A DNA stretch of 64,000 nucleotides from Muribaculaceae bacterium. GTDB lineage: Bacteria; Bacteroidota; Bacteroidia; Bacteroidales; Muribaculaceae. Shown one piece after another: positions 1 to 64,000 of the stretch. Both the position numbers and the translations under genes were made by a program. The notes under the pieces are model-generated. The model had not been told where the DNA came from. It saw nothing but the letters and a program-made list of their open reading frames with translations, and did not search any database. The stretch spans positions 1-64,000 of the forward strand of contig JAIDTL010000135.1 of the NCBI GenBank assembly GCA_029060725.1, written 5' to 3'. How positions within the stretch are numbered: the stretch's first letter is position 1; every line of letters starts with the position of its first letter.

Positions 1-111
1 TTGCACTTATGCAAGAAACCATGTCGTTTTTTTATGCCATTATCTCTGAAAATAAATACTTGCGAAACTTAAATTAATTAAAAAAAAAGAAAACTTTAAA
101 ATTAAGATATT

Positions 112-972
112 ATGAAGAAATTAATTCCACTATGTGCTATTGGAGCAGTGTTGATGTCTGCTTGTAGCGGAGAGAAGGGCAAGAGCGCTTCTGATTCACT
201 TGAGATCGTAACGGTGCAGTATGAGCAGGCCTCATCATTTAATGATTCGCTACTTCTTCTCATGGGCGATATCTACGACGGACTTGACTCCATCAATACT
301 CAGGAGGGTCTTCTCTTCAGCATGGAAAAGGGAGGCGAGAAGTTTGACCGCAGGGCTGAAGTGCGCCAGAACCTCGAAAGCATCAAGGAACGTCTTCAGA
401 AAAACCGTGATCTATTGGCTCAGATGCAGGCTAAGCTTGACAAGAGCACAGGTGAGAATTCTGTACTCAAAAAGACAATCGCTGACCTTCAGGCAAGAAT
501 AGACAAACAAGAGGAAAAAATTGCAGACCTCAACATCAAGCTTGAAGCTGCAAATGCAGAGATACTACAATTGAACGAACAGGTGATCAAAGGTCAAGCT
601 GACCTCCGCGATGAAACTGAGGCACGCGAAAAAGCTCAGGCAGAAGCAACTGCTGCAGAGAATCTTGCAAACCGTGTATACTATGCTATAGGCACCAATA
701 AAGAATTGAAGCAGAATGGACTGCTTGACAAGAAATTCCTCGGCGCCACAAAGGTGCTTCAGGGCGACTTCAATGAGAATTACTTCACAGCCGGCGACAA
801 GCGCACACTAAGCGTCATCAATACCGGCGGCAAGAAGGTGAAGATCTGGGGCAATGTGCCTAAGGACAGCTATGAGATCCTCGACAACGCCAATGGCACT
901 CAAAGCGTAAAGATTCTGAACTCCAAGGCATTCTGGGAGAGATCTCCGTTTGTCATCATTCAGATTGACTGA
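112..972 (+). CDS. Coiled-coil lipoprotein of unknown function
   Basis: The 286-residue product starts with a lipoprotein signal peptide ending in LMSAC, so Cys18 is the probable lipidated residue and the mature protein should sit in the envelope. Residues from about 85 to 190 are charged and heptad-like, rich in Lys, Glu, Gln and Leu, and should form a long coiled coil. The last 90 residues look globular and include VYYAIGTNKELKQNGLL. I recognise this architecture as common in Bacteroidales but know no function for it. An array of 7-bp repeats begins three bases after the stop. The overlapping frame-shifted ORF at 221-502 is a shadow. The gene call is secure and the role is unknown. Confidence 0.85.
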   Translation: MKKLIPLCAIGAVLMSACSGEKGKSASDSLEIVTVQYEQASSFNDSLLLLMGDIYDGLDSINTQEGLLFSMEKGGEKFDRRAEVRQNLESIKERLQKNRDLLAQMQAKLDKSTGENSVLKKTIADLQARIDKQEEKIADLNIKLEAANAEILQLNEQVIKGQADLRDETEAREKAQAEATAAENLANRVYYAIGTNKELKQNGLLDKKFLGATKVLQGDFNENYFTAGDKRTLSVINTGGKKVKIWGNVPKDSYEILDNANGTQSVKILNSKAFWERSPFVIIQID

Positions 973-974
973 CA

Positions 975-1009
975 TTTTGCGTTGGACGTTTTGCGTTAGA
1001 CGTTTTGCG
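975..1009. repeat. 7-bp tandem array (TTTTGCG/TTRGACG alternating)
   Basis: Five heptamers lie between the stop at 972 and the next gene. TTTTGCG alternates with TTGGACG or TTAGACG, so the array also reads as a 14-bp repeat. It belongs with the other 7-bp arrays in this window by period, not by sequence. Confidence 0.8.
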
Positions 1010-1028
1010 AAAAAGACTTAATATATTT

Positions 1029-2897
1029 ATGAAAAGACATAAGGCTTTATTATTATGTGCTGCCATGGCCGGACAGGCTGTGGCAGCCATTTCTGTAGAT
1101 AAGGTGGACCCACCTTATTGGTGGGTAGGGATGCATGACACCACACTTCAATTGCAGATACATGGGACCGACATAAGGGACGCAGAGTTCAGCACTGAAT
1201 ATAACGGAGTCAAAATAGATTCCGTAGCGCGGCTTGACGGGAGTCCTAATTGGCAATATATATACCTTAACATTACTCCAGAGGCCCAACCAGGAGTAAT
1301 GAAGCTGAAATGGAAATCAGGGAAGAAAACCATCACACGCGACTTTGAACTTAAAGCACGCAAAGAGATGAAAGGTGCGCAAGGATTTTCAGCAGCGGAT
1401 GTGCTTTATATGATCATGCCCGACCGTTTTGCATCCGGAGGAGAGAATCATCCTGAAGAAAAGAGTCTGAAAAATCAAGTGGCAATCAACAGAGAAAACC
1501 CTAATGCGCGCCATGGAGGCGACCTCAAGGGAATCGAAGATCATATCGACTACATAGACTCTCTTGGAGTGACAGCCGTATGGCTAAATCCTGTGCTTGA
1601 AAATGACATGCCAGGTGGAAGTTATCATGGATATGCCACAACGGATTACTACCGTGTAGACCCAAGATTCGGCACCAATGGGGAGTATGCAGCACTCACT
1701 GAAACGCTCCATGACAAGGGAATCAAGATGGTAATGGACATGATATTCAATCATTCCGGAAGCCATCATCCATGGGCTTTGGATCCGCCGGCGAGTGACT
1801 GGTTTAACCACCAAGGAGATTATCAGCAGACCAACTATCGACTATCGACTATCACAGACCCATACGCATCTGAGTATGATAAGGATTTGACTGTCAATGG
1901 ATGGTTTGTAGAGTCTATGCCCGACCTCAACCAAAAGAATCCTCATCTGATGAAATATTTGATTCAGAACTCAATATTCTGGATAGAGGATGCACAGATC
2001 GACGGGATACGCATGGATACTTACCCTTACGCTGACCGCGAGAAGATGGGGGAATGGATAGATGCCGTCATGGCTGAGTATCCGGCGTTCAATATCGTAG
2101 GCGAATGTTGGTATGGAAGTCCGGCAGGAGAACAATTCTGGCAGACAGGCTCAGCGATTGCCGCTTCAATGGGAATAGACACTCGGCTTCCGGTAGTGAT
2201 GGACTTTCCTTTGAGCATACTTTGTGCAGATCTGAAGCCATTTAAGATCGACTCTCAGGCTTGGAACGGAATCAATGAAGTGTATGATCACTTTGCCCTC
2301 GACTATGTCTATGCCAATCCGATGAATGTCTTGAGATTTCTTGACAATCATGACACTGACCGATTTATCCTTGATATGCCGGAGAATCTTGACGCGTGGA
2401 AGCAGGCTATCGCCATGCTGCTGACAGCACCCGGAATTCCTCAGCTTTATTATGGCACAGAACTTCTTATGAATGGAAGCAAAGAAGGTTCAGACGGATT
2501 TGTAAGACACGATGTGCCCGGAGGATTCAAAGGCGACAAGGAGAATCAGTTTGACGCAAAAGGAAGGAGCAAGATTCAGAATGAGGCTTACGACTTCATC
2601 TCTGCCATCAACAAATGGAGAAAGACTTCGGAGGCTATCGGAAAGGGAGACATGAAGCATTTCATGCCTACAAATGGAGTATATTTGTATCGAAGGAAGT
2701 ATGGACCGGAAGAAGTAATCGTAATACTTAATGGAAAGGATGAGGATCTCGACCTTGATATGAGCAGATATGCAGAGATTATAAAGGAAGGAGATAAGTA
2801 TAGTGATATCCTTACGGGAGAAATTATGATATTGCGAGATGGGGATAAGACTTTGAAGCTTCCGGGACGAGCTACTTGGATATTAAGTAAGAATTAG
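1029..2897 (+). CDS. GH13 alpha-amylase family glycosidase (neopullulanase/SusA-like)
   Basis: This exported enzyme should hydrolyse alpha-glucans such as starch, pullulan or cyclodextrins. I start it at ATG 1029, which gives a clean signal peptide (MKRHKALLLCAAMAGQAVA); the TTG at 1005 only adds eight residues. An N-terminal Ig-like domain (about 20-110) is typical of cyclomaltodextrinase and neopullulanase relatives. The four GH13 signature regions are present: DMIFNH, GIRMDTYP with the nucleophile Asp, IVGECW with the acid/base Glu, and FLDNHDTDR. A short C-terminal beta domain follows. No SusC or SusD homologue lies nearby, so it is not in a recognisable starch utilisation locus. Exact substrate cannot be read from sequence. 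Confidence 0.93.
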   Translation: MKRHKALLLCAAMAGQAVAAISVDKVDPPYWWVGMHDTTLQLQIHGTDIRDAEFSTEYNGVKIDSVARLDGSPNWQYIYLNITPEAQPGVMKLKWKSGKKTITRDFELKARKEMKGAQGFSAADVLYMIMPDRFASGGENHPEEKSLKNQVAINRENPNARHGGDLKGIEDHIDYIDSLGVTAVWLNPVLENDMPGGSYHGYATTDYYRVDPRFGTNGEYAALTETLHDKGIKMVMDMIFNHSGSHHPWALDPPASDWFNHQGDYQQTNYRLSTITDPYASEYDKDLTVNGWFVESMPDLNQKNPHLMKYLIQNSIFWIEDAQIDGIRMDTYPYADREKMGEWIDAVMAEYPAFNIVGECWYGSPAGEQFWQTGSAIAASMGIDTRLPVVMDFPLSILCADLKPFKIDSQAWNGINEVYDHFALDYVYANPMNVLRFLDNHDTDRFILDMPENLDAWKQAIAMLLTAPGIPQLYYGTELLMNGSKEGSDGFVRHDVPGGFKGDKENQFDAKGRSKIQNEAYDFISAINKWRKTSEAIGKGDMKHFMPTNGVYLYRRKYGPEEVIVILNGKDEDLDLDMSRYAEIIKEGDKYSDILTGEIMILRDGDKTLKLPGRATWILSKN

Positions 2898-2899
2898 GA

Positions 2900-2936
2900 A
2901 GCCCCTATCCCCTAAAGGGGAATAACTAAGGGGGCT
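2900..2936 (+). terminator. Nested inverted repeat after the amylase gene, possible terminator
   Basis: An outer AGCCCC/GGGGCT stem encloses an inner CCCCTAAAGGGG hairpin three bases after the amylase stop codon. There is no clear T tract, so termination is only a possibility; it may be another small intergenic palindrome. Confidence 0.35.
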
Positions 2937-2964
2937 ACTCTATGCGCCAAAATCAAGACAATAT

Positions 2965-3057
2965 CATAAAGCGCCTCTCCGAGGCTACTGAGCTTTTGTC
3001 TGAGAATGCCCCGGACTGAAGTCCGGGGTTTTAGCATAATAACAGCTCTCCGAGCTG
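2965..3057 (+). repeat. Family A three-hairpin intergenic repeat, copy 1
   Basis: Three stem-loops follow each other: GCCTC-tcc-GAGGC (2973-2985), CCCCGGACT-ga-AGTCCGGGG (3009-3028) followed by TTTT, and CAGCTC-tcc-GAGCTG (3043-3057). The same order and spacing recur at 9326, 11218 and 36052. The second hairpin with its T run could terminate plus-strand transcription. Confidence 0.9.
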
Positions 3058-3108
3058 AAAAGTCACCTACTGAAATCAAAACATAAAACAGATCACCATA
3101 AGAATGTC

Positions 3109-3627
3109 ATGAAGAAGATTAATTTTATATTGATTATGACGGTGCTTTTGGGGTTGGTGTATGCTTGCAAGCCTACTGAAAAAGGGTATAGGCAAGCATA
3201 CGAGGCAGCCAAAAGCAAGCGAGAGCAAGTGGATCCCGATGAAGAATTAATGACCGGAGGACATAAACTCCTCAACCAGGAATCGACTAATTGGAAAATC
3301 ATAGCCGGGGATTCCGTACAGGTGCAGCATAAATTTATAAAGCCTATCGAGGATGCAAAGTGGCCACAGGCAGGACCTTATCGACTTGCCGTAGCAAAGC
3401 TGAAGATGACCACCAATGCCAAGTCAATGCTTTCAGATCTGCAAAAGAAAGGGAAGCTGAATCCCGTAATAGCCACTGATGGGAAAGACACCTACTACAT
3501 CATTGCAGGAAGCGCAACGTATGCGGACTCGCTGGGGAATGTGCTTGCTACATTCAAGAAGGATAATCCTAAGTTTCAGTATATCGGGATGGAGAAAGAG
3601 AAGCCTTTGATTATTGTGGGAAGGTAA
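3109..3627 (+). CDS. Small lipoprotein with SPOR-like domain
   Basis: The 172-residue product has a lipoprotein signal peptide ending in LVYAC (Cys20). Residues from about 93 to the C-terminus (GPYRLAVAKLK through the TYYIIAGSATYADS segment) resemble a SPOR repeat, a fold that binds denuded septal peptidoglycan in other bacteria. I infer the domain from pattern alone, without a profile search. A cell-envelope or division role is therefore possible but not shown. The gene stands alone between a family A repeat and a 7-bp tandem array, and the adjacent genes are unrelated metabolic enzymes. Confidence 0.8.
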   Translation: MKKINFILIMTVLLGLVYACKPTEKGYRQAYEAAKSKREQVDPDEELMTGGHKLLNQESTNWKIIAGDSVQVQHKFIKPIEDAKWPQAGPYRLAVAKLKMTTNAKSMLSDLQKKGKLNPVIATDGKDTYYIIAGSATYADSLGNVLATFKKDNPKFQYIGMEKEKPLIIVGR

Positions 3628-3631
3628 CTAT

Positions 3632-3666
3632 TAATTATGAATTATTAATTATTAATTATAAACTAT
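3632..3666. repeat. 7-bp tandem array (TAATTAT type)
   Basis: Five consecutive heptamers (TAATTAT, GAATTAT, TAATTAT, TAATTAT, AAACTAT) begin four bases after the stop codon at 3627. The period is exact. Confidence 0.8.
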
Positions 3667-3679
3667 AAGTGGATTTGAA

Positions 3680-3718
3680 AAAAAATGAGCGGAAATATCA
3701 TTTTTCCGCTCATTTTTT
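3680..3718 (+). terminator. Intrinsic terminator, bidirectional form
   Basis: ATGAGCGGAAA (3685-3695) pairs perfectly with TTTCCGCTCAT (3703-3713), and flanking A and T runs extend the stem. The T run at 3713-3718 makes it a good terminator for the SPOR-like lipoprotein gene. Confidence 0.85.
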
Positions 3719-3720
3719 AT

Positions 3721-3728
3721 TATCTTTG
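3721..3728 (+). promoter_or_regulatory. Bacteroidetes -7 element (TATCTTTG), partial promoter
   Basis: TATCTTTG matches the TAnnTTTG consensus directly after the terminator and upstream of the dehydrogenase gene. No TTG lies at the expected 19-21 base distance because that stretch is the terminator stem, so only half of the promoter is supported. Confidence 0.5.
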
Positions 3729-3745
3729 CAAATTAATTAAGCAGG

Positions 3746-3780
3746 AATGCATAATTCATAATGCATAATGCATAATTGCC
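3746..3780. repeat. 7-bp tandem array (AATGCAT/AATTCAT type)
   Basis: The units AATGCAT, AATTCAT, AATGCAT, AATGCAT and AATTGCC run without a break in the presumed 5' leader of the gene at 3881. Each AATGCAT unit contains the palindrome ATGCAT. Confidence 0.85.
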
Positions 3781-3880
3781 AGTCATCTGAGATTCAGAGG
3801 ATACAACATTTATGATATTATACATTTATTTTTACCTACTTAGTTATTGAGAAATAAAAAACATAAGAATATATAAAAGA

Positions 3881-5077
3881 ATGGGAAAAGTCCTTATTAT
3901 CGGCGCCGGGGGCGTCGGCACAGTAGTGGCGCATAAGTGCGCTCAGCATCCGGAGGTCTTCAATGAAATTGTCATTGCCTCCCGTACTAAATCAAAATGC
4001 GACGCTCTTGCCGCCAAGATCGGAGCCCCAAACATCACAACAGACAGTGTCGATGCTGATGAAGTGGACCAGATCGTAGAACTCTTCAATCGTCATAAGC
4101 CCGACATCTGCATCAACGTGGCACTCCCCTACCAGGATCTCACTATCATGGAGGCATGTCTGAAGTGTGGTGTCAACTATCTTGACACAGCCAACTATGA
4201 GCCAAAGGATGAAGCTCATTTCGAATATAGCTGGCAGTGGGCATACCGCAAGAGATTTGAAGAGGCTGGGCTGACTGCAATCCTCGGATGCGGTTTCGAT
4301 CCGGGAGTGAGCGCCGTCTTCACAGCATACGCAGCCAAGCATCACTTTAAGGAGATGCACTATCTCGACATAGTAGACTGCAACGCCGGTAATCACGGGA
4401 AAGCTTTTGCCACTAACTTCAATCCGGAAATCAATATCCGCGAAATCACTCAGAAAGGGAAATACTGGGAAGATGGGAAATGGGTTGAAACAGAAAACCT
4501 TGAGATACACCAGCCCCTCACCTATCCGAATATCGGGGAGCGTGAAAGCTACCTTCTTTACCATGAAGAGCTTGAAAGTCTCGTTCAAAACTTCCCGACC
4601 ATAAAGCGTGCCCGCTTCTGGATGACCTTCGGACAGGAATATCTCACCCACCTTCGAGTGATCCAAGACATAGGCATGGCAAGAATAGACCCGGTGATGT
4701 ATAACGGTCAGGAAATCATTCCTATCCAATTCCTTAAGGCAGTGCTTCCTGATCCGGGTTCACTTGGAGAAAACTACACAGGCGAGACTTCAATCGGCTG
4801 TCGCATCCGAGGCATCGACAAACAGGGTAAGGAATCAACTTACTATATCTACAACAATTGCTCACACGAGGAAGCTTATAAAGAGACAGGTGCTCAGGCT
4901 GTAAGCTATACCACAGGCGTTCCGGCAATGGTAGGCGCGATGATGTTCCTTACCGGGAAATGGGTGATGCCGGGCGTGCATAATGTAGAAGAATTTGATC
5001 CGGACCCATTCTTGGAGACACTCGCCATCAACGGACTTCCTTGGCATGTGATCGTAGACGGCGATCTGGAGGTTTAA
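3881..5077 (+). CDS. Carboxynorspermidine dehydrogenase (saccharopine dehydrogenase family)
   Basis: The 398-residue protein should reductively condense a diamine with aspartate semialdehyde to carboxy(nor)spermidine, the first step of the alternative polyamine route used by Bacteroidetes. The N-terminus holds a Rossmann motif (VLIIGAGGVGTVVAHK). Further conserved blocks are NVALPYQDL, LDTANYE, GCGFDPGVSAVF and YTTGVPAMVGA, all typical of the carboxynorspermidine synthase branch rather than of lysine-pathway saccharopine dehydrogenases. Length agrees with the family. The partner decarboxylase (nspC type) is not in this window. The GH31 gene starts 34 bases downstream and may be co-transcribed, although the functions differ. 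Confidence 0.92.
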   Translation: MGKVLIIGAGGVGTVVAHKCAQHPEVFNEIVIASRTKSKCDALAAKIGAPNITTDSVDADEVDQIVELFNRHKPDICINVALPYQDLTIMEACLKCGVNYLDTANYEPKDEAHFEYSWQWAYRKRFEEAGLTAILGCGFDPGVSAVFTAYAAKHHFKEMHYLDIVDCNAGNHGKAFATNFNPEINIREITQKGKYWEDGKWVETENLEIHQPLTYPNIGERESYLLYHEELESLVQNFPTIKRARFWMTFGQEYLTHLRVIQDIGMARIDPVMYNGQEIIPIQFLKAVLPDPGSLGENYTGETSIGCRIRGIDKQGKESTYYIYNNCSHEEAYKETGAQAVSYTTGVPAMVGAMMFLTGKWVMPGVHNVEEFDPDPFLETLAINGLPWHVIVDGDLEV

Positions 5078-5111
5078 TTGCTAATAGTTTATTAAACAAT
5101 TTATTGAATAG

Positions 5112-7529
5112 ATGAAAAAAGCATCTATATGCATAGTGATGGCGGCTGCGGCAAGTGCTGTGGCCGCCTTCTCGGCTCATACAGCGAGTCAGGATACTGC
5201 CAATTACAGGGTAGTCACAGGGAAAGGTGTGATTGAAGTGATTCCTTTGAGCAATGACATATTCAGAGTGTGTGAACTTGGAAGTCTATCAGATCCTACT
5301 CCGGCTGCGACACAGGCTGCATCTTTTAAAGGAAAGAAGAGTGACATAGTCACATGGGCTACTGCAGACAGGTTTGTAATCGAGTCGCCTACCACGACCG
5401 TAAATGTAGACAAGAAGACGGGGAAAGTGACATTTTTTGACCAATATGGCAATATACTCCTGTCTGAGGCCAACGGGGTAAAAAAAGATGGAAAAGAACA
5501 GACGCTGACATTCCTGACCCCGGAAGGAGACAACTTCTACGGAGCAGGAGAGAGAGGACACAGTCTGACTCTAAATGGGAGCGACCTGACGATGTGGAAC
5601 CGTGCCAACTACGGATATACCGATGGGGATGAGAGAATATCTCAGACCAATATCAATATGCCGTATATAGTGAGCGACAATGGCTATGGACTTCTCATAG
5701 ACGACTATGCCAAGGCTTGGCTCACACTTGGAGAAGACACCATATCTTACCGCACAATATCAAAAAAGCCACTCAGCTACTACTTCATCAATGGCGACGG
5801 GACTCTTGCAGGAGCGACACATTCCTTCTCAGAACTTACGGGAAGACAACCGCTCCCTCCTTTCTGGACATTAGGATACATCACTTCAAAATATGGATAT
5901 CATAATCAGAATGAAGCATTAGGAGCCATTGACTCACTCAAGCAGAGAGATTATCCAGTAGACGGCATGATACTTGACCTCTATTGGTATGGAGTCGAGA
6001 CCGATATGGGACGCCTTGAATGGGACAAAAAGCAATGGCCCGACCATAAGAAGATGCTTGACAGCCTCAATGCCCAAGGCATACACGTAGTGCCTATCCA
6101 TCAGCCTTATATCAACAAGACAGGGGCGATGGACAACTATACTCTTCTTGAAAGCAAGGGACTCTTGACAAAGGATGCTGATGGAAATACAAAAGACGTC
6201 ACTACATGGGTTGGAGACGCCGGAATGTTTGACATCTCAAATCCAGAAACACGCCAATGGATGTGGAACAGGATGAAACCACTGACAGCTGATGGTCTTT
6301 CCGGATGGTGGGGCGATCTTGGAGAGCCGGAGGTGCATCCTCTTGAGATAGTGCATGCTAATGGGGAGACCGCAGAAGAATACCACAATGTATATGGCAA
6401 CGAATGGAGCAAGATGATCTATGACGGCCTCCGCAAGGACTTCCCCGAAATGAGACCGATGCTTATGATGCGCGGTGGAACTACAGGGCTGCAGCGATAT
6501 AGTGTATTCCCATGGACATCAGACGTATCTCGCTCATGGGGTGGACTTCAGGCACAAAATAAGCTTCTTCTCAGTTCAGGACTTTCAGGACTTGGATATA
6601 TGAGCAATGATGTGGGTGGCTTTGCGGTAGACCCTGCAAAGCCATACGATCCCGAACTCTATGTGCGTTGGATACAAGCAGGGACATTCTCACCAATATT
6701 GAGGACTCACGCGCAAGATCGTCCGGAGCCTTACCACTATCCCAACCAAGAGAATATCATAAAGAAATTCATAAGGATGCGATATGAATGGCTTCCTTAC
6801 AACTATACTCTTGCATACGAAAACTCTGCATACGGACTGCCTTTGATGAGGCCCCTCAACTTCCATGGAGATAATGAAGACAAGGATAAATATGCTGATA
6901 TCAGCGATGAATATCTTTGGGGACAGAGTGTATTAGTAGCTCCCGTCATGAAAAAAGGAGCTACAAGCAGGAAAGTTTTGTTTCCGGATGGAGAATGGAT
7001 AGACTGGAACAATCCAACGAAGAAATACCGTGGAGGCACGACTGCTGTGATCTCTGCTCCATTGCAAACCCTGCCACTCTTCGTCAGGGCAGGAAGCTTC
7101 ATACCACAGTATCCACAGAAGATAGAAAACACCTCCCAATACAACCCGACATTACTGACGGTCAAATATTTCCCAAGGAAGGAATGGAGTAATTATCAAC
7201 TTTATGATGACGACCGACTCTCTCCTACAGCTCTTGAAAATGGACAATATCAGTTGACTACATTCAGCGGGTCAAAACAAGGGAATGAGATATATGTGAA
7301 CATTGACTCGGAAGGAAGCTACAAGGGAATGCCGGAACTCAGGATGATAACCCTCGAGATCGTAGGAGTAGCCAATCCTAAGGGAGTGGAACTTGACGGA
7401 CAGAAACTTGAGCGGATGGTTTCGGCAAAGGCTATCAGGCAATATGGATACAGCTATGATGCCGCCAAGAAGACAATATCGGTAGTGTTCCCTTATACTT
7501 ATAAGAAGACTTCGGTCAAGGCGTATTGA
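5112..7529 (+). CDS. GH31 family alpha-glucosidase or alpha-xylosidase
   Basis: This 805-residue exported glycosidase has an N-terminal signal peptide with an Ala-rich hydrophobic core, then a GH31 N-terminal beta domain and a TIM barrel. The nucleophile is visible in GWWGDLGEPE (Asp at about 402) and the acid/base in PWTSDVSRSWG (Asp at about 471). DGMILDLYWYG is the conserved beta-strand motif of the family. The C-terminal region has the usual beta-sandwich domains. GH31 members cleave terminal alpha-glucosides or xylosides; the specificity cannot be chosen here. Together with the GH13 gene at 1029 it could finish alpha-glucan breakdown in the periplasm. A 9-bp tandem array follows the stop codon. 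Confidence 0.93.
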   Translation: MKKASICIVMAAAASAVAAFSAHTASQDTANYRVVTGKGVIEVIPLSNDIFRVCELGSLSDPTPAATQAASFKGKKSDIVTWATADRFVIESPTTTVNVDKKTGKVTFFDQYGNILLSEANGVKKDGKEQTLTFLTPEGDNFYGAGERGHSLTLNGSDLTMWNRANYGYTDGDERISQTNINMPYIVSDNGYGLLIDDYAKAWLTLGEDTISYRTISKKPLSYYFINGDGTLAGATHSFSELTGRQPLPPFWTLGYITSKYGYHNQNEALGAIDSLKQRDYPVDGMILDLYWYGVETDMGRLEWDKKQWPDHKKMLDSLNAQGIHVVPIHQPYINKTGAMDNYTLLESKGLLTKDADGNTKDVTTWVGDAGMFDISNPETRQWMWNRMKPLTADGLSGWWGDLGEPEVHPLEIVHANGETAEEYHNVYGNEWSKMIYDGLRKDFPEMRPMLMMRGGTTGLQRYSVFPWTSDVSRSWGGLQAQNKLLLSSGLSGLGYMSNDVGGFAVDPAKPYDPELYVRWIQAGTFSPILRTHAQDRPEPYHYPNQENIIKKFIRMRYEWLPYNYTLAYENSAYGLPLMRPLNFHGDNEDKDKYADISDEYLWGQSVLVAPVMKKGATSRKVLFPDGEWIDWNNPTKKYRGGTTAVISAPLQTLPLFVRAGSFIPQYPQKIENTSQYNPTLLTVKYFPRKEWSNYQLYDDDRLSPTALENGQYQLTTFSGSKQGNEIYVNIDSEGSYKGMPELRMITLEIVGVANPKGVELDGQKLERMVSAKAIRQYGYSYDAAKKTISVVFPYTYKKTSVKAY

Positions 7530-7541
7530 TATTAAGGGCTA

Positions 7542-7586
7542 ATTGGGCGGATTAGTCTAATTGGACGAATTAGTCAAATTAGTCAA
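7542..7586. repeat. 9-bp tandem array (ATTAGTCnn type)
   Basis: Five uninterrupted nonamers (ATTGGGCGG, ATTAGTCTA, ATTGGACGA, ATTAGTCAA, ATTAGTCAA) follow the GH31 gene, with a broken unit continuing to about 7609. The same unit recurs at 21482 and 53338. Confidence 0.85.
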
Positions 7587-7647
7587 GGCGGATTGGGCAT
7601 AATAGATTTCTTGGATAAAAAATAAATTAGAATAAGTATTGATTCAA

Positions 7648-9288
7648 ATGATAAAGAGAACTTCGATGGCCTCTGTGGCCATAGCATTATCGGCGGCTTC
7701 GGCGTTGGCATGCACTAACTTTATGGCGGGTAAGAAAGCCACTGCCGACGGAAGCGTGATGATAACATACGCAGCAGATTCGCACACACTCTATGGGGAT
7801 CTTTCCCACACTCCTGCTGCAGTGCATAAGGATGGAGCTATGCGTAAGGTAGTAGAATGGGATACGGGCAAACCTCTTGGTGAGATACCGCAGCCGAAGG
7901 AGACTTACAATGTAGTAGGCAATATGAACCAATATCAAGTAGCCATAGGAGAGACTACTTGGGGCGGCAGAGAGGAACTGATGGACACCACCGGAAATGC
8001 AATCATCGATTATGGATCGCTGATACAGATAGCTCTGGAGCGTTCGAAATCAGCATCTGAAGCCATAGACGTCATGACAAGTCTTGTGGCAGAATATGGA
8101 TATGCTTCAGAAGGAGAATCATTTACAATCGCTGACAAAAACGAGGTATGGGTGATGGATATGATTGGCAAGGGAGCAGAAAAGGGAGCAGTATGGATTG
8201 CAGTCCGCATACCTGATGATGCCATTTGTGCCCATGCCAACGAACCACGCATCCGTCAAGTGGATTTGAAAGACAAGAAGAATGTACGCTATTCAAAGGA
8301 TATGATAGAGTTTGCGCGCAAACGTGGATATTTCTCCGGTAAGGATAGCGACTTCTCATTTGCTGATGCCTATTGCGAGCATGACGCAGCCACCCGTCGC
8401 AGTTGCGATGGACGCGCTTGGGCATTCATGAGAAAATTTGACCCAAGTCTTGACAAGTATTATTCGTGGATATCAGGAGAGAGCAACACGCCTATGCCAC
8501 TATATGTGGTGCCAAACAAAAAAATCACACTTGAGGACATGCAGATGTGCATGCGTGATCACTTTGAGGGCACTCCGCTTGATATGACTCAGGATGTAGG
8601 TGCGGGTCCGAACCATGTCCCCTATCGTTGGCGCCCAATGTCATATACAGTAGACGGCAAGACATATTGTATGGAGCGAGCTACAGCCACTCAGCAGACA
8701 GGATGGAGCTTTATTTCTCAAAGCCGTTCTTGGCTTCCTGATGCTGTAGGAGGCATATTCTGGTTTGGCACAGATGACACCAATACATGTGTGTATATGC
8801 CTCTTTATTGCTCACTTACAGAGGTGCCGATGCAATTTACTGTAGGAGACCTATACGAGTTCAACATGAATTCAAATTTCTGGATGAACAATTGGGTGGC
8901 AAATCAAGCATACAACAGATATGACCTCATGATTCCAGATATCCGGAAGGTACAGAATGGGCTTGAGGAGAAGTATCGCGACTCACGCAAGGCATCAGAG
9001 GAGCAGCTTTTGCCTCTTGCAGAAGCCGGAATGATGGGACAACTTACTACCTACGTCAATATGGAAGCAGCTTCAATTGCGAAGGAGGCAACAGATTGCT
9101 ATCGTCAGCTCGCAGAGTTCCTGATGGTAAAATTCCTTGATGGCAATGTCAAGAAGCAGAATGAAGATGGCAGCTTCAAAAGAAATGACTATGGACTTCC
9201 GGCATCTCCGGAATGGCCGGGGTATGATAAGAAGTATTATGAGAATATCGTGAAGGAGACGGGAGAGCACTTCCTTATTAACGATTAA
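7648..9288 (+). CDS. Secreted C69-family dipeptidase (Ntn hydrolase)
   Basis: I start this gene at ATG 7648; the TTG at 7639 only adds three residues ahead of the signal peptide. Cleavage after ALA would expose Cys22 in ACTNFMAGKKATADGS, the N-terminal nucleophile typical of peptidase family C69 (PepD-like dipeptidases). WGGREELMD and the GEGESFTIAD-like segment fit the same family. The mature enzyme should hydrolyse dipeptides in the periplasm, a useful activity in a protein-fermenting gut Bacteroidales. The last residues, Ile-Asn-Asp, and the stop codon are encoded by the first unit of a 7-bp tandem array, so the native C-terminus may have been altered by repeat growth. Confidence 0.9.
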   Translation: MIKRTSMASVAIALSAASALACTNFMAGKKATADGSVMITYAADSHTLYGDLSHTPAAVHKDGAMRKVVEWDTGKPLGEIPQPKETYNVVGNMNQYQVAIGETTWGGREELMDTTGNAIIDYGSLIQIALERSKSASEAIDVMTSLVAEYGYASEGESFTIADKNEVWVMDMIGKGAEKGAVWIAVRIPDDAICAHANEPRIRQVDLKDKKNVRYSKDMIEFARKRGYFSGKDSDFSFADAYCEHDAATRRSCDGRAWAFMRKFDPSLDKYYSWISGESNTPMPLYVVPNKKITLEDMQMCMRDHFEGTPLDMTQDVGAGPNHVPYRWRPMSYTVDGKTYCMERATATQQTGWSFISQSRSWLPDAVGGIFWFGTDDTNTCVYMPLYCSLTEVPMQFTVGDLYEFNMNSNFWMNNWVANQAYNRYDLMIPDIRKVQNGLEEKYRDSRKASEEQLLPLAEAGMMGQLTTYVNMEAASIAKEATDCYRQLAEFLMVKFLDGNVKKQNEDGSFKRNDYGLPASPEWPGYDKKYYENIVKETGEHFLIND

Positions 9289-9315
9289 CGATTAACGATC
9301 AACGATTAACGATCA
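9281..9315. repeat. 7-bp tandem array (ACGATTA type) overlapping a stop codon
   Basis: Five heptamers (ACGATTA, ACGATTA, ACGATCA, ACGATTA, ACGATCA) start inside the dipeptidase gene. The first unit encodes the terminal Asn-Asp and contributes the TAA at 9286-9288. Confidence 0.9.
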
Positions 9316-9325
9316 ATTACAATAC

Positions 9326-9418
9326 CATAAAGCGCCTCTCCGAGGCTACTGGACTATTGATATTAACACCCCAGACTGAAGTCTGGGGTTTTTGCATGAT
9401 CATCAGGTCTCCGACCTG
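9326..9418 (+). repeat. Family A three-hairpin intergenic repeat, copy 2
   Basis: It has the same length (93 bp) and hairpin order as copy 1. Relative to copy 1, hairpin 2 is CCCCAGACT/AGTCTGGGG and hairpin 3 is CAGGTC/GACCTG; both sides of each stem changed together, which preserves pairing. TTTTT follows hairpin 2. Confidence 0.9.
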
Positions 9419-9427
9419 ATTAAAAAG

Positions 9428-9452
9428 GCCTCGGAATCAGGGATTCCGAGGC
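9428..9452 (-). terminator. Bidirectional intrinsic terminator downstream of tRNA-Thr
   Basis: GCCTCGGAATC pairs perfectly over 11 bp with GATTCCGAGGC, flanked by A run and T run, so it can stop transcription from both sides. On the minus strand it ends the tRNA-Thr transcript; on the plus strand it backs up the dipeptidase gene. Confidence 0.9.
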
Positions 9453-9462
9453 TTTTGTTTTG

Positions 9463-9535
9463 AGCCACTAGCCGGACTCGAACCGGCGACCGTCTCGTTA
9501 CGAATGAGATACTCTACCAACTAAGCTATAGTGGC
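9463..9535 (-). tRNA. tRNA-Thr (anticodon CGT)
   Basis: On the minus strand a complete 73-nt cloverleaf can be folded. The acceptor stem GCCACTA pairs with TAGTGGC over 7 bp, the D arm contains AGTTGGTAGAG, the anticodon loop is TTCGTAA with anticodon CGT (reads ACG, threonine), and the T arm is GCCGG-TTCGAGT-CCGGC. The base pair closing the anticodon loop is A-C rather than Watson-Crick. The CCA end is not encoded. A consensus promoter lies 16 bases upstream and a strong terminator follows, so it is a monocistronic tRNA gene. Confidence 0.95.
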
Positions 9536-9550
9536 TGGCGATTGTGAGTG

Positions 9551-9582
9551 CAAAATTAATAATTTTTTCTTAGTTTGGCAAA
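9551..9582 (-). promoter_or_regulatory. Promoter of tRNA-Thr (TTTG-N20-TAATTTTG)
   Basis: On the minus strand TTTG (9582-9579) is followed by 20 bases and TAATTTTG (9558-9551), an exact match to the Bacteroidetes vegetative promoter. The expected start point lies a few bases upstream of the tRNA 5' end. Confidence 0.88.
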
Positions 9583-9615
9583 TTTTTTTTGGAAAAAGGG
9601 GCTTATAAAGATTAA

Positions 9616-9640
9616 AAGGACGCACGAGCCGTGCGTCCTT
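9616..9640 (-). terminator. Intrinsic terminator of the glutamate dehydrogenase gene
   Basis: AAGGACGCAC pairs over 10 bp with GTGCGTCCTT around a 5-base loop. On the minus strand it is followed by a T run, directly after the stop codon at 9672. Confidence 0.88.
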
Positions 9641-9671
9641 ACAAGGTTTATTGGATTATTCTGCTATATTA

Positions 9672-11012
9672 TCAGATGATGCCTTGAGCCATCATGGCGT
9701 CAGCCACTTTGAGGAAGCCGGCGATGTTGGCACCCTTCATATAGTTGATGTATCCGTCGGGCTGAGTGCCGTGTTCTACACAGGCAGCGTGAATGTCGCT
9801 CATCATAGTGTGCAGACGCTGGTCGACTTCTTCCGCACTCCACTGGAGGTGCTCAGCATCCTGACTCATTTCCAGACCGGAAACACCTACACCGCCAGCA
9901 TTGACAGCCTTACCGGGACAGTAAACAGTCTTGTTGGCAATGAAAGCGTCGATAGCCTCAGGAGTACATCCCATGTTGGAAACTTCGGCACACAGCTGAA
10001 CATTATTAGCGATAAGCTGCTTTGCATCTTCGCCGTTAAGTTCGTTCTGAGTAGCGCAAGGAAGAGCAATGTCTACCTTCTGCTCCCAAGGCTTCTTGCC
10101 TGCGTAGAATTTTGCTTCCGGGAACATTTCCACGTATGGCTCTACGATGTCGTTGCCGGTAGCACGAAGTTCGAGCATATATTCGATCTTCTCATCGTTG
10201 AGACCTTCCGGATCATAAACATATCCGTCAGGACCGGAAATAGTGACAACCTTAGCACCGAGAGCAGTAGCTTTCTTAGCAGCGCCCCAGGCAACATTTC
10301 CAAATCCGGAGATAGCGATAGTCTTGCCTGCGAGTTCTTCGCCCCAAATCTTCTTGAGTACGTTCTGAACGAAGTAGATAGCACCATAACCGGTAGCTTC
10401 CGGACGGAGACGACTTCCACCGAAGCTTAGACCTTTGCCAGTGAATGTGCCTGTGTTCTCACGTGCAAGTTTCTTATACATACCGTACATATAGCCCACT
10501 TCACGACCACCAACACCTATGTCGCCTGCCGGGACATCGCGGTCGGGACCAAGATTACGCCATAGTTCAAGCACGAAAGCCTGGCAGAAACGCATTATCT
10601 CAGCGTCGCTCTTGCCACGCGGTGAGAAATCCGAGCCACCCTTGGCGCCACCCATTGGAAGAGTGGTAAGGGCATTCTTGAAAGTCTGTTCGAAACCGAG
10701 GAACTTAAGGATAGAAAGGTTTACACTTGCATGGAAACGGATGCCACCCTTATAAGGGCCGATAGCGTTGTTGAATTGAACACGATAACCGATGTTGTTC
10801 TGAACGTCACCCTTGTCGTCGACCCAGGTCACGCGGAAAGTGAAGATTCGGTCGGGCTCAACCATACGCTCGATGATGCGAGCCTTTTCATACTCCGGAT
10901 GCTGGTTGTAGACGTCTTCTACAGAGAGGAGCACTTCTTTCACTGCTTGGAGGAATTCCTTCTCACCAGGGTGCTTGGCTTCAAGGCCAGCCATGATTTC
11001 ATTGATGTTCAT
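9672..11012 (-). CDS. gdhA: Glutamate dehydrogenase, hexameric, probably NADP-dependent
   Basis: The 446-residue enzyme interconverts 2-oxoglutarate plus ammonium and glutamate in the cytoplasm. It has the small hexameric GDH length. The substrate-binding region includes GPYKGGIRFH and the catalytic-lysine motif LPMGGAKGGSDF; AGDIGVGGREVGYM and the Rossmann motif ISGFGNVAWGAAKKA follow. Length and motif set favour the NADP (assimilatory) type over the longer NAD enzymes, but cofactor choice is an inference. The gene is monocistronic, with an exact promoter match about 75 bases upstream and a 10-bp terminator downstream. Long ORFs on the opposite strand are shadows. Confidence 0.95.
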   Translation of the reverse strand: MNINEIMAGLEAKHPGEKEFLQAVKEVLLSVEDVYNQHPEYEKARIIERMVEPDRIFTFRVTWVDDKGDVQNNIGYRVQFNNAIGPYKGGIRFHASVNLSILKFLGFEQTFKNALTTLPMGGAKGGSDFSPRGKSDAEIMRFCQAFVLELWRNLGPDRDVPAGDIGVGGREVGYMYGMYKKLARENTGTFTGKGLSFGGSRLRPEATGYGAIYFVQNVLKKIWGEELAGKTIAISGFGNVAWGAAKKATALGAKVVTISGPDGYVYDPEGLNDEKIEYMLELRATGNDIVEPYVEMFPEAKFYAGKKPWEQKVDIALPCATQNELNGEDAKQLIANNVQLCAEVSNMGCTPEAIDAFIANKTVYCPGKAVNAGGVGVSGLEMSQDAEHLQWSAEEVDQRLHTMMSDIHAACVEHGTQPDGYINYMKGANIAGFLKVADAMMAQGII

Positions 11013-11086
11013 TCTGGTTATTGATTTTAAGATTATAAATTTACTACTTAATAAGGTCTTTTGGACCTTTGGAGAGATTTCGATTG

Positions 11087-11118
11087 CAAATTTAAATCAT
11101 TTTTACCATTCTACCAAA
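11087..11118 (-). promoter_or_regulatory. Promoter of gdhA (TTTG-N20-TAAATTTG)
   Basis: On the minus strand TTTG (11118-11115), a 20-base spacer and TAAATTTG (11094-11087) match the Bacteroidetes consensus exactly. The predicted leader of gdhA is about 65-70 nt. Confidence 0.85.
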
Positions 11119-11217
11119 GAATCTAATGAATATTTTTGGAATTTTTCCACAAAAACTGCATAATATGCTTTTAAACATATTTTTCAAAGTAAAAAGGTTA
11201 TGCGAGCTATATCCTAC

Positions 11218-11307
11218 CATAAAGCGCCTCTCCGAGGCTGCACGAAGCTTTTGTACTTACCCCAGGCTATGCCTGGGGTTTCTTCATAATATCAGCTCTC
11301 CGAGCTG
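11218..11307 (+). repeat. Family A three-hairpin intergenic repeat, copy 3
   Basis: Hairpin 1 (GCCTC-tcc-GAGGC) and hairpin 3 (CAGCTC-tcc-GAGCTG) match copy 1. Hairpin 2 has a different sequence, CCCCAGGC-tat-GCCTGGGG, yet stays fully paired and is followed by TTTC. It lies between divergent genes, so terminating a neighbour cannot be its only reason for being here. Confidence 0.9.
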
Positions 11308-11446
11308 AATACTTGTGGATTATTTAGACTTTCGCTCTGCAAGCTGATAAATCAGCTACCAAAAGAAGAACTTCAAACTTAATACCTTAACAACAGGGGT
11401 ATTTTTGATGGTTTATCGGTTTAAAAGGGGGATTCAGGCTGTTGAA

Positions 11447-11478
11447 TTTGATTATTTGCGGAATTTTGATTATATTTG
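11447..11478 (+). promoter_or_regulatory. Promoter of the LytM-like gene (TTTG-N20-TATATTTG)
   Basis: TTTG at 11447-11450, a 20-base spacer and TATATTTG at 11471-11478 fit the Bacteroidetes consensus exactly. The predicted leader is about 70 nt. Confidence 0.85.
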
Positions 11479-11509
11479 CGCGTTTAATCGGTATTCATAG
11501 CGGTATCGC

Positions 11510-11550
11510 CCCTAAACGAAGGATAAATTAGGGCTCTGAAGAGCCTTTTT
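11510..11550 (+). promoter_or_regulatory. Leader with two mutually exclusive hairpins, possible attenuator
   Basis: GGCTC-TGAA-GAGCC (11532-11545) followed by TTTTT looks like a small intrinsic terminator just before the ATG at 11557. The upstream CCCTAA (11510-11515) can instead pair with TTAGGG (11528-11533), which shares two bases with the terminator stem. The stems are short, so this is tentative. Confidence 0.35.
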
Positions 11551-11556
11551 CAAAAA

Positions 11557-12378
11557 ATGAAATCAAAAAAGAGATATAGGATAGCCATCGAAGACGAGTC
11601 AAGACTAAGGCGTGTCGCCTCAGTCAGCGTGTCGCCTGCCCTGCTTTGGATTGGAGGTATCGGGTGTATCCTTATACTCTTTCTTTTCACAGGAATGCTT
11701 ATAATGGCAACCCCTATCCGGACACTGATGCCGGGATATCTCAAAAAGGGGGAACGCACAGAGGCCAAAGAGGGGCTTTTGCGTATAGATTCAATAAGAG
11801 ATGCTTATAGAATCAACAGCATTTATCTGACAAATATACTCACTGTGCTCGACACAGACCGCACGCCCACCGACAGTCTGCTTAATGTGACGACACCCAA
11901 CGAACTTCCACCTGACTCTCTACTCCCCTCTTCGCCAAGAGAAATAGAGTTTATAACTCAGATGAAAGACAGGGAGCAATATAATGTCAATATTTTAGCA
12001 CCTTTGGCTGCTGATCAGTTAAGGATATATCCTGTTGCCAACGGAGCCACTATAGCTGAACAAACCCAAAATCCTCTTAAGCCACATATTCTCACACCCA
12101 AAGGGAGTCCGATATGTGCAGCTGCAGAAGGAAGAGTGTTGGCGATACAGAATCCAGCACCGGAAGGGGGAAATGCCATCATCTTACAGCATGACAATGG
12201 ATTTGCTACTCGGTATTCCCATATTGGCACTCCCACGGTAGCTCCCGGAGCTCATGTAGATGGAGGAAGCGTAATAGCGCATGGCGCCACAGGGGGAGCC
12301 ATTGGTGCGGGATTCTTCTTTATGGAGATGTGGTATGACGGCAATGCAGTGGAACCGGCTAAGATATTGGGAATCTAA
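11557..12378 (+). CDS. Membrane-anchored LytM/M23-like protein, catalytically degenerate
   Basis: The 273-residue protein has a short basic cytoplasmic tail, one membrane helix at about 27-50, a periplasmic linker and a C-terminal M23-like domain from about 180. The order of landmarks is kept: LTPKGSPICAAAEGRVLA, AIILQHDNGFATRYSHI and the closing EPAKILGI. However, the zinc ligands appear lost. No HxxxD precedes the first block, and the usual HLHFE segment reads FFFMEMWYDG. I therefore call it a pseudo-endopeptidase, like the EnvC/NlpD type that activates amidases; that role is inference. Dxr and RseP follow on the same strand, but Dxr has its own candidate promoter. Confidence 0.85.
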   Translation: MKSKKRYRIAIEDESRLRRVASVSVSPALLWIGGIGCILILFLFTGMLIMATPIRTLMPGYLKKGERTEAKEGLLRIDSIRDAYRINSIYLTNILTVLDTDRTPTDSLLNVTTPNELPPDSLLPSSPREIEFITQMKDREQYNVNILAPLAADQLRIYPVANGATIAEQTQNPLKPHILTPKGSPICAAAEGRVLAIQNPAPEGGNAIILQHDNGFATRYSHIGTPTVAPGAHVDGGSVIAHGATGGAIGAGFFFMEMWYDGNAVEPAKILGI

Positions 12379-12379
12379 G

Positions 12380-12411
12380 TTGAAAGTAATAAACATTAAA
12401 CAATAAGTTTG
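12380..12411 (+). promoter_or_regulatory. Promoter upstream of dxr (TTG-N21-TAAGTTTG)
   Basis: TTG at 12380-12382, 21 bases and TAAGTTTG at 12404-12411 fit the consensus with a spacer at the long end. It lies in the 67-bp gap ahead of dxr. Confidence 0.6.
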
Positions 12412-12445
12412 TTAAAAATTGAATATTAAGTATTTATAGATATAG

Positions 12446-13600
12446 ATGAGCGAGATTAAAAATATAGGAGTCCTGGGGTCGACAGGAAGCATCGGGACCC
12501 AGACACTCGACATAATATCCGAATATCCGGAGCATTTCAGAGCTTCGGTATTGACGGCACGCCGACAATGGCGACTCCTTGCTGATCAGGCATTGAAATA
12601 TAGGCCTGACGTGGTCGTGATCGGAGAGGAGGAATATTATGCTCCTCTTTGCGAAGCTTTGAATGGGAGCGGCATTGAAGTATGCGCCGGCGCCAAAGCC
12701 ATTGAAGAGGCTGCCGCACACCCGAAGACCGACACTGTAGTGACTGCAATGGTAGGCTACAGCGGTCTCCTTCCTACCATATCAGCTATAAAAGCAGGAA
12801 AAACCATAGCACTTTCCAACAAGGAGACCCTCGTAGTGGCAGGAGAGCTTATCACAAATCTTTGCAAAGAATATGGAGTCGACATAGTGCCGGTAGACAG
12901 TGAGCATTCTGCCATCTTCCAGTGTCTCGTCGGAGAGAACAGGAAAGAGATGAGAAAGATAATCCTGACAGCAAGCGGGGGTCCTTTCAGAACACTGACG
13001 AAAGAGGCACTCTCGGAAGTGACGCCTGCAGATGCCCTAAAACACCCGAATTGGGATATGGGAGCAAAGGTGACAATAGACTCTGCATCCATGATGAACA
13101 AGGGATTCGAGATGATCGAAGCACGCTGGCTATTCGACTGCCAGCCTGAAAAAATTGAAGTTGCAGTGCATCCACAGTCAATAGTGCACTCCATGGTGGA
13201 ATACAGAGACGGCAGCGTCAAGGCTCAGCTTGGAGTGCCTGATATGCACACCCCAATCCGCTATGCACTCTCCTATCCAACCCGACTTCACACAGAAGCC
13301 AGACCGATGCGTATGGAAGACTATGCGACCTTGACTTTCGAACGTCCGGACATGGAGAAATTCCCATTGTTAGGATACGCATTTGAAGCGATAAAGATTG
13401 GAGGTACAATGCCTTGCATTCTCAATGCCGCCAATGAAATTACGGTCCAGGCGTTTCTTGAAAAGAGGATCAGATTTACGGATATGCCGGTCATTGCGCG
13501 AAAGACTATGGATGCGACACCATGGAGCGAAACGCCCGACCTACCCACCCTCATCGCCACCAATGAGGAAGCGAGGAAAATCGCTGCAAACTACTTATAA
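12446..13600 (+). CDS. dxr: 1-deoxy-D-xylulose 5-phosphate reductoisomerase
   Basis: This 384-residue cytoplasmic enzyme converts 1-deoxy-D-xylulose 5-phosphate into 2-C-methyl-D-erythritol 4-phosphate with NADPH, the committed step of the MEP isoprenoid pathway. The N-terminus has the nucleotide motif VLGSTGSIGTQTLDII. The conserved SNKETLVVAGELI and VPVDSEHSAIFQCL blocks, with the metal-binding Asp and Glu, are present, as is the flexible-loop region around HPNWDMGAKVTIDSASMMNKG. Length matches the family. It sits between an envelope LytM-like gene and rseP, an arrangement often seen for dxr-rseP in bacteria. IspG of the same pathway is elsewhere in this window (48002-49609). Confidence 0.97.
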   Translation: MSEIKNIGVLGSTGSIGTQTLDIISEYPEHFRASVLTARRQWRLLADQALKYRPDVVVIGEEEYYAPLCEALNGSGIEVCAGAKAIEEAAAHPKTDTVVTAMVGYSGLLPTISAIKAGKTIALSNKETLVVAGELITNLCKEYGVDIVPVDSEHSAIFQCLVGENRKEMRKIILTASGGPFRTLTKEALSEVTPADALKHPNWDMGAKVTIDSASMMNKGFEMIEARWLFDCQPEKIEVAVHPQSIVHSMVEYRDGSVKAQLGVPDMHTPIRYALSYPTRLHTEARPMRMEDYATLTFERPDMEKFPLLGYAFEAIKIGGTMPCILNAANEITVQAFLEKRIRFTDMPVIARKTMDATPWSETPDLPTLIATNEEARKIAANYL

Positions 13601-13698
13601 TAAAACAAAAATTAAGGATATATCAGGATATGGCATGATGCATAATGATTTATCATGGATATTTAATTCAAATACTAAATCACTAAATCTGTAAGAAC

Positions 13699-15156
13699 TT
13701 GGAAACATTTTGGATAAAGGCGGCCCAATTAGTGCTTGCGCTCGCCATATTGATTATCATACACGAATTCGGGCATTTCCTCTTTGCCCGCATTTTTGGC
13801 ATACGAGTAGAGAAATTCTATATTTTCTTCGATCCATGGAAAGAAATTTTCAAGTGGAAACCAGGGAAATACATTGGAGGCTTTGGAAAGACCAAAGACA
13901 TATCCAAAGAGCCTGAGTGCGTGGAAAGCGAAAAGGGGAAAGACACAGTGCCAAAAAAATCAAAATTCTGGAGTGATACTGAATACGGCATCGGCTGGAT
14001 TCCCCTTGGAGGCTACTGCAAGATCTCCGGCATGATCGACGAGTCGATGGATACCGAGCAGATGAAGCAACCGGCCCAACCATACGAATTCCGAAGCAAA
14101 CCGGCTTGGCAACGCCTTCTCGTCATGATAGCCGGCGTGCTTTTCAATTTCCTTCTTGCCATACTTATTTACGCTGGAATAGTGTATGCTACCGGAGAAA
14201 AATATGTAGCTCTCACTGATGCCAAAATGGGATTTGAATTCTCTCAAGCAGCTCAGAACGTAGGCTTCCGCAATGGAGATATTCCCATAGAAGCAGATGG
14301 AGAAGCTCTTGACAGGCTTCCTTCAGAAGACAGGCTGAAAATGATGCAAGCTAAGGAAGTGAAGGTGATTCGTGATGGCAAGGTAGTCAACATAGCAATA
14401 CCTGAAAATTTCATCTTCGATCTCGACAAGGAGATAAAAGATGAAACATCTACAATCAACTTCTTCACTTATCGCATCCCGACACGCATCACACAGGTGA
14501 TGCCCGGCGAAGGAGCAGCCAAAGCCGGAGTGAAAGAGGGAGACGAAGTGATAGCAATAAATGGCAAGTCAACCCCATCTCTGACAGAATTCCTCGCTAC
14601 ACTTTCAGGACATGACAATGAGGAGGTAGAGCTGACAATAGTGCGTCCTCGTGAGATCAAAAATGATACCCTGACCCTTCCCGTAAAACTTTCCGACAAT
14701 TCCAAGATGGGAGTTGGATTGGAGATTGACCCATCAGCCTTCTTCGATGTGAAGGAAAAGAAATATAATATTTTCACTTCGATCCCAAGAGGTATAGAAA
14801 TGGGAGTAGACCGACTGACGAGCTATGCCAAGAGCATGAAACTTGTGTTCACGAAAGAGGGAGCCAAGTCAGTAGGCGGTTTTGGAGCAATCGGCAGCAT
14901 CTTTCCCGAGTCTTGGGATTGGATTGCATTCTGGAATATAGCGGCATTCCTCTCAGTGGCACTTGCCTTCATGAATATTCTTCCTATTCCGGCACTGGAT
15001 GGCGGACACGTGCTCTTCCTTCTATATGAAGTGATTTTCAGACGTAAGCCTTCTGATAAGTTTATGGAGTATGCACAAATGACGGGTATGATCTTATTGA
15101 TAGGGCTGCTCATTTATGCTAACGGGATGGATATCGTGAGATTCTTTTTCAAGTAG
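13699..15156 (+). CDS. rseP: RIP metalloprotease RseP (site-2 protease family)
   Basis: This polytopic inner-membrane zinc protease should cleave membrane-spanning regulators and remnant signal peptides. The first helix carries the HExxH motif (IIIHEFGHFLFA, His22-Glu23-His26), and the last third carries the second metal motif, ILPIPALDGGHVLF. A PDZ domain is visible at about 245-330 (GEGAAKAGVKEGDEVIAING). The 485-residue length suits Bacteroidetes RseP, which has an expanded loop after the first helix. The start must be the TTG at 13699: an in-frame TAA lies five codons upstream and no ATG or GTG lies between. The 98-bp gap after dxr holds nothing I recognise, so co-transcription is likely. 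Confidence 0.95.
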   Translation: METFWIKAAQLVLALAILIIIHEFGHFLFARIFGIRVEKFYIFFDPWKEIFKWKPGKYIGGFGKTKDISKEPECVESEKGKDTVPKKSKFWSDTEYGIGWIPLGGYCKISGMIDESMDTEQMKQPAQPYEFRSKPAWQRLLVMIAGVLFNFLLAILIYAGIVYATGEKYVALTDAKMGFEFSQAAQNVGFRNGDIPIEADGEALDRLPSEDRLKMMQAKEVKVIRDGKVVNIAIPENFIFDLDKEIKDETSTINFFTYRIPTRITQVMPGEGAAKAGVKEGDEVIAINGKSTPSLTEFLATLSGHDNEEVELTIVRPREIKNDTLTLPVKLSDNSKMGVGLEIDPSAFFDVKEKKYNIFTSIPRGIEMGVDRLTSYAKSMKLVFTKEGAKSVGGFGAIGSIFPESWDWIAFWNIAAFLSVALAFMNILPIPALDGGHVLFLLYEVIFRRKPSDKFMEYAQMTGMILLIGLLIYANGMDIVRFFFK

Positions 15157-15170
15157 GGATTGGAGTGTTT

Positions 15171-15209
15171 GACACGCGTGGGCGCATGCGGAGCATGCTT
15201 TATTACGTT
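15171..15209 (+). repeat. Family B hairpin repeat, copy 1
   Basis: The core is GCATGC-GGA-GCATGC followed by TTTATTACGTT, preceded by GACACGCGTGGGC. The core recurs at 47874 (inverted), 47948, 55904 and 55966. Confidence 0.8.
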
Positions 15210-15228
15210 CAGGGAATTTGGAATGATA

Positions 15229-15290
15229 GGGGCTTTAAGGGCGCTAAGGGATTTAGGGGCTTAGGGGCGCTAAGGGATTTAGGGGATTTA
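15229..15290. repeat. 9-bp tandem array (RGGGnnnTA type)
   Basis: Seven units run from 15229: GGGGCTTTA, AGGGCGCTA, AGGGATTTA, GGGGCTTA (8 bp), GGGGCGCTA, AGGGATTTA, GGGGATTTA. One unit lacks a base and the rest keep a strict 9-bp period. A similar array follows the next gene at 16511. Confidence 0.85.
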
Positions 15291-15323
15291 TGAGAGATGA
15301 CTGCATTTTTAAGAGAATAATAG

Positions 15324-16502
15324 ATGAAAGAGATAATATTGAAGAGGGGGAAGGAGGAGAGTATCCTGCGGCATCACCCATGGGTATTCTCGGGAGCAAT
15401 AGCCAAACTTCCTGACGGATTGGAAGAGGGAGACCTGACAGTCGTGAAGGGGGCAGACGGCAGAGTGCTTGGTATTGGGCATTATCAGATAGGCTCAATC
15501 GCAGTGCGCATACTTGAATTTGGGACCGACACTTTGCCGGAAGATTTTTTCCATAAGAGACTGGAAGCAGCCTTCAGACTTCGCCAGACATTGGGACTGA
15601 TACGCAAAGACAACAACTGTTTCCGTCTCGTACATGGCGAAGGGGATTTCCTCCCCGGTCTTGTCATCGACATATATGGAGATACGGCTGTGCTCCAAGC
15701 TCATAGTCCGGGTATGCACTTCGAGCGCCGTCGCATAGCAGAGGCGCTTATAGCGCTTCCTGATGCAAGAATCCGCAATGTCTATTACAAGAGTGAAACT
15801 ACACTTCCTTACAAAGCAAACTTGGACCCGGAAAATGAGTATCTTGTAGGGGGCTATGAAGGGAATATTGCCCTTGAAAATGGATTGCAATTCAATATTG
15901 ACTGGCTAAGGGGACAAAAGACCGGATTCTTTGTAGACCAGAGAGAGAATCGGGCACTTCTTGAGAAATTTGCAAAAGGAAGGAAAGTGCTAAATATGTT
16001 CTGCTACACCGGTGGCTTTTCTGTCTATGCCATGCGCGGCGGAGCCAAGAGTGTAGTGTCGGTAGACTCTTCGGCAAAAGCTGCAGCCCTGACAGATGCA
16101 AACATAGAACTAAACTTCCCCGGAGACGATCGCCATAAGACATTTGCAGTGGATGCCTTCAAATATCTGAACGATATGCCTGACAAGGAATACGACCTGA
16201 TCATCCTTGACCCTCCGGCATTTGCAAAGCATCGCTCTGCACTGAAAAATGGTCTGATAGGCTATAGGAAACTGAACACAAAGGCCTTCGAGAAGATAAA
16301 GTCGGGAGGTGTGCTTTTCACATTCTCTTGCTCACAGGTAGTGACTCGAGAGGCATTCCGCCTTGCAGTATTCAGTGCAGCGGCAAAATCAGGAAGGAAA
16401 GTGCGGATCTTACACCAATTGACTCAACCTGCCGACCACCCTATCGACATTTCACATCCTGAAGGAGAGTATCTGAAGGGGTTGGTGCTATATGTGGAAT
16501 AG
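15324..16502 (+). CDS. RlmI-like 23S rRNA (cytosine-C5) methyltransferase
   Basis: The 392-residue protein has an N-terminal PUA-like domain (about 1-75, including HHPWVFSGAIAKL) and a C-terminal class I SAM-dependent methyltransferase domain. The SAM motif is VLNMFCYTGGFSVYAMRGGA, and LIILDPPAFAKHRSAL is the catalytic DPPxF-type loop. VLFTFSCSQVV supplies the conserved cysteine of m5C methylases. The architecture is that of RlmI (YccW), which modifies C1962 of 23S rRNA in E. coli; the exact target in this organism is inferred. The gene is bracketed by two 9-bp tandem arrays of the same type, and the next gene starts 74 bases downstream. Confidence 0.9.
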   Translation: MKEIILKRGKEESILRHHPWVFSGAIAKLPDGLEEGDLTVVKGADGRVLGIGHYQIGSIAVRILEFGTDTLPEDFFHKRLEAAFRLRQTLGLIRKDNNCFRLVHGEGDFLPGLVIDIYGDTAVLQAHSPGMHFERRRIAEALIALPDARIRNVYYKSETTLPYKANLDPENEYLVGGYEGNIALENGLQFNIDWLRGQKTGFFVDQRENRALLEKFAKGRKVLNMFCYTGGFSVYAMRGGAKSVVSVDSSAKAAALTDANIELNFPGDDRHKTFAVDAFKYLNDMPDKEYDLIILDPPAFAKHRSALKNGLIGYRKLNTKAFEKIKSGGVLFTFSCSQVVTREAFRLAVFSAAAKSGRKVRILHQLTQPADHPIDISHPEGEYLKGLVLYVE

Positions 16503-16510
16503 AAGGAATA

Positions 16511-16555
16511 AGGGCTTTAAGGGCCTTAGGGGCCTTAAGGGCTTTAAGGACATTA
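16511..16555. repeat. 9-bp tandem array (RGGGCnTTA type)
   Basis: Five units (AGGGCTTTA, AGGGCCTTA, GGGGCCTTA, AGGGCTTTA, AGGACATTA) start nine bases after the stop of the methyltransferase gene and keep an exact 9-bp period. Confidence 0.85.
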
Positions 16556-16576
16556 AGGATAAATAATCGAAAAAAA

Positions 16577-18610
16577 ATGAACAATATTAAGACTTTTATG
16601 GCCGGAGGGGCTTTGCTTCTCGGGTCGATGACAACAATGGCAAAAGAGAATCCAAATTTTGATTATAAGGTAGACCGTTTCGCTGATATTGAAGTGCTTC
16701 GCTATGAAGTCCCGGGCTTCAATGAGCTGACACTTCAGCAGAAAGAAATGCTCTACTATCTGTCTGAGGCTGCCCAGTGGGGCCGCGACATTATTTGGGA
16801 CCAGAACGGCAAGAACAATCTAAAGCTCCGTCGTATCCTTGAGAAAATCTATCAAAAATATGACGGCGACAAGAACTCAGCCGATTGGAAGGCTTTTGAA
16901 AAGTATATAAAGCAAGTATGGTTTGGCAATGGACCTCACCACCACTACTCCAACGACAAGTTTATTCCCGAATTCTCACAAGCCTTCTTTGAGGAGCGCG
17001 TAGGGGGACTCTGCAAACACTGTGTAGGAGCAAACGATGACGCTGAAAGAGATGAAATCATAGCAGAAATCACCAAGTATATCTTTGACCCCACATACAT
17101 GCCTAAGAAGGTAAGCCTCGACTCAACAGGTGACGTAATAGTCAATTCGAGCGTCAATTTGTATGACGGAGTCACACAAGAGGAGGTAGAGGCATACTTT
17201 GCTGCTAAGAAAAAGCCCAACGATCCCACTCCTATTTCCTACGGACTGAATTCCAAGATAGTCAAAGATAAAGATGGCAACATCGTGGAGCAGACATACA
17301 GCCTCAACGGACTCTATGGAGAGGCAATCCGCAACATTATCTATTGGCTCGACAAAGCAAAGAGTGTAGCCGAGAATGATGCGCAGAGAGCATATATCAC
17401 AAAACTGATCGACTACTATATTACCGGCGACCTGCGTCTTTTTGATGAATACTCCATACTATGGGCAGAAGATACAAACTCAGACGTAGACTTCGTCAAT
17501 GGTTTTATAGAAAGCTACAATGATCCATTGGGCATGACAGGAAGTTGGGAAAGCTATGTCAACTTCCGCAACCGCGAGAGCACCAAACGCACAAAGATTA
17601 TCTCTGACAACGCACAGTGGTTTGAAGACAATGCTCCTATCGACCCACAGTATAGAAAACCGAAAGTAAAGGGTATCTCAGCTAAGGCGATCAATGCAGT
17701 GATGCTTGCCGGCGATGCTTATCCCGCCACAGCAATCGGCATCAATCTTCCAAATGCTGACTGGATCAGGGCAGCGCACGGAAGCAAGTCTGTGACAATC
17801 GAGAATATCACAGAGGCATATTCAGAAGCAGGGAAAGGGAATGGATTCCGCGAAGAATTCGTAATAGATGCCCCAACTCGCGAACTGATGGACAACTATC
17901 TCTATCAGACTGACATGCTTCATACCGACCTCCACGAATGTCTCGGACACGCCTCAGGCCAGCTTGCCCCCGGCACTGACCCTGACGCACTTAAGGAAAA
18001 CGGATCAACTCTTGAAGAAGCACGCGCCGACCTCTTTGCCCTCTACTATTTAGCAGATCCAAAACTAATAGAACTGGGCATACTCGACAATCCGGATGCA
18101 TATAAAGCAGAATATTATCAGCAGATGATGAATGGACTGATGACTCAGCTCAACCGCATCGAACCAGGCAATGACATCGAAGAGGCTCACATGCGCGACC
18201 GCCAGTTGATCGCAGCATGGACACTTGACCATGCAAAGAAGTCAAAAGCAGTAGAACTCGTCAAGAAAGGGGGCAAGACATATCTTAAAATCAATGACTA
18301 CAAGGAGCTTCGCAATCTATTCGGCCAATTGCTTAAAGAAATCCAGCGCATCAAGTCTACCGGCGACTACAAGGCAGGCAATGACCTTATCCAGAAATAT
18401 GCAGTGAAGGTAGATCCAAAGCTTCATAAGGAAGTGCTCCAAAGATACTCTACACTTGACATACCCCCTTACCGCGGATTTGTCAATCCGGTATACGTGC
18501 CTGAGTATGACAAAGATGGCAACATCACGGATGTGAAGATCACCTACAATGAAAGCTATCCGGAGCAGATGCTTCGTCTGAGCCGCAACTATAATGCGCT
18601 TGGGAGGTAA
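16577..18610 (+). CDS. Dipeptidyl-peptidase III (family M49)
   Basis: This zinc metallopeptidase removes dipeptides from the N-termini of peptides. The active-site motif is DLHECLGHASGQ, with His453, Glu454 and His458 as ligands and base; the third ligand is in LEEARADLFALYY (Glu481). The HECLGH form, instead of the HELLGH of most M49 enzymes, is the one described for Bacteroides thetaiotaomicron DPP III, whose length (about 675) also agrees with the 677 residues here. A signal peptide (residues 1 to about 22, ending near TTMAKE) suggests export. Together with the C69 dipeptidase it points to peptide use in the periplasm. The next gene starts five bases after the stop. Confidence 0.93.
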   Translation: MNNIKTFMAGGALLLGSMTTMAKENPNFDYKVDRFADIEVLRYEVPGFNELTLQQKEMLYYLSEAAQWGRDIIWDQNGKNNLKLRRILEKIYQKYDGDKNSADWKAFEKYIKQVWFGNGPHHHYSNDKFIPEFSQAFFEERVGGLCKHCVGANDDAERDEIIAEITKYIFDPTYMPKKVSLDSTGDVIVNSSVNLYDGVTQEEVEAYFAAKKKPNDPTPISYGLNSKIVKDKDGNIVEQTYSLNGLYGEAIRNIIYWLDKAKSVAENDAQRAYITKLIDYYITGDLRLFDEYSILWAEDTNSDVDFVNGFIESYNDPLGMTGSWESYVNFRNRESTKRTKIISDNAQWFEDNAPIDPQYRKPKVKGISAKAINAVMLAGDAYPATAIGINLPNADWIRAAHGSKSVTIENITEAYSEAGKGNGFREEFVIDAPTRELMDNYLYQTDMLHTDLHECLGHASGQLAPGTDPDALKENGSTLEEARADLFALYYLADPKLIELGILDNPDAYKAEYYQQMMNGLMTQLNRIEPGNDIEEAHMRDRQLIAAWTLDHAKKSKAVELVKKGGKTYLKINDYKELRNLFGQLLKEIQRIKSTGDYKAGNDLIQKYAVKVDPKLHKEVLQRYSTLDIPPYRGFVNPVYVPEYDKDGNITDVKITYNESYPEQMLRLSRNYNALGR

Positions 18611-18615
18611 GTAAA

Positions 18616-19065
18616 ATGGATACAAGTAGCATTGAGGAGAAGGCTGCGGCCATACGCAAGGAATTCTATGCCTTTCGGAATGGAATGATAGCCGACACGC
18701 TAAGAAAAGGAGGACTGGAGCAGAAGTATATCTTCGGGCTCCAGCTTCCTCAAATAAAGGATATCTCAGTCAGATATCGTCCGGATAATGAAGATGACAG
18801 TGCTGCTTTGGCTAAATTATTATGGAACGACACTGAATGTCGTGAAGCCCGGCTGCTTGCGTGCCATCTTATGCCTCCGGATACGATGACAAAAGAAGAA
18901 GCTCAGGAATGGGCAGAGGGAATCCTGACAAGAGAAGAGGCAGATATACTTGCATTCCGACTTTTACGCCATCTTCCTTTCAAAAGCGAATTGGCTAATT
19001 ATCTTGAAGGCGCTGAGTCAGAACTCAAGAAATATACAGCTACAGCAATTAGAAGATTTATATAA
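18616..19065 (+). CDS. Short AlkD-like / DNA alkylation repair superfamily protein
   Basis: The 149-residue protein is soluble, acidic and largely helical. The segments KYIFGLQLPQIKDI and AKLLWNDTECREARLLACHLM resemble HEAT-like repeats of AlkD-type DNA alkylation repair proteins, which recognise alkylated bases. Family members are usually 220-240 residues, so this one lacks the C-terminal third and may not be a working glycosylase. The start at 18616 lies five bases after the DPP III stop and the GH35 gene begins 18 bases after its own stop, so the three look co-transcribed despite unrelated functions. The assignment is from pattern only. Confidence 0.65.
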   Translation: MDTSSIEEKAAAIRKEFYAFRNGMIADTLRKGGLEQKYIFGLQLPQIKDISVRYRPDNEDDSAALAKLLWNDTECREARLLACHLMPPDTMTKEEAQEWAEGILTREEADILAFRLLRHLPFKSELANYLEGAESELKKYTATAIRRFI

Positions 19066-19082
19066 CATAAACTGACAATATC

Positions 19083-21479
19083 ATGAGACTTAACATCAGA
19101 ACAGCACTCCTTGCTACATTCGGAGCCGTGATGACACTATTCATGGTACAGGATATCGAAGCAGCGAATGCAAAGACAACGCCGGGTAAGGAATCCGGAA
19201 AATTTGAGGCAGGAAACGGGACGTTTCTTCTAAATGGAGAACCCTTCGTGGTGAAAGCGGCTGAGCTGCATTATCCGCGTATTCCAAAGCCTTATTGGGA
19301 TCAGCGCATCAAACTTTGCAAGGCTCTTGGGATGAATACCATCTGCCTCTATACATTCTGGAACTCTCATGAGCCGAAGGAAGATCAATTTGACTTTACC
19401 GGGCAGAATGACCTCAGGGAGTTTATCAAGCTATGCGAAGAGAATGACATGAAAGTCATCTTACGCCCCGGTCCATACGTGTGTGCAGAATGGGAAATGG
19501 GTGGTCTTCCTTGGTGGCTCTTAAAGAAAAAAGATATCAAACTTCGTGAGAATGACCCATATTTTCTGGAACGCGTAGATAAGTTCCAGAAAGCAGTTGC
19601 CGATCAAGTAGGCGACCTTACGATAGCCGACGGCGGCCCAATCATCATGGTGCAAGTGGAAAATGAATATGGCAGCTATGGCAAAAACAAGCCCTACGTA
19701 GCAAACATCCGCGATATGCTCCGCAAGAATTTCGGCGATAATGTGACACTTTTCCAATGTGACTGGTCGTCAAACTTCACAGACAATGGTCTCGATGATC
19801 TCATTTGGACGATGAACTTCGGGACCGGAGCCAACATCGATGAGCAATTCAAGAAATTGAAGGAACTTCGTCCGGAAAGCCCGTTGATGTGTTCTGAATT
19901 CTGGAGCGGATGGTTTGACAAATGGGGAGCCAACCATGAGACACGACCATCTGCCGACATGATAGCAGGAATCGACGAAATGCTGTCAAAAGGGATTTCA
20001 TTCAGTCTTTACATGACACACGGAGGCACAAACTGGGGTCACTGGGCTGGAGCCAACTCACCGGGTTTTGATCCTGACGTGACTTCTTACGATTATGACG
20101 CTCCAATCAGTGAAAGCGGACAAATCACGCCTAAGTATATGGACCTGCGCAATACACTTGCCAAATACTACGACGGCAAAAAGCTTCCTGCTATACCGGC
20201 TACCGTCAAACCAATCGAAATAAAGGAATTCCAATTTGAAAGTGTAGCGCCGCTCTTTACCAACCTTCCGGAAGGGAAGAAGACGCGTGATATCAAGACA
20301 ATGGAAGAGTTTGACCAAGGATTTGGCAGCATCATCTATCAGACCACTCTGCCGGAATTGAAAAATGGTGGAGTGTTGACGATCAATGAACCTCACGACT
20401 ATGTCCAGGTATTTGTCGACGACAAATATGTAGGCACCCTCGACAGGCGTATGGGTGAGAAAAACATCCAATTGCCGATTTGCCCTAAGAATGCCAAACT
20501 CGATATTCTTGTTGAAGCCATGGGGCGTATCAATTTCGGACGCGCCATAAAAGACTTCAAAGGAATCACCGACAATGTGACAGTGACTGAAGAACGCAAC
20601 GGGTATTCATTCACCTGCGACTTGAAGAACTGGACAGTATTCAATCTTGAAGACACTGAAGAATTCTATGAGTCGATGGAATTCCTACCTATAGGAGCAT
20701 TTACTCCGTCAGACGACGGACGTCTGCCTCGCGGCGTCTACAAAGGGACATTCAATGTCAGCAAACCCTCTGACACCTTCCTTGATTTTGAGACTTGGGG
20801 CAAAGGGCTTGTCTATGTCAATGGTCATCCTCTCGGACGCATCTGGGACATAGGTCCTCAACAGACACTATATATGCCCGGATGCTGGCTTAAGAAGGGA
20901 GAAAATGAGATAATGGTGTTTGATATTCTTGGACCAAAAGAAGCGAAATCTGCAGGTCTCAAGGAGCCAAAACTCGACAATCTTCATGTAAACAAACCTA
21001 CCACACATCGCGCTGAAGGAGAAAATTTAGATCTGAGCGGAGAGCAACCGGTATTGACCGGAACATTCCAACCCGGCAACGGATGGCAAGAATTTAAATT
21101 TGAGGCTCCGGTGGAAGGACGTTGGCTATGCCTTGAGGCTGTCAATTCTATCGATGGAAAGGATGTGGCATCAATAGCAGAGTTATATGTGCTCGATCAG
21201 GATGGCAACCGCTTGTCGCGTGAGCCATGGACGGTATATTATGCCGACAGCGAAGACACCAAACGTAAGAACTGCGCGGCCAACAAAGTTTTTGACCTTC
21301 AGGAATCTACTTATTGGAGCACTTCGAAGGGGGTAGCATTCCCACATTATCTTGTGATAGACCTTGGAGGAGACAAGAAGATATCCGGCATACAGTATCT
21401 GCCTCGCATGGAAAGCAATGTGCCCGGGGGAATAAAAGATTTTAAGGTGTATTTGAGTGGGGAGGCTTTTAAGAAGTAA
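19083..21479 (+). CDS. GH35 beta-galactosidase with C-terminal carbohydrate-binding-like domain
   Basis: This exported 798-residue glycosidase should release terminal beta-galactose. The signal peptide covers about 28 residues. The catalytic barrel has the GH35 start ELHYPRIPKPYWDQRIK, the acid/base in QVENEYGSYG (Glu195) and the nucleophile in MCSEFWSGWFD (Glu272). Beta-sandwich domains typical of GH35 follow. The last 140 residues (from about 655, GNGWQEFKFEAPVEGRWLCL to DLGGDKKISGIQYLPRM) look like an F5/8 type C discoidin fold, which binds sugars. There is no SusC/SusD pair or sensor nearby, so the enzyme is an orphan. A long 9-bp tandem array starts three bases after the stop codon. Confidence 0.94.
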   Translation: MRLNIRTALLATFGAVMTLFMVQDIEAANAKTTPGKESGKFEAGNGTFLLNGEPFVVKAAELHYPRIPKPYWDQRIKLCKALGMNTICLYTFWNSHEPKEDQFDFTGQNDLREFIKLCEENDMKVILRPGPYVCAEWEMGGLPWWLLKKKDIKLRENDPYFLERVDKFQKAVADQVGDLTIADGGPIIMVQVENEYGSYGKNKPYVANIRDMLRKNFGDNVTLFQCDWSSNFTDNGLDDLIWTMNFGTGANIDEQFKKLKELRPESPLMCSEFWSGWFDKWGANHETRPSADMIAGIDEMLSKGISFSLYMTHGGTNWGHWAGANSPGFDPDVTSYDYDAPISESGQITPKYMDLRNTLAKYYDGKKLPAIPATVKPIEIKEFQFESVAPLFTNLPEGKKTRDIKTMEEFDQGFGSIIYQTTLPELKNGGVLTINEPHDYVQVFVDDKYVGTLDRRMGEKNIQLPICPKNAKLDILVEAMGRINFGRAIKDFKGITDNVTVTEERNGYSFTCDLKNWTVFNLEDTEEFYESMEFLPIGAFTPSDDGRLPRGVYKGTFNVSKPSDTFLDFETWGKGLVYVNGHPLGRIWDIGPQQTLYMPGCWLKKGENEIMVFDILGPKEAKSAGLKEPKLDNLHVNKPTTHRAEGENLDLSGEQPVLTGTFQPGNGWQEFKFEAPVEGRWLCLEAVNSIDGKDVASIAELYVLDQDGNRLSREPWTVYYADSEDTKRKNCAANKVFDLQESTYWSTSKGVAFPHYLVIDLGGDKKISGIQYLPRMESNVPGGIKDFKVYLSGEAFKK

Positions 21480-21481
21480 TG

Positions 21482-21643
21482 ATTAGTCTAATTAGTCTAA
21501 TTAGTCTTATTAGTCTTATTAGTCAGATTAGTCTTATTAGTCAGTTTAGTCTTATTAGTCTAATTAGTCGTATTAGTCCAATTAGTCGTATTAGTCCAAT
21601 TAGTCGTATTAGTCCAATTAGCCGGATTAGGCTAATTGGACTA
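21482..21643. repeat. Large 9-bp tandem array, 18 units of ATTAGTCnn
   Basis: Eighteen nonamers in a row fill the space between the GH35 gene and dprA, which converge here. Fourteen match ATTAGTC plus two variable bases exactly, and the others carry a single or few substitutions. In units 10-15 the variable pair alternates GT/CA, giving an 18-bp higher-order repeat, so the array has grown by duplication of pairs. No insertion breaks the phase. Confidence 0.92.
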
Positions 21644-21663
21644 ATTTGATTTATAAGAAATAT

Positions 21664-22791
21664 TCAGTATTGGATTAGGGAGAAGCGGCTGCCCGGGAGA
21701 CGCTGGACTATTCCGTCGAATTCCATTTCGCCGAGAGAAGCCATAAGGTCGTGGATGGGGATTCCGGTGCGCTCGCGCAGCGCATCGACAGGCATTGGCT
21801 CTTGAATGAATCGCAATGCGTCGTAAATGAGCTTTTCATTGCCTTTCAGCTCCGGGAAGAGATCTCGCTGCTTGGGAGCGGCCTTGACGGTCCTCGGTTG
21901 CCAACCGAGCATCGACATCATCTCTACGGCAGACCCAGCCATCATCGCCTTTTGGCTACGAATAAGCCGATTGCAGCCGGCACTCATCTCATCTCCAATG
22001 CGTCCGGGAAGGGCAAACAGCTCTCTGCCGTATGATGAAGCCACGGCAGCCGTAGACATAGCTCCACCTTTTTCGGCTGATTCAGCTACAATCACAGCGT
22101 CGGTCATAGTAGCTACTATACGATTTCTTTCAAGGAAACGACTTCTGTAGGGAGTCACACCGGATGGATATTCAGAAATAATTGCACCGCCCGCCGCGAT
22201 GATACGACGCGCGAGATCCCTGTTTGCGGCAGGATAAATTGTATTGAGTCCATGAGCTACCACAGCTACAGTAGGCAATGAAGCCTTTAGAGCAGCTTCA
22301 TGAGCAGCAGAATCGATGCCAAGCGCAAGACCACTTACAATCACCATTTCGGGGAAATAAACCGCCATATCTTCGACAAGAGACCCTACATATCTGACTC
22401 CGTATGATGTAGAATGTCGAGTTCCCACTATGCTCATCATAGTCTCAGCATCAAGATTGGCATTTCCAAGTCGATAGAGGGTCAGAGGAGCACGGTCAAT
22501 GTCGGTCAGTCGGTAGGGATAGTCATCATCAGTAAGAGAAAACGACATTATTCCATGACGCTGCATAAACTCCGACTCTTTTTTAGCTTTGAAAAGAGCT
22601 TCATCACGCACCATCTTGTCAAGGAATGGAGCGAATTTTATATTCAATCTTGCTGAAAGTTCCAGTTGCGATGCAGTGAAAAATTCTTCAACAGTGACCC
22701 CACATTTCTCCATTTGGCGCACAAAAGAAGCATCCGTGCCGGGCACGAATGAAAGAGCCATACCGAGAAATCTATGATTATCCACCGTCAA
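21664..22791 (-). CDS. dprA: DNA-processing protein DprA
   Basis: DprA loads RecA on single-stranded DNA during natural transformation. The Rossmann-like domain shows MSIVGTRHSTSYG, IVSGLALGIDSAAHEAAL, GLNTIYPAANRDLA and RNRIVATMTDAVIVAESAEK. The last 60 residues form a winged-helix-like C-terminal domain. The full-length start is a TTG at 22791 that overlaps the TGA of the thioesterase gene by four bases, suggesting translational coupling; the next ATG, ten codons later, is the alternative. It is the last gene of a four-gene minus-strand cluster. Bacteroidales carry dprA and comF widely even though competence is rarely demonstrated. Confidence 0.93.
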   Translation of the reverse strand: MTVDNHRFLGMALSFVPGTDASFVRQMEKCGVTVEEFFTASQLELSARLNIKFAPFLDKMVRDEALFKAKKESEFMQRHGIMSFSLTDDDYPYRLTDIDRAPLTLYRLGNANLDAETMMSIVGTRHSTSYGVRYVGSLVEDMAVYFPEMVIVSGLALGIDSAAHEAALKASLPTVAVVAHGLNTIYPAANRDLARRIIAAGGAIISEYPSGVTPYRSRFLERNRIVATMTDAVIVAESAEKGGAMSTAAVASSYGRELFALPGRIGDEMSAGCNRLIRSQKAMMAGSAVEMMSMLGWQPRTVKAAPKQRDLFPELKGNEKLIYDALRFIQEPMPVDALRERTGIPIHDLMASLGEMEFDGIVQRLPGSRFSLIQY

Positions 22792-23210
22792 TTGATGTAT
22801 TTAGCGAATATCTTTGCCAACTCATCGCCACGCGAAAGCTTGCCATTTTTCAAGACAACGACGTTGACAAGCCCTTGGCACACCAATTCTCCACCGGGAC
22901 GCATTATGTCCTGATGGAAAATGAATCTCGGACCTTTGCGTTCCAATCTAAGGCAAGATAAGAAAGTCTCGTTGCCACGCAAAGAGGAAATGTATTCAAT
23001 CTCAACTTTACGCACTACGGCATCTATGCCCTGATTGTGCATTTCCACGAAAGAGAGGCCCGCATCGCTGCAGAATTTATGACGAGTATGCTCCATATAA
23101 TGAAGATAGTTGGCGTTGTTGACAATCTGCTCACAGTCGAGTTCATAGTCGCGCACCTCCATCTCCATGATGAAGCAGTATTTACGGTTTGTATTCTTTA
23201 ATATTCTCAT
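22788..23210 (-). CDS. Acyl-CoA thioesterase, hotdog fold (YbgC/4HBT-like)
   Basis: This small cytoplasmic thioesterase should hydrolyse acyl-CoA or 4-hydroxybenzoyl-CoA type substrates. The family hallmark is VRDYELDCEQIVNNANYLHYMEHTRH, which I see at residues 19-44 in a close variant: the catalytic Asp, the NNANY turn and the HTRH end. The start at 23210 lies two bases after the preceding stop; an internal ATG at 23168 gives the more usual N-terminus (MEMEVRDYELD), so the first 14 residues may not be translated. The physiological substrate cannot be told from sequence. Confidence 0.88.
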   Translation of the reverse strand: MRILKNTNRKYCFIMEMEVRDYELDCEQIVNNANYLHYMEHTRHKFCSDAGLSFVEMHNQGIDAVVRKVEIEYISSLRGNETFLSCLRLERKGPRFIFHQDIMRPGGELVCQGLVNVVVLKNGKLSRGDELAKIFAKYIN

Positions 23211-23212
23211 TT

Positions 23213-23677
23213 TTAATATCTTGGTACATACAGAATGCTTAAAGGAGAATCCTTTAAGTAGATCACTTCATACTTGCTTTCGGTCTTTTGCCTAATGATA
23301 TTGCAATCAAATAGAGTAAGGCTGCCCGACTCAATCCAAGTCTTGCCGGCCTCAATAGACTCATCTTCATTAGCCTTCCTATAAATATGTAGCAGATAGC
23401 TGCCGGGACGACGTTCAATAGTATGGTGAAGAAAGTTTGCAACCATTTCAGAAGCAAACATAAAGTTGACAAAAATGAAGAATGCTATTGTAGGTGTCAT
23501 AGTCAAGACAACTATCAGCCCAAGAATGAGCCATCTAATGTCAGCGATACAACCGACTACAACAAAAGCTAAACCAACAGCAACCACCAGCCAAAGAATC
23601 CAAGCAGTGGATGGAGTCAGAATCAGTGTTTTAAAAATGGTATTTCGACTGACCGTGAAAGGTTGAGGAGTATCCAT
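23213..23677 (-). CDS. Two-helix membrane protein of unknown function
   Basis: The 154-residue protein has two adjacent hydrophobic segments at about 24-46 and 48-72, then a soluble domain of about 75 residues that ends in SPLSILYVPRY. The layout resembles small proteins with a helical hairpin anchor and a cytoplasmic beta-rich domain. I do not recognise the family. It is flanked at short distance by an Ntn hydrolase gene (25-bp gap) and the thioesterase gene (2-bp gap), so it is part of the same operon. Confidence 0.75.
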   Translation of the reverse strand: MDTPQPFTVSRNTIFKTLILTPSTAWILWLVVAVGLAFVVVGCIADIRWLILGLIVVLTMTPTIAFFIFVNFMFASEMVANFLHHTIERRPGSYLLHIYRKANEDESIEAGKTWIESGSLTLFDCNIIRQKTESKYEVIYLKDSPLSILYVPRY

Positions 23678-23701
23678 AGAAAATTCTATCCGACAGCCAC
23701 A

Positions 23702-24829
23702 TTACTTAGACTGATTATTTGCCCGGAATTTTTGATATATTAATAGGTTTTGTTGGGGTATTGTCTGAAGATATCCCGTACCTTCGGGATTTCTAAGACG
23801 AGAAAGCCTTATATACTTATCGCCATTGCCGTAATGCTTGGGAAACACCTCATCACGACGCTTCTTGGATAAGTCAGAAGCCTTTGAATGCCCATTGGCT
23901 TGAGTTCCCCTTAAATCCGGATTGATACCGTCAGGACCTTCTACGACAGGGTAAATATCCGCTACAGGAGGATATCCAAGACCTGTCCACATGACATAAT
24001 CCTTACCGGCGTGTTTCCGGACTTCCTTATCGGAGGGGCTGCAACCTTCAATGACTATTGTAGCGCAAGACTTATAGCGAGGTATAAAGTCCTGGTCGAT
24101 GATCCATCCATCTTCGATTCCTTCCGCCATGTCTTTGTCCATCATGCTGTGATAGAACGAACGCGACAAGACCTCAGTCAAGAACTCGGGAGTGATGTCA
24201 TTATTTTCAGCAGCCGGGCGAAGAAGATGGAGAGCATTGGCTTCCCTGACAAAGCCGTAACCCTCATTTGGGCGTCCGCAATGGCTATAGTTAGTGCGCA
24301 CGAGCATGTGGTCAGGAGAATCCTTAAGATCAATTCTGATATAAGAATGATTGTTGGTCTCAAAATATGCTCCTGCTCCTGTAGCATCTATAACACCGAA
24401 ATTTGCTTCCACACCCATAGGACGAGGGAGAGAGTCGAGAAGGCGAGCAAAGTCATCGACAGTCACACAGCAACGCAATGCTTTAGACATGACGAAACCT
24501 TCCTTGTCCATATCTTTTTCCGGGACTTTATCATCCTTAAGATTGTAGGAAGCAGTGTTCATTATTGCGAACCCTTCGCTGTTGAAGCCGGTCCAGCACT
24601 CTTTCAGTTGCTTGTCGGAAGCATTGAAAAGTCCGGTATATCCAAATCCTTCAGGACCGGGAGCCACATACTCTACCTTGTTGTCAATATTGGAAGTATC
24701 TCGATGCTTCCAAAGCATCGGGCGTCCGTATGGACTCAGTTCTGCTCCAATAATTGCACTGGTACATGCATAGGAATTCTGAAAAAATCCTAATAGAAAA
24801 CAAATCAATATGCCTACGTGTTGTTTCAT
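23702..24829 (-). CDS. Secreted Ntn hydrolase, C45/penicillin acylase-like
   Basis: The start is set at ATG 24829, five bases after a candidate -7 element; the longer frame to 24991 would run through the promoter and across DUF4250. The signal peptide ends at SYA and cleavage exposes Cys22, followed by TSAIIGAELSPYGRPML and WKHRDTS, the N-terminal nucleophile block of C45-type acyl transferases and linear amide hydrolases. GFNSEGFAIMNTASYN and GVIDATGAGAYFETNNH are further family blocks. It probably cleaves an amide bond in the periplasm; candidate substrates include N-acyl amino acids and bile-salt-like amides, but this is open. First gene of the dprA cluster. Confidence 0.85.
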   Translation of the reverse strand: MKQHVGILICFLLGFFQNSYACTSAIIGAELSPYGRPMLWKHRDTSNIDNKVEYVAPGPEGFGYTGLFNASDKQLKECWTGFNSEGFAIMNTASYNLKDDKVPEKDMDKEGFVMSKALRCCVTVDDFARLLDSLPRPMGVEANFGVIDATGAGAYFETNNHSYIRIDLKDSPDHMLVRTNYSHCGRPNEGYGFVREANALHLLRPAAENNDITPEFLTEVLSRSFYHSMMDKDMAEGIEDGWIIDQDFIPRYKSCATIVIEGCSPSDKEVRKHAGKDYVMWTGLGYPPVADIYPVVEGPDGINPDLRGTQANGHSKASDLSKKRRDEVFPKHYGNGDKYIRLSRLRNPEGTGYLQTIPQQNLLIYQKFRANNQSK

Positions 24830-24834
24830 TGGTG

Positions 24835-24866
24835 CGAAGATAATAAAAAAAACAGAAAGCACCAAA
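24835..24866 (-). promoter_or_regulatory. Promoter of the dprA cluster (TTTG-N20-TATCTTCG)
   Basis: TTTG (24866-24863), a 20-base spacer and TATCTTCG (24842-24835) match the consensus with one mismatch. Only five bases separate the -7 element from the ATG, so the mRNA would be leaderless or nearly so. Confidence 0.65.
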
Positions 24867-24899
24867 TTATAATAAAAAATATCCAATAAAATTACAGAT

Positions 24900-25079
24900 A
24901 TGGAAATGATGCCCAAAGACCCGGTCATGTTGATGAGTTTTGTCAACATGAAGCTTCGCGATGAATACCGCACTCTTGAAGACTTCTGCACTTCATTTGG
25001 AATAGATGAAACAAAACTAAAATCCCAGATGGAAGCAGCAGGTTTTGAATGGATGCCGGGGATTCGCCAATTCCGTTAA
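24900..25079 (+). CDS. DUF4250 domain protein
   Basis: This 59-residue frame is a real small gene. It reads MPKDPVMLMSFVNMKLRDEY, then TLEDFCTSFGIDETKLKSQM, AAGFEWMPGIRQFR, which is the complete DUF4250 pattern: a PKDP start, LLSFVN-like core and a short helix-turn-helix-like second half. DUF4250 proteins are short, conserved across gut Bacteroidetes and Firmicutes and of unknown function. ATG 24900 is taken; 24906 is an alternative that puts Met directly before the MPKDP block. It diverges from the Ntn-hydrolase gene over 70 bp. Confidence 0.88.
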   Translation: MEMMPKDPVMLMSFVNMKLRDEYRTLEDFCTSFGIDETKLKSQMEAAGFEWMPGIRQFR

Positions 25080-25241
25080 AAAGTCGTTTACAATGTTAAA
25101 AATGTCAGCAAAGCCAACCATTTGGCATGGCAATGCGTTACACTTATACAAAAAGCAATATGGCGAAGCATTCCGGTTTCGTGAGAAAGTGAGAATGCGG
25201 TTTTAAGTTTAGTTAGATATAGTTTATAGTGGAATCGTGAG

Positions 25242-25274
25242 GGAGAGTCGCTGTGTTAGCGGCTCTCCTTTTTT
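25242..25274 (+). terminator. Intrinsic terminator downstream of DUF4250
   Basis: GGAGAGTCGCT pairs with AGCGGCTCTCC (one G-T wobble) around a 5-base loop and is followed by TTTTTT. It ends the plus-strand transcript. Confidence 0.88.
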
Positions 25275-25278
25275 GTTT

Positions 25279-25313
25279 AATGCATAATGCTTAATTCATA
25301 ATGCATAATTATT
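25279..25313. repeat. 7-bp tandem array (AATGCAT/AATTCAT type)
   Basis: Units AATGCAT, AATGCTT, AATTCAT, AATGCAT and AATTATT follow the terminator in exact 7-bp phase. Confidence 0.8.
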
Positions 25314-25415
25314 TTGACAATAGATCCCTTACAAAAACAAAGCATGACCAAGAATCTTCTTGATCATGCTATTATAAGATAATTATATGCTAATGAAAGA
25401 TTTTCGCGACTAATC

Positions 25416-25447
25416 ATTATGCATTATGAATTATGAATTATAAATTA
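25416..25447. repeat. 7-bp tandem array (ATTATGA type) abutting a stop codon
   Basis: Units ATTATGC, ATTATGA, ATTATGA, ATTATAA plus a partial unit run up to the base before the stop codon of the minus-strand gene at 25448. Confidence 0.8.
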
Positions 25448-25867
25448 CTATCGGAGCAGGAATCCTATCATTATGATTATTAAGCATATTATGTAGAGAA
25501 TGATGGGAAGGGCTTTTGGGAAGTGAGGGGTGTCTTGCCTGAAATCCTCTTTGGAAAGTTTTATTCCGGATCGTCTGACATAATCTCTCGCCATGGGTGG
25601 AAGCTGATTGAGCAGTTGCTCTTGCTGAGCGTTCTCCTCCATCTTGCGACGTTCCGCTTCAAGAAACCCATTCGTCTTCTGCCAAGGGAGAGTGCCTGAG
25701 AGCCGCTGACGGAAATATCTGCAGATGTCCGGCACTTCTGATGCCGGAGTCCAGTCGTCCATACCCTTACACCATACGTAAGTATCGGGACGTACACCTT
25801 CTTTCGGCATGTCGTCCAGATCCATCGGACCATACTGCCGATCCCCTATCATTGCAAAATACTTCAT
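25448..25867 (-). CDS. GYF_2 domain protein with C-terminal membrane anchor
   Basis: The 139-residue product begins with a bacterial GYF_2-type domain (residues 1-50: FAMIGDRQYGPMDLDDM, VWCKGMDDWTPASEVPDI). A charged linker with a coiled-coil tendency (LEAERRKMEENAQQEQLL) follows, and the protein ends in one membrane helix at about 118-138, so it is a tail-anchored membrane protein. GYF domains bind proline-rich segments in eukaryotes; a similar binding role in bacteria is inference. The start overlaps the stop of the neighbouring GYF-CD225 gene in an ATGA arrangement, implying coupled translation and joint function. Confidence 0.85.
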   Translation of the reverse strand: MKYFAMIGDRQYGPMDLDDMPKEGVRPDTYVWCKGMDDWTPASEVPDICRYFRQRLSGTLPWQKTNGFLEAERRKMEENAQQEQLLNQLPPMARDYVRRSGIKLSKEDFRQDTPHFPKALPIILYIICLIIIMIGFLLR

Positions 25868-26436
25868 ATCGCTTGCGGCATAAATGATGCGACGGAGATT
25901 ACGTTCATAATAGTCAGGATATTAACTATCAATCCTATTCCGGAAAGCACGAACGACACTATGCAAAGAGTCTTACAAGTCGACCATGCACTCTGGGCAG
26001 TAATATTATCGCCATATCTCATGGCATTTTCAGCCTTGGATGCATTGGTGATGGCGAAAATACCTACTATGCCTCCAATACAAGAAAACAGGAATCCAAC
26101 TACCGTGGCAATAATTGCAAGAGTCTTCCAATTCACAGGGGGATTACCGTAGTTTCCACCATTGTTTAAAGGATTTCCCATTGTCGGCTGCTGATATTGT
26201 CCATATTGAGGTTGCTGAGGCTGAGCGTAAGCTCCAAAGGCAGACTCCGAATTGTCAATCTTAGTATGATTAGCAATGATCGAAGCAAGCTCAGGCACTG
26301 AGTCAGCCCTTGCCCAATCAGCCATACCGGCTGTCCAGACAAGCGTCGAGGGTTCAATACCTTTATCTGCCAATTGAGTCAGTGAGAGGGGACCCACACG
26401 GTTGTCCCCCTCCACTATATAATATTCTTTCTCCAT
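25864..26436 (-). CDS. GYF_2 domain plus CD225/dispanin-like membrane protein
   Basis: The N-terminal 50 residues form a GYF_2 domain (YYIVEGDNRVGPLSLTQLA, LVWTAGMADWARADSVPEL). A Gln/Pro/Tyr-rich linker (about 75-100) leads to a CD225/dispanin-like region with two membrane helices: TLAIIATVVGFLFSCIGGIV and TLCIVSFVLSGIGLIVNIL around SKAENAMRYGDNITAQSAW. Two starts are possible. The GTG at 26442 overlaps the secA stop by four bases (GTGA), and the ATG at 26436, used here, lies two bases after it. Either way translation is probably coupled to secA. Its linker is a possible partner for GYF domains, including that of the next gene; this is speculation. Confidence 0.85.
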   Translation of the reverse strand: MEKEYYIVEGDNRVGPLSLTQLADKGIEPSTLVWTAGMADWARADSVPELASIIANHTKIDNSESAFGAYAQPQQPQYGQYQQPTMGNPLNNGGNYGNPPVNWKTLAIIATVVGFLFSCIGGIVGIFAITNASKAENAMRYGDNITAQSAWSTCKTLCIVSFVLSGIGLIVNILTIMNVISVASFMPQAI

Positions 26437-26438
26437 TA

Positions 26439-29400
26439 TCACATATTTTTACCGTGACAGTTTTTATACTTCTTTCCGCTACCGCAAGGACAAGGATCGT
26501 TGCGCCCCACTTTTGGCTGAGCCTTCACCGGTTGGCGAGTCTGCTGCTGCTGACGATTAACGTTTTGAGCAGCCTGACGCTGAGCGTTCTCACCCTCGTA
26601 GGTCTCATGAGTAGTGGAATAGTTGGCATACGGATTAGATCCAGCCGGTGCGCCATATTCCTGACGGATTTCCTGAGTACGGGTATATGTGGCAGCCTGA
26701 GCATTTCTGTGAGCCTGCATAGCCTTAGCATGAGCCTCACGAGCCTGCTCAGCTTGTGCTTGTGCCTGTGCCTGTGCTTGCTGAGCAGCAATCTGAGCAT
26801 CCCTCAAGGCCTTGGCTTCCTCATAGTCGGGAGCTGCAAGCTTACCGCGCATAAGGGTAGCTACAGCCTTGGAGTTCATATCCTCAAGCATATTCTTCCA
26901 GAGTCCGTAAGCCTCGAGCTTATAGATCACGAGCGGATCCTTCTGCTCGTAGCTTGCATTCTGAACTGATTTGCGGAGTTCATCGAGCTCACGAAGCTGC
27001 TCTTGCCAAGCATTGTCAATAGCCTGAAGGAGCACAGCCTTTTCCCACCCCTTGACGATCGGTCGGCAATCATTGTCGTATGCCTCCTTAAGATCGCAAC
27101 GGATATTGAAGAATCGGCGGCCATCTGTCACCGGAACACCCACTACGCCTGAAGCATTGCGCTCTTCTACGAATTCCTTTATGTAAGGCATTGCAGCAGC
27201 AGCGATCTTGTCGCGATTACGATAGTAAGTGGCAAGCGCCTCGTCAGCCAGCTTGTTGGTGATCTCAGTCTTGTCAGCCTTGCGATATTCATCTTCGGTG
27301 AAAGAGGGCTCAATTGCCAATGTCTTACGCACTTCCATCATGAAGTCGTGGTAGTCATAGCCCATATCAGCAATGCTCTGAGCAGTGTCGTAGATCATAT
27401 TGGCGATGTCGGTACCAATACGCTCACCCTTAAGTGCATTCTGGCGTTTGCCATATATTGCAGTACGCTGGGCATTCATGACGTCGTCGTATTCCACGAG
27501 GCGCTTACGGATGCCGAAGTTGTTCTCTTCCACACGTTTCTGGGCTTTCTCAATGGCATTAGTGAGCATCTTCGATTCAAGCATTTCACCCTCTTCAAAG
27601 CCCATCTTGTCGAGCATCTTGAATGTGCGTTCTCCTGCGAAAAGACGCATCAAGTTGTCTTCAAACGACACAAAGAATACAGAGCTACCCGGGTCGCCCT
27701 GACGTCCGGCACGACCACGAAGCTGACGGTCGACACGACGAGACTCATGGCGTTCGGTGCCAATAATGGCAAGGCCACCTGCCTCTTTGACTTCAGGGGG
27801 AAGCTTGATATCTGTACCACGACCAGCCATATTGGTAGCGATAGTCACAGTGCCTGTCTTACCTGCCTGAGCCACAATGTCAGCTTCCTTCTGGTGGAGC
27901 TTAGCATTCAACACCTGATGAGGTATCTTGCGGAGCTGAAGCATACGGCTGAGGAGCTCTGAGATTTCTACGGAAGTAGTACCCACAAGGACCGGACGCC
28001 CTTGAGCCACCATGTCTTCCACCTCCTTGATCACTGCATTGTATTTATCTTTCTTAGTGCGATAGACACGGTCTTTCTGGTCGTTGCGGATTACAGGACG
28101 ATTGGTCGGGATTTCCACAACCTCCATCTTGTAGATATCGTAGAACTCTCCAGCCTCGGTCATAGCAGTACCGGTCATACCGGCAAGCTTGCGATACATA
28201 CGGAAATAGTTCTGCAGTGTGATGGTAGCGTATGTCTGGGTAGCAGCCTCGACTTTCACACCCTCCTTTGCCTCAATAGCCTGATGCAAGCCGTCGGAAT
28301 AGCGGCGACCTTCCATGATACGTCCGGTCTGCTCATCGACAATCTTGATCTTGTTGTCGTCGATCACATATTCAATATCCTTATCAAAAAGGGTATAAGC
28401 TTTCAGGAGCTGGTTGACGGTGTGTACACGCTCCGACTTGACGCTATATTCCTGAAGAAGATCATCCTTTTTCTGATGTTTTTCTTCTTCAGTGCCTTCC
28501 ATATTGTCGACTTCAGCAAGCTGAGAAGTGATGTCAGGGAGCACGAAGAAGTGAGGGTCCTGAGTAGTGTCAGTCAGCACCTGGATACCCTTGTCGGTAA
28601 GTTCGATGCTGTGGTTCTTTTCGTCTACCACGAAGAAGAGGGGTTCCACAGCGAAAGGCATCTCTCGGTTGTTATCCTGCATATATTTCTCTTCCGTCTT
28701 CAGAAGAATAGGCTTGATACCCTCTTCGCTGAGATAGCGGATGAGCGGGCCATGCTTAGGAAGGCTCTTGTAAACGCGGAAGAGCGACAAGCCGCCATCT
28801 TCAAGCAGTTCCTGAGCAGTAAGAGGTTTCTTGCCGTCGCCTTTGTCAAATTTCTTTATTCTTTCAGGATCACCACTCATAGCGGCAGAAATCTTATCCT
28901 TTGCATCAAGAAGAAGAGCCTGTGCCTGCTTGCGCTGAGCGTTGACCACTTTCTCTACGTTTGGTTTAAACTCATTGAACATCTGGTCGTCGCCCTTAGG
29001 AATCGGACCTGAGATGATCAGAGGAGTACGGGCGTCGTCGATAAGGACTGAGTCAGTTTCGTCGACGATAGCGTAATAATGGTCGTCACGCTGCACGAGG
29101 TCGGTCAATTGAGTTGCCATATTGTCGCGCAGATAGTCGAAACCAAACTCATTGTTTGTGCCGAATGTGATGTCGCTGCGATATGCAGCGCGACGCTCCG
29201 GAGAGTTAGGTTCAGTCTTGTCGATACAAGCTACTGAAAGACCATGGAATTCATAAAGCGGACCCATCCACTCGGAGTCACGTTTTGCCAAGTAGTCGTT
29301 GACAGTGACTACGTGGACGCCTTCTCCGGTAAGGGCATTGAGGAAAACCGGGAGAGTAGCCACGAGGGTCTTACCTTCACCGGTAGCCATCTCAGCGATG

Positions 29401-29987
29401 TTGTTAGAAGTCTTGTCGCCCTGAAGCACACCGTGGAGCACCATACCGCCAATCAGCTGCACATCATAGTGCACCATATCCCACTTCATTTCATTGCCAC
29501 CGGCAATCCAAGAAGTCTTGTAGATGGCCTTGTCGCCATCAATGCTGATGAAGTCTTTTCCTTTAGCGGCGAGTTCACGGTCGAACTCATCGGCAGTCAC
29601 CTCGATGGTTTCGTTGTTGGCAAATCTGCGAGCCGTCTCCTTAATGACAGCAAAGACTTCCGGAAGAGCTTCGTCAAGCTTGTGGGCATACATCTTGTAC
29701 ATGTCTTCCTTCAAGGTGTCGATTTCTTTCCAATATGGTTCGCGCTTGTCGAATTCCATGGTTTCGATCTGAGCGCGAATGTCAGCCATCTTGTCCTTGT
29801 AGGTCTTAGCCTCGCCGCGAATGTCATCGCGGATTTTGTTGATTCTATCGCGGAGTTCATCATTAGAGATCTCGCGGATCTGCTCGGAAATCGGATTGAT
29901 TTCCTTCTGAAGACGATTCCAGAGCGGACGCACAGCGCGTTCGCTTTGGTCGCCGAAAATTGATTTAAGTATGTTGCTGAATCCCAT
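26439..29987 (-). CDS. secA: Preprotein translocase ATPase SecA
   Basis: SecA drives secretory proteins through SecYEG. The 1182-residue length is typical for Bacteroidetes, which carry large insertions. Visible landmarks are the Walker A block [31 protein letters not shown], the Walker B region [43 protein letters not shown] and [15 protein letters not shown]. The C-terminal linker is an Ala/Gln/His-rich low-complexity stretch ([19 protein letters not shown]), and the protein ends in an intact zinc-binding SEC-C motif ([17 protein letters not shown]), which binds SecB or the ribosome. Two small GYF proteins follow with overlapping stop/start codons. An exact -7 element lies about 40 bases upstream. 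Confidence 0.97.
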
Positions 29988-30025
29988 TTTTAATGAGAAT
30001 TAAGTTTATATTCTGTTTTAAAACG

Positions 30026-30033
30026 CAAAGATA
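30026..30033 (-). promoter_or_regulatory. Bacteroidetes -7 element (TATCTTTG) upstream of secA
   Basis: TATCTTTG on the minus strand fits the consensus. The -33 position at the 20-base spacing reads ATG rather than TTG because a 7-bp repeat array occupies it, so array size could affect promoter strength. The leader would be about 30-35 nt. Confidence 0.55.
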
Positions 30034-30041
30034 GTAAAATT

Positions 30042-30121
30042 AATGCATAATTCATAATGCATAATGCAAAATTTTCATCAAAATGCATAATTCATAATGC
30101 ATAATGCATAATTTTCATCAA
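30042..30121. repeat. Two 40-bp direct repeats built from 7-bp units, upstream of secA
   Basis: Each 40-bp unit is four heptamers (AATGCAT, AATTCAT, AATGCAT, AATGCAW) plus AATTTTCATCAA. The two copies at 30042-30081 and 30082-30121 differ at one position. This shows that a whole small array with its flank was duplicated. Confidence 0.9.
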
Positions 30122-30161
30122 AACGCTTTTTACAAGCAATTTTCTTCAGATGTCAAGCCCG

Positions 30162-30192
30162 ATTATGAATTATGAATTATGAATTATGCATT
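30162..30192. repeat. 7-bp tandem array (ATTATGA type)
   Basis: Units ATTATGA, ATTATGA, ATTATGA and ATTATGC end two bases before the stop codon of the minus-strand gene at 30195. Confidence 0.8.
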
Positions 30193-30194
30193 GA

Positions 30195-31772
30195 TCAGAA
30201 GATGATGGGCTTGTCGGAGGCACCGTTGGGACTACGGATGCGCATGACGGAGCTAATCGTCGGCGCGATGGCTGTGGCGTTCACCTGCCCAGCTTCGATT
30301 TTTGTGGGCACTCCGGGTCCCATGATAAATGCCGGCGTAGCGGGCCTCCCCTCTCTCACTTGCCATGTCAAGACAGGAAGACGCACATCGTCGTTGATGG
30401 TCCATCCGGGTGCAAATTCAAGGCGAAGATCACCGGCAGACTTCGGATCCAATCCGCGTCCTATTCTGCGCAGTTCGGGAGTGGTCTCTCCTACAATATC
30501 AGTAAGCGACTTGACATCTGCCACGCCACTCATCATCACGACGAAATCACGCGCATCGCGCTGCACATCGGCAAGGTTGAGACCGCGACGCTCAAGAGTG
30601 GCATGATCGAGATAGATCATATTTTGGTAGCTTCCGTCTACGTATTGGTCGTTGCCATGCTTTGCACTAAGATATGAGTTTAGCAGAGACACAGCACGCT
30701 TCATTGAGAATGTACCGGTTGGAATCCGATAGCGGGCTTCATCTTCAGCGCCATCGTCAAAGTATCCGGTAGACACAAGGAAAATCAGGGTATTATCAAG
30801 CCCTACACTCTCCTTAATAGCTTTCAAAAGGCGTTCAAGCTGCCCGTCAAGACGCAAATAACTGTCTTGCATCTCAAGGCGCATATCACTGTCAATTCCA
30901 TGCTTATATGGAGCTACAGTGTAGCCGATATTCAGCATGTCGATCACGTCGGTATGCTGCCCAAGCTTAAGCGATTTAATATAATCGATAGCCACATCGG
31001 TCACTTCTGTATTGACGAGAGCAGACTCTTTATATTTCACATATCTGTCACTGTTTTTCTTAGGGAAAGTATGACGGAACGGGAAATATTTCTTCTGAGG
31101 CGGCACACCGTGATAAGTGTCGAGAGCATGAGTCGGCGTCCAAACCATAGTGTCAAGACGCTCCGACAAGGGTGAGCGATAATTTCGCTGAGTTATGCTG
31201 TTGGGCACTTCCTTATAGTAGGTCGTAGTAGCCCATTTGCCGTTTTCGTCGTTGATCCAGAAAGCGCTGCTTCCGGCATGCCCTGCCATTATGATAGCCT
31301 GCATGGCATCCGGTGCGATGCTGTAGATAGCACCGAGTCCGGCACCGTCCACTACAATTTCATCCGTAATGGTAGAAAGTCTCAGCGCAGCAGGGCTATA
31401 TGTCTCATTTGTAAAATTACCTAAAGTGGCAGGATCATGAAGGATAGGGACCGGATACTTTGAAGCGTGGTCATACACCTTTTTTGCAGGTACACCTGAA
31501 GCAGAAGCATAGTTTCCGGTATATACGATGGCTGTAGAATTGACAATGTCGAGATCCTCGACATTATAGTCGACATTCTTCAGATAAATTCCACCGTTTT
31601 TAAGAAGATTGAAGCCCTCCTTTCCAAAGCGGGAGCTAAGGAAATCTATATAGTCGGTGCGTAGCTGATCCACCATTATCCCGACTACAAGCTTTGGTCG
31701 GGTAGGGTCAGCCATCACCACCGTCGAAATGCCGACAAGACCGCAAAGCACGGATGTCACAAATCTATTCAT
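30195..31772 (-). CDS. Alkaline phosphatase superfamily protein (PafA-like), probably inactive
   Basis: The 525-residue protein has a signal peptide (MNRFVTSVLCGLVGISTVVMA) and the overall order of PafA-type periplasmic phosphatases: KLVVGIMVDQLRTDYI, an ATIYTG-like block, an AGHAGSSAFW block, and SYLRLDGQLERLLKAI. Key catalytic positions look changed. The nucleophile block, TxPGHASIYTG in PafA, reads DIVNSTAIVYTG. The KxR pair before AGHA is absent (APDAMQAIIMAGHA). The late DHG metal motif reads STGYFDDG. I infer a pseudophosphatase that may bind phosphoryl or other groups. Its start overlaps the DUF4105 gene stop by four bases (ATGA), implying coupled synthesis with that membrane protein. 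Confidence 0.82.
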   Translation of the reverse strand: MNRFVTSVLCGLVGISTVVMADPTRPKLVVGIMVDQLRTDYIDFLSSRFGKEGFNLLKNGGIYLKNVDYNVEDLDIVNSTAIVYTGNYASASGVPAKKVYDHASKYPVPILHDPATLGNFTNETYSPAALRLSTITDEIVVDGAGLGAIYSIAPDAMQAIIMAGHAGSSAFWINDENGKWATTTYYKEVPNSITQRNYRSPLSERLDTMVWTPTHALDTYHGVPPQKKYFPFRHTFPKKNSDRYVKYKESALVNTEVTDVAIDYIKSLKLGQHTDVIDMLNIGYTVAPYKHGIDSDMRLEMQDSYLRLDGQLERLLKAIKESVGLDNTLIFLVSTGYFDDGAEDEARYRIPTGTFSMKRAVSLLNSYLSAKHGNDQYVDGSYQNMIYLDHATLERRGLNLADVQRDARDFVVMMSGVADVKSLTDIVGETTPELRRIGRGLDPKSAGDLRLEFAPGWTINDDVRLPVLTWQVREGRPATPAFIMGPGVPTKIEAGQVNATAIAPTISSVMRIRSPNGASDKPIIF

Positions 31773-32995
31773 TTCAATTTCTTTTTCTTTTTAATTCTTA
31801 ATACACCATTTACGTAGAGAATGGTATTTGAAAGCGGGAGTATGCTCCACAGCATAGGCCAAACGGCATCATTTATGACCTGGATAGCAAAGGATGGATG
31901 CCATACACCCAAAAGGATGGTCAGAGACAACGCCATCAATATATTGTAGATTGCCATTATATTCAAAGACAATCGCCATTTTTTCATCCATATTCCAATC
32001 GCAACAATGAATTGCAACGGATTGAGCCAGAAGATAAGCATATTGGGCGAGGTAGCCTCATGCTCTGAAAAAAAGACAAGGAATGTGATGACAATTCCCG
32101 CCAACCCGGCTACAAAGAAATAGATGAATATCCACCATTTCCAAATCTTCTCTTTGAAGATATAAGCAAACATCGTGCCAAGACTGAGGATAAGCATCAA
32201 TATCCCGACCGCCATTGGGGTTTTCCACCAAGGAGTAGGAGGAAGAGTGGCGTCATAATATCCCGGGAATATGATATTGGTCTCTTTTACCAATGGCTGA
32301 CTCCCTATCGAGCCTTCAGCCAATTTAGCCTGAAGCACGGGGGGAGCAAACGTATCCTCATCTTTTGCCATGCGATAATCGAGTCCACTTCCCAAAGCAA
32401 GGTCAATACCGAATTGATACCAAGGATAATTTCTATGGAAGTGGCTCATTTCCTCTCTAAATGTAGGATAATAGAGAGTGTCAGGAAGAGAAATCTTCCT
32501 TTCAGTGGCTTGTTTGATACGTTTCCAAGGACGAGTGGCACAGTTGTCGCGCACATAGTTGTACCTATATACACGGTTTTCCGGGAGCGACTCGATCTGA
32601 AGAAGTTCTCTTAGTTTGCGGGCTTCTTCCTGAGTCAGAGATAGCACCTGCTCAGTGACCTTCGACCCGCGCCTGACATAGGCAGGCATAAATCTATTGA
32701 ATTGGTATCCATAGACCATATAGTCGGTCTCACCTTTACAAAATCTATAGATAAAGTTGGGCGAGGTGAAGTCAAAGATACCGTAGTTCCAGACGGAGTC
32801 CATCTTTTCGCTCCTGATTCGGATGGCAGCATGGCCACAGAGTTCGTAGACGTCCGGACCAGGGTCACATGTCAGTATACTGACAATAAGGTCTTCCCTA
32901 TCGTCGACAGGGAAGACTGAATCGGTCCTCTCCTGAGCTATCACGCTACAAGAGAGGTAAATAAGCATTATAAATATCCGGATAAATCTGTTCAT
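31769..32995 (-). CDS. DUF4105 (Lnb N-terminal domain-like) membrane protein
   Basis: The 408-residue protein has a signal peptide, then a periplasmic domain (about 30-190) with VYELCGHAAIRIRS, VWNYGIFDFTSPNFIYRF and YNYVRDNCATRPW. These Cys, His and Asn-Cys positions are the DUF4105 pattern, a papain-like fold that Pfam-type resources link to lipoprotein N-acyltransferase Lnb. The C-terminal half has five or six membrane helices. If the link holds here, the enzyme would N-acylate lipoproteins, filling the gap left by absence of Lnt; that is inference. The gene lies between asnS (3 bp away) and the pseudophosphatase gene (overlapping). Confidence 0.82.
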   Translation of the reverse strand: MNRFIRIFIMLIYLSCSVIAQERTDSVFPVDDREDLIVSILTCDPGPDVYELCGHAAIRIRSEKMDSVWNYGIFDFTSPNFIYRFCKGETDYMVYGYQFNRFMPAYVRRGSKVTEQVLSLTQEEARKLRELLQIESLPENRVYRYNYVRDNCATRPWKRIKQATERKISLPDTLYYPTFREEMSHFHRNYPWYQFGIDLALGSGLDYRMAKDEDTFAPPVLQAKLAEGSIGSQPLVKETNIIFPGYYDATLPPTPWWKTPMAVGILMLILSLGTMFAYIFKEKIWKWWIFIYFFVAGLAGIVITFLVFFSEHEATSPNMLIFWLNPLQFIVAIGIWMKKWRLSLNIMAIYNILMALSLTILLGVWHPSFAIQVINDAVWPMLWSILPLSNTILYVNGVLRIKKKKKLK

Positions 32996-32998
32996 TCT

Positions 32999-34396
32999 TT
33001 AGAATTCGCAGTTGTTCGGATATCGAGGGAACGGGATAACGTCGCGGATGTTCTGCATGCCGGTGACAAAAAGAATCAGGCGCTCGAAACCGAGACCGAA
33101 TCCGGAATGCGGCACTGTACCATACTTGCGAGTGTCAAGATACCAGTCCATTCCTTCAAGACCTTGGTCTGCCATACGCTGCTTCAGTTTGTCGTAGTTT
33201 TCTTCACGCTGGCTGCCGCCGATGATCTCACCAATCTTCGGGAAGAGCACATCCATAGCTCGCACTGTCTTGCCATCGTCGTTGAGCTTCATATAGAAAG
33301 CCTTGATTTCCTTCGGATAGTCAGTAAGGATGACAGGCTTCTTGAAGTGCTGCTCCACGAGGTAGCGTTCATGCTCGGAAGCAAGGTCTACGCCCCAATA
33401 TACCGGGAACTCAAACTTCTTTCCACTCTCTTCAAGAATCTTGATACCCTCAGTGTAAGGGAGGCGAACGAAGTCGTTGTTGATGACAAAGTTAAGGCGG
33501 TCGATGAGTTCTTTGTCGAAGTGCTCATTAAGAAACTCGATGTCGTCGCGACAGTTCTCAAGAGCATACGTGATACAATATTTTACGAACTCCTCAGCGA
33601 GGTCCATATTGTCTTCTATCTCATAGAAAGCCATTTCAGGTTCGATCATCCAGAATTCGGAGAGGTGGCGCGGAGTGTTTGAGTTTTCAGCACGGAATGT
33701 CGGGCCGAAAGTATAGATGCAGCCAAGTGCAGTGGCACCGAGTTCCCCCTCGAGCTGGCCGCTAACAGTCAGAGAAGCCATCTTTCCGAAGAAATCCTGA
33801 GAATAGTCTACTTTTCCATCCTTTGTCATCGGGAGCTGGTCGAGAGGCATAGTGGTCACTTGAAATTGAGCGCCTGCCCCTTCACAGTCAGATGCCGTGA
33901 TGAGAGGAGTATGGAAATAATAGAATCCTTTGTCATTGAAGAATTTGTGGATAGCGTATGCCAACGCGTGGCGAATACGCAGCACAGCGCCGAAAGTATT
34001 GGTGCGAGGACGCAGATGTGCTATCTCGCGCAGGAACTCAAGAGAGTGTCCTTTCTTCTGAAGAGGATAGTCAGCTACGCTTGCAGTGCCATAGATCTCA
34101 AGTTCGTCAGCTTGCACTTCGATAGCCTGACCCTTACCCTGAGAGGCGACAGCCTGCCCCTGGACATGGATTGAAGCACCGGTAGTGACATCTTTGAGAG
34201 CATCTTCAGGAATCTTGGCAAAGTCCACCACAATCTGGAGATTCTTAATAGAAGAACCGTCGTTGAGGGCAATAAAAGCCACATTTTTATTTCCACGGCG
34301 GGTACGCACCCACCCTTTGACATCCACTTCCTTACCGATAAAATTTTCCGGGTCGGCGAGAAGTGACTTGACGGTCGTACGTTTTATATCCTTCAT
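32999..34396 (-). CDS. asnS: Asparaginyl-tRNA synthetase
   Basis: This class II synthetase charges tRNA-Asn. The N-terminal OB fold ([19 protein letters not shown]) is followed by the catalytic domain with motif 2 ([21 protein letters not shown]) in variant form and motif 3 ([21 protein letters not shown]). The ending [16 protein letters not shown] is typical for AsnS rather than AspS. The 465-residue length matches. It lies 20 bases after the RluB-like gene and three bases before the DUF4105 gene in one operon. Confidence 0.97.
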
Positions 34397-34416
34397 CTTA
34401 TAGTTTGGTTTGTGAA

Positions 34417-35841
34417 TTATTCAAATGAACCCATGCGCAGGAAGTTGACTTCTTCCTGAGTGAGATATCTCCAACGTCCGCGCGGGAGATTTTTCTTAGT
34501 CAATCCGGCAAAATATACGCGGTCGAGCTTAGTGACGCGATAGCCAAGGTGCTCAAAAATACGGCGTACGATACGATTGCGTCCGCTGTGGATCTCGATT
34601 CCAGCCTGGTTGCGGTCGGTATCGTTAGCGTAAGAGATAGCATCAGCATGTATTTCGCCATCCTCGAGTTCGATGCCGTCGGCTATACGCTGCATATCAT
34701 CCTCCGAGATATCCTTGTCTGTCCAAACATGATAAATTTTCTTCTTGACAAATTTAGGATGAGTAAGCTTTGAAGCCAATTCTCCATCGTTGGTCAGCAG
34801 TAGCACGCCGGTAGTGTTTCGGTCAAGACGCCCTACAGGGTAAATTCTCTCGCGGCAAGCACCTTTGACAACGTCCATGACAGTCATTCGTCCGTTAGGA
34901 TCGTCGCTTGTAGTGACGCAATCCTTTGGCTTATTGAGGAGCACGTAGCACTTGCGTTCAGGAGTGACCACCTTATCTTCGCATTTCACTACGTCATCGC
35001 GATTGATTTTTGTACCGAGCTCAGTGACCACGACATCATTGACAGTGACGAGTCCGGCTGCAATCTTTTCGTCGGCTTCGCGACGTGAGCAGATGCCGGA
35101 ATTTGCCATAAACTTGTTGAGACGGATCGGTTCGTTTGGATCTATATCATCGATAATGTAGTCGATCTGACGCGGACGTGGAATGAATTTCATGCCCGGT
35201 TTCTGATTCTTCTGGAATCCGCCTTGACGCTTTTGGAATCCGCCCTGCTGATTGCCTTGACGGTTGTAGCCACCCTGACGATTCTGATAGCCACCACCTT
35301 GCTGATTGCCTTGACGGTTGAATCCGTTGACCTGGCGTTTCTGGTAGCCACCCTGCTGGTTGCCCTGGCGATTGTTGTAACCACCCTGGCGGTTGAAGTT
35401 GTTCTGGCGGTTCTGGTTGCCGTATGTATTGATGCGATTATAGCCGTTGTTGCGGTTTTGCTGATATCCGGTCTGAGTCTGCTGATATGAATTTTCTGAA
35501 GAAGTGGATTGCGCTTCAGAGTCAGGATTATTATATCTCTTGAATCCATCCTCAGAAGAAGAGCCGTTCTGGTAAGGACGGTTGTAAGGAGTCTGACGCT
35601 GCTGATAAGATGGACGCGCCTGACGGTTATATCCAGACTCTTCCCTATTATGGTAGGAATTGGAATAACTGTTCTGGTAGGTCGGGCGTGGGCGTTGTTG
35701 GTAACCACGCTGAGGGAATTCGGGTCTTTCGGTACCTTTATAAGGTCTTGACTGGAAATACTGTTCTTTGTTTTCCGTGTTATCAGAAGAAGTAGTAGGC
35801 AGTGCCCCGATTCTTGGTCTCTTGGGTTTCTTCTCTTCCAT
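34417..35841 (-). CDS. RluB-like pseudouridine synthase with long Gln/Asn/Arg-rich N-terminal region
   Basis: The C-terminal 245 residues are an S4 domain ([19 protein letters not shown]) plus an RluB/RsuA-type pseudouridine synthase domain with the catalytic Asp in [16 protein letters not shown]. It should modify 23S rRNA. The first 220 or so residues are a low-complexity tract of repeated Asn-Arg-Gln-Gly-Gly and Gln-Gly-Gly-Tyr motifs, strongly basic and aromatic, like RNA-binding RGG or prion-like regions. I start at ATG 35841; the longer frame only adds MRQIKILI. A perfect promoter lies about 110 bases upstream, and asnS, DUF4105 and the pseudophosphatase follow in the operon. Confidence 0.92.
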
Positions 35842-35950
35842 TATTAAAATTTTAATTTGGCGCATGACATCGCTGCCATTTTCAAAGTCGCCGGTTAATT
35901 TTGTGTTGCTTTATTTATGATGTGTTTTTTAACTATTGCAATTGCGATTG

Positions 35951-35982
35951 CAAAAGTACAATTTTTTTTCGAGATATGCAAA
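35951..35982 (-). promoter_or_regulatory. Promoter of the rluB-like/asnS operon (TTTG-N20-TACTTTTG)
   Basis: TTTG (35982-35979), 20 bases and TACTTTTG (35958-35951) match the consensus exactly on the minus strand. The leader is about 100 nt and contains a TTGCAATCGCAATTGCAA-like palindromic stretch. Confidence 0.85.
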
Positions 35983-35990
35983 CAAAAGGC

Positions 35991-36031
35991 AAAAAATAAG
36001 TGACGCTGGAATGGTGCGTCACTTATTTTTT
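35991..36031 (-). terminator. Bidirectional intrinsic terminator
   Basis: AAATAAGTGACG pairs with CGTCACTTATTT around an 11-base loop, with A/T runs extending the stem to about 15 bp. It lies downstream of the Omp28-like gene on the minus strand and shields the next promoter. Confidence 0.88.
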
Positions 36032-36051
36032 ATCATTAATCAAAACAATAT

Positions 36052-36143
36052 CATAAAGCGCCTCTCCGAGGCTACTGAGCTTTTGCCGGAGACACCCCGG
36101 ACTGAAGTCCGGGGTTTTGGCATAATATCAGCTCTCCGAGCTG
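36052..36143 (+). repeat. Family A three-hairpin intergenic repeat, copy 4
   Basis: It is nearly identical to copy 1, including AATATCATAAAGCGCC at the left edge, CCCCGGACT/AGTCCGGGG and CAGCTC/GAGCTG. Both flanking genes are on the minus strand, so here the hairpin-2 T run points against transcription. A further partly related stretch continues to about 36185. Confidence 0.9.
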
Positions 36144-36198
36144 ACAAGTCGGCTTGGCATGATTTCAGAGCTCCGATTTGATAAGGTAGCATCTAAGG

Positions 36199-38127
36199 TC
36201 AAGGGATGACGACTTTTGTGGAAGTGTTGCCTTGGCGGCGGATGAAGATACCGATGGACGGGTTAGCCACCTTCATACCGTTGAGATTGTAGTATTCGAC
36301 GGGAGCATTTTCGACTGAAATGCCGGCTACTGAAGTCGCGTCGAAGTCATTGACTTCATTCTTGGCGCAGTTGAGCACATTTCCTGACTGATCCACTACG
36401 GCAGCTATCACACGAAGCTTATTCTTGTCAGGAATAAGAGAATTAGAAATCTTCGAGAGATCAAAACTTATCGAATGTTCGACCATCTCGTCAGCAGCAA
36501 GAGAAGTCGGGATGCTGCCGTCGATGCCATAGATACCGGTAGTGGACACCACTACATCATTGAATATAAGACCACTCACTGAGCTCTTGCCATACTCACC
36601 GCCACGGCAGAAAGCATTCAACTGAGGAATAAACTGGGGCTGCTGAGTGGCATAATTATTGCTTTGGAACCAGCTTCTTGTGGTGCCTGAAAGGCCGTCG
36701 GCCACAAGGATATAGGCAATCTTATATTTCTTGTCTTCAAAACCTACCACATTAGTGACATTAGCCTTTGCCACGAGTACATTCTCAGACTCCCACTCAT
36801 GGTCGACTTTCACGACCCATGGAGTAACGACTGAATTGAGCGTTTTGATGTCTCCTACGATAGGAACTTCATAATTAGACGTCTGAGTGCCATAATACGG
36901 GTCGACTACAACACCACGGTTGAGTGCAGCAGAGGGGAAGCTTGATATGGAAGCCGGATAATTAGTGGTCACCTGCATCGGATCATTATTATGATAAGCA
37001 GCCACTACAAACTCCGGATAATTCTCTTTGATATATTCAAGGGCAGCATATCCACGAGTGCAATATCCACACCAAGTTCCGGTGAATTCTTCAATCAAAG
37101 TCTGATGTACAGGGACTTCTTTCACCACTGCCACCTTAGCTTCAGCCTCGGCACCTGCCACATCGTTGGGTATGCCATTGATCTTAGTGATCTTGAAATT
37201 GACCATCTCGCTGAATTTCTCTTTCTGAGCCTGGAAACCAACAATGGCATCAAAATAAACACTCGCTCCAGCAGGCACTTCTTCTGTCAGACCGCAATTT
37301 GTGACGTAGGTCTTGCCGCCTAAAGTATACTCCATTTCCACCGATTTTATCGGAGTCTCGGAAGTAGCGCAGAGAGTCAACGGGAAGGTAGAGTTCTTGC
37401 GAAGTGGAAGACATATCACGTCGGGCATTGAAGCAAACTTAGCATAGAAGGGAAAGTTGTTGCCTTCCAATGTGATCGACATGCAAAGAGCGCCAAGTTC
37501 GCCGGCAAAAGAGACGAATTCTGTAGGGAATGCTTCAGTGTTTGAGGCACCAAAGTATCCGGCTCCTACATTCGGGGTTGTAACGCCGTCGTATGGGAGA
37601 TAGAACATATTGTCAGCCTTTGGCACTACAAAGCTATATCCAAAATAAATGGATTCTTCTTCTCCGGTGATGGTATATGGCTCATCAATCGATATCTGAT
37701 TAAGATCAAAAGGAATTTTGGAAATAGTGAAATCCTGAGTGTATTCCTCCTTCGACAAGTCATGAGAATAGAAGAATCTTCCCTCGGTAATGGTATTGCC
37801 GTTCATATTCTGATTAGAGGGGCTGCAGACAGTGAAACCAGTCACCTTGTCGCCGGCAAGACCCTTGATGTCTTCGGAAGACAATTCAAAAGTCAGATAG
37901 ACACGTGTCAGACCTCCGGTGACCCCATTTAGCTTAGTCAAAGTGTAGACTTCGCCTGCATAAGAGAAATCGAAAGACCCCGAAGCGCGGGTCGGAGCTT
38001 TCTTCATTGTGGGAGCCTTTGGTCCCATCTCAAATTTTACTGCATCATCTTTAGCCAAAGTAGGATTGGCTGCGAATGCAGTGCAAGTGGCGGCAAGCGC
38101 CACAGAAAGTAGAAATGCTTTTTTCAT
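36199..38127 (-). CDS. Omp28-like thioredoxin-fold secreted protein with C-terminal sorting-like tail
   Basis: The 642-residue protein has a signal peptide (MKKAFLLSVALAATCTAFA). Residues 345-370 contain LIEEFTGTWCGYCTRGYAAL, a thioredoxin-like active-site motif as in Omp28-related proteins of Bacteroidetes, so a redox or disulfide role outside the cytoplasm is plausible. The N-terminal 340 residues are beta-rich. The last 35 residues (PVEYYNLNGMKVANPSIGIF, then a basic VVIP end) look like the C-terminal tail found on many secreted Bacteroidales proteins. It follows gltX by 16 bases and is probably its operon partner; a terminator lies downstream beyond a family A repeat. Confidence 0.85.
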   Translation of the reverse strand: MKKAFLLSVALAATCTAFAANPTLAKDDAVKFEMGPKAPTMKKAPTRASGSFDFSYAGEVYTLTKLNGVTGGLTRVYLTFELSSEDIKGLAGDKVTGFTVCSPSNQNMNGNTITEGRFFYSHDLSKEEYTQDFTISKIPFDLNQISIDEPYTITGEEESIYFGYSFVVPKADNMFYLPYDGVTTPNVGAGYFGASNTEAFPTEFVSFAGELGALCMSITLEGNNFPFYAKFASMPDVICLPLRKNSTFPLTLCATSETPIKSVEMEYTLGGKTYVTNCGLTEEVPAGASVYFDAIVGFQAQKEKFSEMVNFKITKINGIPNDVAGAEAEAKVAVVKEVPVHQTLIEEFTGTWCGYCTRGYAALEYIKENYPEFVVAAYHNNDPMQVTTNYPASISSFPSAALNRGVVVDPYYGTQTSNYEVPIVGDIKTLNSVVTPWVVKVDHEWESENVLVAKANVTNVVGFEDKKYKIAYILVADGLSGTTRSWFQSNNYATQQPQFIPQLNAFCRGGEYGKSSVSGLIFNDVVVSTTGIYGIDGSIPTSLAADEMVEHSISFDLSKISNSLIPDKNKLRVIAAVVDQSGNVLNCAKNEVNDFDATSVAGISVENAPVEYYNLNGMKVANPSIGIFIRRQGNTSTKVVIP

Positions 38128-38143
38128 ATAGAGTATTTTAAAA

Positions 38144-39673
38144 TTATTTTAGGGTTGAGATTGCTTTGCGGATGCGGGCGATGACTTCGGATTTGGGCAT
38201 CAGCTCAGTGATGTCGAACATGTGCGGGCCACGGCAAGCGCCTACTACAGCAAGACGGAATGCATTCATGACATTTCCGAGATGATATCCTTTTTGAGCT
38301 ATCCAGTCGAGTACAATTTTTTCAGCATTAGCAGAGCTCATGTCGTCGATTCCTTCGAGCACTCCAATGAGTTCTTCCATAATGGCAGGGGTATCTTCCT
38401 GCCAGCGTTTCTTGACATCCTTCTCGGCATACGAAGCAGGAGCCACGAAGAAGAAATCACCTTGAGCCCAAAGATCCTGAACAAACTCGATGCGACCTTT
38501 CACCATCCCTACAGCCTTAGCCACATAGTCCATGCCAAAGTCGTCGGCATTCTTACCAAGCTGAGCGAGCTGCTCTTTAAGCACCGGCATGAAGAGTTCG
38601 GCAAGAGCCATATCGTCCATACGCATCAGATATTCATGGTTGAACCAGATACCTTTCTTATAGTCAAACTTTGCGCCAGCTTTTGAGCAATGGTCGAATG
38701 AGAATTTTTGAATAAGCTCATCCATACTCATTATCTCAGTGTCATCGCCCGGATTCCATCCGAGGAGCGCAAGGAAGTTGACAACAGCCTCTGGGAGATA
38801 ACCCTTCTCGCGATATCCTGAAGAGATCTCTCCGCTCTTAGGATCGTGCCATTCGAGGGGGAACACCGGGAACCCGAGCTTATCACCGTCACGCTTTGAG
38901 AGCTTGCCATTGCCGACCGGCTTCAGCAAGAGAGGGAGATGCACAAACTGAGGCATCGTATCTTCCCATCCGAATGCCTGATAAAGAAGCACATGCAGCG
39001 GAGCAGAAGGGAGCCATTCTTCACCGCGTATCACATGGGTGATCTCCATAAGGTGGTCGTCAACAATGTTGGCAAGATGATATGTCGGAAGATCGTCGGC
39101 GCTCTTGTAAAGCACCTTGTCGTCGATGATATTGGAATTTATCACAACTTCGCCACGTATCAGATCGTTGACCTTTACATCCACGTCAGGCTCGGTCTTG
39201 AATCGGACTACGTATTGATTACCTTCATCAATAAGACGCTTCACTTCTTCGGGAGGCAATGTCAGGGAGTTACGCATTTTGCCTCTTGTATGCGCATCAT
39301 ACTGAAAATTGGGATGCTCAGCGCGGGCAGCCTCCAGCTCCTCAGGAGTGTCGAAAGCGATGTATGCTTTGTCGGCATCCAACAGTTGCTTGGCATATTT
39401 GCGATAAATGTCACGACGCTGGCTCTGCTTGTAGGGACCGTGAGGACCACCTTCGCGGACACCTTCGTCAAACTTTATGCCAAGCCAAGAGAGGCTCTCA
39501 TTGATATAGTCTTCAGCACCTGGCACAAAACGGCGACTGTCGGTGTCTTCAATGCGAAGGATCATGTCGCCGCCATGCTGGCGAGTGAAGAGATAGTTGA
39601 AAAGAGCTGTACGTACGCCTCCGATATGGAGAGGCCCAGTAGGAGAAGGAGCGAATCTTACTCGGGTTTTCAT
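38144..39673 (-). CDS. gltX: Glutamyl-tRNA synthetase
   Basis: This class I synthetase charges tRNA-Glu. The HIGH-type signature is in [20 protein letters not shown] and the KMSKS-type signature is [11 protein letters not shown]. The length of 509 residues and the ordering of catalytic and helical anticodon-binding domains agree with bacterial Glt[20 protein letters not shown] is another family block. There is a 7-bp tandem array in the 94-bp gap upstream, and the Omp28-like gene starts 16 bases downstream. The long ORFs on the plus strand here are shadows. Confidence 0.97.
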
Positions 39674-39734
39674 TTTATAATTGAGAATTATTTTTAATTG
39701 AGAATTACTTTAATTAAGAATTATATTAATTTAT

Positions 39735-39757
39735 AATTCATAATTCATAATTCATAA
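39735..39757. repeat. 7-bp tandem array (AATTCAT type)
   Basis: Three perfect AATTCAT units lie between DUF3256 and gltX; less regular AATTGAG/AATTAAG units extend the array toward 39680. Confidence 0.75.
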
Positions 39758-39767
39758 TTTGGGAGGT

Positions 39768-40448
39768 TTATTTGAATTGGAATTTTGAGGTCCAGGGGGC
39801 CGAGAGGGTGAGGGTGAAGAGGGGGGTGAGGAGGTCTTGGTCTTCTTGGGAGAGGGTCTTAAGGGTAGTCAGGGTTGATGTCAACGGGGTATCGCCGGGA
39901 CCGATGGAGTATACAATTGACTCGAATGGGATTTTCTCAGCTATGTCAGAATCCTTTAGCGATGAATTCTTCAGATTGTAGAAGTCTTTGAGAGCCGGGG
40001 TTTTCAGATATTTCTCAGCAGGCAGCGGCTTCATGGAAGAATCGAAAAAATTCACACGGGTATCAGCTGCAAGAGAATCAGATCCAACAGTGTAAAGTGT
40101 CATTATGATCTGATCCTTCTTTATAGGGAGAACTTTAATCTCAAGAGTGCTGATGGGAGTAATGGAGACTTTGAGATAGTCGGGCGCCACAAGCTCAAAC
40201 TTGCTTTGACCTCCAAGTGCATTCTGGACAGCAACAAGGCTATCTGCCTGATTATAATAATCGAGCATGTCAAGGCGCGTGGAGGGGCGCAGCATATCGA
40301 GCACTTCAAGTGGGGCTTCGGCAAACACCTTTGATGCCGTGAGGGGTTCGTCAGGCTTTATGCCGGCATGCCCCGCGACTGAAGTCACGAGGCATATTGA
40401 CATCAACAGCGCCTTCAAAACCGCTGTCTTATTGAGAAATAACGTCAT
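39768..40448 (-). CDS. DUF3256 family exported protein
   Basis: The 226-residue protein has a signal sequence (about 1-28, AVLKALLMSICLVTSVAGHA) and the DUF3256 pattern known only from Bacteroidetes: VFAEAPLEVLDMLRPSTRLD, DYYNQADSL, and a hydrophobic beta-rich C-terminal half. Function is unknown. Its start overlaps the helicase stop by four bases (ATGA), so the two are translationally coupled, an odd pairing of an envelope protein with an RNA helicase. Confidence 0.85.
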   Translation of the reverse strand: MTLFLNKTAVLKALLMSICLVTSVAGHAGIKPDEPLTASKVFAEAPLEVLDMLRPSTRLDMLDYYNQADSLVAVQNALGGQSKFELVAPDYLKVSITPISTLEIKVLPIKKDQIIMTLYTVGSDSLAADTRVNFFDSSMKPLPAEKYLKTPALKDFYNLKNSSLKDSDIAEKIPFESIVYSIGPGDTPLTSTLTTLKTLSQEDQDLLTPLFTLTLSAPWTSKFQFK

Positions 40449-42343
40449 TTTTTCTTAAAAATATCGTAGTTTCCGTTATATTTCGATTTAGAAGATTCAG
40501 CTTTTTTCGACTTTTTCTCCTTCTTATCTTTCTTAGATTTTGCAGGGCCTGCAAGCGACATCTCATAGTCTGTGCGGGCAGACTTTTCTGCTTTTTTCTT
40601 CTTAGCTTCAGCTTTCTTGACTCGGTCTTTGGCTTCGCGCGAATAGTCTCGGTCGGTAGCAAACTCAGCCTTAACCTTCCTACCGAAGAAATCAGCATTC
40701 CTAAGGGCATCGACTACTTTTCGGGCGTCTTTCTTTCTGACATCGAAAAGGGTATATTCCGGCAGCAGATCGATTCTGCCGATTTCCGGTTTTGCTCCCA
40801 CTACCGAGCGATTGATCAGCTCCATAAGATTTCCGGGGAAGAAACCTTGAGCTTTGCCGATATTCACCATCAGACGCTCGAAGCCGTCTTCGGCAGTGCG
40901 ACGGTCTTTGTCGCCACGCTCACGGCGTTCGCCTCTCTCCCTTCTTTCTTTGCGATCTCCTTTTCTATCGCCTCTCTCCCTCTTGTCGTCGGCATTGAGG
41001 TCGATGTCGGGCATATCGCGATAGTAGTCGAGCAGACGGTTGAATTCGAGAGAGAGCACACGCTTAAGAAGGTCTTCTTCGGAAAGCCATTCCAACTTCT
41101 TACGCACTCCGGGGAGAAAACGTTCGATTTGGGCATCATCAACTTCAACACGCTCGATGCGATCGGCAAGATGATAGATTTGCTTTTCTATAATGTGATC
41201 CGGGGTAGGGACTTTCTTGTATTCAAATGTCTTGCCGATTCGCTTCTCTATCTCGCGGAGTTTACTGCGTTCACGAGAGTGGATAATGGCAACGGAGACG
41301 CCCGTCTTGTTGGCGCGACCGGTACGTCCGGAGCGGTGAGTATATACAGCCACGTCATCAGGCAAGCCATAGTTTATGACGTGGGTGAGGTCGTCAACAT
41401 CAAGACCGCGGGCTGCCACATCAGTAGCCACAAGAAGCTGAGTCACATGATCGCGGAACTTTTTCATCGCCAGGTCTCTCTGAGCCTGCGACAGATCGCC
41501 GTGCAGACAGTCGGCGTTGTAGCCGTCGGCAATCAGCTTATCGGCAATCTCCTGGGTCTCCCGTTTCGTGCGGCAGAAAATGATGCCATAGATATCCGGA
41601 TTGTTGTCAGCCACACGTTTCAGAGCCAGATACTTGTCGTGAGCCTTTACCATGTAGTAGATATGCTTGACATTCTTGGAACCCTCATTCTTGTTTCCGG
41701 CAACGAATTCCACAGGATCCTTCATGAAATTGCGGGCAATGGCGGCAATTTCTTTAGGCATTGTGGCTGAGAACATGAGCATTTTCCTGTCTTCTGGCAC
41801 ATGAGAGAGGATTTCATTGATGTCGTCTATGAAGCCCATATTGAGCATTTCGTCGGCTTCGTCAAGAATGACGGTGTTGACTCCTGCAAGCTTGACCACT
41901 CCCCTCTTTATGAGGTCGATGAGTCTGCCCGGGGTGGCGACAATCACTTGCGCCCCTTTCTTGATAGATTTTATCTGCGATTCTATGCTGCTGCCGCCAT
42001 AGACTGGGATGATCTTGACGCCGTCGAGATATTTGGCAAAGTCGGCAAGGTCGCCGGCTATCTGAAGGCAGAGTTCTCGGGTAGGGGCTATCACGAGTGC
42101 TTGGGTAGTGTCGCTGTCAGGGTTGATACGCTGAAGCAATGGGAGACCGAAAGCAGCCGTCTTGCCGGTGCCGGTCTGGGCAAGTCCCACTACATCCCCT
42201 TCTTTGGAGATGAGATGCGGAATCACCATTTCTTGTATCGGCATCGGATGTTCAAAACCGAGTTCTCCGATAGCCTTGAGAAGACGTGGGTCTACGCCCA
42301 GATCCTCAAATGTCTTCATATCTTTATCTTGTTGCTCTTCCAT
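40445..42343 (-). CDS. DEAD-box ATP-dependent RNA helicase with DbpA-type RNA-binding domain
   Basis: The 632-residue helicase shows the full motif set: GFEHPMPIQEMVIPHL (Q motif), AQTGTGKTAAFGLP (I), PTRELCLQ (Ia), TPGRLIDL (Ib), ILDEADEML (II), MFSATMP (III), IIFCRTKRET (IV) and VYTHRSGRTGRANKTG (VI). Residues about 490-570 form a DbpA-like RNA-binding domain (ERLMVNIGKAQGFFPGNLME). Flanking low-complexity stretches are basic: a run of RERGDRKGDRKERRERGERR character before it and a Lys-rich tail after it. It fits the CsdA/DeaD group acting in ribosome assembly or cold growth. Confidence 0.95.
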   Translation of the reverse strand: MEEQQDKDMKTFEDLGVDPRLLKAIGELGFEHPMPIQEMVIPHLISKEGDVVGLAQTGTGKTAAFGLPLLQRINPDSDTTQALVIAPTRELCLQIAGDLADFAKYLDGVKIIPVYGGSSIESQIKSIKKGAQVIVATPGRLIDLIKRGVVKLAGVNTVILDEADEMLNMGFIDDINEILSHVPEDRKMLMFSATMPKEIAAIARNFMKDPVEFVAGNKNEGSKNVKHIYYMVKAHDKYLALKRVADNNPDIYGIIFCRTKRETQEIADKLIADGYNADCLHGDLSQAQRDLAMKKFRDHVTQLLVATDVAARGLDVDDLTHVINYGLPDDVAVYTHRSGRTGRANKTGVSVAIIHSRERSKLREIEKRIGKTFEYKKVPTPDHIIEKQIYHLADRIERVEVDDAQIERFLPGVRKKLEWLSEEDLLKRVLSLEFNRLLDYYRDMPDIDLNADDKRERGDRKGDRKERRERGERRERGDKDRRTAEDGFERLMVNIGKAQGFFPGNLMELINRSVVGAKPEIGRIDLLPEYTLFDVRKKDARKVVDALRNADFFGRKVKAEFATDRDYSREAKDRVKKAEAKKKKAEKSARTDYEMSLAGPAKSKKDKKEKKSKKAESSKSKYNGNYDIFKKK

Positions 42344-42369
42344 AATTTCTGTGTCTTTATAAAAATTGT

Positions 42370-42398
42370 GGACGCTTCAGGTTCGTTCCCGAGCGTCC
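42370..42398 (-). terminator. Possible terminator downstream of the plus-strand-facing gap
   Basis: GGACGCT pairs with AGCGTCC around a 15-base loop, and on the minus strand a T run begins about four bases later. It would end the transcript of the gene at 42442-43605. The long loop makes it a modest candidate. Confidence 0.45.
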
Positions 42399-42441
42399 CC
42401 AATCTATATAACATAGAATACGGATATAATGTTTGATTGGA

Positions 42442-43605
42442 TTAGTGGAGGATGAGCTTTTCGGAGAGGCCTGCGGCTTTGATGATGTAGAGCCCTTTGC
42501 CGAGGGAGTTGACGTCGGTCTTGGCGATGCCGGATTTCACGAGTCTGCCGTCGAGGCTGTAGACGTCTACAAGAGCAGAAGCCGGAATTGCTTCAACTGC
42601 TGCTACTATATCATTATACTCTTCTTCACTCACCAATGTATAGTCTGCTACAGGATACTGGTCACGATCCGTCAGCTGGAGATATGCCTGATTGCGCGGG
42701 AGGAAGTCAACATCGCCGACTGTGAATGTAAGTTTTCCATCTACAACTTTGAGAATACGCATTGTCTCCTTGTCGTATGGAGTGCGGTTGTAGTGAGCGC
42801 GGTATGTATCATTGTCGAAATAAACTCCACTCAGTTTGTTATCGTCAAGATTTGCTACACTTCCTGAACTGCCTACATTTAAGCGATTGTCGGTAGCAAG
42901 AGGATTTGAGCACTCTGCAATGACAGCTTTGCCGGCAGGGACAGTACCCACAATCTCCTTCATGACTGCCACTTTATGACGGGAGTCAACGTTTGAAATA
43001 TAATAGAATTTGACACCCTCTGAATAAGCTGAGAAGGGGAATCCTGCATATAATGGATGATAATATTTTCCACCAGCTGTCAACGTAGGTGCAATTCCGA
43101 AATAGCTGTCGTCAGAGGCAGCATCTAAAGTATGAAAATACCACAAACGCTTATCACCGGAGGCATCAGCTGAAGCGAGTCCATGCTCTTCACTTAAATT
43201 AGCATCTATATCGCCAAGATATTTTGAACCGACACTCTTGGATGCATATATATAATATGACTGAACTCCGTCATACTTCTTGCCGGAAATTATGTGTAAA
43301 TACTCGTCCAGGAAGCCGTGTACGCTTGTGCCTTGTCCAGCAATGTCATAGTTTGAGCCTCCAGCATTAGAGATATAAAATATCGTAGAGGGATCAGAGG
43401 AAGCCCTTAAATAGCCTGAAAATAACTGAAGAGCTTGAACATCCGCAGTAGTCGCTGTGGTATCAATTTTGCCTTTGTCATCAAAGAGATAAGCATAACG
43501 CTTAGTCAAGGCATTCTGCACACGATAGTAGCCGTTTCCATTCAGATCCGCGACAACTGACAAGGAAAACAATCCGCTTAAAAATAATAGTAAAAATTTT
43601 TTCAT
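42442..43605 (-). CDS. Secreted protein of unknown function with T9SS-type-A-like tail
   Basis: The 387-residue protein starts with a signal peptide (MKKFLLLFLSGLFSLSVVA). The body begins NGNGYYRVQNALTKRYAYL, a motif seen in ricin-like or lectin-like Bacteroidales proteins, and shows no catalytic pattern I know. The final 45 residues read VDVYSLDGRLVKSG, then DVNSLGKGLYIIKAAG and a hydrophobic basic end, which is close to the type A C-terminal sorting domain of the type IX secretion system. No T9SS component is in this window. The gene is probably monocistronic. Confidence 0.82.
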   Translation of the reverse strand: MKKFLLLFLSGLFSLSVVADLNGNGYYRVQNALTKRYAYLFDDKGKIDTTATTADVQALQLFSGYLRASSDPSTIFYISNAGGSNYDIAGQGTSVHGFLDEYLHIISGKKYDGVQSYYIYASKSVGSKYLGDIDANLSEEHGLASADASGDKRLWYFHTLDAASDDSYFGIAPTLTAGGKYYHPLYAGFPFSAYSEGVKFYYISNVDSRHKVAVMKEIVGTVPAGKAVIAECSNPLATDNRLNVGSSGSVANLDDNKLSGVYFDNDTYRAHYNRTPYDKETMRILKVVDGKLTFTVGDVDFLPRNQAYLQLTDRDQYPVADYTLVSEEEYNDIVAAVEAIPASALVDVYSLDGRLVKSGIAKTDVNSLGKGLYIIKAAGLSEKLILH

Positions 43606-43629
43606 ACGCTATAATTACTTAACAAAACG

Positions 43630-43660
43630 CATCCGTCGTGCACGTTTGACACGACGGATG
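43630..43660 (-). terminator. Intrinsic terminator of the ompA-like gene
   Basis: CATCCGTCGTG pairs over 11 bp with CACGACGGATG around a 9-base loop; on the minus strand it runs into GCGTTTTGTT. It lies 92 bases after the stop at 43752. Confidence 0.8.
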
Positions 43661-43751
43661 TGCTATTTAGTAACGTTTAGGATGCATTATTTATTGTATT
43701 GCTTGATGCATCTTTTAGGAAGGTGCAGACTGAAAAGCCTGCTTTCCTTGA

Positions 43752-44915
43752 TTATTCGCAAACGCAGATTGCTACGCGGTTGTCGACTGGATCAGCATAC
43801 GGCTGCTCTTCAGCCTCACCCATGCTCTTCACGATGATGCGATCAGAAGCGATGTTGTATTTAGACTTAAGAGTGCTTGCTACGATTTCAGCACGCTGCT
43901 TGCTGAGACGGAGGTTGATGGCGAGTGTACCAGTGCCCTTGTCAGCATAACCTGTGATGACAACCTTAGCATTTGGATGATTCTTGAGGAATTCAGCAAC
44001 TTCGTTGACCTTATACATCTCATCCTTAGTGATAGTAGCAGTGTTGATGCGGAAGAAGATGTCGCGACGGAGCATTTCGGGCTTAACTTCTTCGATCACG
44101 TTAGTGACAGGAGCCTGCTCAACAACTTTCTCGATGATGCGCTCGATGATCTGAGGCTGCTGAACGGGAACCTCGACAACGCGAGTAGTCTTGTTGTATT
44201 TAGGACCGAAAGTATACTTGATGCCTGCGAGACCATTGAAATACCAGTCAGCATTGCCAGCCTTCTTTGAGTTGTAGCCGTCAGGAAGGACATTAGCCAT
44301 GAGTTCGATGCCAAGAGCAACGTGTTCGCTAACATTGAAGTTAAGGTCGCAACCAAACTGACCTACGAAACGAGCCTTAGTTCCATTCCAGAGAAGACCA
44401 AGAGGAGCTGCACCTATATTCTCGAGATCAGCGCTGAAATTATTAGCCTGCTTGTTGTTCCAAGCGATGTTAGCGCCGAGACCTGCAATAAGGTCAACGT
44501 CGACAAGGCGATAAGGATTGTAGCCACCGATGAGGTTGGTAAGGTTGAAAAGAACATCAACAGTTGGAGCTACATAGTTCCATTTCCAGTGACCGTTAAC
44601 GTTAAGAGGAGTTTCCTGATAAGTTGCCCCATAGGAAGGAGTTACAGTTTGGAAGTGGAGAGCACCCTTAGACTGCCAAGCATTTACAGCGAGACGAGCA
44701 CCAACGTAAGGGTTGAAGTTATAACCGGCTGCTATCTGAGCGTTAGGGCTGAAGAGATGACCGAAAGCAGACTCACCGAGAGTTTCCTGACCACCGAACT
44801 GTCCCTGGATATACCAATTTGGTACGTAAGTATACTCGGTGATGGTTTCCTGTGCCATAGCAGAAGCACCAGCGAAAAGAAGTGCACCAGCGAGCAGAAT
44901 TTTATTTAATTTCAT
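43752..44915 (-). CDS. OmpA family outer membrane protein
   Basis: The 387-residue protein has a signal peptide (about 1-21, ending ASAMAQE), an N-terminal region of about 240 residues with alternating beta-strand pattern that should form the outer-membrane barrel, and a C-terminal OmpA-like peptidoglycan-binding domain. The latter includes FFRINTATITKDEMYKVNEV, VVITGYADKGTGTLAINLRL and SKQRAEIVASTLKSKY, with the NxxLSxxRA motif. A Val/Gln/Glu-rich linker separates the two. It should tie the outer membrane to the cell wall. It lies 82 bases downstream of a very large coiled-coil lipoprotein gene on the same strand, with an intercistronic hairpin between them. Confidence 0.92.
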   Translation of the reverse strand: MKLNKILLAGALLFAGASAMAQETITEYTYVPNWYIQGQFGGQETLGESAFGHLFSPNAQIAAGYNFNPYVGARLAVNAWQSKGALHFQTVTPSYGATYQETPLNVNGHWKWNYVAPTVDVLFNLTNLIGGYNPYRLVDVDLIAGLGANIAWNNKQANNFSADLENIGAAPLGLLWNGTKARFVGQFGCDLNFNVSEHVALGIELMANVLPDGYNSKKAGNADWYFNGLAGIKYTFGPKYNKTTRVVEVPVQQPQIIERIIEKVVEQAPVTNVIEEVKPEMLRRDIFFRINTATITKDEMYKVNEVAEFLKNHPNAKVVITGYADKGTGTLAINLRLSKQRAEIVASTLKSKYNIASDRIIVKSMGEAEEQPYADPVDNRVAICVCE

Positions 44916-44957
44916 AATTTAATTCTTTAATAAATGGGTTTTCGATTAGTTTTATCG

Positions 44958-44981
44958 GTCCGGAGACGGAAGACTCCGGAC
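44958..44981 (-). promoter_or_regulatory. Intercistronic hairpin between the giant lipoprotein and ompA-like genes
   Basis: GTCCGGAG pairs with CTCCGGAC around an 8-base loop, without a following T run on the minus strand. It resembles stabilising or partial-termination hairpins that set different expression of co-transcribed genes; this is inference. Confidence 0.55.
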
Positions 44982-44997
44982 TCGATGTAATCAAAAC

Positions 44998-47589
44998 TTA
45001 TTTAACCTCGATGTAGAATGTCTTAGTTGAAGTGTAACCTGAGTAGTCAAGTCCCTGGTATACGATTTGGTAAAGGCCTTTAGTTGATGGCACATCAAAT
45101 ACAACTTCTGTTTCGTTACCGTTAAGAATCTGCTGGAATACAACAGAACCAGTTGCTGCATTTTTAACACCGATAAACTTCTTGCAAGCAGGAACTACGA
45201 ATTCACCAGTATAGTTAGTGAGGTAAAGCTTCATAGAGCCGGCACCTTCAACCTGAGTAGCAGATTCCTTCTTCTGAGAAAGGCGTTCGATACCACCCTT
45301 AGCGTCATAGAATGCGACAACCTGAAGAGCAGCATTCGGGTTAGCGAGGAACTTGTTGATCTTATTTGCAACCTTGTTGTAGAGATCAAACATCTTGTTG
45401 ACACGCTTGAAGTAGTTGTTGCCTTCAACATCGAAGATGCTTTCAACGTTAGCCTTAAGATCGCTGATGATAGAATTGATCTGCTGGTTCATCTGGAGAA
45501 GAACTGCGTCAACCTTGATATTTGCTTCAGCCTTGAATGCTTTGTAGTTAGGATTAGTATCATCCATTCCGACAACATGGCAGAGTACATCTACAATTGC
45601 ATCATTTACTTTAGCAACGACTTCTGAAGGTTCAGTGCCACAAGGAACCAAAATTTCACCAGGCTTATTTCCAGCATACGCACCAGACTCTAATACCATT
45701 CTGCCCAACACAGGATATGCACCATTGATCTTAAGACCTGTAATAGTTGCAGTGAGCTGATCTGTACCGCTAATTGAAACGCTTTCAATAGATACTGAGT
45801 TACCCTTTACCTCAGTTGTGGCATTAACATTAAACTTGCTTGAGATCTTATCCTTAATTCTGTCGATGAAGTTGTCAAGGTTACCAATAGTAGGAACAGT
45901 CTTTGAAGAACCTTCACCCTTAAGAGTGTTGTAGCTCAAAGGATGAGCAGTTGCAACGCCAACCTCATATTTGCTGAGAACTGAGTAATCCTTGAAGTCA
46001 CGAGTTTCAACTGTTATAGTCTGAGGAGTTCCATCATTGTTGTAAACAGGCTTTCCATTTTCGTCATAAACCACCTGTTCAGTCTTCTCAGTCTTATCAA
46101 TATCTTGAGCAGACCAGTCATAGCGAACTGCGTATGCAGGCATGCTTTGAAGATTATTGTTTACTTGATCGTAAACCACCTTAAGGAGCTTAGCAGCAGA
46201 GGCAGTGGAAGGATCATTCAAGATACCCTTAACAGCATCTTTCATATCATCCTTATTGAGTGAAACTTCAACATCTGCACGATTGTCGTATGCTATAGAC
46301 ATCTCAGCTTCGTAGAAACCATTGCCATCAACTGTAGCCTGAGCACGAGAAGAACCAAAATTCAAAAGATAATCGCTCTTTGCTGGAACAATCTTAACTG
46401 AAGATAATTTCTCACCCTTAGAATTTTCCAAATAAAGCTTAGTGTCGGTGAAATTGTGACCTACAGGATTGATTGTCAGGAACAGTCTACCGAGATCAAT
46501 GGGACCATCGTAAACGTTTTTAACATTTTCAGTATCAAAGTTCTTGAACAATTCAGGATCGAGTTGCTCAATACGATAGGTCGGGAAATCTTCGATACCA
46601 GGAATATTTTCGCCATACCAACCGAAGAGGAGGTTGCTCTGAACGCCAATTGGGAGGCTGAAGTCACCGAATACAGGACCGAAAGCACGCTGCACGAGGA
46701 TACCGGTGATAAGCTTGTCAATTCTATTCACAAGAGCTTCAACTTTAGACTCTAAGTTAGCAACTCTATTTCTGAGGTCTTCTAAAGAAGCTTCAACAAA
46801 GTCAAGACGCTCTTCAGCAGCTTCAATCTTCTTGTTAATTTCCGGGATAGTCTCGTTGTTCAGCTTATTGATTGCTTCCCAGATTTCAGTATGATTTTCT
46901 GCTTCAAGTTTTTTCTGAAGTTCTTCTTTAATGGCATCAATTTGAGCTTGAAGGCTATTTGGATTGTCGGCACCATTGAGAAGTTTATTAATAGCATCAA
47001 TCTTATCTTCTATGCCATTATCACCAGAGATAAGCTTCTCAAGATTTTCAACTTTCTCTTCTAAGCCTATTTTTTCACCATCTCCCTTTAAAAGCTTATA
47101 TAGTGCTTCGTTGCCCCATTGACCATTAGTAACGATACCATTGATATCATTAACCAACTTCTGAAGGCCATTTTGGGGGTCACGACCAAGAATATTCCAG
47201 ATATCATTCACATCACCGGTAAGGCCACCGGTTTTGTCGTTAGCATAGTTAGTGCCCCAAAGAGCTTCGCTAAGACCTTTAATGTCGTTGTCGTAGTTGC
47301 GCCATTCTTCGAGGAATTTTTTCACATCAGGATCAATACCCTCAGCGTTTGGATCCATACCCATAAGCTGTTCCCTGAATGTCTCGAGCTTTGAGACTCT
47401 TTCATCGAGAGAATTCGCTCCGTCTCTGCAGAAGTCCCACAATTCCTTCAGCTGCTTGTCGCTCAAGCTCTTGTCATAGTCATAACGATGTTCGAAGTCG
47501 CTCAAGTCGTCCTTACAGGACTGGAGAGATACCATAGAAGCGCCTCCAAGAAGGGCCAAGGTAACTCCGTAGAGTACTTTTTTCTTCAT
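44998..47589 (-). CDS. Large coiled-coil lipoprotein of unknown function
   Basis: The 863-residue protein has a lipoprotein signal (SLQSC, Cys25), so it is anchored in the envelope, probably at the outer membrane. Residues about 30-300 are heptad-rich with charged Glu/Lys/Leu and Asn repeats, ending in RLDFVEASLEDLRNRVANLE, and should form a long trimeric or dimeric coiled coil. The remaining 560 residues are beta-rich and end with LYQIVYQGLDYSGYTSTKTF. I know no characterised family. Codon use is regular and the consensus promoter and leader hint at strong expression. The OmpA-family gene follows, suggesting a joint structural role, possibly as a surface or periplasm-spanning fibre; that is inference. 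Confidence 0.85.
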   Translation of the reverse strand: MKKKVLYGVTLALLGGASMVSLQSCKDDLSDFEHRYDYDKSLSDKQLKELWDFCRDGANSLDERVSKLETFREQLMGMDPNAEGIDPDVKKFLEEWRNYDNDIKGLSEALWGTNYANDKTGGLTGDVNDIWNILGRDPQNGLQKLVNDINGIVTNGQWGNEALYKLLKGDGEKIGLEEKVENLEKLISGDNGIEDKIDAINKLLNGADNPNSLQAQIDAIKEELQKKLEAENHTEIWEAINKLNNETIPEINKKIEAAEERLDFVEASLEDLRNRVANLESKVEALVNRIDKLITGILVQRAFGPVFGDFSLPIGVQSNLLFGWYGENIPGIEDFPTYRIEQLDPELFKNFDTENVKNVYDGPIDLGRLFLTINPVGHNFTDTKLYLENSKGEKLSSVKIVPAKSDYLLNFGSSRAQATVDGNGFYEAEMSIAYDNRADVEVSLNKDDMKDAVKGILNDPSTASAAKLLKVVYDQVNNNLQSMPAYAVRYDWSAQDIDKTEKTEQVVYDENGKPVYNNDGTPQTITVETRDFKDYSVLSKYEVGVATAHPLSYNTLKGEGSSKTVPTIGNLDNFIDRIKDKISSKFNVNATTEVKGNSVSIESVSISGTDQLTATITGLKINGAYPVLGRMVLESGAYAGNKPGEILVPCGTEPSEVVAKVNDAIVDVLCHVVGMDDTNPNYKAFKAEANIKVDAVLLQMNQQINSIISDLKANVESIFDVEGNNYFKRVNKMFDLYNKVANKINKFLANPNAALQVVAFYDAKGGIERLSQKKESATQVEGAGSMKLYLTNYTGEFVVPACKKFIGVKNAATGSVVFQQILNGNETEVVFDVPSTKGLYQIVYQGLDYSGYTSTKTFYIEVK

Positions 47590-47728
47590 CTTCAGTAAAT
47601 TTAAGTTATTGATAATTATTTATTTGTTTGATTACTTCATATATTATGTGGAATCAAGTAGGCGCACCTGAGAAACTCTTAGTAGCTTACCTTATCGATA
47701 TATTCTTTACATTTTAACTAAACGAATG

Positions 47729-47760
47729 CAAAATTAATATAAATTTTTCAATTTTCACAA
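47729..47760 (-). promoter_or_regulatory. Promoter of the giant lipoprotein gene (TTG-N21-TAATTTTG)
   Basis: On the minus strand TTG (47760-47758), a 21-base spacer and TAATTTTG (47736-47729) fit the consensus. The predicted leader is about 130 nt, long for this organism, with no gene in it. Confidence 0.7.
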
Positions 47761-47873
47761 AAAAAATGCAAAAAATTTTCCACCACATTCCTATAACACA
47801 AAAAATCGTATAAAGTTTTGCAACGATTGTTAAAAATTGGGGATATGAGATATAGCAGGCTCACCGTGTCCAT

Positions 47874-47902
47874 AACGTAATAAAGCACGCTCCGCGTGCG
47901 CC
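47874..47902 (-). repeat. Family B hairpin repeat, copy 2 (inverted)
   Basis: Read on the minus strand it is GGCGCACGCGGAGCGTGC then TTTATTACGTT. The stem is GCACGC/GCGTGC where copies 1 and 3 have GCATGC/GCATGC, a T-A to C-G pair change that keeps pairing. Confidence 0.8.
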
Positions 47903-47947
47903 CTACTGCGACCAAAGGGAAACATAGGATTCTTAAAGTATTGTTAT

Positions 47948-47987
47948 GACGCGCGGGGGCGCATGCGGAGCATGCTTTATTACGTTG
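47948..47987 (+). repeat. Family B hairpin repeat, copy 3
   Basis: GACGCGCGGGGGCGCATGCG leads into GGAGCATGC and TTTATTACGTTG, with a trailing TTTGACGCGGGTG up to the ispG stop codon. It matches copy 1 closely and lies 45 bp from the inverted copy 2. Confidence 0.8.
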
Positions 47988-48001
47988 TTTGACGCGGGTG
48001 T

Positions 48002-49609
48002 TTAAGGGTGGTCTTGGGCGATTAGGGAGAGGAGGGCGGGGAGGGCTTCGGAGGCGGGGATGTTTTTCTTGACGAGTTCCTTACCTTTATATATAGAGAC
48101 TCTTCCGGGACCGGCTCCGACATATCCATAGTCGGCATCCGCCATCTCTCCCGGTCCGTTGACGATACAGCCCATGACCCCTATCTTGAGGCCCTTAAGA
48201 TGGGATGTGTGTGCTTTCACTTCTGCCAAGGTCTTCTGAAGGTCGAAGAGCGTGCGTCCGCAACCGGGACATGCGATGTATTCAGTCTTCGAAATCCTGA
48301 GGCGCGCTGCCTGCAAGATACCAAGCGCAACACTTGTCACTTCTTCTTTCGAAAATTTCTCAGACGCTACGATACCTATTCCGGAGGCATAGCCATCAAG
48401 AAGCAGGGGGCCAAAGTCAGCACCCGCCTCTATCTGGAGGGTTTCGAGATCTGTGGTAAGGAAGCCCATCATGACTATTACAGGATTTTTGCCCCCCATA
48501 GCTACAAAACGGTCGATCCAACTTTTGAAGGCGCCGGGACGGTTGTCGGAGGAGGTAGTCAGCACGATTGGAAGGTCATCGCCAAAGAGCTTTGGCTGCA
48601 TGGACGTAGAGACATAATGCCAGTCGGGCTGAAGGGTGAAGTCGAGGTCCATGACGGGGAAGTCGGTGGCAGAAAGAGACATAGCATAATCGCGTGGTTT
48701 GCCGGGGAGGATTGTCTCCGGGACCGGGATTGGCTCGTGGCCTGAGCGGGATGCTATGTAGTCGCGAAGTTTTATGGCTACAGGGATCTCATTTTCGGGG
48801 TCTTCGCTAAGAGACACGCGGATGGTATCCCCTATTCCATCAGTCAGGAGTGTGCCGATACCAACGGCACTTTTGATACGGCCGTCTTCGCCATCGCCGG
48901 CTTCAGTGACACCAAGATGGAGAGGGAAATGCATATCTTCCTTATCCATCTCGCTGACGAGCAGACGCACAGTCTCAACCATGACCGTGACATTAGAGGC
49001 TTTGACAGAAATGACGATATTGTCGAAATCCTCTTCACGGGCAATGCGTAGAAATTCCATTACGGACTCCACCATACCGGCAGGAGTGTCGCCATATCGG
49101 CTCATGATACGGTCGGAAAGAGAACCATGGTTGACACCAAGACGCACACATGTGCCCTGCTCCTTACATAAGGAGAGGAAAGGAACGAATTTATCGCGAA
49201 TCTTCTGGAGCTCCTGGGCATATTCCTCATCAGTAAACTCCAGTTTTTGGAATGTGCGGGCAGCGTCGACGAAGTTGCCGGGATTGATGCGCACTTTGTC
49301 GCAAGTGGAGGCAGCTTCGAAAGCGGCTTTCGGATTGAAATGAACATCTGCCACAAGGGGGACATCACAACCCTGATCGAGCAAGGCTTTCTTGATATTA
49401 GCCATATTGGAGGCTTCCTTGACGCCTTGAGTAGTGAGACGCACCAGCTCGCCACCGGCATCTGCGATGCGTCGCGCTTGGGCTGCGCTTGCTTCGGTGT
49501 CGTTGGTGTTGGTGTTGCACATCGACTGGATGCGGATGGGGTTGTCGGCTCCTATCTCGACGTTGCCGGCTTTGGCGACGCTGCTTTTTCTCCTTTTATA
49601 ATTGTACAC
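48002..49609 (-). CDS. ispG: 4-hydroxy-3-methylbut-2-enyl diphosphate synthase (IspG), long form
   Basis: IspG reduces methylerythritol cyclodiphosphate to HMBPP with a [4Fe-4S] cluster in the MEP isoprenoid pathway. The barrel starts at GNVEIGADNPIRIQSMCNTN, and the cluster domain has YIACPGCGRTLFDLQ (two Cys) and IGVMGCIVNGPGEMADADYG (third Cys and Glu). Between them lies the additional domain found in Bacteroidetes and plants. The start is uncertain: an open frame reaches 49708 with TTG, but that runs through a 7-bp array and into cysS. I use the GTG at 49609 (MYNYKRRKSSV), 37 bases after the cysS stop. The gene ends next to family B repeats. Confidence 0.93.
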   Translation of the reverse strand: MYNYKRRKSSVAKAGNVEIGADNPIRIQSMCNTNTNDTEASAAQARRIADAGGELVRLTTQGVKEASNMANIKKALLDQGCDVPLVADVHFNPKAAFEAASTCDKVRINPGNFVDAARTFQKLEFTDEEYAQELQKIRDKFVPFLSLCKEQGTCVRLGVNHGSLSDRIMSRYGDTPAGMVESVMEFLRIAREEDFDNIVISVKASNVTVMVETVRLLVSEMDKEDMHFPLHLGVTEAGDGEDGRIKSAVGIGTLLTDGIGDTIRVSLSEDPENEIPVAIKLRDYIASRSGHEPIPVPETILPGKPRDYAMSLSATDFPVMDLDFTLQPDWHYVSTSMQPKLFGDDLPIVLTTSSDNRPGAFKSWIDRFVAMGGKNPVIVMMGFLTTDLETLQIEAGADFGPLLLDGYASGIGIVASEKFSKEEVTSVALGILQAARLRISKTEYIACPGCGRTLFDLQKTLAEVKAHTSHLKGLKIGVMGCIVNGPGEMADADYGYVGAGPGRVSIYKGKELVKKNIPASEALPALLSLIAQDHP

Positions 49610-49613
49610 CTCT

Positions 49614-49648
49614 AATTGAGAATTGAGAATTGAGAATTCTAAATTATT
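49614..49648. repeat. 7-bp tandem array (AATTGAG type) between cysS and ispG
   Basis: Units AATTGAG, AATTGAG, AATTGAG, AATTCTA and AATTATT fill almost the entire gap and reach the cysS stop codon at 49647-49649. The array lies just upstream of the ispG start, so unit-number changes would alter the spacing between the two genes. Confidence 0.85.
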
Positions 49649-51119
49649 ATTTGATTTTCCATTCGACGCCGTTCTTTGTGTCTTTGACGTCGAAGCCGAG
49701 GGCGGCAAGGCGGTCGCGGATCAAGTCGCTGGTGGTCCAGTCTTTGGCTGCCTTTGCATTCTTGCGGACATCCATAAGCAGATCTACGGCTCCTTCAAAT
49801 GCCTTGGTGGTCTTGGAGTCGGCTTCGCCTGCGGCTGAATCAACGCGGATGCCGAGCAAATCGATGAGGAATGTCTGGAAAAGAGACTTGAGTTTGTCGA
49901 TGTCTGCCGCGTCGAGGGTAATCTGCCCGTCGGTAGCCTGGTTGATGTAGCGGCATGCTTCGAAAAGCTCTGCAATCACCATTGGGGTATTAAGGTCGTC
50001 GTCCATTGCCTCATAGCATTTTGCTGCAAAATCGGGCAATTCCACGCTTGACTTTTCAGCTGGCACGAGTGCCTGAAGACGGCGATACCCGTCGAGCATC
50101 TTCTGAAGAGCCTTGTCGGCTGCCTGCAGGGCAGAGTCGGAGAAGTCAACTGTGCTGCGATACTGGGCCTGAAGGATGAAGAATCGTATCACCATCGGAG
50201 AATATGGACGCGTCAGCAACGGGTGTTCACCTTTGAAGAATTGCTCAAGGGTGATGAAGTTGTTGTAGCTCTTACCCATTTTCTTTCCGGCAATGGTGAT
50301 CATGTTGTTGTGCATCCAATAGCGGACTGTGTCATGACCCTTTGCAGCGACGCTCTGAGCTATCTCGCATTCATGGTGTGGGAACATGAGGTCCATTCCG
50401 CCGCCGTGTATGTCAAACTCTTCGCCAAGGTACTTCTCGCCCATAGTGGAGCATTCGAGATGCCAACCGGGGAAGCCTTCGCTCCATGGGGATGGCCAGT
50501 GCATGATATGCTCGGGAGCAGCTTTCTTCCAAAGTGCAAAATCAAGAGGATTGCGTTTTTCATCTTGACCGTCGAGTTCGCGGGTGGTGCTCAGGAGATC
50601 ATCGATATTTCTGCCGGATAGTTTTCCATAGTTATGATCCTTATTATATTTTGCCACATCAAAATATACGGAGCCCTGGCTTTCGTAAGCATATCCGGAC
50701 TCAATGATCTTCTTGATATATTCGATTTGCTCGATGATGTGTCCGGAAGCATGGGGTTCGATGCTTGGAGGAAGCACATTGAGGGCTTCCATGTCGTGAT
50801 GGTAGCGATTGAGATAGTATTGCACCACCTCCATCGGCTCGAGCTGCTCGAGACGTGCTTTTTTTGCCACCTTATCCTCACCGGAATCGGCATCATGCTC
50901 AAGATGACCTACATCGGTGATGTTACGGACATAGCGCACCTTGTAGCCAAGATGCTTCAGATAGCGGAAGAGGATGTCGAAGGTGATGGCAGGACGCGCA
51001 TGTCCGAGATGCGCGTCGCCATATACTGTAGGTCCGCATACATACATGCCGACGCGCCCCTCATGGAGGGGTTTGAAGGGCTGTTTGATGCGGCTGAGAG
51101 TGTTATAAATGTAGAGCAT
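49647..51119 (-). CDS. cysS: Cysteinyl-tRNA synthetase
   Basis: This class I synthetase charges tRNA-Cys. The N-terminus contains the zinc-ligand and HIGH region [20 protein letters not shown], and [18 protein letters not shown] is the KMSKS-type loop. [17 protein letters not shown] and WHLECSTMG are conserved zinc-site blocks. The length of 490 residues matches the family. The ATG overlaps the DUF3467 stop by one base (TAATG), so the two are coupled, and ispG follows. Confidence 0.97.
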
Positions 51120-51421
51120 TAGTTGTTGCTGAAGTTTTGGTTCTGGCCGGGACGGCGGGGGGCGATCACTCCGAAATTAGCCTCGTATTTCTGGACGTTC
51201 TCGTTGAGGGCGCGAAGAAGTTGCTTTGCATTTTCCGGGCTCATGATGACGCGGCTTACTACAGGCGCCTGCGGCATACCGGGAGCTGCGAAAATGAAGT
51301 CGATGAGAAACTCGTTGGGACCGTGACCGATCATTGCGAGGTTGGAGTATTTGCCGTCGGCTACTTCAGGACGGAGTTGTATCTGAAGCTGATTCTGATT
51401 GTTCTGATTTTCTTGTGCCAT
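51119..51421 (-). CDS. DUF3467 family protein
   Basis: The 100-residue protein starts with a Gln/Asn-rich tail ([16 protein letters not shown]) and continues with the DUF3467 core: [40 protein letters not shown] and [20 protein letters not shown]. Members occur across bacteria and archaea and their function is unknown. The overlap with cysS suggests that its synthesis is linked to it. A candidate promoter lies about 85 bases upstream. Confidence 0.9.
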
Positions 51422-51506
51422 GTTATTCTAACTATAAATTATTAATTATAAATTATGAACTTTCAATGCGGAATGCAGGAAATGGTGCAGACCGCATTGC
51501 AAGATG

Positions 51507-51537
51507 CGAAATTAATAAAAAATTCCCATTCCTCAAA
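51507..51537 (-). promoter_or_regulatory. Promoter of the DUF3467-cysS-ispG operon (TTTG-N19-TAATTTCG)
   Basis: TTTG (51537-51534), a 19-base spacer and TAATTTCG (51514-51507) match the consensus with one mismatch. Short heptamer units (51437-51457) lie in the leader. Confidence 0.65.
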
Positions 51538-51557
51538 ATAATTTATCACATACGGGC

Positions 51558-51613
51558 ATTAATTATTAACAAACAATAACTTATTGTTCATAACTTATTG
51601 TTCATAACTTATA
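51558..51613. repeat. 7-bp tandem array (ACTTATT/GTTCATA type)
   Basis: Eight heptamers run without a break: ATTAATT, ATTAACA, AACAATA, ACTTATT, GTTCATA, ACTTATT, GTTCATA, ACTTATA. ACTTATT and GTTCATA alternate as a 14-bp repeat. The array ends one base before the stop codon of the gene at 51615. Confidence 0.85.
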
Positions 51614-51614
51614 G

Positions 51615-52412
51615 TTACAGAAGGGAGAGGGTCCAGACGCTGAGGAAGCCTACGGCAGAGCCGGCAAGCACTTGCAAGAGGGTGTGGCGGCCGAGCCAGA
51701 TGCGGGCGCTTCCCAGGAGACCGGCGGTAATGATGGCTCCTACTATCCACCACTCCATGCCATCAGACGAAGGGCCTTCCTTGATCACCTGGATCAGCAT
51801 CGCTACAATGCCTGAAACACCTGCGGCATGAGCACTAATCTTCCACCAGAAGTTGACTGTCAGATTGATAAGGGCTGCCACGGCACCTCCAATATAGAAC
51901 ATTGCCACCCAAAGCGGAGCCATCTTCATATAGAGGAAAAATCCTGTGCCACCAAGGCAGACTATGGTAATAATATAAGGGATAAGACGTTCTTTACGCC
52001 CATTGAGCCCTAAATCTTCGATAATTTTCAACTTCTTCAGCAAAAGGACGAGGAGCATCGGGATTAAGAAGTTGGCACCAAATACGATAAGAGTGAAGAC
52101 CAATTTGGTGCGGAAAGGAGCGAAGGATAGGAATGAGAGTGAAAATATCAATATAATTCCATACACCGGCATCATCAGGGGCACGAACACCCATGAGATA
52201 ATGTTGGAGAAGCGAGTGACGAAACGTTCCCAAGGAGTGAAGTCGTCAGGCTGGACAGGATGATCTGAAGCCGGCTCTTCCTTAGGAGCCACCACTACGG
52301 GCTCTTCAGCCACAGCATCCACAGCTATTTCTTCAGCCTTATTTTCAGGCAGCTCAGCTTCTTGCGGAACCCAACCTTCCGGTTTGGGCATATAATCGAA
52401 ATGATTAGACAT
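51615..52412 (-). CDS. PAP2-like integral membrane protein
   Basis: The 265-residue protein has an acidic Pro/Glu/Ala-rich cytoplasmic N-terminus (about 1-60) and then six membrane helices. ISAHAAGVSG and ARIWLGRHTLLQVLAGSAVG correspond to motifs 2 and 3 of PAP2-type phosphatases, with the catalytic histidines present; motif 1 is poorly conserved (KIIEDLGLNGRKERLIPY). It may dephosphorylate a lipid phosphate such as an isoprenyl or phosphatidyl phosphate. The start overlaps the RluA-like gene by eight bases. Confidence 0.83.
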   Translation of the reverse strand: MSNHFDYMPKPEGWVPQEAELPENKAEEIAVDAVAEEPVVVAPKEEPASDHPVQPDDFTPWERFVTRFSNIISWVFVPLMMPVYGIILIFSLSFLSFAPFRTKLVFTLIVFGANFLIPMLLVLLLKKLKIIEDLGLNGRKERLIPYIITIVCLGGTGFFLYMKMAPLWVAMFYIGGAVAALINLTVNFWWKISAHAAGVSGIVAMLIQVIKEGPSSDGMEWWIVGAIITAGLLGSARIWLGRHTLLQVLAGSAVGFLSVWTLSLL

Positions 52413-53328
52413 ATTTATAGAATTGAGAGGGTACGGGACTCGTAAAATTCATATCACGGCGAGTGACGGGATGGGCAAAGCGCAAAGTTTCTGCATGAAG
52501 CGCAAGACGATGAAGGGGTCCGGAACCGTTGCCATAACGTTTGTCGCCGGTGATGGGACATCCGAGATCGCGTGCATGTACACGTATTTGGTTTTTTCTG
52601 CCGGTGTCAAGGGAGAACTCAGCAAGCGTGTGTCCTTTGCCTTTACGACGCACCTTATAGCGAGTCACTGCAAGCTTTCCTTCATCGGCATCTTCGGTGG
52701 AGTATACCTCATGCTGAGAAGTTTCGGAAAGATAGCTGCGTATCTCCCCGGTCTCGGGAGTCAAGTCTCCATCAAGCAGCGCCACATACTTGCGTTCGAG
52801 CACCATGTTGCTCCAATTATGCTGCAAAGCTTCCTTTGCCTCGACATTCTTGGCAAACACCATCAGTCCGGAAGTGTCGCGGTCAAGACGATGGACTATG
52901 AAAATTTTATTTGATGGATGGACCGACTTCACATAATCGCGCAATATGCTATAGGCAGTCTCAACATTGCTTTTCTTAGAGGAGTCCGTGCCCACGGATA
53001 AAAGTCCGTAGCCTTTATCGACGACTATGATATCATCGTCTTCATATACGATCTTAAGCCGGGGATGACTGAAGACGACAAAAGGACGAGTGAGATTGAG
53101 CTCAACCACACCACCCGGAGGCACCGGAGCATCAAAAGCCGTAGAGACCACTCCATTGACAGCAAAATGACCGAATTTAAGCCATTTCTTAATGTCGGCA
53201 CGTTTTGCATCGGGAAGGACAGAAGAAATGAAAGCCATAAGGCCCATCTCCTCTTCGCCACGGTTCTCGCGACGCAATATGCGGTCGGGAGCCCAGGAGG
53301 CTTTATTATTTTTATTGAAATTTTTCAT
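52405..53328 (-). CDS. RluA family pseudouridine synthase
   Basis: The 307-residue protein has a shortened S4-like N-terminal segment (about 35-80) and the RluA catalytic domain with the active Asp in IVHRLDRDTSGLMVFAKN. VVDKGYGLLSVGTD, RKNQIRVHARDLGCPITGDK and HRLALHAETLRFAHPVT are further family blocks. It should isomerise uridines in 23S rRNA or tRNA; which member of the RluA/C/D group it is cannot be resolved. It is the first gene of a two-gene unit with the PAP2-like protein. Confidence 0.92.
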   Translation of the reverse strand: MKNFNKNNKASWAPDRILRRENRGEEEMGLMAFISSVLPDAKRADIKKWLKFGHFAVNGVVSTAFDAPVPPGGVVELNLTRPFVVFSHPRLKIVYEDDDIIVVDKGYGLLSVGTDSSKKSNVETAYSILRDYVKSVHPSNKIFIVHRLDRDTSGLMVFAKNVEAKEALQHNWSNMVLERKYVALLDGDLTPETGEIRSYLSETSQHEVYSTEDADEGKLAVTRYKVRRKGKGHTLAEFSLDTGRKNQIRVHARDLGCPITGDKRYGNGSGPLHRLALHAETLRFAHPVTRRDMNFTSPVPSQFYKYV

Positions 53329-53337
53329 ATTATTCTT

Positions 53338-53391
53338 ATTAGGCTAATTAGTCCAATTAGTCTTATTAGGCTAATTAGTCCGATGGGGACC
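53338..53391. repeat. 9-bp tandem array (ATTAGTCnn type)
   Basis: Five units (ATTAGGCTA, ATTAGTCCA, ATTAGTCTT, ATTAGGCTA, ATTAGTCCG) plus one degenerate unit lie upstream of the RluA-like gene, in the divergent gap. The consensus is the same as at 7542 and 21482, and in the same orientation. Confidence 0.85.
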
Positions 53392-53500
53392 AATAGGGAT
53401 TTTAATGAGTATTCTTTTTATTAGAACACATTTTACGGATAAAATATTAATGTAAGTGTGATTTTTATTGTTGGAAGATGATACTTTGAAAATATTTTGC

Positions 53501-53508
53501 TATTTTTG
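53501..53508 (+). promoter_or_regulatory. Bacteroidetes -7 element (TATTTTTG)
   Basis: TATTTTTG fits TAnnTTTG and lies 16 bases before the ATG at 53525. No well-placed -33 TTG is visible, so confidence is moderate. It argues against the longer reading frame starting at 53468. Confidence 0.5.
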
Positions 53509-53524
53509 CGAATTGAAACTAAAA

Positions 53525-54538
53525 ATGACAAATATGAAAACTATAATTAGACTTATAGCCATAGCCTGCACATTGCTTCCGTTTGCGTCTCATGCCCAGA
53601 AGGCCGACGATGCATATCCTAACAGGATAAAAGCACTTGCAAATCAGATGAATGAACATGGAGTATTCAATACCATAGAGATTGCCGCCAACATAGGCAC
53701 CACCGGTCTTGGACTGGAAATAGCCTCCCCAATGACAGAATGGGCTAAACTGCGTGCCGGCGTAGACTGGATGCCGCAATTCTCCATACCCATGACTTTC
53801 GGGATGGAAAGCTACGTAGATGGAAAAATCAACAATAAGTTTGAAAAAATCAGAGATCTGATGTATGACATCAGCGGCATGACCATCGATAAGGAGATAA
53901 AGATGGACTCAAAACCGACGATGACCACTTTCCGCCTTCTCGTAGACGTATATCCTTTCAAAGCCAACAGACACTGGCATTTGACGGCAGGATTTTTCGT
54001 GGGGGGCAATTCCGTAGGGTCAAGCATGAACACGATGTCGGAGATGCCTTCCTTGCTTGCTCTCAACATGTATGACAGGATGTATAAAGGGATAACGTCT
54101 GACGAATTCATGGACAGGATCTTTGACGAACCTATCTATGGCGATGTGTATCTTGATCCGGAGGTGGCTATGGAACTGCAAAAACGCATGCAATCTATGG
54201 GACAACTCGGCGTACATGTAGGCGATCATAAGGATGGGACCCCATATATGATGATGCCTGATAAAGACGGCACTGTCAGCGCCAAAGCAAGGGTAAATCG
54301 TTTCCGCCCATACGTTGGTTTTGGCTATGGAGGAGCTTTGAGCCCCGACGGGAAATGGCAGGCTTCATTTGATGCCGGCGTACAGTTCTGGGGAGGAGCT
54401 CCCAAGGTGACGACACACGACGGGACTGTCCTAAATGACCTCATCAACCTAAGAGGGAAAGTGGGCACTTACATGGACATTATGAAGAGTGTCCCGGTCT
54501 ACCCTACTATCGATTTCCGTATCTCTTATAGGTTTTGA
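53525..54538 (+). CDS. Putative outer-membrane beta-barrel protein
   Basis: The gene starts at ATG 53525 or 53534, both downstream of the -7 element, and gives a signal peptide (MKTIIRLIAIACTLLPFASHA followed by Gln). The mature part has many alternating hydrophobic strands such as FRLLVDVYPFKANRHWHLTA, YVGFGYGGALSPDGKW and ends in TIDFRISYRF, with the terminal Phe typical of outer-membrane barrels. I do not recognise a specific family. DUF2851 starts four bases after the stop, so the two are co-transcribed. Confidence 0.8.
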   Translation: MTNMKTIIRLIAIACTLLPFASHAQKADDAYPNRIKALANQMNEHGVFNTIEIAANIGTTGLGLEIASPMTEWAKLRAGVDWMPQFSIPMTFGMESYVDGKINNKFEKIRDLMYDISGMTIDKEIKMDSKPTMTTFRLLVDVYPFKANRHWHLTAGFFVGGNSVGSSMNTMSEMPSLLALNMYDRMYKGITSDEFMDRIFDEPIYGDVYLDPEVAMELQKRMQSMGQLGVHVGDHKDGTPYMMMPDKDGTVSAKARVNRFRPYVGFGYGGALSPDGKWQASFDAGVQFWGGAPKVTTHDGTVLNDLINLRGKVGTYMDIMKSVPVYPTIDFRISYRF

Positions 54539-54542
54539 AGTT

Positions 54543-55829
54543 GTGGAAGAGATATTCCAGTTGCTTTGGGCAAGCCGGATGCTTGGCATTTCCTTTTCTC
54601 TTGATAGCGGGGAGAGGGTGCGTGTCATCGACCCCGGGACACTCAACAGAGACTCGGGTCCGGATTTCTTCAACGCCAAAGTTAAGATTGGAGAAAAGAC
54701 ATGGGCAGGGAATATCGAAATACATCTTAAAGCTTCAGACTGGAATCGCCATGGACACAGCGCGGACCCGGCATACGACAATGTGATACTTCATGTGGTG
54801 GCGGTTAGCGACACCCAAATCAAACGGAGAGATGGCTCTACACTACCACAGATGCGAGTGACGCTACCGGAAAATTTCTACAAGACTTTTGCTTATCTTA
54901 CACAAGTTAATTCTGAAATAAGGTGTGGATCGGGATTGCGACTCGTAGACGCACTGCGACGCGCAGACTGGATAGAGACTCTAAGCATCGAACGCCTTCA
55001 GCACAAGGCGACAAGGATAGAAGAGAGCCTTAGGAAATCAAATGGAGATTGGAATGCGGCTTGCTTCGCCACTTTAGCACGCGGACTTGGGTTTGGGCTC
55101 AATGGCATACCTTTTGAGATGCTTGCTGAAAGCATCAATCTCAATCATCTACGCCGGCACTCAGACAATATTGTGCAAATGGAGGCGATCTTCTTCGGGC
55201 AGGCCGGTTTGCTCGACCCAATGCTCTTCAAAGGGGATATGCGATATCAGATAATGTGCCGGGAATATCAGTTCTTAGCACGCAAGTATTCCATGCATCC
55301 CATTCCTAAGACGGCTTGGAAATTTTCAAGGACGCGTCCGCAAAATCTTCCTTACAGAAGGATTGCCCTTTTGGCAAAGGCTATGACGGAAAGTCCGGAT
55401 TTGCTCAATAGAATAATAGAGACAGAAGGGGATGAGGATTTGCTGCGTCCTCTCTTCAAATGGAGCGTGGATCCATATTGGAGCCGCCGGATGACTTTCG
55501 GAAGTGATGCCCAGACTGAGGCAAACCCGCCATCACTGTCGGAAGGGAGCATCAACATATTGCTGATCAATGTAGCAGCCCCTCTTCTATACACATACGC
55601 TTTGCTCCACTCAGACCATAATTTGAAGGAAGCAGCAATCGGAATATTGACAGGACTTCCACCGGAGAAAAATGCAATAATAAGGAGTTGGCAACAGCTT
55701 GGAATAAATGCCAAGGATGCGGGGGACTCTCAGGCTCTGATACATCTGAAGAAGGAATATTGCGAGAAGCATGAGTGTCTGCGATGCCGATTTGGACAGC
55801 AAGTGCTTAGGGCAACGATTAACGATTAA
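54543..55829 (+). CDS. DUF2851 family protein
   Basis: The 429-residue protein matches DUF2851, a Bacteroidetes family of unknown function. The start is set at GTG 54543 (MEEIFQLLWASRMLG), four bases after the previous stop; the longer frame would overlap the barrel gene by 50 bases. Conserved blocks are VIDPGTLNRDSGPDFFNAKV, WAGNIEIHLKASDWNRHGH, AYDNVILHVV and the C-terminal CEKHECLRCRFGQQVL with three Cys. The first block hints at a nuclease-like or hydrolase-like pocket (Asp, Asn, Asp), which is speculation. The final Ile-Asn-Asp and stop codon come from a 7-bp repeat, as in the C69 dipeptidase. Confidence 0.88.
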   Translation: MEEIFQLLWASRMLGISFSLDSGERVRVIDPGTLNRDSGPDFFNAKVKIGEKTWAGNIEIHLKASDWNRHGHSADPAYDNVILHVVAVSDTQIKRRDGSTLPQMRVTLPENFYKTFAYLTQVNSEIRCGSGLRLVDALRRADWIETLSIERLQHKATRIEESLRKSNGDWNAACFATLARGLGFGLNGIPFEMLAESINLNHLRRHSDNIVQMEAIFFGQAGLLDPMLFKGDMRYQIMCREYQFLARKYSMHPIPKTAWKFSRTRPQNLPYRRIALLAKAMTESPDLLNRIIETEGDEDLLRPLFKWSVDPYWSRRMTFGSDAQTEANPPSLSEGSINILLINVAAPLLYTYALLHSDHNLKEAAIGILTGLPPEKNAIIRSWQQLGINAKDAGDSQALIHLKKEYCEKHECLRCRFGQQVLRATIND

Positions 55830-55865
55830 CTATTAATTATAAATTATTAATTATTAATTATAAAT
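55815..55865. repeat. 7-bp tandem array (ACGATTA to ATTATTA) overlapping a stop codon
   Basis: Seven heptamers start inside DUF2851: ACGATTA, ACGATTA, ACTATTA, ATTATAA, ATTATTA, ATTATTA, ATTATAA. The first two encode Thr-Ile-Asn-Asp and the TAA stop. The array then shifts to the common ATTATTA type. Confidence 0.9.
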
Positions 55866-55903
55866 TACTGCTCTGGGTGAGAGGCCTTGGCATGAGTAGG
55901 ATT

Positions 55904-55943
55904 GACGTGCGGGGGCGCAGGCGGAGCATGCTTTATTACGTTG
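55904..55943 (+). repeat. Family B hairpin repeat, copy 4
   Basis: GACGTGCGGGGGCGCAGGCG is followed by GAGCATGC and TTTATTACGTTG. One stem pair is broken (G against A), unlike copies 1-3. Confidence 0.75.
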
Positions 55944-55965
55944 CATTGCTCTTGGCTTATTGTTT

Positions 55966-55993
55966 GATGCGCGGAGCGTGCTTTATTACGTTG
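55966..55993 (+). repeat. Family B hairpin repeat, copy 5 (short)
   Basis: GATGCGCGGAGCGTGC followed by TTTATTACGTTG repeats the right half of the element 62 bp after copy 4, ending close to the stop codon of the gene at 56009. Confidence 0.7.
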
Positions 55994-56008
55994 TATGGGT
56001 CAGGATGG

Positions 56009-56536
56009 CTATTTTTTGGAGACTGAGATGGACATCAGGATGCCTTCGAGGCCGGAAGGGGATTTGGTAGGGATTTCTGAAAATGATACGTTGACATCCC
56101 CAATGTCGTAAAGCCAGATGAATTCATCCTCGTTATTCGGGTTGACGTAAGCCGTCACTAAATCCGCACTGTTGAGATTCAATGATCCTAAGATATAGTT
56201 GCGAAGGTCGGAGGTCATAAGGTCGCCGAGGTGAAGATTGCTGATACGCGCTTCATCTTGATCTATAACCTTCACTTTCCATTCGCCGGGATTACCCTCT
56301 ATATCAGTATAGAGAGGCGTACCTTGTCCGTCGGTCAGGATTCCATCGAAATCATAGTCATCGCCGACAAGGCTCTCGCCAACGCGCAACGCGTCGACAA
56401 GGGAGCATACAGTCATGGCTATGTCATTGTCGGCATGAAACTGGGTTTCATCTTGAGTTGCCGATTCGAAACTGATCCCGGGGTTTTTATTACCACAGGA
56501 AACCAATACTATTAGCATCACGGAGATCATCATCAT
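56009..56536 (-). CDS. Small lipoprotein of unknown function
   Basis: I start at the ATG at 56536, which gives MMMISVMLIVLVSCG, a compact lipoprotein signal with Cys14; the open frame to 56584 adds 16 residues. The mature protein is acidic (many Asp and Glu) and beta-rich, with HADNDIAMTVCSLVDALRVG and DDYDFDGILTDGQGTPLYTD as its clearest segments. It carries no known motif. It is surrounded by plus-strand genes and looks like an isolated transcription unit that ends near family B repeats. Confidence 0.72.
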   Translation of the reverse strand: MMMISVMLIVLVSCGNKNPGISFESATQDETQFHADNDIAMTVCSLVDALRVGESLVGDDYDFDGILTDGQGTPLYTDIEGNPGEWKVKVIDQDEARISNLHLGDLMTSDLRNYILGSLNLNSADLVTAYVNPNNEDEFIWLYDIGDVNVSFSEIPTKSPSGLEGILMSISVSKK

Positions 56537-56864
56537 CCATGCCTTCTCTCCGCTATAAGAATATCTTTGACAAATGCAGTCCATACATTGAAGTTGTATA
56601 AACTTATTTTCGAATAATAAAAATTACAATGAAGAGTTAAATCAAAGATTCTTTTTATTAATCTTCCGCCATACTTTCGGTATCTTTTGCCTCTTTCATC
56701 AGTCATGATGCCCGCATCATTCCTTCTTCAAGAGACAAAATCTACTCGAAAATATGACGAAATCTTAATAAAAAAATAAGTTTAAACAACTTCATTCTTT
56801 CAGAAAAACTCCGCAAAATTACAAAAAAAATCAATACCTAAAGCTTTTTTAACAAAAAAATCAC

Positions 56865-56872
56865 TAATTTTG
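56865..56872 (+). promoter_or_regulatory. -7 element (TAATTTTG) just ahead of dgt
   Basis: TAATTTTG matches the consensus and lies only four bases before the ATG at 56877, so the transcript would be leaderless. No TTG is visible at -33; the region is a run of A and T. Confidence 0.5.
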
Positions 56873-56876
56873 CATT

Positions 56877-58199
56877 ATGGACTGGAACAGACTTATCTCC
56901 GACAAGCGACTCGGACTCGAACAATATCACGATCCAAAGACTCATACCCGCTCAGATTTCCAGCGGGATTATGACCGACTGATCTTTTCTTCGCCATTCC
57001 GCAGGCTACAAAACAAGACTCAAGTGTTTCCTCTCCCGGGATCAATATTTGTGCACAACCGTCTGACCCACAGCTTGGAAGTATCATCAGTGGGCAGATC
57101 TATGGCAAATGAGGTGGCAAATATTCTCATTGACAAAAACGGGAATGGCTCAGACACTGCCAAGCTACGAGACATGGCCGACATCGTAGCGACGGCTTGC
57201 CTTGCCCACGACCTTGGCAATCCACCTTTCGGACATAATGGAGAAAAGAGTATATCCAGTTTCTTCACTGAGGGCGCAGGGCTTGCACTGCAACCATTGT
57301 TGACTCCCCGACAATGGAGCGACTTTGCGCATTTCGAGGGTAATGCCAATTCTTTCAGGTTGCTTACCCATCAGTTTGAAGGGCGACGCAAAGGAGGATA
57401 CGCCATGACTTACAGTGCGTTGGCATCGGTAGTAAAATATCCTTTTGCATCAACCTTTGTAGGAGAAAAAGGGAAATTCGGATATTTTGAGACGGAAGAG
57501 GAAATCTACCTGAAAGTGGCTGAAGAACTTGGGATACCGGAAATAGAACATGGCAGGCATGCCCGACATCCATTCGTATTTCTTATGGAAGCTGCCGATG
57601 ATATCTGCTATCAGATAATGGACATTGAAGATGCCCACAAACTTAAGATTCTTTCTACTGCAGAAGTGAAGGATCTGCTATTGAATTTCTTCGGAGAAAA
57701 GGAACAGACCCACATGATCGACTCGATGAACCGATTAGATGATCCTAACGAGCAGGTAGGCTATATGCGCTCGAAGGTGATAGGAGCTCTTGTGGGAGGA
57801 TGCTCAAAGGAGTTTACCGACCATGAAGCGGAAATATTAGCCGGGGACTATTTTGGCTCGCTTACTTCCAACATCCCGGGACGCCTGAGCGAAGCATACG
57901 CCATCTGCAGCGAGACAGCCTGGGAAAAGATCTATAATGCCCCTGAAGTAGTAGACATTGAAATTGCGGGTAACAGAATCATCACTTATCTGATGGAAAA
58001 TCTTGTAGGTGCAGTGGTGGCTCCGGAAAAGGCATATTCAAAACTTTTGCTTGCGAAAGTGCCAAAACAATATGATGTGCATTCCGACAGCCTCAACACA
58101 CGCCTACAGGGAGTAGTAGACCATGTGTCGGCAATGACCGACGTCTATGCCCTCGACCTCTTCAGGACGCTCAACGGACATACGTTGCCGGCGGTGTGA
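56877..58199 (+). CDS. dgt: Deoxyguanosinetriphosphate triphosphohydrolase (dGTPase)
   Basis: This HD-domain enzyme hydrolyses dGTP to deoxyguanosine and triphosphate and so controls dNTP pools. The family start FRRLQNKTQVFPLPGSIFVH leads to NRLTHSLEVSSVGR (first metal His), and CLAHDLGNPPFGHNGE carries the HD pair (His111-Asp112). FLMEAADDICYQIMDIEDAH supplies the fourth ligand Asp. The 440-residue length and the Glu/Arg pattern agree with the long bacterial dGTPase type. It stands alone with a leaderless-type promoter. Confidence 0.95.
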   Translation: MDWNRLISDKRLGLEQYHDPKTHTRSDFQRDYDRLIFSSPFRRLQNKTQVFPLPGSIFVHNRLTHSLEVSSVGRSMANEVANILIDKNGNGSDTAKLRDMADIVATACLAHDLGNPPFGHNGEKSISSFFTEGAGLALQPLLTPRQWSDFAHFEGNANSFRLLTHQFEGRRKGGYAMTYSALASVVKYPFASTFVGEKGKFGYFETEEEIYLKVAEELGIPEIEHGRHARHPFVFLMEAADDICYQIMDIEDAHKLKILSTAEVKDLLLNFFGEKEQTHMIDSMNRLDDPNEQVGYMRSKVIGALVGGCSKEFTDHEAEILAGDYFGSLTSNIPGRLSEAYAICSETAWEKIYNAPEVVDIEIAGNRIITYLMENLVGAVVAPEKAYSKLLLAKVPKQYDVHSDSLNTRLQGVVDHVSAMTDVYALDLFRTLNGHTLPAV

Positions 58200-58214
58200 T
58201 AACCATTAAGGGGT

Positions 58215-58256
58215 AATGCATAATTCATAATGCATAATGCATAATGCATAATTGGC
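58215..58256. repeat. 7-bp tandem array (AATGCAT/AATTCAT type)
   Basis: Units AATGCAT, AATTCAT, AATGCAT, AATGCAT, AATGCAT and AATTGGC lie 15 bases after the dgt stop; a further AATGCAT-like piece is at 58280. Confidence 0.85.
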
Positions 58257-58307
58257 TACGCACAAGCTCAGGCAAGTCATAATGCATAATTATTATATCT
58301 GAAATCA

Positions 58308-59618
58308 ATGAATAAAATAATTACAATACGCGAGATTTTAGGATTTCTAATTTTGATCTGCTTTCTTCCGGCGTTTGGGCGGGATTATGAGCCGGAGGAG
58401 ATAGTCAATCCTAACTTGGCTAACCGATATGAGTATGTAGCTGATCCAGAGGGACGCTTGAGCACTTCCACGAAAAGCGAAGTCAATGCCAGACTTCATC
58501 AGCTTCGTGAAGCCTCTACAGCGGAAGTGGCTGTAGCTGTGGTGCCTTCGATTGGCGACTATACCATAGAAGACTTTTCGGAAAAAGTCTTTACCCAATG
58601 GGGACTCGGCAAGAAAGATAAAGACAATGGTGTGCTTTTGCTCATATCGCCGGATAGCCGACAGGTAAGGATACAGACAGGATATGGAGTGGAGGGCGTG
58701 TTGCCAGACATCACTTGCAGTCATATAATACGAGAGACCGTCATACCCAATATGAGGAATGACTGCCTTGACTGCGCCGTTGATGAAGCTACTTCTATGA
58801 TTTCCAAGATTATGTCTGACCCGAAATATGCTGAGGAATTACGTTCGAAGCTTTCTGACAATTATTCAGGCATAGATGTAGCCCCGATAAGCAAAGAGAC
58901 ATGGATGGGATTCTTAGGGGCTGTCGCTGCAATTTTATGGCTGTTGGCTGCCGGAAGCTACATATCACATCGCATCAAGACACGAAAGATGACGTCTGTT
59001 TCGGAGAAGGCTTTTGACTGGAGATCAAGCCTTACCTTGCTTGGATTTCTCTCTATCGGCACTCTTCTTACTGCGCTACCTTTCTATTTGCTCGCTCTTT
59101 ATCATTACCGTAAGGCCAGATATGGGACACGCAAATGCGATGTGTGTGGAGGAAAGATGCATCTTCTGAAAGGAAGCGATGCATTGGGATCATTGACTCC
59201 AAGCCAGCAGTTTGAAGAGAAGATAGGATCGGTGCATTATGATGTACACAAGTGCGAAAAGTGCGGAAATACAGAAGTAAATGCTTTCATTTCTACCAAT
59301 TCGCCTTATACGCAATGCCCTCATTGCGGCACCCGGGCTTACCACTTCATAGGAAACAGAACTTTGCGCCAGCCCACCTACCATTCAGATGGAGAAGGAG
59401 TGTCGCAATATCGTTGTGAATATTGTGGGAAGCAAGACGACAAGTGGCATAAGATACCAAAGAAAGATATGGCAGCCGCCATGGCAGCTGCTGCGGCTCT
59501 TGGTGCAGCCACTCGCCGACGCGGCGGCGGTGGTTTTGGCGGTGGTTTTGGAGGAGGATTCGGCGGTGGATTCGGTGGTGGCAGCACAGGTGGAGGCGGA
59601 GCTTCAGGAAGCTGGTGA
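58308..59618 (+). CDS. TPM domain membrane protein with zinc-ribbon-like cysteines and Gly-rich tail
   Basis: The 436-residue protein has a signal peptide, then a TPM domain at about 35-170 (AEVAVAVVPSIGDYTIEDFS, QWGLGKKDKDNGVLLLIS, VRIQTGYGVEGVLPD), a fold seen in proteins linked to photosystem repair and membrane quality control. One membrane helix is at about 205-222 and another at about 243-265. The following cytoplasmic part has four CxxC-type pairs (CDVCGG, CEKCG, CPHCG, CEYCG), so it could bind two zinc ions. The tail is almost all glycine and phenylalanine (GGGFGGG repeats). Function is unknown. Confidence 0.88.
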   Translation: MNKIITIREILGFLILICFLPAFGRDYEPEEIVNPNLANRYEYVADPEGRLSTSTKSEVNARLHQLREASTAEVAVAVVPSIGDYTIEDFSEKVFTQWGLGKKDKDNGVLLLISPDSRQVRIQTGYGVEGVLPDITCSHIIRETVIPNMRNDCLDCAVDEATSMISKIMSDPKYAEELRSKLSDNYSGIDVAPISKETWMGFLGAVAAILWLLAAGSYISHRIKTRKMTSVSEKAFDWRSSLTLLGFLSIGTLLTALPFYLLALYHYRKARYGTRKCDVCGGKMHLLKGSDALGSLTPSQQFEEKIGSVHYDVHKCEKCGNTEVNAFISTNSPYTQCPHCGTRAYHFIGNRTLRQPTYHSDGEGVSQYRCEYCGKQDDKWHKIPKKDMAAAMAAAAALGAATRRRGGGGFGGGFGGGFGGGFGGGSTGGGGASGSW

Positions 59619-59660
59619 TCGGCTTAACAGCCGGCATATACCACCGAAGCAGTCTAAACT

Positions 59661-61148
59661 TCATTCTTTACGAAACCGCATTGAGCTATTCTGATACGGA
59701 AACTTGACTGTCAAAGAAGAAGCAAGAGCATCAAATTCCCCCTGCACATCATTTATCATCACTACCCCCTCGGCATCTATCCACTCTACATCATACACAT
59801 TTCCAAACACGGTAGGAATTAACTTTCCCTTCTTCATACCGGGCTTCCACATACCGGCATTGACCTTTGCTCCTCCTAAATAAAAGACATCGAATGCTCC
59901 TGACTCTTCATCAGGCAGAATTGCAATGCGATACATGCCTCCCGACTTAGCGTATGACTCATCAAAATCAAAGTCGAAAAGCGAATAGATGCCCGGCAGA
60001 TCTGTACGCTTCGCCGACAACGTATCCAAAGATAAAAAAATATCCGTCTCAGACGAGCCGGACAATTCATCACCTGACATATCGAATCTGAGTTCTGAGA
60101 CCGATATTCCTCCGGGACGCAAGGCAAAAATGTCAGGGGATGCGCTTGGAATAAGTTCTGAATTGAAACTTAGCAGGTGATTATATTCCCTGTTGCCGCC
60201 AAAGAGAGTCCAAAGAGTGCCTGTACGCGTTATTCGCCATGCATTCTTACCCCGATACGCATCAATTCCATCTTTCACAACAGCTGAAGCCAATACTCTG
60301 CCATTATCTTCAGAGACTTTAATTCGGAGGGCATCAACACTCGAATCGCCAAAAGGATCTGATTCTGACGCAGGGGTGACTTTTACCTGCAATTCTTTTC
60401 CCCCTTCACAAGGGAAGACTGCGTTCCAGCCTTTCATGGATGAGTCTGCCACCCGAAAGGATGCCGACATTGAGTCTTGAATCCGGCTAAAGGGCAAGGT
60501 CTGTGCAGAGAGCATAGAAGAAGCGGAGGCGAATATTCCTACTGACGCAAAGATGAGTATGATAATACCAATAGCTATATTAATACCCTTCATGGTGCGC
60601 TGATTGAAATGCCCACGAAGTTTATCGACAAAATGGGTTACAAGCCACCACCATCCCAAAGCTCCGGCAATGATCCCTATGAACCCAAGGATGTAATGAT
60701 AGAATTTAATACCTTCTATGACAAAATTGAACTGAGCAAACAGACCAATTATGAGGAAAAGTATCAATGGATTGGAGAAAGTGAGCGCAAAACCTTTCAG
60801 TATGTCGCCTTCACGGGATGGGGCTCCATGGTCGGCGTCGAGAGCTACCGAGTCGTCGGGTTTCTTTCGTATGAGCCAGATTCCGAAAAATATCAATACA
60901 ATGGATCCAAGCAACTGGATAGGATCACGGTGATTGCTGATAAAGTCTTCTATAAATGAGAGTCCGAAACCTGTCAGCAGGCAATAAATGAGATCGGAAA
61001 TGGCTGCACCGACCCCGGTATAGAATCCTGATAAGCGACCTTTGTCGAGTGTACGCTGTATGCAATAGATGCCGACAGGCCCCATCGGGGCTGAGACCAC
61101 CACGCCTATCACCAGACCGCGTAATATCATCAACATTAGTTCTTCCAT
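59661..61148 (-). CDS. LysE-family exporter fused to a C-terminal beta-rich domain
   Basis: The first 225 residues are a complete LysE/RhtB-type exporter with about six membrane helices. The motif GVVVSAPMGPVGIYCIQRTL is the family signature, and TFSNPLILFLIIGLF marks the second half. After the last helix (about 205-225) about 270 further residues follow that are not part of LysE proteins. They are soluble, Asp/Ser-rich and beta-strand-rich, and include WRITRTGTLWTLFGGNREYN and MYRIAILPDEESGAFDVFYL. The domain would face the periplasm. No frameshift is involved: one frame covers both parts. The gene is last in the pyrE operon. Confidence 0.88.
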   Translation of the reverse strand: MEELMLMILRGLVIGVVVSAPMGPVGIYCIQRTLDKGRLSGFYTGVGAAISDLIYCLLTGFGLSFIEDFISNHRDPIQLLGSIVLIFFGIWLIRKKPDDSVALDADHGAPSREGDILKGFALTFSNPLILFLIIGLFAQFNFVIEGIKFYHYILGFIGIIAGALGWWWLVTHFVDKLRGHFNQRTMKGINIAIGIIILIFASVGIFASASSMLSAQTLPFSRIQDSMSASFRVADSSMKGWNAVFPCEGGKELQVKVTPASESDPFGDSSVDALRIKVSEDNGRVLASAVVKDGIDAYRGKNAWRITRTGTLWTLFGGNREYNHLLSFNSELIPSASPDIFALRPGGISVSELRFDMSGDELSGSSETDIFLSLDTLSAKRTDLPGIYSLFDFDFDESYAKSGGMYRIAILPDEESGAFDVFYLGGAKVNAGMWKPGMKKGKLIPTVFGNVYDVEWIDAEGVVMINDVQGEFDALASSLTVKFPYQNSSMRFRKE

Positions 61149-61166
61149 CTCTTCTACCGAACGCTA

Positions 61167-61685
61167 TCAATTATGAATTATGTATCCTCCATCCTGAACC
61201 GGATCGCACACATATCTACGAAGACCATATTTATACTTACCTGTAAGTGCGGGGCCGGCCACGGGAGCTCCCCCTGCTGTCAGGACATTGTAGTGTGACC
61301 CGCATACGGGGCAGACAGCCTCCAAATTATCTTGGTCGATGACTACTCTGACCGTCTGGCTGCATTCTACAGGGCAAGCCAAATCGTAGGCAAGCGGCAC
61401 GTTTGTTTCGGATGTAAACGGATCGATCCCTCCGATCAGAAGCACTCCCCCAAAACCTACGTATGTATTGGCTGTAAAAGGGAATCCCGTAGGGCTGAGC
61501 ACACCTTGCCAATTGATGAAATCCCTACTAATGCCAACACCGGAGACTCCATAGGAGTTCCACATTCCGGCTCCTGACAGATTGATGTAAACGGGGAGAG
61601 AAGGGATGCGGTCATCATCGACTTGATTGCACGACGCAGTCGCCGACAGCACAGCTATCAGCGACAACAAGAGGCGCACTTTCAC
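61167..61685 (-). CDS. Rieske-fold-like lipoprotein with cysteine-only motifs
   Basis: The GTG at 61685 gives a lipoprotein signal (MKVRLLLSLIAVLSATASC); the longer frame runs through a 7-bp array. The 172-residue protein ends with YDLACPVECSQTVRVVIDQD and LEAVCPVCGSHYNVLTAGGA, then a Gly/Pro-rich GPALTGKYKYGLRRYVC. The two blocks sit where a Rieske protein has CxH and CxxH, but here the ligands would be Cys-x3-Cys and Cys-x2-Cys, so a zinc site or altered cluster is more likely than a normal [2Fe-2S] Rieske. Location is probably the periplasm. It lies between the LysE fusion and the SRPBCC gene. Confidence 0.8.
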   Translation of the reverse strand: MKVRLLLSLIAVLSATASCNQVDDDRIPSLPVYINLSGAGMWNSYGVSGVGISRDFINWQGVLSPTGFPFTANTYVGFGGVLLIGGIDPFTSETNVPLAYDLACPVECSQTVRVVIDQDNLEAVCPVCGSHYNVLTAGGAPVAGPALTGKYKYGLRRYVCDPVQDGGYIIHN

Positions 61686-61691
61686 CTTATT

Positions 61692-61712
61692 AATGAATAA
61701 TGCATAATGCAT
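61692..61712. repeat. 7-bp tandem array (AATGCAT type)
   Basis: Units AATGAAT, AATGCAT and AATGCAT lie directly upstream of the GTG start of the Rieske-like gene. The ATG they create at 61712 is a false start generated by the repeat. Confidence 0.75.
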
Positions 61713-61755
61713 GATTCTTAATAGATACGAATTGATCAGACTAATGCAAAGTATG

Positions 61756-62190
61756 TCAGAATGGGATTGAACGCAGCACGCTTGCAAACTGCTCTGTCAT
61801 CTTCTGCATCGGTCCGGAAATCATGGGACGAAGCATGGCAGGAATCTCAAGATCAATCTTAGCCTGCGCACGACACGCAGAGTCATCAACGGGATGAATG
61901 TCGAGTTGAAGCTGCAAGGGCACCGGAGTTCCCTCCCCTTTCAGTGTGATGCGGGAAGGGGCAGTGCGTTCCACTACTTTAAGGCGTATTGCACCGACAG
62001 GTCCACCCGGAAGCTCAATGCTGTCTTGAGTGAGACGTATGCTGTCGAACATTTCTTTTTTGTCGGCAGGTATCTGGTCGGCAGGTACCTGCTCCAATAG
62101 ATTCTTGAGCGACTCGAAATTGCTGAGTCGGTCGTAGACACTTTGAGCTGACGCCTTCAAGGGGACTTCGTCACTTTTATATGTAGCCAT
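61756..62190 (-). CDS. SRPBCC superfamily protein
   Basis: The 144-residue protein reads as a SRPBCC (START/polyketide cyclase-like) ligand-binding domain: SDEVPLKASAQSVYDRLSNF, VGAIRLKVVERTAPSRITLK, LDIHPVDDSACRAQAKIDLE and a C-terminal helix MQKMTEQFASVLRSI. Such proteins bind hydrophobic ligands; the ligand here is unknown. It follows pyrE by 28 bases in the same operon. Neighbouring position alone does not explain its job. Confidence 0.85.
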   Translation of the reverse strand: MATYKSDEVPLKASAQSVYDRLSNFESLKNLLEQVPADQIPADKKEMFDSIRLTQDSIELPGGPVGAIRLKVVERTAPSRITLKGEGTPVPLQLQLDIHPVDDSACRAQAKIDLEIPAMLRPMISGPMQKMTEQFASVLRSIPF

Positions 62191-62218
62191 TTTTGGTTTA
62201 TCCGTTATATTGTTTCAG

Positions 62219-62869
62219 TTAAAATGGGTCAGGGAGATTCGGCACCCAAGACCCGGGGTTCTTGCGCCATTCACGCAGCGTCTCAGCCTCTTCATTATTA
62301 ATGAAGTGGATCTTTTCCGCTACTTCAAGCATTGTGGTATAAGTGCAGAGAGCCACAGCATTCAGGTTAGCCTCACGGAAGCGCTTCAAGGCTATCGGGA
62401 ACTCATAATTGAAGAGCGCAGCCATACCAATGACTTCACACCCGGCATTATTAACGGCTTCTACTGCACGAAGACTGTTACCACCGGTCGAGATCAAGTC
62501 TTCTATCACCACTACCTTCCAACCGGGCTTAAGATTGCCTTCAATGGTATTCTCAAGACCATGGTCTTTAGGAGTATCCCTTACGTATGCAAACGGCAAG
62601 CCGATAGCGTCGGCAGCCAAGAGTCCAAATGCAATGGCACCATTTGCCACAGATGCTATTGCATCTACGTCTGGGAAATTTTCCATAATAAGGCGCGCCA
62701 TTTCGATCTTTATGAAATTGCGCACATCGGGATACGACAATGCTTTGCGATTGTCGTTATAAATCGGTGAGTTCCAGCCGGAGCTCCATACGAATGGAAT
62801 AGAAGGCTGAAGCTTTATTGCACTGATTTGCAGAAGTTTTTCTGCAAGCATTTTGTCAGGAGTATTCAT
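62219..62869 (-). CDS. pyrE: Orotate phosphoribosyltransferase
   Basis: PyrE makes orotidine 5'-phosphate from orotate and PRPP in pyrimidine synthesis. The 216-residue length agrees with the family. The PRPP-binding motif is VVVIEDLISTGGNSLRAVEA, and FVWSSGWNSPIYNDNRKALS is the flexible loop region. ASVANGAIAFGLLAADAIG and PFAYVRDTPKDHG are further conserved blocks. It is the first gene of an operon with SRPBCC, Rieske-like and LysE genes, under a consensus promoter. Confidence 0.96.
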   Translation of the reverse strand: MNTPDKMLAEKLLQISAIKLQPSIPFVWSSGWNSPIYNDNRKALSYPDVRNFIKIEMARLIMENFPDVDAIASVANGAIAFGLLAADAIGLPFAYVRDTPKDHGLENTIEGNLKPGWKVVVIEDLISTGGNSLRAVEAVNNAGCEVIGMAALFNYEFPIALKRFREANLNAVALCTYTTMLEVAEKIHFINNEEAETLREWRKNPGSWVPNLPDPF

Positions 62870-62930
62870 AATATCATATTTTAGAGGAGAAAGGAGAACG
62901 CCAAATCAACATATTCTCCCAATTATAACG

Positions 62931-62961
62931 CAAATTTACGACAATCTTGACAATTCTGCAA
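62931..62961 (-). promoter_or_regulatory. Promoter of the pyrE operon (TTG-N20-TAAATTTG)
   Basis: TTG (62961-62959), a 20-base spacer and TAAATTTG (62938-62931) match the consensus exactly on the minus strand. The leader is about 55 nt. Confidence 0.8.
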
Positions 62962-63069
62962 GTATTTTTTAATATTTTTTATTTTTTACGAGATGGCTCT
63001 TTCATTAATATTTTCGTGGAGACTTTCACGCAAAGGGCGCCGAGGAGGTAGGAGCAAAGTGGGATTTTG

Positions 63070-63759
63070 TCAGACAGTGACACATAGTGAGAGGAGATAT
63101 AGCCGACAGTCGGGTACAGCGGTGACAATTTCTTCGGCAAGGGAGCGAAGAGTGGAGCCGGTGGTGCAGACATCATCGACGAGCACCACGCCCTTGCCAC
63201 GCAATGAGACTGTATCTATTACACTGAAAGTGCCTGCCAGGTTTTCAAGGCGTTGCTGAAGAGTCATGGCAGTCTGAGTCTTGTGGCGACGTATGGCTTC
63301 AAGAGGCGTTATCAACGGTAGGCCGGTTGACATGCCAAGACCCTCCGCAATAAAGTCGGTTTGGTTATACCCTCTTTTAGCTTTCTTCCACCAATGCATC
63401 GGAACAGCGGCGATGCAATCAGCCCCATCGAAGAATCCAGCCATATTCAGTTCTTCCCCAACTATTTCGCCAAGTCGCTTGCCTACGGAAGGGAATTGAC
63501 GGTATTTCATGTCGTGGATTGCAGCTGCAAGTTCGGAATTGCGGGAATAAATGAAATGCCCTGTAGCCCTCACAAACGGGACGAGTCCGGCAAAGCGACG
63601 TTCCATAGGATTCATAGGCATCAGATGATAAAGCGATCTTGGGAGAGTCTCTATGCATCTTACGCAGAAAACCCTTTCGGTGTCGCGCAAGGTGCATCCG
63701 CATAAATGGCAGGTGCGCGGCATGAAAAAATCAGCTATATCTGAGAGAAGGGAGGGCAT
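63070..63759 (-). CDS. comF: ComF family phosphoribosyltransferase-like protein
   Basis: ComF helps DNA uptake in competent bacteria. The 229-residue protein begins with two CxxC pairs (RTCHLCGCTL, FCVRC) forming a zinc finger, then the ComF block KYRQFPSVGKRLGEIVGEEL, VPMHWWKKAKRGYNQTDFIA and the PRPP-type motif VVLVDDVCTTGSTLRSLAEE. With dprA at 21664 it gives two competence-linked genes in the window. recX lies 45 bases upstream, with a 7-bp array between. Confidence 0.92.
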   Translation of the reverse strand: MPSLLSDIADFFMPRTCHLCGCTLRDTERVFCVRCIETLPRSLYHLMPMNPMERRFAGLVPFVRATGHFIYSRNSELAAAIHDMKYRQFPSVGKRLGEIVGEELNMAGFFDGADCIAAVPMHWWKKAKRGYNQTDFIAEGLGMSTGLPLITPLEAIRRHKTQTAMTLQQRLENLAGTFSVIDTVSLRGKGVVLVDDVCTTGSTLRSLAEEIVTAVPDCRLYLLSLCVTV

Positions 63760-63762
63760 ATT

Positions 63763-63790
63763 AACTATGAATTATGAATTATGAATTATT
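63763..63790. repeat. 7-bp tandem array (AATTATG type)
   Basis: Units AACTATG, AATTATG, AATTATG and AATTATT lie between recX and comF. Confidence 0.8.
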
Positions 63791-63804
63791 AGTGTTGGAT
63801 TTTG

Positions 63805-64000
63805 TCAGGATTCGCTTTTCTCTTTTTTTATGAAATTTCTTAAAGCGGAGATGATGAGCTGGGATTCAAAGCCTCGGGAGACGAGATGACGATAGAGTTT
63901 TTGGCGATCTTTTATCTCTTTAAGATCAAGGGAACGAGCTTTGGCAATCAAGACTTTCTCAAGAGCCTCCATATAATCACCTTCTGAGATGTAGGCTAAA
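63805..64000 (-). CDS. recX: RecX regulatory protein, C-terminal part (cut by window end)
   Basis: The last 65 residues of a RecX-like protein are visible before the window ends. LAYISEGDYMEALEKVLIAK is followed by KDRQKLYRHLVSRGFESQLI and ISALRNF, the third-repeat pattern of RecX with the conserved RHL-SRGF block, then a short basic tail KKEKSES. RecX modulates RecA filaments. The 5' part is outside the window. It probably heads a transcript with comF. Confidence 0.82.
   Translation of the reverse strand, partial: LAYISEGDYMEALEKVLIAKARSLDLKEIKDRQKLYRHLVSRGFESQLIISALRNFIKKEKSES

Follow-up and report, generated by a model that had tools for sequence, protein, structure and literature searches.

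Module copies in the window and their fold

The window, i.e., the whole 64,000-nucleotide stretch of DNA analyzed here, carries four copies of a three-hairpin DNA unit of 95 letters (about 95 nt), which is scattered roughly a hundred times through the source genome. The following features were located (the four copies with a covariance model).

2962–3060, + strand: copy 1, with the TATCATAA motif
2973–2985: copy 1, hairpin 1, GCCTC-TCC-GAGGC
3009–3028: copy 1, hairpin 2 with T-run
3043–3057: copy 1, hairpin 3, CAGCTC-TCC-GAGCTG
3082–3099, − strand: degenerate right end (3 mismatches) of a longer form bounded by TIRs
9323–9421, + strand: copy 2, core only
9334–9346, 9369–9388, and 9404–9418: copy 2, hairpins 1, 2, and 3 (hairpin 3, CAGGTC-TCC-GACCTG)
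11215–11310, + strand: copy 3, core only
11226–11238, 11260–11278, and 11293–11307: copy 3, hairpins 1, 2, and 3
36049–36146, + strand: copy 4
36060–36072, 36095–36114, and 36129–36143: copy 4, hairpins 1, 2, and 3

The hairpins, places, and lengths (93, 93, 90, and 92 bp) reported for these copies in the initial annotation were all confirmed, as was the arrangement of their neighbors (co-directional for copy 1, convergent with a tRNA for copy 2, divergent for copy 3, and antisense for copy 4). The covariance model, which was partly built from the four copies themselves, found exactly these four in the window (E 5e-22 to 2e-17; next match, E 0.057). An Rfam scan of the window identified only tRNA, with no module match above the gathering score. 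The longer TIR-bounded form is probably the carrier of copy 1.

Two short REP-like hairpins (hairpins 1 and 3) in direct orientation flank a GC-rich hairpin 2 followed by T's; the repeat is a composite, with a terminator-like hairpin between two REP-like hairpins. When folded as single-stranded DNA, every window copy exceeded its dinucleotide shuffles in stability, by 4.0 to 5.6 standard deviations. The earlier observation that both sides of the stems change together was upheld: hairpins 2 and 3 both show compensatory changes, and additional ones were present genome-wide, the absence of which would have spoken against a mobile element. Double changes were present at 10 of 21 pairs (5.5 in shuffles) and in 132 cells (32.7 in shuffles); the outermost extra pair of hairpin 3 was G-C in 13, U-A in 12, A-U in 10, and C-G in three of 45 rows and was unpaired in seven. 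The number of further pair types did not exceed that in shuffles (63 of 500 shuffles reached the observed value), which counts against the mobile-unit reading presented below. Hairpin 1 was near-invariant in the sequence sets compiled; this is uninformative, since most rows were retrieved with a query or pattern containing hairpin 1.

A CAYAA-like motif is often found 5′ of each outer hairpin. CATAA preceded hairpin 1 in 40 of 45 own-genome copies fetched by similarity (set A1) and in 69 of 74 rows of a set in which many rows had been fetched with a CATAA-holding pattern (set A2). At modules flanking a transposase gene, a crude pattern detected the 5′ motif at 23 of 37 copies of hairpin 1 and 28 of 37 copies of hairpin 3, another point against the mobile-unit reading. 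No GTAG foot was seen by eye at the module hairpins, unlike the 5′ GT[AG]G tetranucleotide at the foot of REP hairpins.

Copy number, orientation, and syntenic sites

In the source genome, 99 module matches were found at E 0.01, with 150 of 897 candidates scored. Across the family, where 16 candidates were scored per genome, modules were matched in 55 of 247 genomes and 19 of 30 genera. In relatives, modules also occur singly, as inverted pairs, and in tandem at sites away from the transposase gene described below.

The single orientation shared by the four window copies, already noted in the initial annotation, proved to extend to the whole genome: among 44 pairs of loci on the same contig, counted after merging loci within 3 kb, 38 have a common orientation (permutation p 1e-4). 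Of the 36 contigs used (out of 46 that bear copies), 31 had copies oriented in agreement with noncoding GC skew and 14 in agreement with gene strand. In three other genomes, orientation agreed with GC skew in 18 of 20 stretches; the sequence obtained for L467 stops at 162352, directly ahead of its module, so the adjoining skew was used there. Transposition of single strands coupled to replication would be expected to give orientations that are coherent along contigs and tied to GC skew rather than to gene strand. Leading strands tend to be rich in G, and a check based on rplB agreed with a G-rich leading strand in six of 12 stretches, listed among the points against the mobile-unit reading; rplB was not found in the source genome or in G267.

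Most syntenic relatives lack the copy at the three window sites compared: the module was absent from the copy 1 site in eight of eight aligned relatives, present at the copy 2 site in one of six (G062), and present at the copy 3 site in one of five (G066, as the long form), with G063, one of the four without a module there, aligned on the left side only. A search of the collected loci for clean empty sites whose ends could be placed to the base gave none, which counts against the mobile-unit reading; the matches obtained were self, tandem, long-form, or like-cluster matches. Syntenic intergenic sites in relatives were also seen to be occupied by other hairpin families.

A Y1 transposase gene bracketed by modules

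The initial annotation suggested a REP-like unit moved by a Y1 transposase of the RAYT type encoded elsewhere, and a search for a Y1 gene with these hairpins on its flanks. This search succeeded in relatives and not in the source genome: in related Muribaculaceae, modules bracket a 440 bp gene encoding a Y1 transposase of ~146 aa, while the RAYT assignment did not hold. PF01797 and NF033573 were each matched by all eight aligned transposases (first member, 72.8 bits versus a cut-off of 55 for NF033573), whereas the best match to the RAYT model NF047646 had an E of 9.4e-7 and the first member scored 28.8 bits against a cut-off of 80. The HUH motif and Y-x3-Q aligned to ISHp608 TnpA (E 5.5e-12), and all 30 transposase loci carry the Y---Q--HH signature of TnpA-Y1 subclass 1.2. 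Since NF033573 is above and NF047646 below its cut-off, and the signature is Y---Q--HH rather than YxxNP, we classify this transposase as IS200-type and not as a RAYT.

Among the 30 best transposase loci, 20 have modules (E 0.1 or better) on both sides, five on one side, and five on neither; among the 23 non-seed loci, which were found by protein homology, these numbers were 13, five, and five. The bracketing modules are inverted and face outward; this divergent arrangement is fixed and lies no more than about 200 bp from the gene. Inverted flank similarity was above the 95% background level in 27 of 30 loci, in a test where 26 of 30 order-level loci had flanks that were long enough and control gene coordinates were approximate. 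Of 34 Y1 loci collected, 33 served as PF01797 controls (L198 was left out), and module matches, weak ones included, were present at only two. One of these, L182 (G063), has the Y---Q--HH signature and modules on both sides; the other, L195 (G012), has a full module some 400 bp downstream, together with a degenerate match upstream (E 0.025), a pairing possibly due to chance. L198 at first looked like a hit and was rejected because its ORF was not transposase-like by eye. Genome co-occurrence of module and transposase was 41/55 versus 75/192 (Fisher p 3e-6). Modules located off the flanks best matched transposase flanks from their own genome in 13 of 16 distinct cases (11 of 14 without two cases within 3 kb of the gene); this sample comprised 17 hand-picked rows from six genomes, compared with flanks from 10 genomes; two of the rows (L290 and L256) are one module.

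Several observations count against the mobile-unit reading presented below. Searches of the source draft genome at E 1e-15 and 1e-20 yielded no transposase of this kind. In ten module-bearing or related genomes, two PF01797 loci carry the signature, L182 and L186 (G062), the latter with no module match, and G243, the best-assembled module bearer, had no PF01797 match. The missing gene may reflect assembly loss, as these are draft genomes and a 440 bp gene flanked by high-copy repeats is involved. The four PF01797 Y1 genes of the source genome were rejected as partners, since their fetched flanks contained none of the module (family A) hairpins. Three of them lie near other hairpins and none were listed by the scan for the fourth; L009 and L011 have REP-like hairpins of their own, as do L183 and L185 in kin. 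A genus search covered 25 of 30 more distant loci (three others belong to the bracketing set; L410 and L413 were left out); modules were present on both sides at five (L396, L399, L400, L405, and L420), on one side at about five (L395, L397, L398, L418, and, loosely, L419), and on neither at 15. Similar inverted flanks were found at 20 of these 25 loci, none above the highest background flank pair, a level probably set by the near-identical L305 and L416.

Origin of the module and comparison with known systems

We consider it highly probable that the module, as a REP-like and non-autonomous mobile unit, belongs to an IS200-type Y1 (HUH) transposase with the subclass 1.2 signature; its movement and current mobility are deduced from sequence. 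The working form of the module would be single-stranded DNA, on which the transposase may bind the outer hairpins, reading the 5′ CAYAA-like motif as a guide. Cutting and rejoining of one strand would take place at replication forks, so that new copies would share one orientation relative to replication, and the central hairpin would probably stop transcription leaving the unit. A more tentative proposal, which we regard as plausible yet somewhat doubtful, is that the ~95 nt module alone is a complete miniature IS200-type transposon, the left end being formed by hairpin 1 and the right end by hairpin 3, with a terminator as sole cargo, moved in trans by the transposase located between two outward copies. 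If true, few self-contained single-strand transposons would be smaller, and the module would link insertion sequences to REPs. Independently of this proposal, the system combines features of insertion sequences and REPs and so could reveal how the one kind gives rise to the other. An apparently orphan Y1 transposase branch gains a cognate repeat in a gut-bacterial family, the small protein and defined hairpins make a testable pair, and the orientation bias provides a sequence-only readout of apparently replication-coupled single-strand transposition.

A module that the host retains as a functional RNA or transcription terminator to regulate its genes, with duplication by chance, would be consistent with the terminator form of hairpin 2 and its T-run, with the RNA-style covariation of the stems, and with the location of 33 of 34 copies outside ORFs of at least 100 aa (each of these 34 distinct copies lies between two ORFs; tRNA genes were left out of the count). 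However, a co-directional ORF is located upstream of only 16 of these 34 copies, a gene context unlike that of intrinsic terminators, and the ordinary-terminator alternative raised in the initial annotation was abandoned for this reason. The mostly unshared window sites, the bracketed transposase gene, the orientation that follows GC skew, and the Rfam result also argue against this explanation, which we regard as very improbable. That the same intergenic sites hold other hairpin families in relatives would fit a module that is one of many palindromic repeats gathering in intergenic hot spots, accidentally also near Y1 genes, and L195 may be such a case. The fixed divergent geometry, the 31 of 33 other Y1 loci without a module match, and the best matches to own-genome flanks speak against accidental neighbors, the least probable of the explanations weighed here.

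The module could also be a mere passenger of a TIR MITE (GGGTGTTCAGTT...AACTGAACACCC, with TA at the ends) moved by a DDE transposase. Among 50 copies in the source genome, 32 have arms or TIR ends (both TIRs in six); in a set of 111 cores drawn from several genomes, both TIRs were present at 17 (median 170 bp), seven of these with TA on both sides. A DDE transposase may thus have moved the TIR-bounded copies of the own lineage, which counts against the mobile-unit reading. On the other hand, 18 of the 50 copies have no arms, conservation looks higher in the core than in the arms, and TIR-like sites (≤2 mismatches) are present in only two of the 30 transposase loci; elsewhere in the family, the majority of bracketing modules therefore stand without these TIRs. 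All 13 own-genome TIR matches (0 or 1 mismatch) are at module copies, and no longer IS sharing the TIRs was found among them. Plasmid and phage sequences searched by BLAST with one long-form copy gave no match, nor did IMG/VR searched with an exact pattern. Overall, we consider the passenger explanation very improbable.

As described in the portions of the literature cited here, REP/RAYT systems, REPINs, and BIMEs resemble the module as high-copy intergenic palindromes with compensatory stem changes (PMC2817692, PMC6006769, PMC3116915). In REP/RAYT systems, as for the module, the cognate Y1 gene lies between two inverted copies and inverted pairs occur elsewhere; for the module, a Y1 gene with inverted flanking repeats was found in relatives only and not in the source genome. 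In contrast to the REP/RAYT systems of these accounts, the module spans about 95 nt and contains three hairpins, of which two are REP-like and lie in direct orientation, its 5′ motif is CAYAA-like rather than GT[AG]G, and its transposase has the IS200-type Y---Q--HH rather than the YxxNP of RAYTs.

In IS200/IS605 elements, the end hairpins are in direct orientation on one strand, and tnpA is located inside one left-end/right-end unit, with no inverted ends. Unlike in these elements, nothing but a terminator-like hairpin stands between the direct hairpins of the module, and the gene is located outside them, with inverted modules on its two sides. Among PATEs and other IS200/IS605 MITEs, we know of no three-hairpin layout. 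These MITEs are like the module in being described, in the parts cited, as non-autonomous derivatives of Y1 elements (PMC7290912, PMC3119063). IS200/IS605 members such as IS608 and ISDra2 likewise have an HUH/Y1 transposase. Their orientation is tied to replication (PMC5371812); that of the module is coherent and tied to GC skew. IS200/IS605 members are described as lacking terminal inverted repeats (PMC2817692).

No paper linking a repeat to TnpA-Y1 subclass 1.2 was found in the literature searched. In the portions of Quentin et al. 2018 (PMC6006769) used here, TnpA-Y1 class 3 resembles the present system in its Y-Q type transposase, atypical flanking hairpins, and sometimes high copy number, and differs in its Y----Q spacing, other phyla, and CnGA foot. 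The same portions describe subclass 1.2 as having Y---Q--HH, about 148 aa, and occurrence in Bacteroidetes, and list it without REPs and generally without terminal IS200 structures. The present transposase is alike in signature, length, and occurrence in Bacteroidetes; it differs in having NH[VIL]H and WA in the eight aligned members, as compared to the DH[IV]H and WQ of the subclass 1.2 table entry, and in being bracketed by a cognate repeat.

Copies, structure and distribution of the module

The initial annotation had described four copies of a ~92-bp three-hairpin unit, all of which were present where it had placed them; each comprises two outer, REP-like hairpins (1 and 3) and a central, GC-rich, terminator-like hairpin 2 with a T-run:

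2962-3060, (+) strand, copy 1 of the module (family A)
9323-9421, (+) strand, copy 2
11215-11310, (+) strand, copy 3
36049-36146, (+) strand, copy 4

A covariance model of the module recovered these four copies in the window, the next match having an E of 0.057. The window's own genome (a 3.43-Mb draft of 170 contigs, 86.6% complete) yielded 45 matches with one copy as DNA query and at least 99 matches at E 0.01 or better with the model (150 of 897 candidates scored). A hairpin-1 pattern was found in five of 61 genomes searched, all of the same genus and including the own genome; the model, with 16 candidates scored per genome, matched at 1e-3 in at least 55 of 247 genomes of the family, counting the own genome, and covered at least 19 of 30 genera. 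Contigs named among the hairpin-1 pattern matches listed were mostly titled as Muribaculaceae or Porphyromonadaceae metagenome assemblies. JAMPDC010000001.1 (a 2.63-Mb assembly) is titled Staphylococcus sp., which looks wrong, as the genome to which it appears to correspond (G243) is placed in the window's family; many of the modules seen in this assembly (loci L112, L160, L170) come as inverted pairs. Three modules lie head-to-tail in a tandem amplification at G000:C7:64246-64572 of the own genome; at L017, L019, and L023, single modules adjoin a minisatellite-like repetition of the right arm. Tandem arrays also occur in the window (21464-21672, 53293-53420, 7533-7594, 15226-15297, and 16499-16562): some have a 9-bp unit resembling ATTAGTCTA or TTAAGGGCT, and many consist of AATTATGAATTATGA.

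Among the 45 own-genome copies, two pairs of hairpin 2 switch between G-C and A-U and one pair of hairpin 3 switches between C-G and G-C; at the outermost position of hairpin 3 each of the four Watson-Crick pairs occurs, and seven copies are unpaired there. Across 74 aligned copies from several genomes, two-sided changes affected 10 of 21 pairs (5.5 in shuffles) and double-changed cells numbered 132 (32.7 in shuffles); the 22 further pair types were not above shuffles, 63 of 500 of which reached 22. Hairpin 1 was near-invariant, most rows having been fetched by a query or pattern containing it. In these sets the outer hairpins usually have a TCC loop and, on their 5′ side, a CATAA-like motif (69/74 rows for hairpin 1 and 65/74 for hairpin 3, simple patterns).

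Orientation, position and syntenic sites

Same-contig copies tend to share one orientation (114 of 123 pairs uncollapsed; 38 of 44 when loci less than 3 kb apart are collapsed, p 1e-4; 16 of 20 when the collapsing distance is 10 kb, p 0.014). Over 36 contigs, this orientation matched noncoding GC skew in 31, overall skew and third-position skew in 28 each, and gene strand in 14; in 20 stretches of three further genomes, several of them on one contig and thus not fully independent, the corresponding agreements were 18 (noncoding), 16 (third-position), and 8 (gene strand). Part of the third-position signal may reflect gene strand. According to a review, IS200/IS605 members are oriented in a way that recapitulates the direction of replication (PMC5371812). 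The bias itself is shown, and we infer a lagging-strand basis for it; as a marker of the leading strand, rplB had an orientation in agreement with skew in 6 of the 12 stretches compared. Other REP-like families were located as follows:

15184, 47875, 47961, and 55917 in the window
L421-L460, stretches of the own genome

Three of these families, e.g., ACGTAATAAA-GCATGC-TCC-GCATGC, lean opposite to GC skew (6/30, 2/11, and 0/14 in agreement; family A, 54/66), and a fourth shows no lean (4/9).

By position, the module is not an ordinary terminator: of 34 own copies, 16 have an upstream ORF running in their own direction and 18 one running against it. At the syntenic sites of three window copies, the module was absent from all eight relatives for copy 1 and present in one of six for copy 2 and one of five for copy 3, there as a long form; another of the five relatives for copy 3, G063, aligned on the left side only; over all 15 syntenic stretches, the model found only those two modules. 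Because the relatives are only about 70-90% identical, exact ends of the copies are unreadable. Arms or terminal inverted repeats (TIRs) accompany 32 of 50 own-lineage copies, with both TIRs in six; 17 of 111 cores had both TIRs, seven of these with TA on both sides. This longer, TIR-bounded unit may have been moved by a DDE transposase.

A Y1 transposase bracketed by modules

Partner-gene loci were reached via clusters of inverted modules in a model scan of family genomes. At these loci, in relatives, outward-facing modules enclose an ORF of ~146 aa; the first eight ORFs aligned well with each other and all matched Pfam Y1_Tnp and NCBIfam transpos_IS200 (72.8 bits for the member shown; cut-off 55), while the REP-type NCBIfam model scored far under its cut-off. 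The proposal of a Y1 transposase partner was supported, its RAYT type was not. When the profile is aligned to ISHp608 TnpA, the HUH histidines and Y-x3-Q line up. Such transposases were detected in 116 of 247 family genomes (1e-15) and 25 of 111 genus genomes (1e-20).

The expectation of a Y1 gene flanked by the same hairpins was borne out in relatives, where 20 of the 30 best loci had modules on both sides, five on one, and five on neither (rows at E 0.1 or better; seven of the loci had served as seeds of the search); in the own draft genome (86.6% complete), neither the family scan (1e-15) nor the genus scan (1e-20) found this transposase. The 23 non-seed loci gave 13, five, and five. In two-sided cases the modules are divergent and within about 200 bp of the gene. 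Loci with a module on neither side are:

L304
L305
L312
L317
L320

Even at loci without a model match, the two flanks are often similar as inverted repeats: inverted flank similarity exceeded the 95% background level in 27 of the 30 best loci and in 15 of 26 loci from other families of the order, three of which (L365, L368, L372) have three-hairpin layouts readable by eye. Among RAYT or other Y1 loci, 2/16 exceeded it (L009 and L011, both with their own REPs). In 33 other PF01797 control loci, model matches occurred at L182 and L195 only; the Y---Q--HH signature is present at L182 and, without a module match, at L186. Of 25 genus loci, most of them more distant, only five had two-sided modules by the model, yet inverted flank similarity exceeded the 95% level in 20, suggesting that the repeat diverged with the transposase or that some genes use other repeats. 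Subclass-1.2-like genes at L371, L392, L394, and other order-level loci have inverted flanking repeats of a different build, some of them rich in AATAAGGT; these are candidates for additional cognate repeats. In the genus and its kin, Y1 genes (L009, L011, L182, L183, L185) have their own flanking hairpins with TCC, TTCC, or TCCC loops, those of L009 and L011 with A-rich 5′ motifs at the foot in place of GTAG.

Modules and transposase are also associated across genomes, with the transposase in 41 of 55 module-positive vs. 75 of 192 module-negative genomes (247 genomes; p 3e-6). Among ten genomes, 13 of 16 distinct non-flanking modules (six genomes) were closest to transposase-flanking modules of their own genome, and 11 of 14 once two modules within 3 kb of the gene were dropped, a pattern that common descent of the genomes could partly explain. 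Judged from these sequence comparisons, the module is very probably a mobile, single-strand-DNA, REP-like, composite three-hairpin element cognate to the IS200-type transposase, with movement and cleavage as predicted activities.

Comparison with known Y1 systems

Quentin et al. 2018 split Y1 transposases into classes (PMC6006769); the entry for subclass 1.2 (Y---Q--HH; hosts in Cyanobacteria and Bacteroidetes) is without REPs, and the subclass is said there not to share IS properties. All 30 best transposase loci carry the Y---Q--HH signature, but the HUH and W motifs of eight aligned members deviate from the published table, and we therefore name the proteins subclass-1.2-like. Our literature search found no REP tied to subclass 1.2 proteins in later work. 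Descriptions of this kind of IS200-type transposase have so far included no repeats, and the module would supply a cognate one; the nearest known arrangement is that of REP-rayt-REP units in inverted orientation (PMC2817692).
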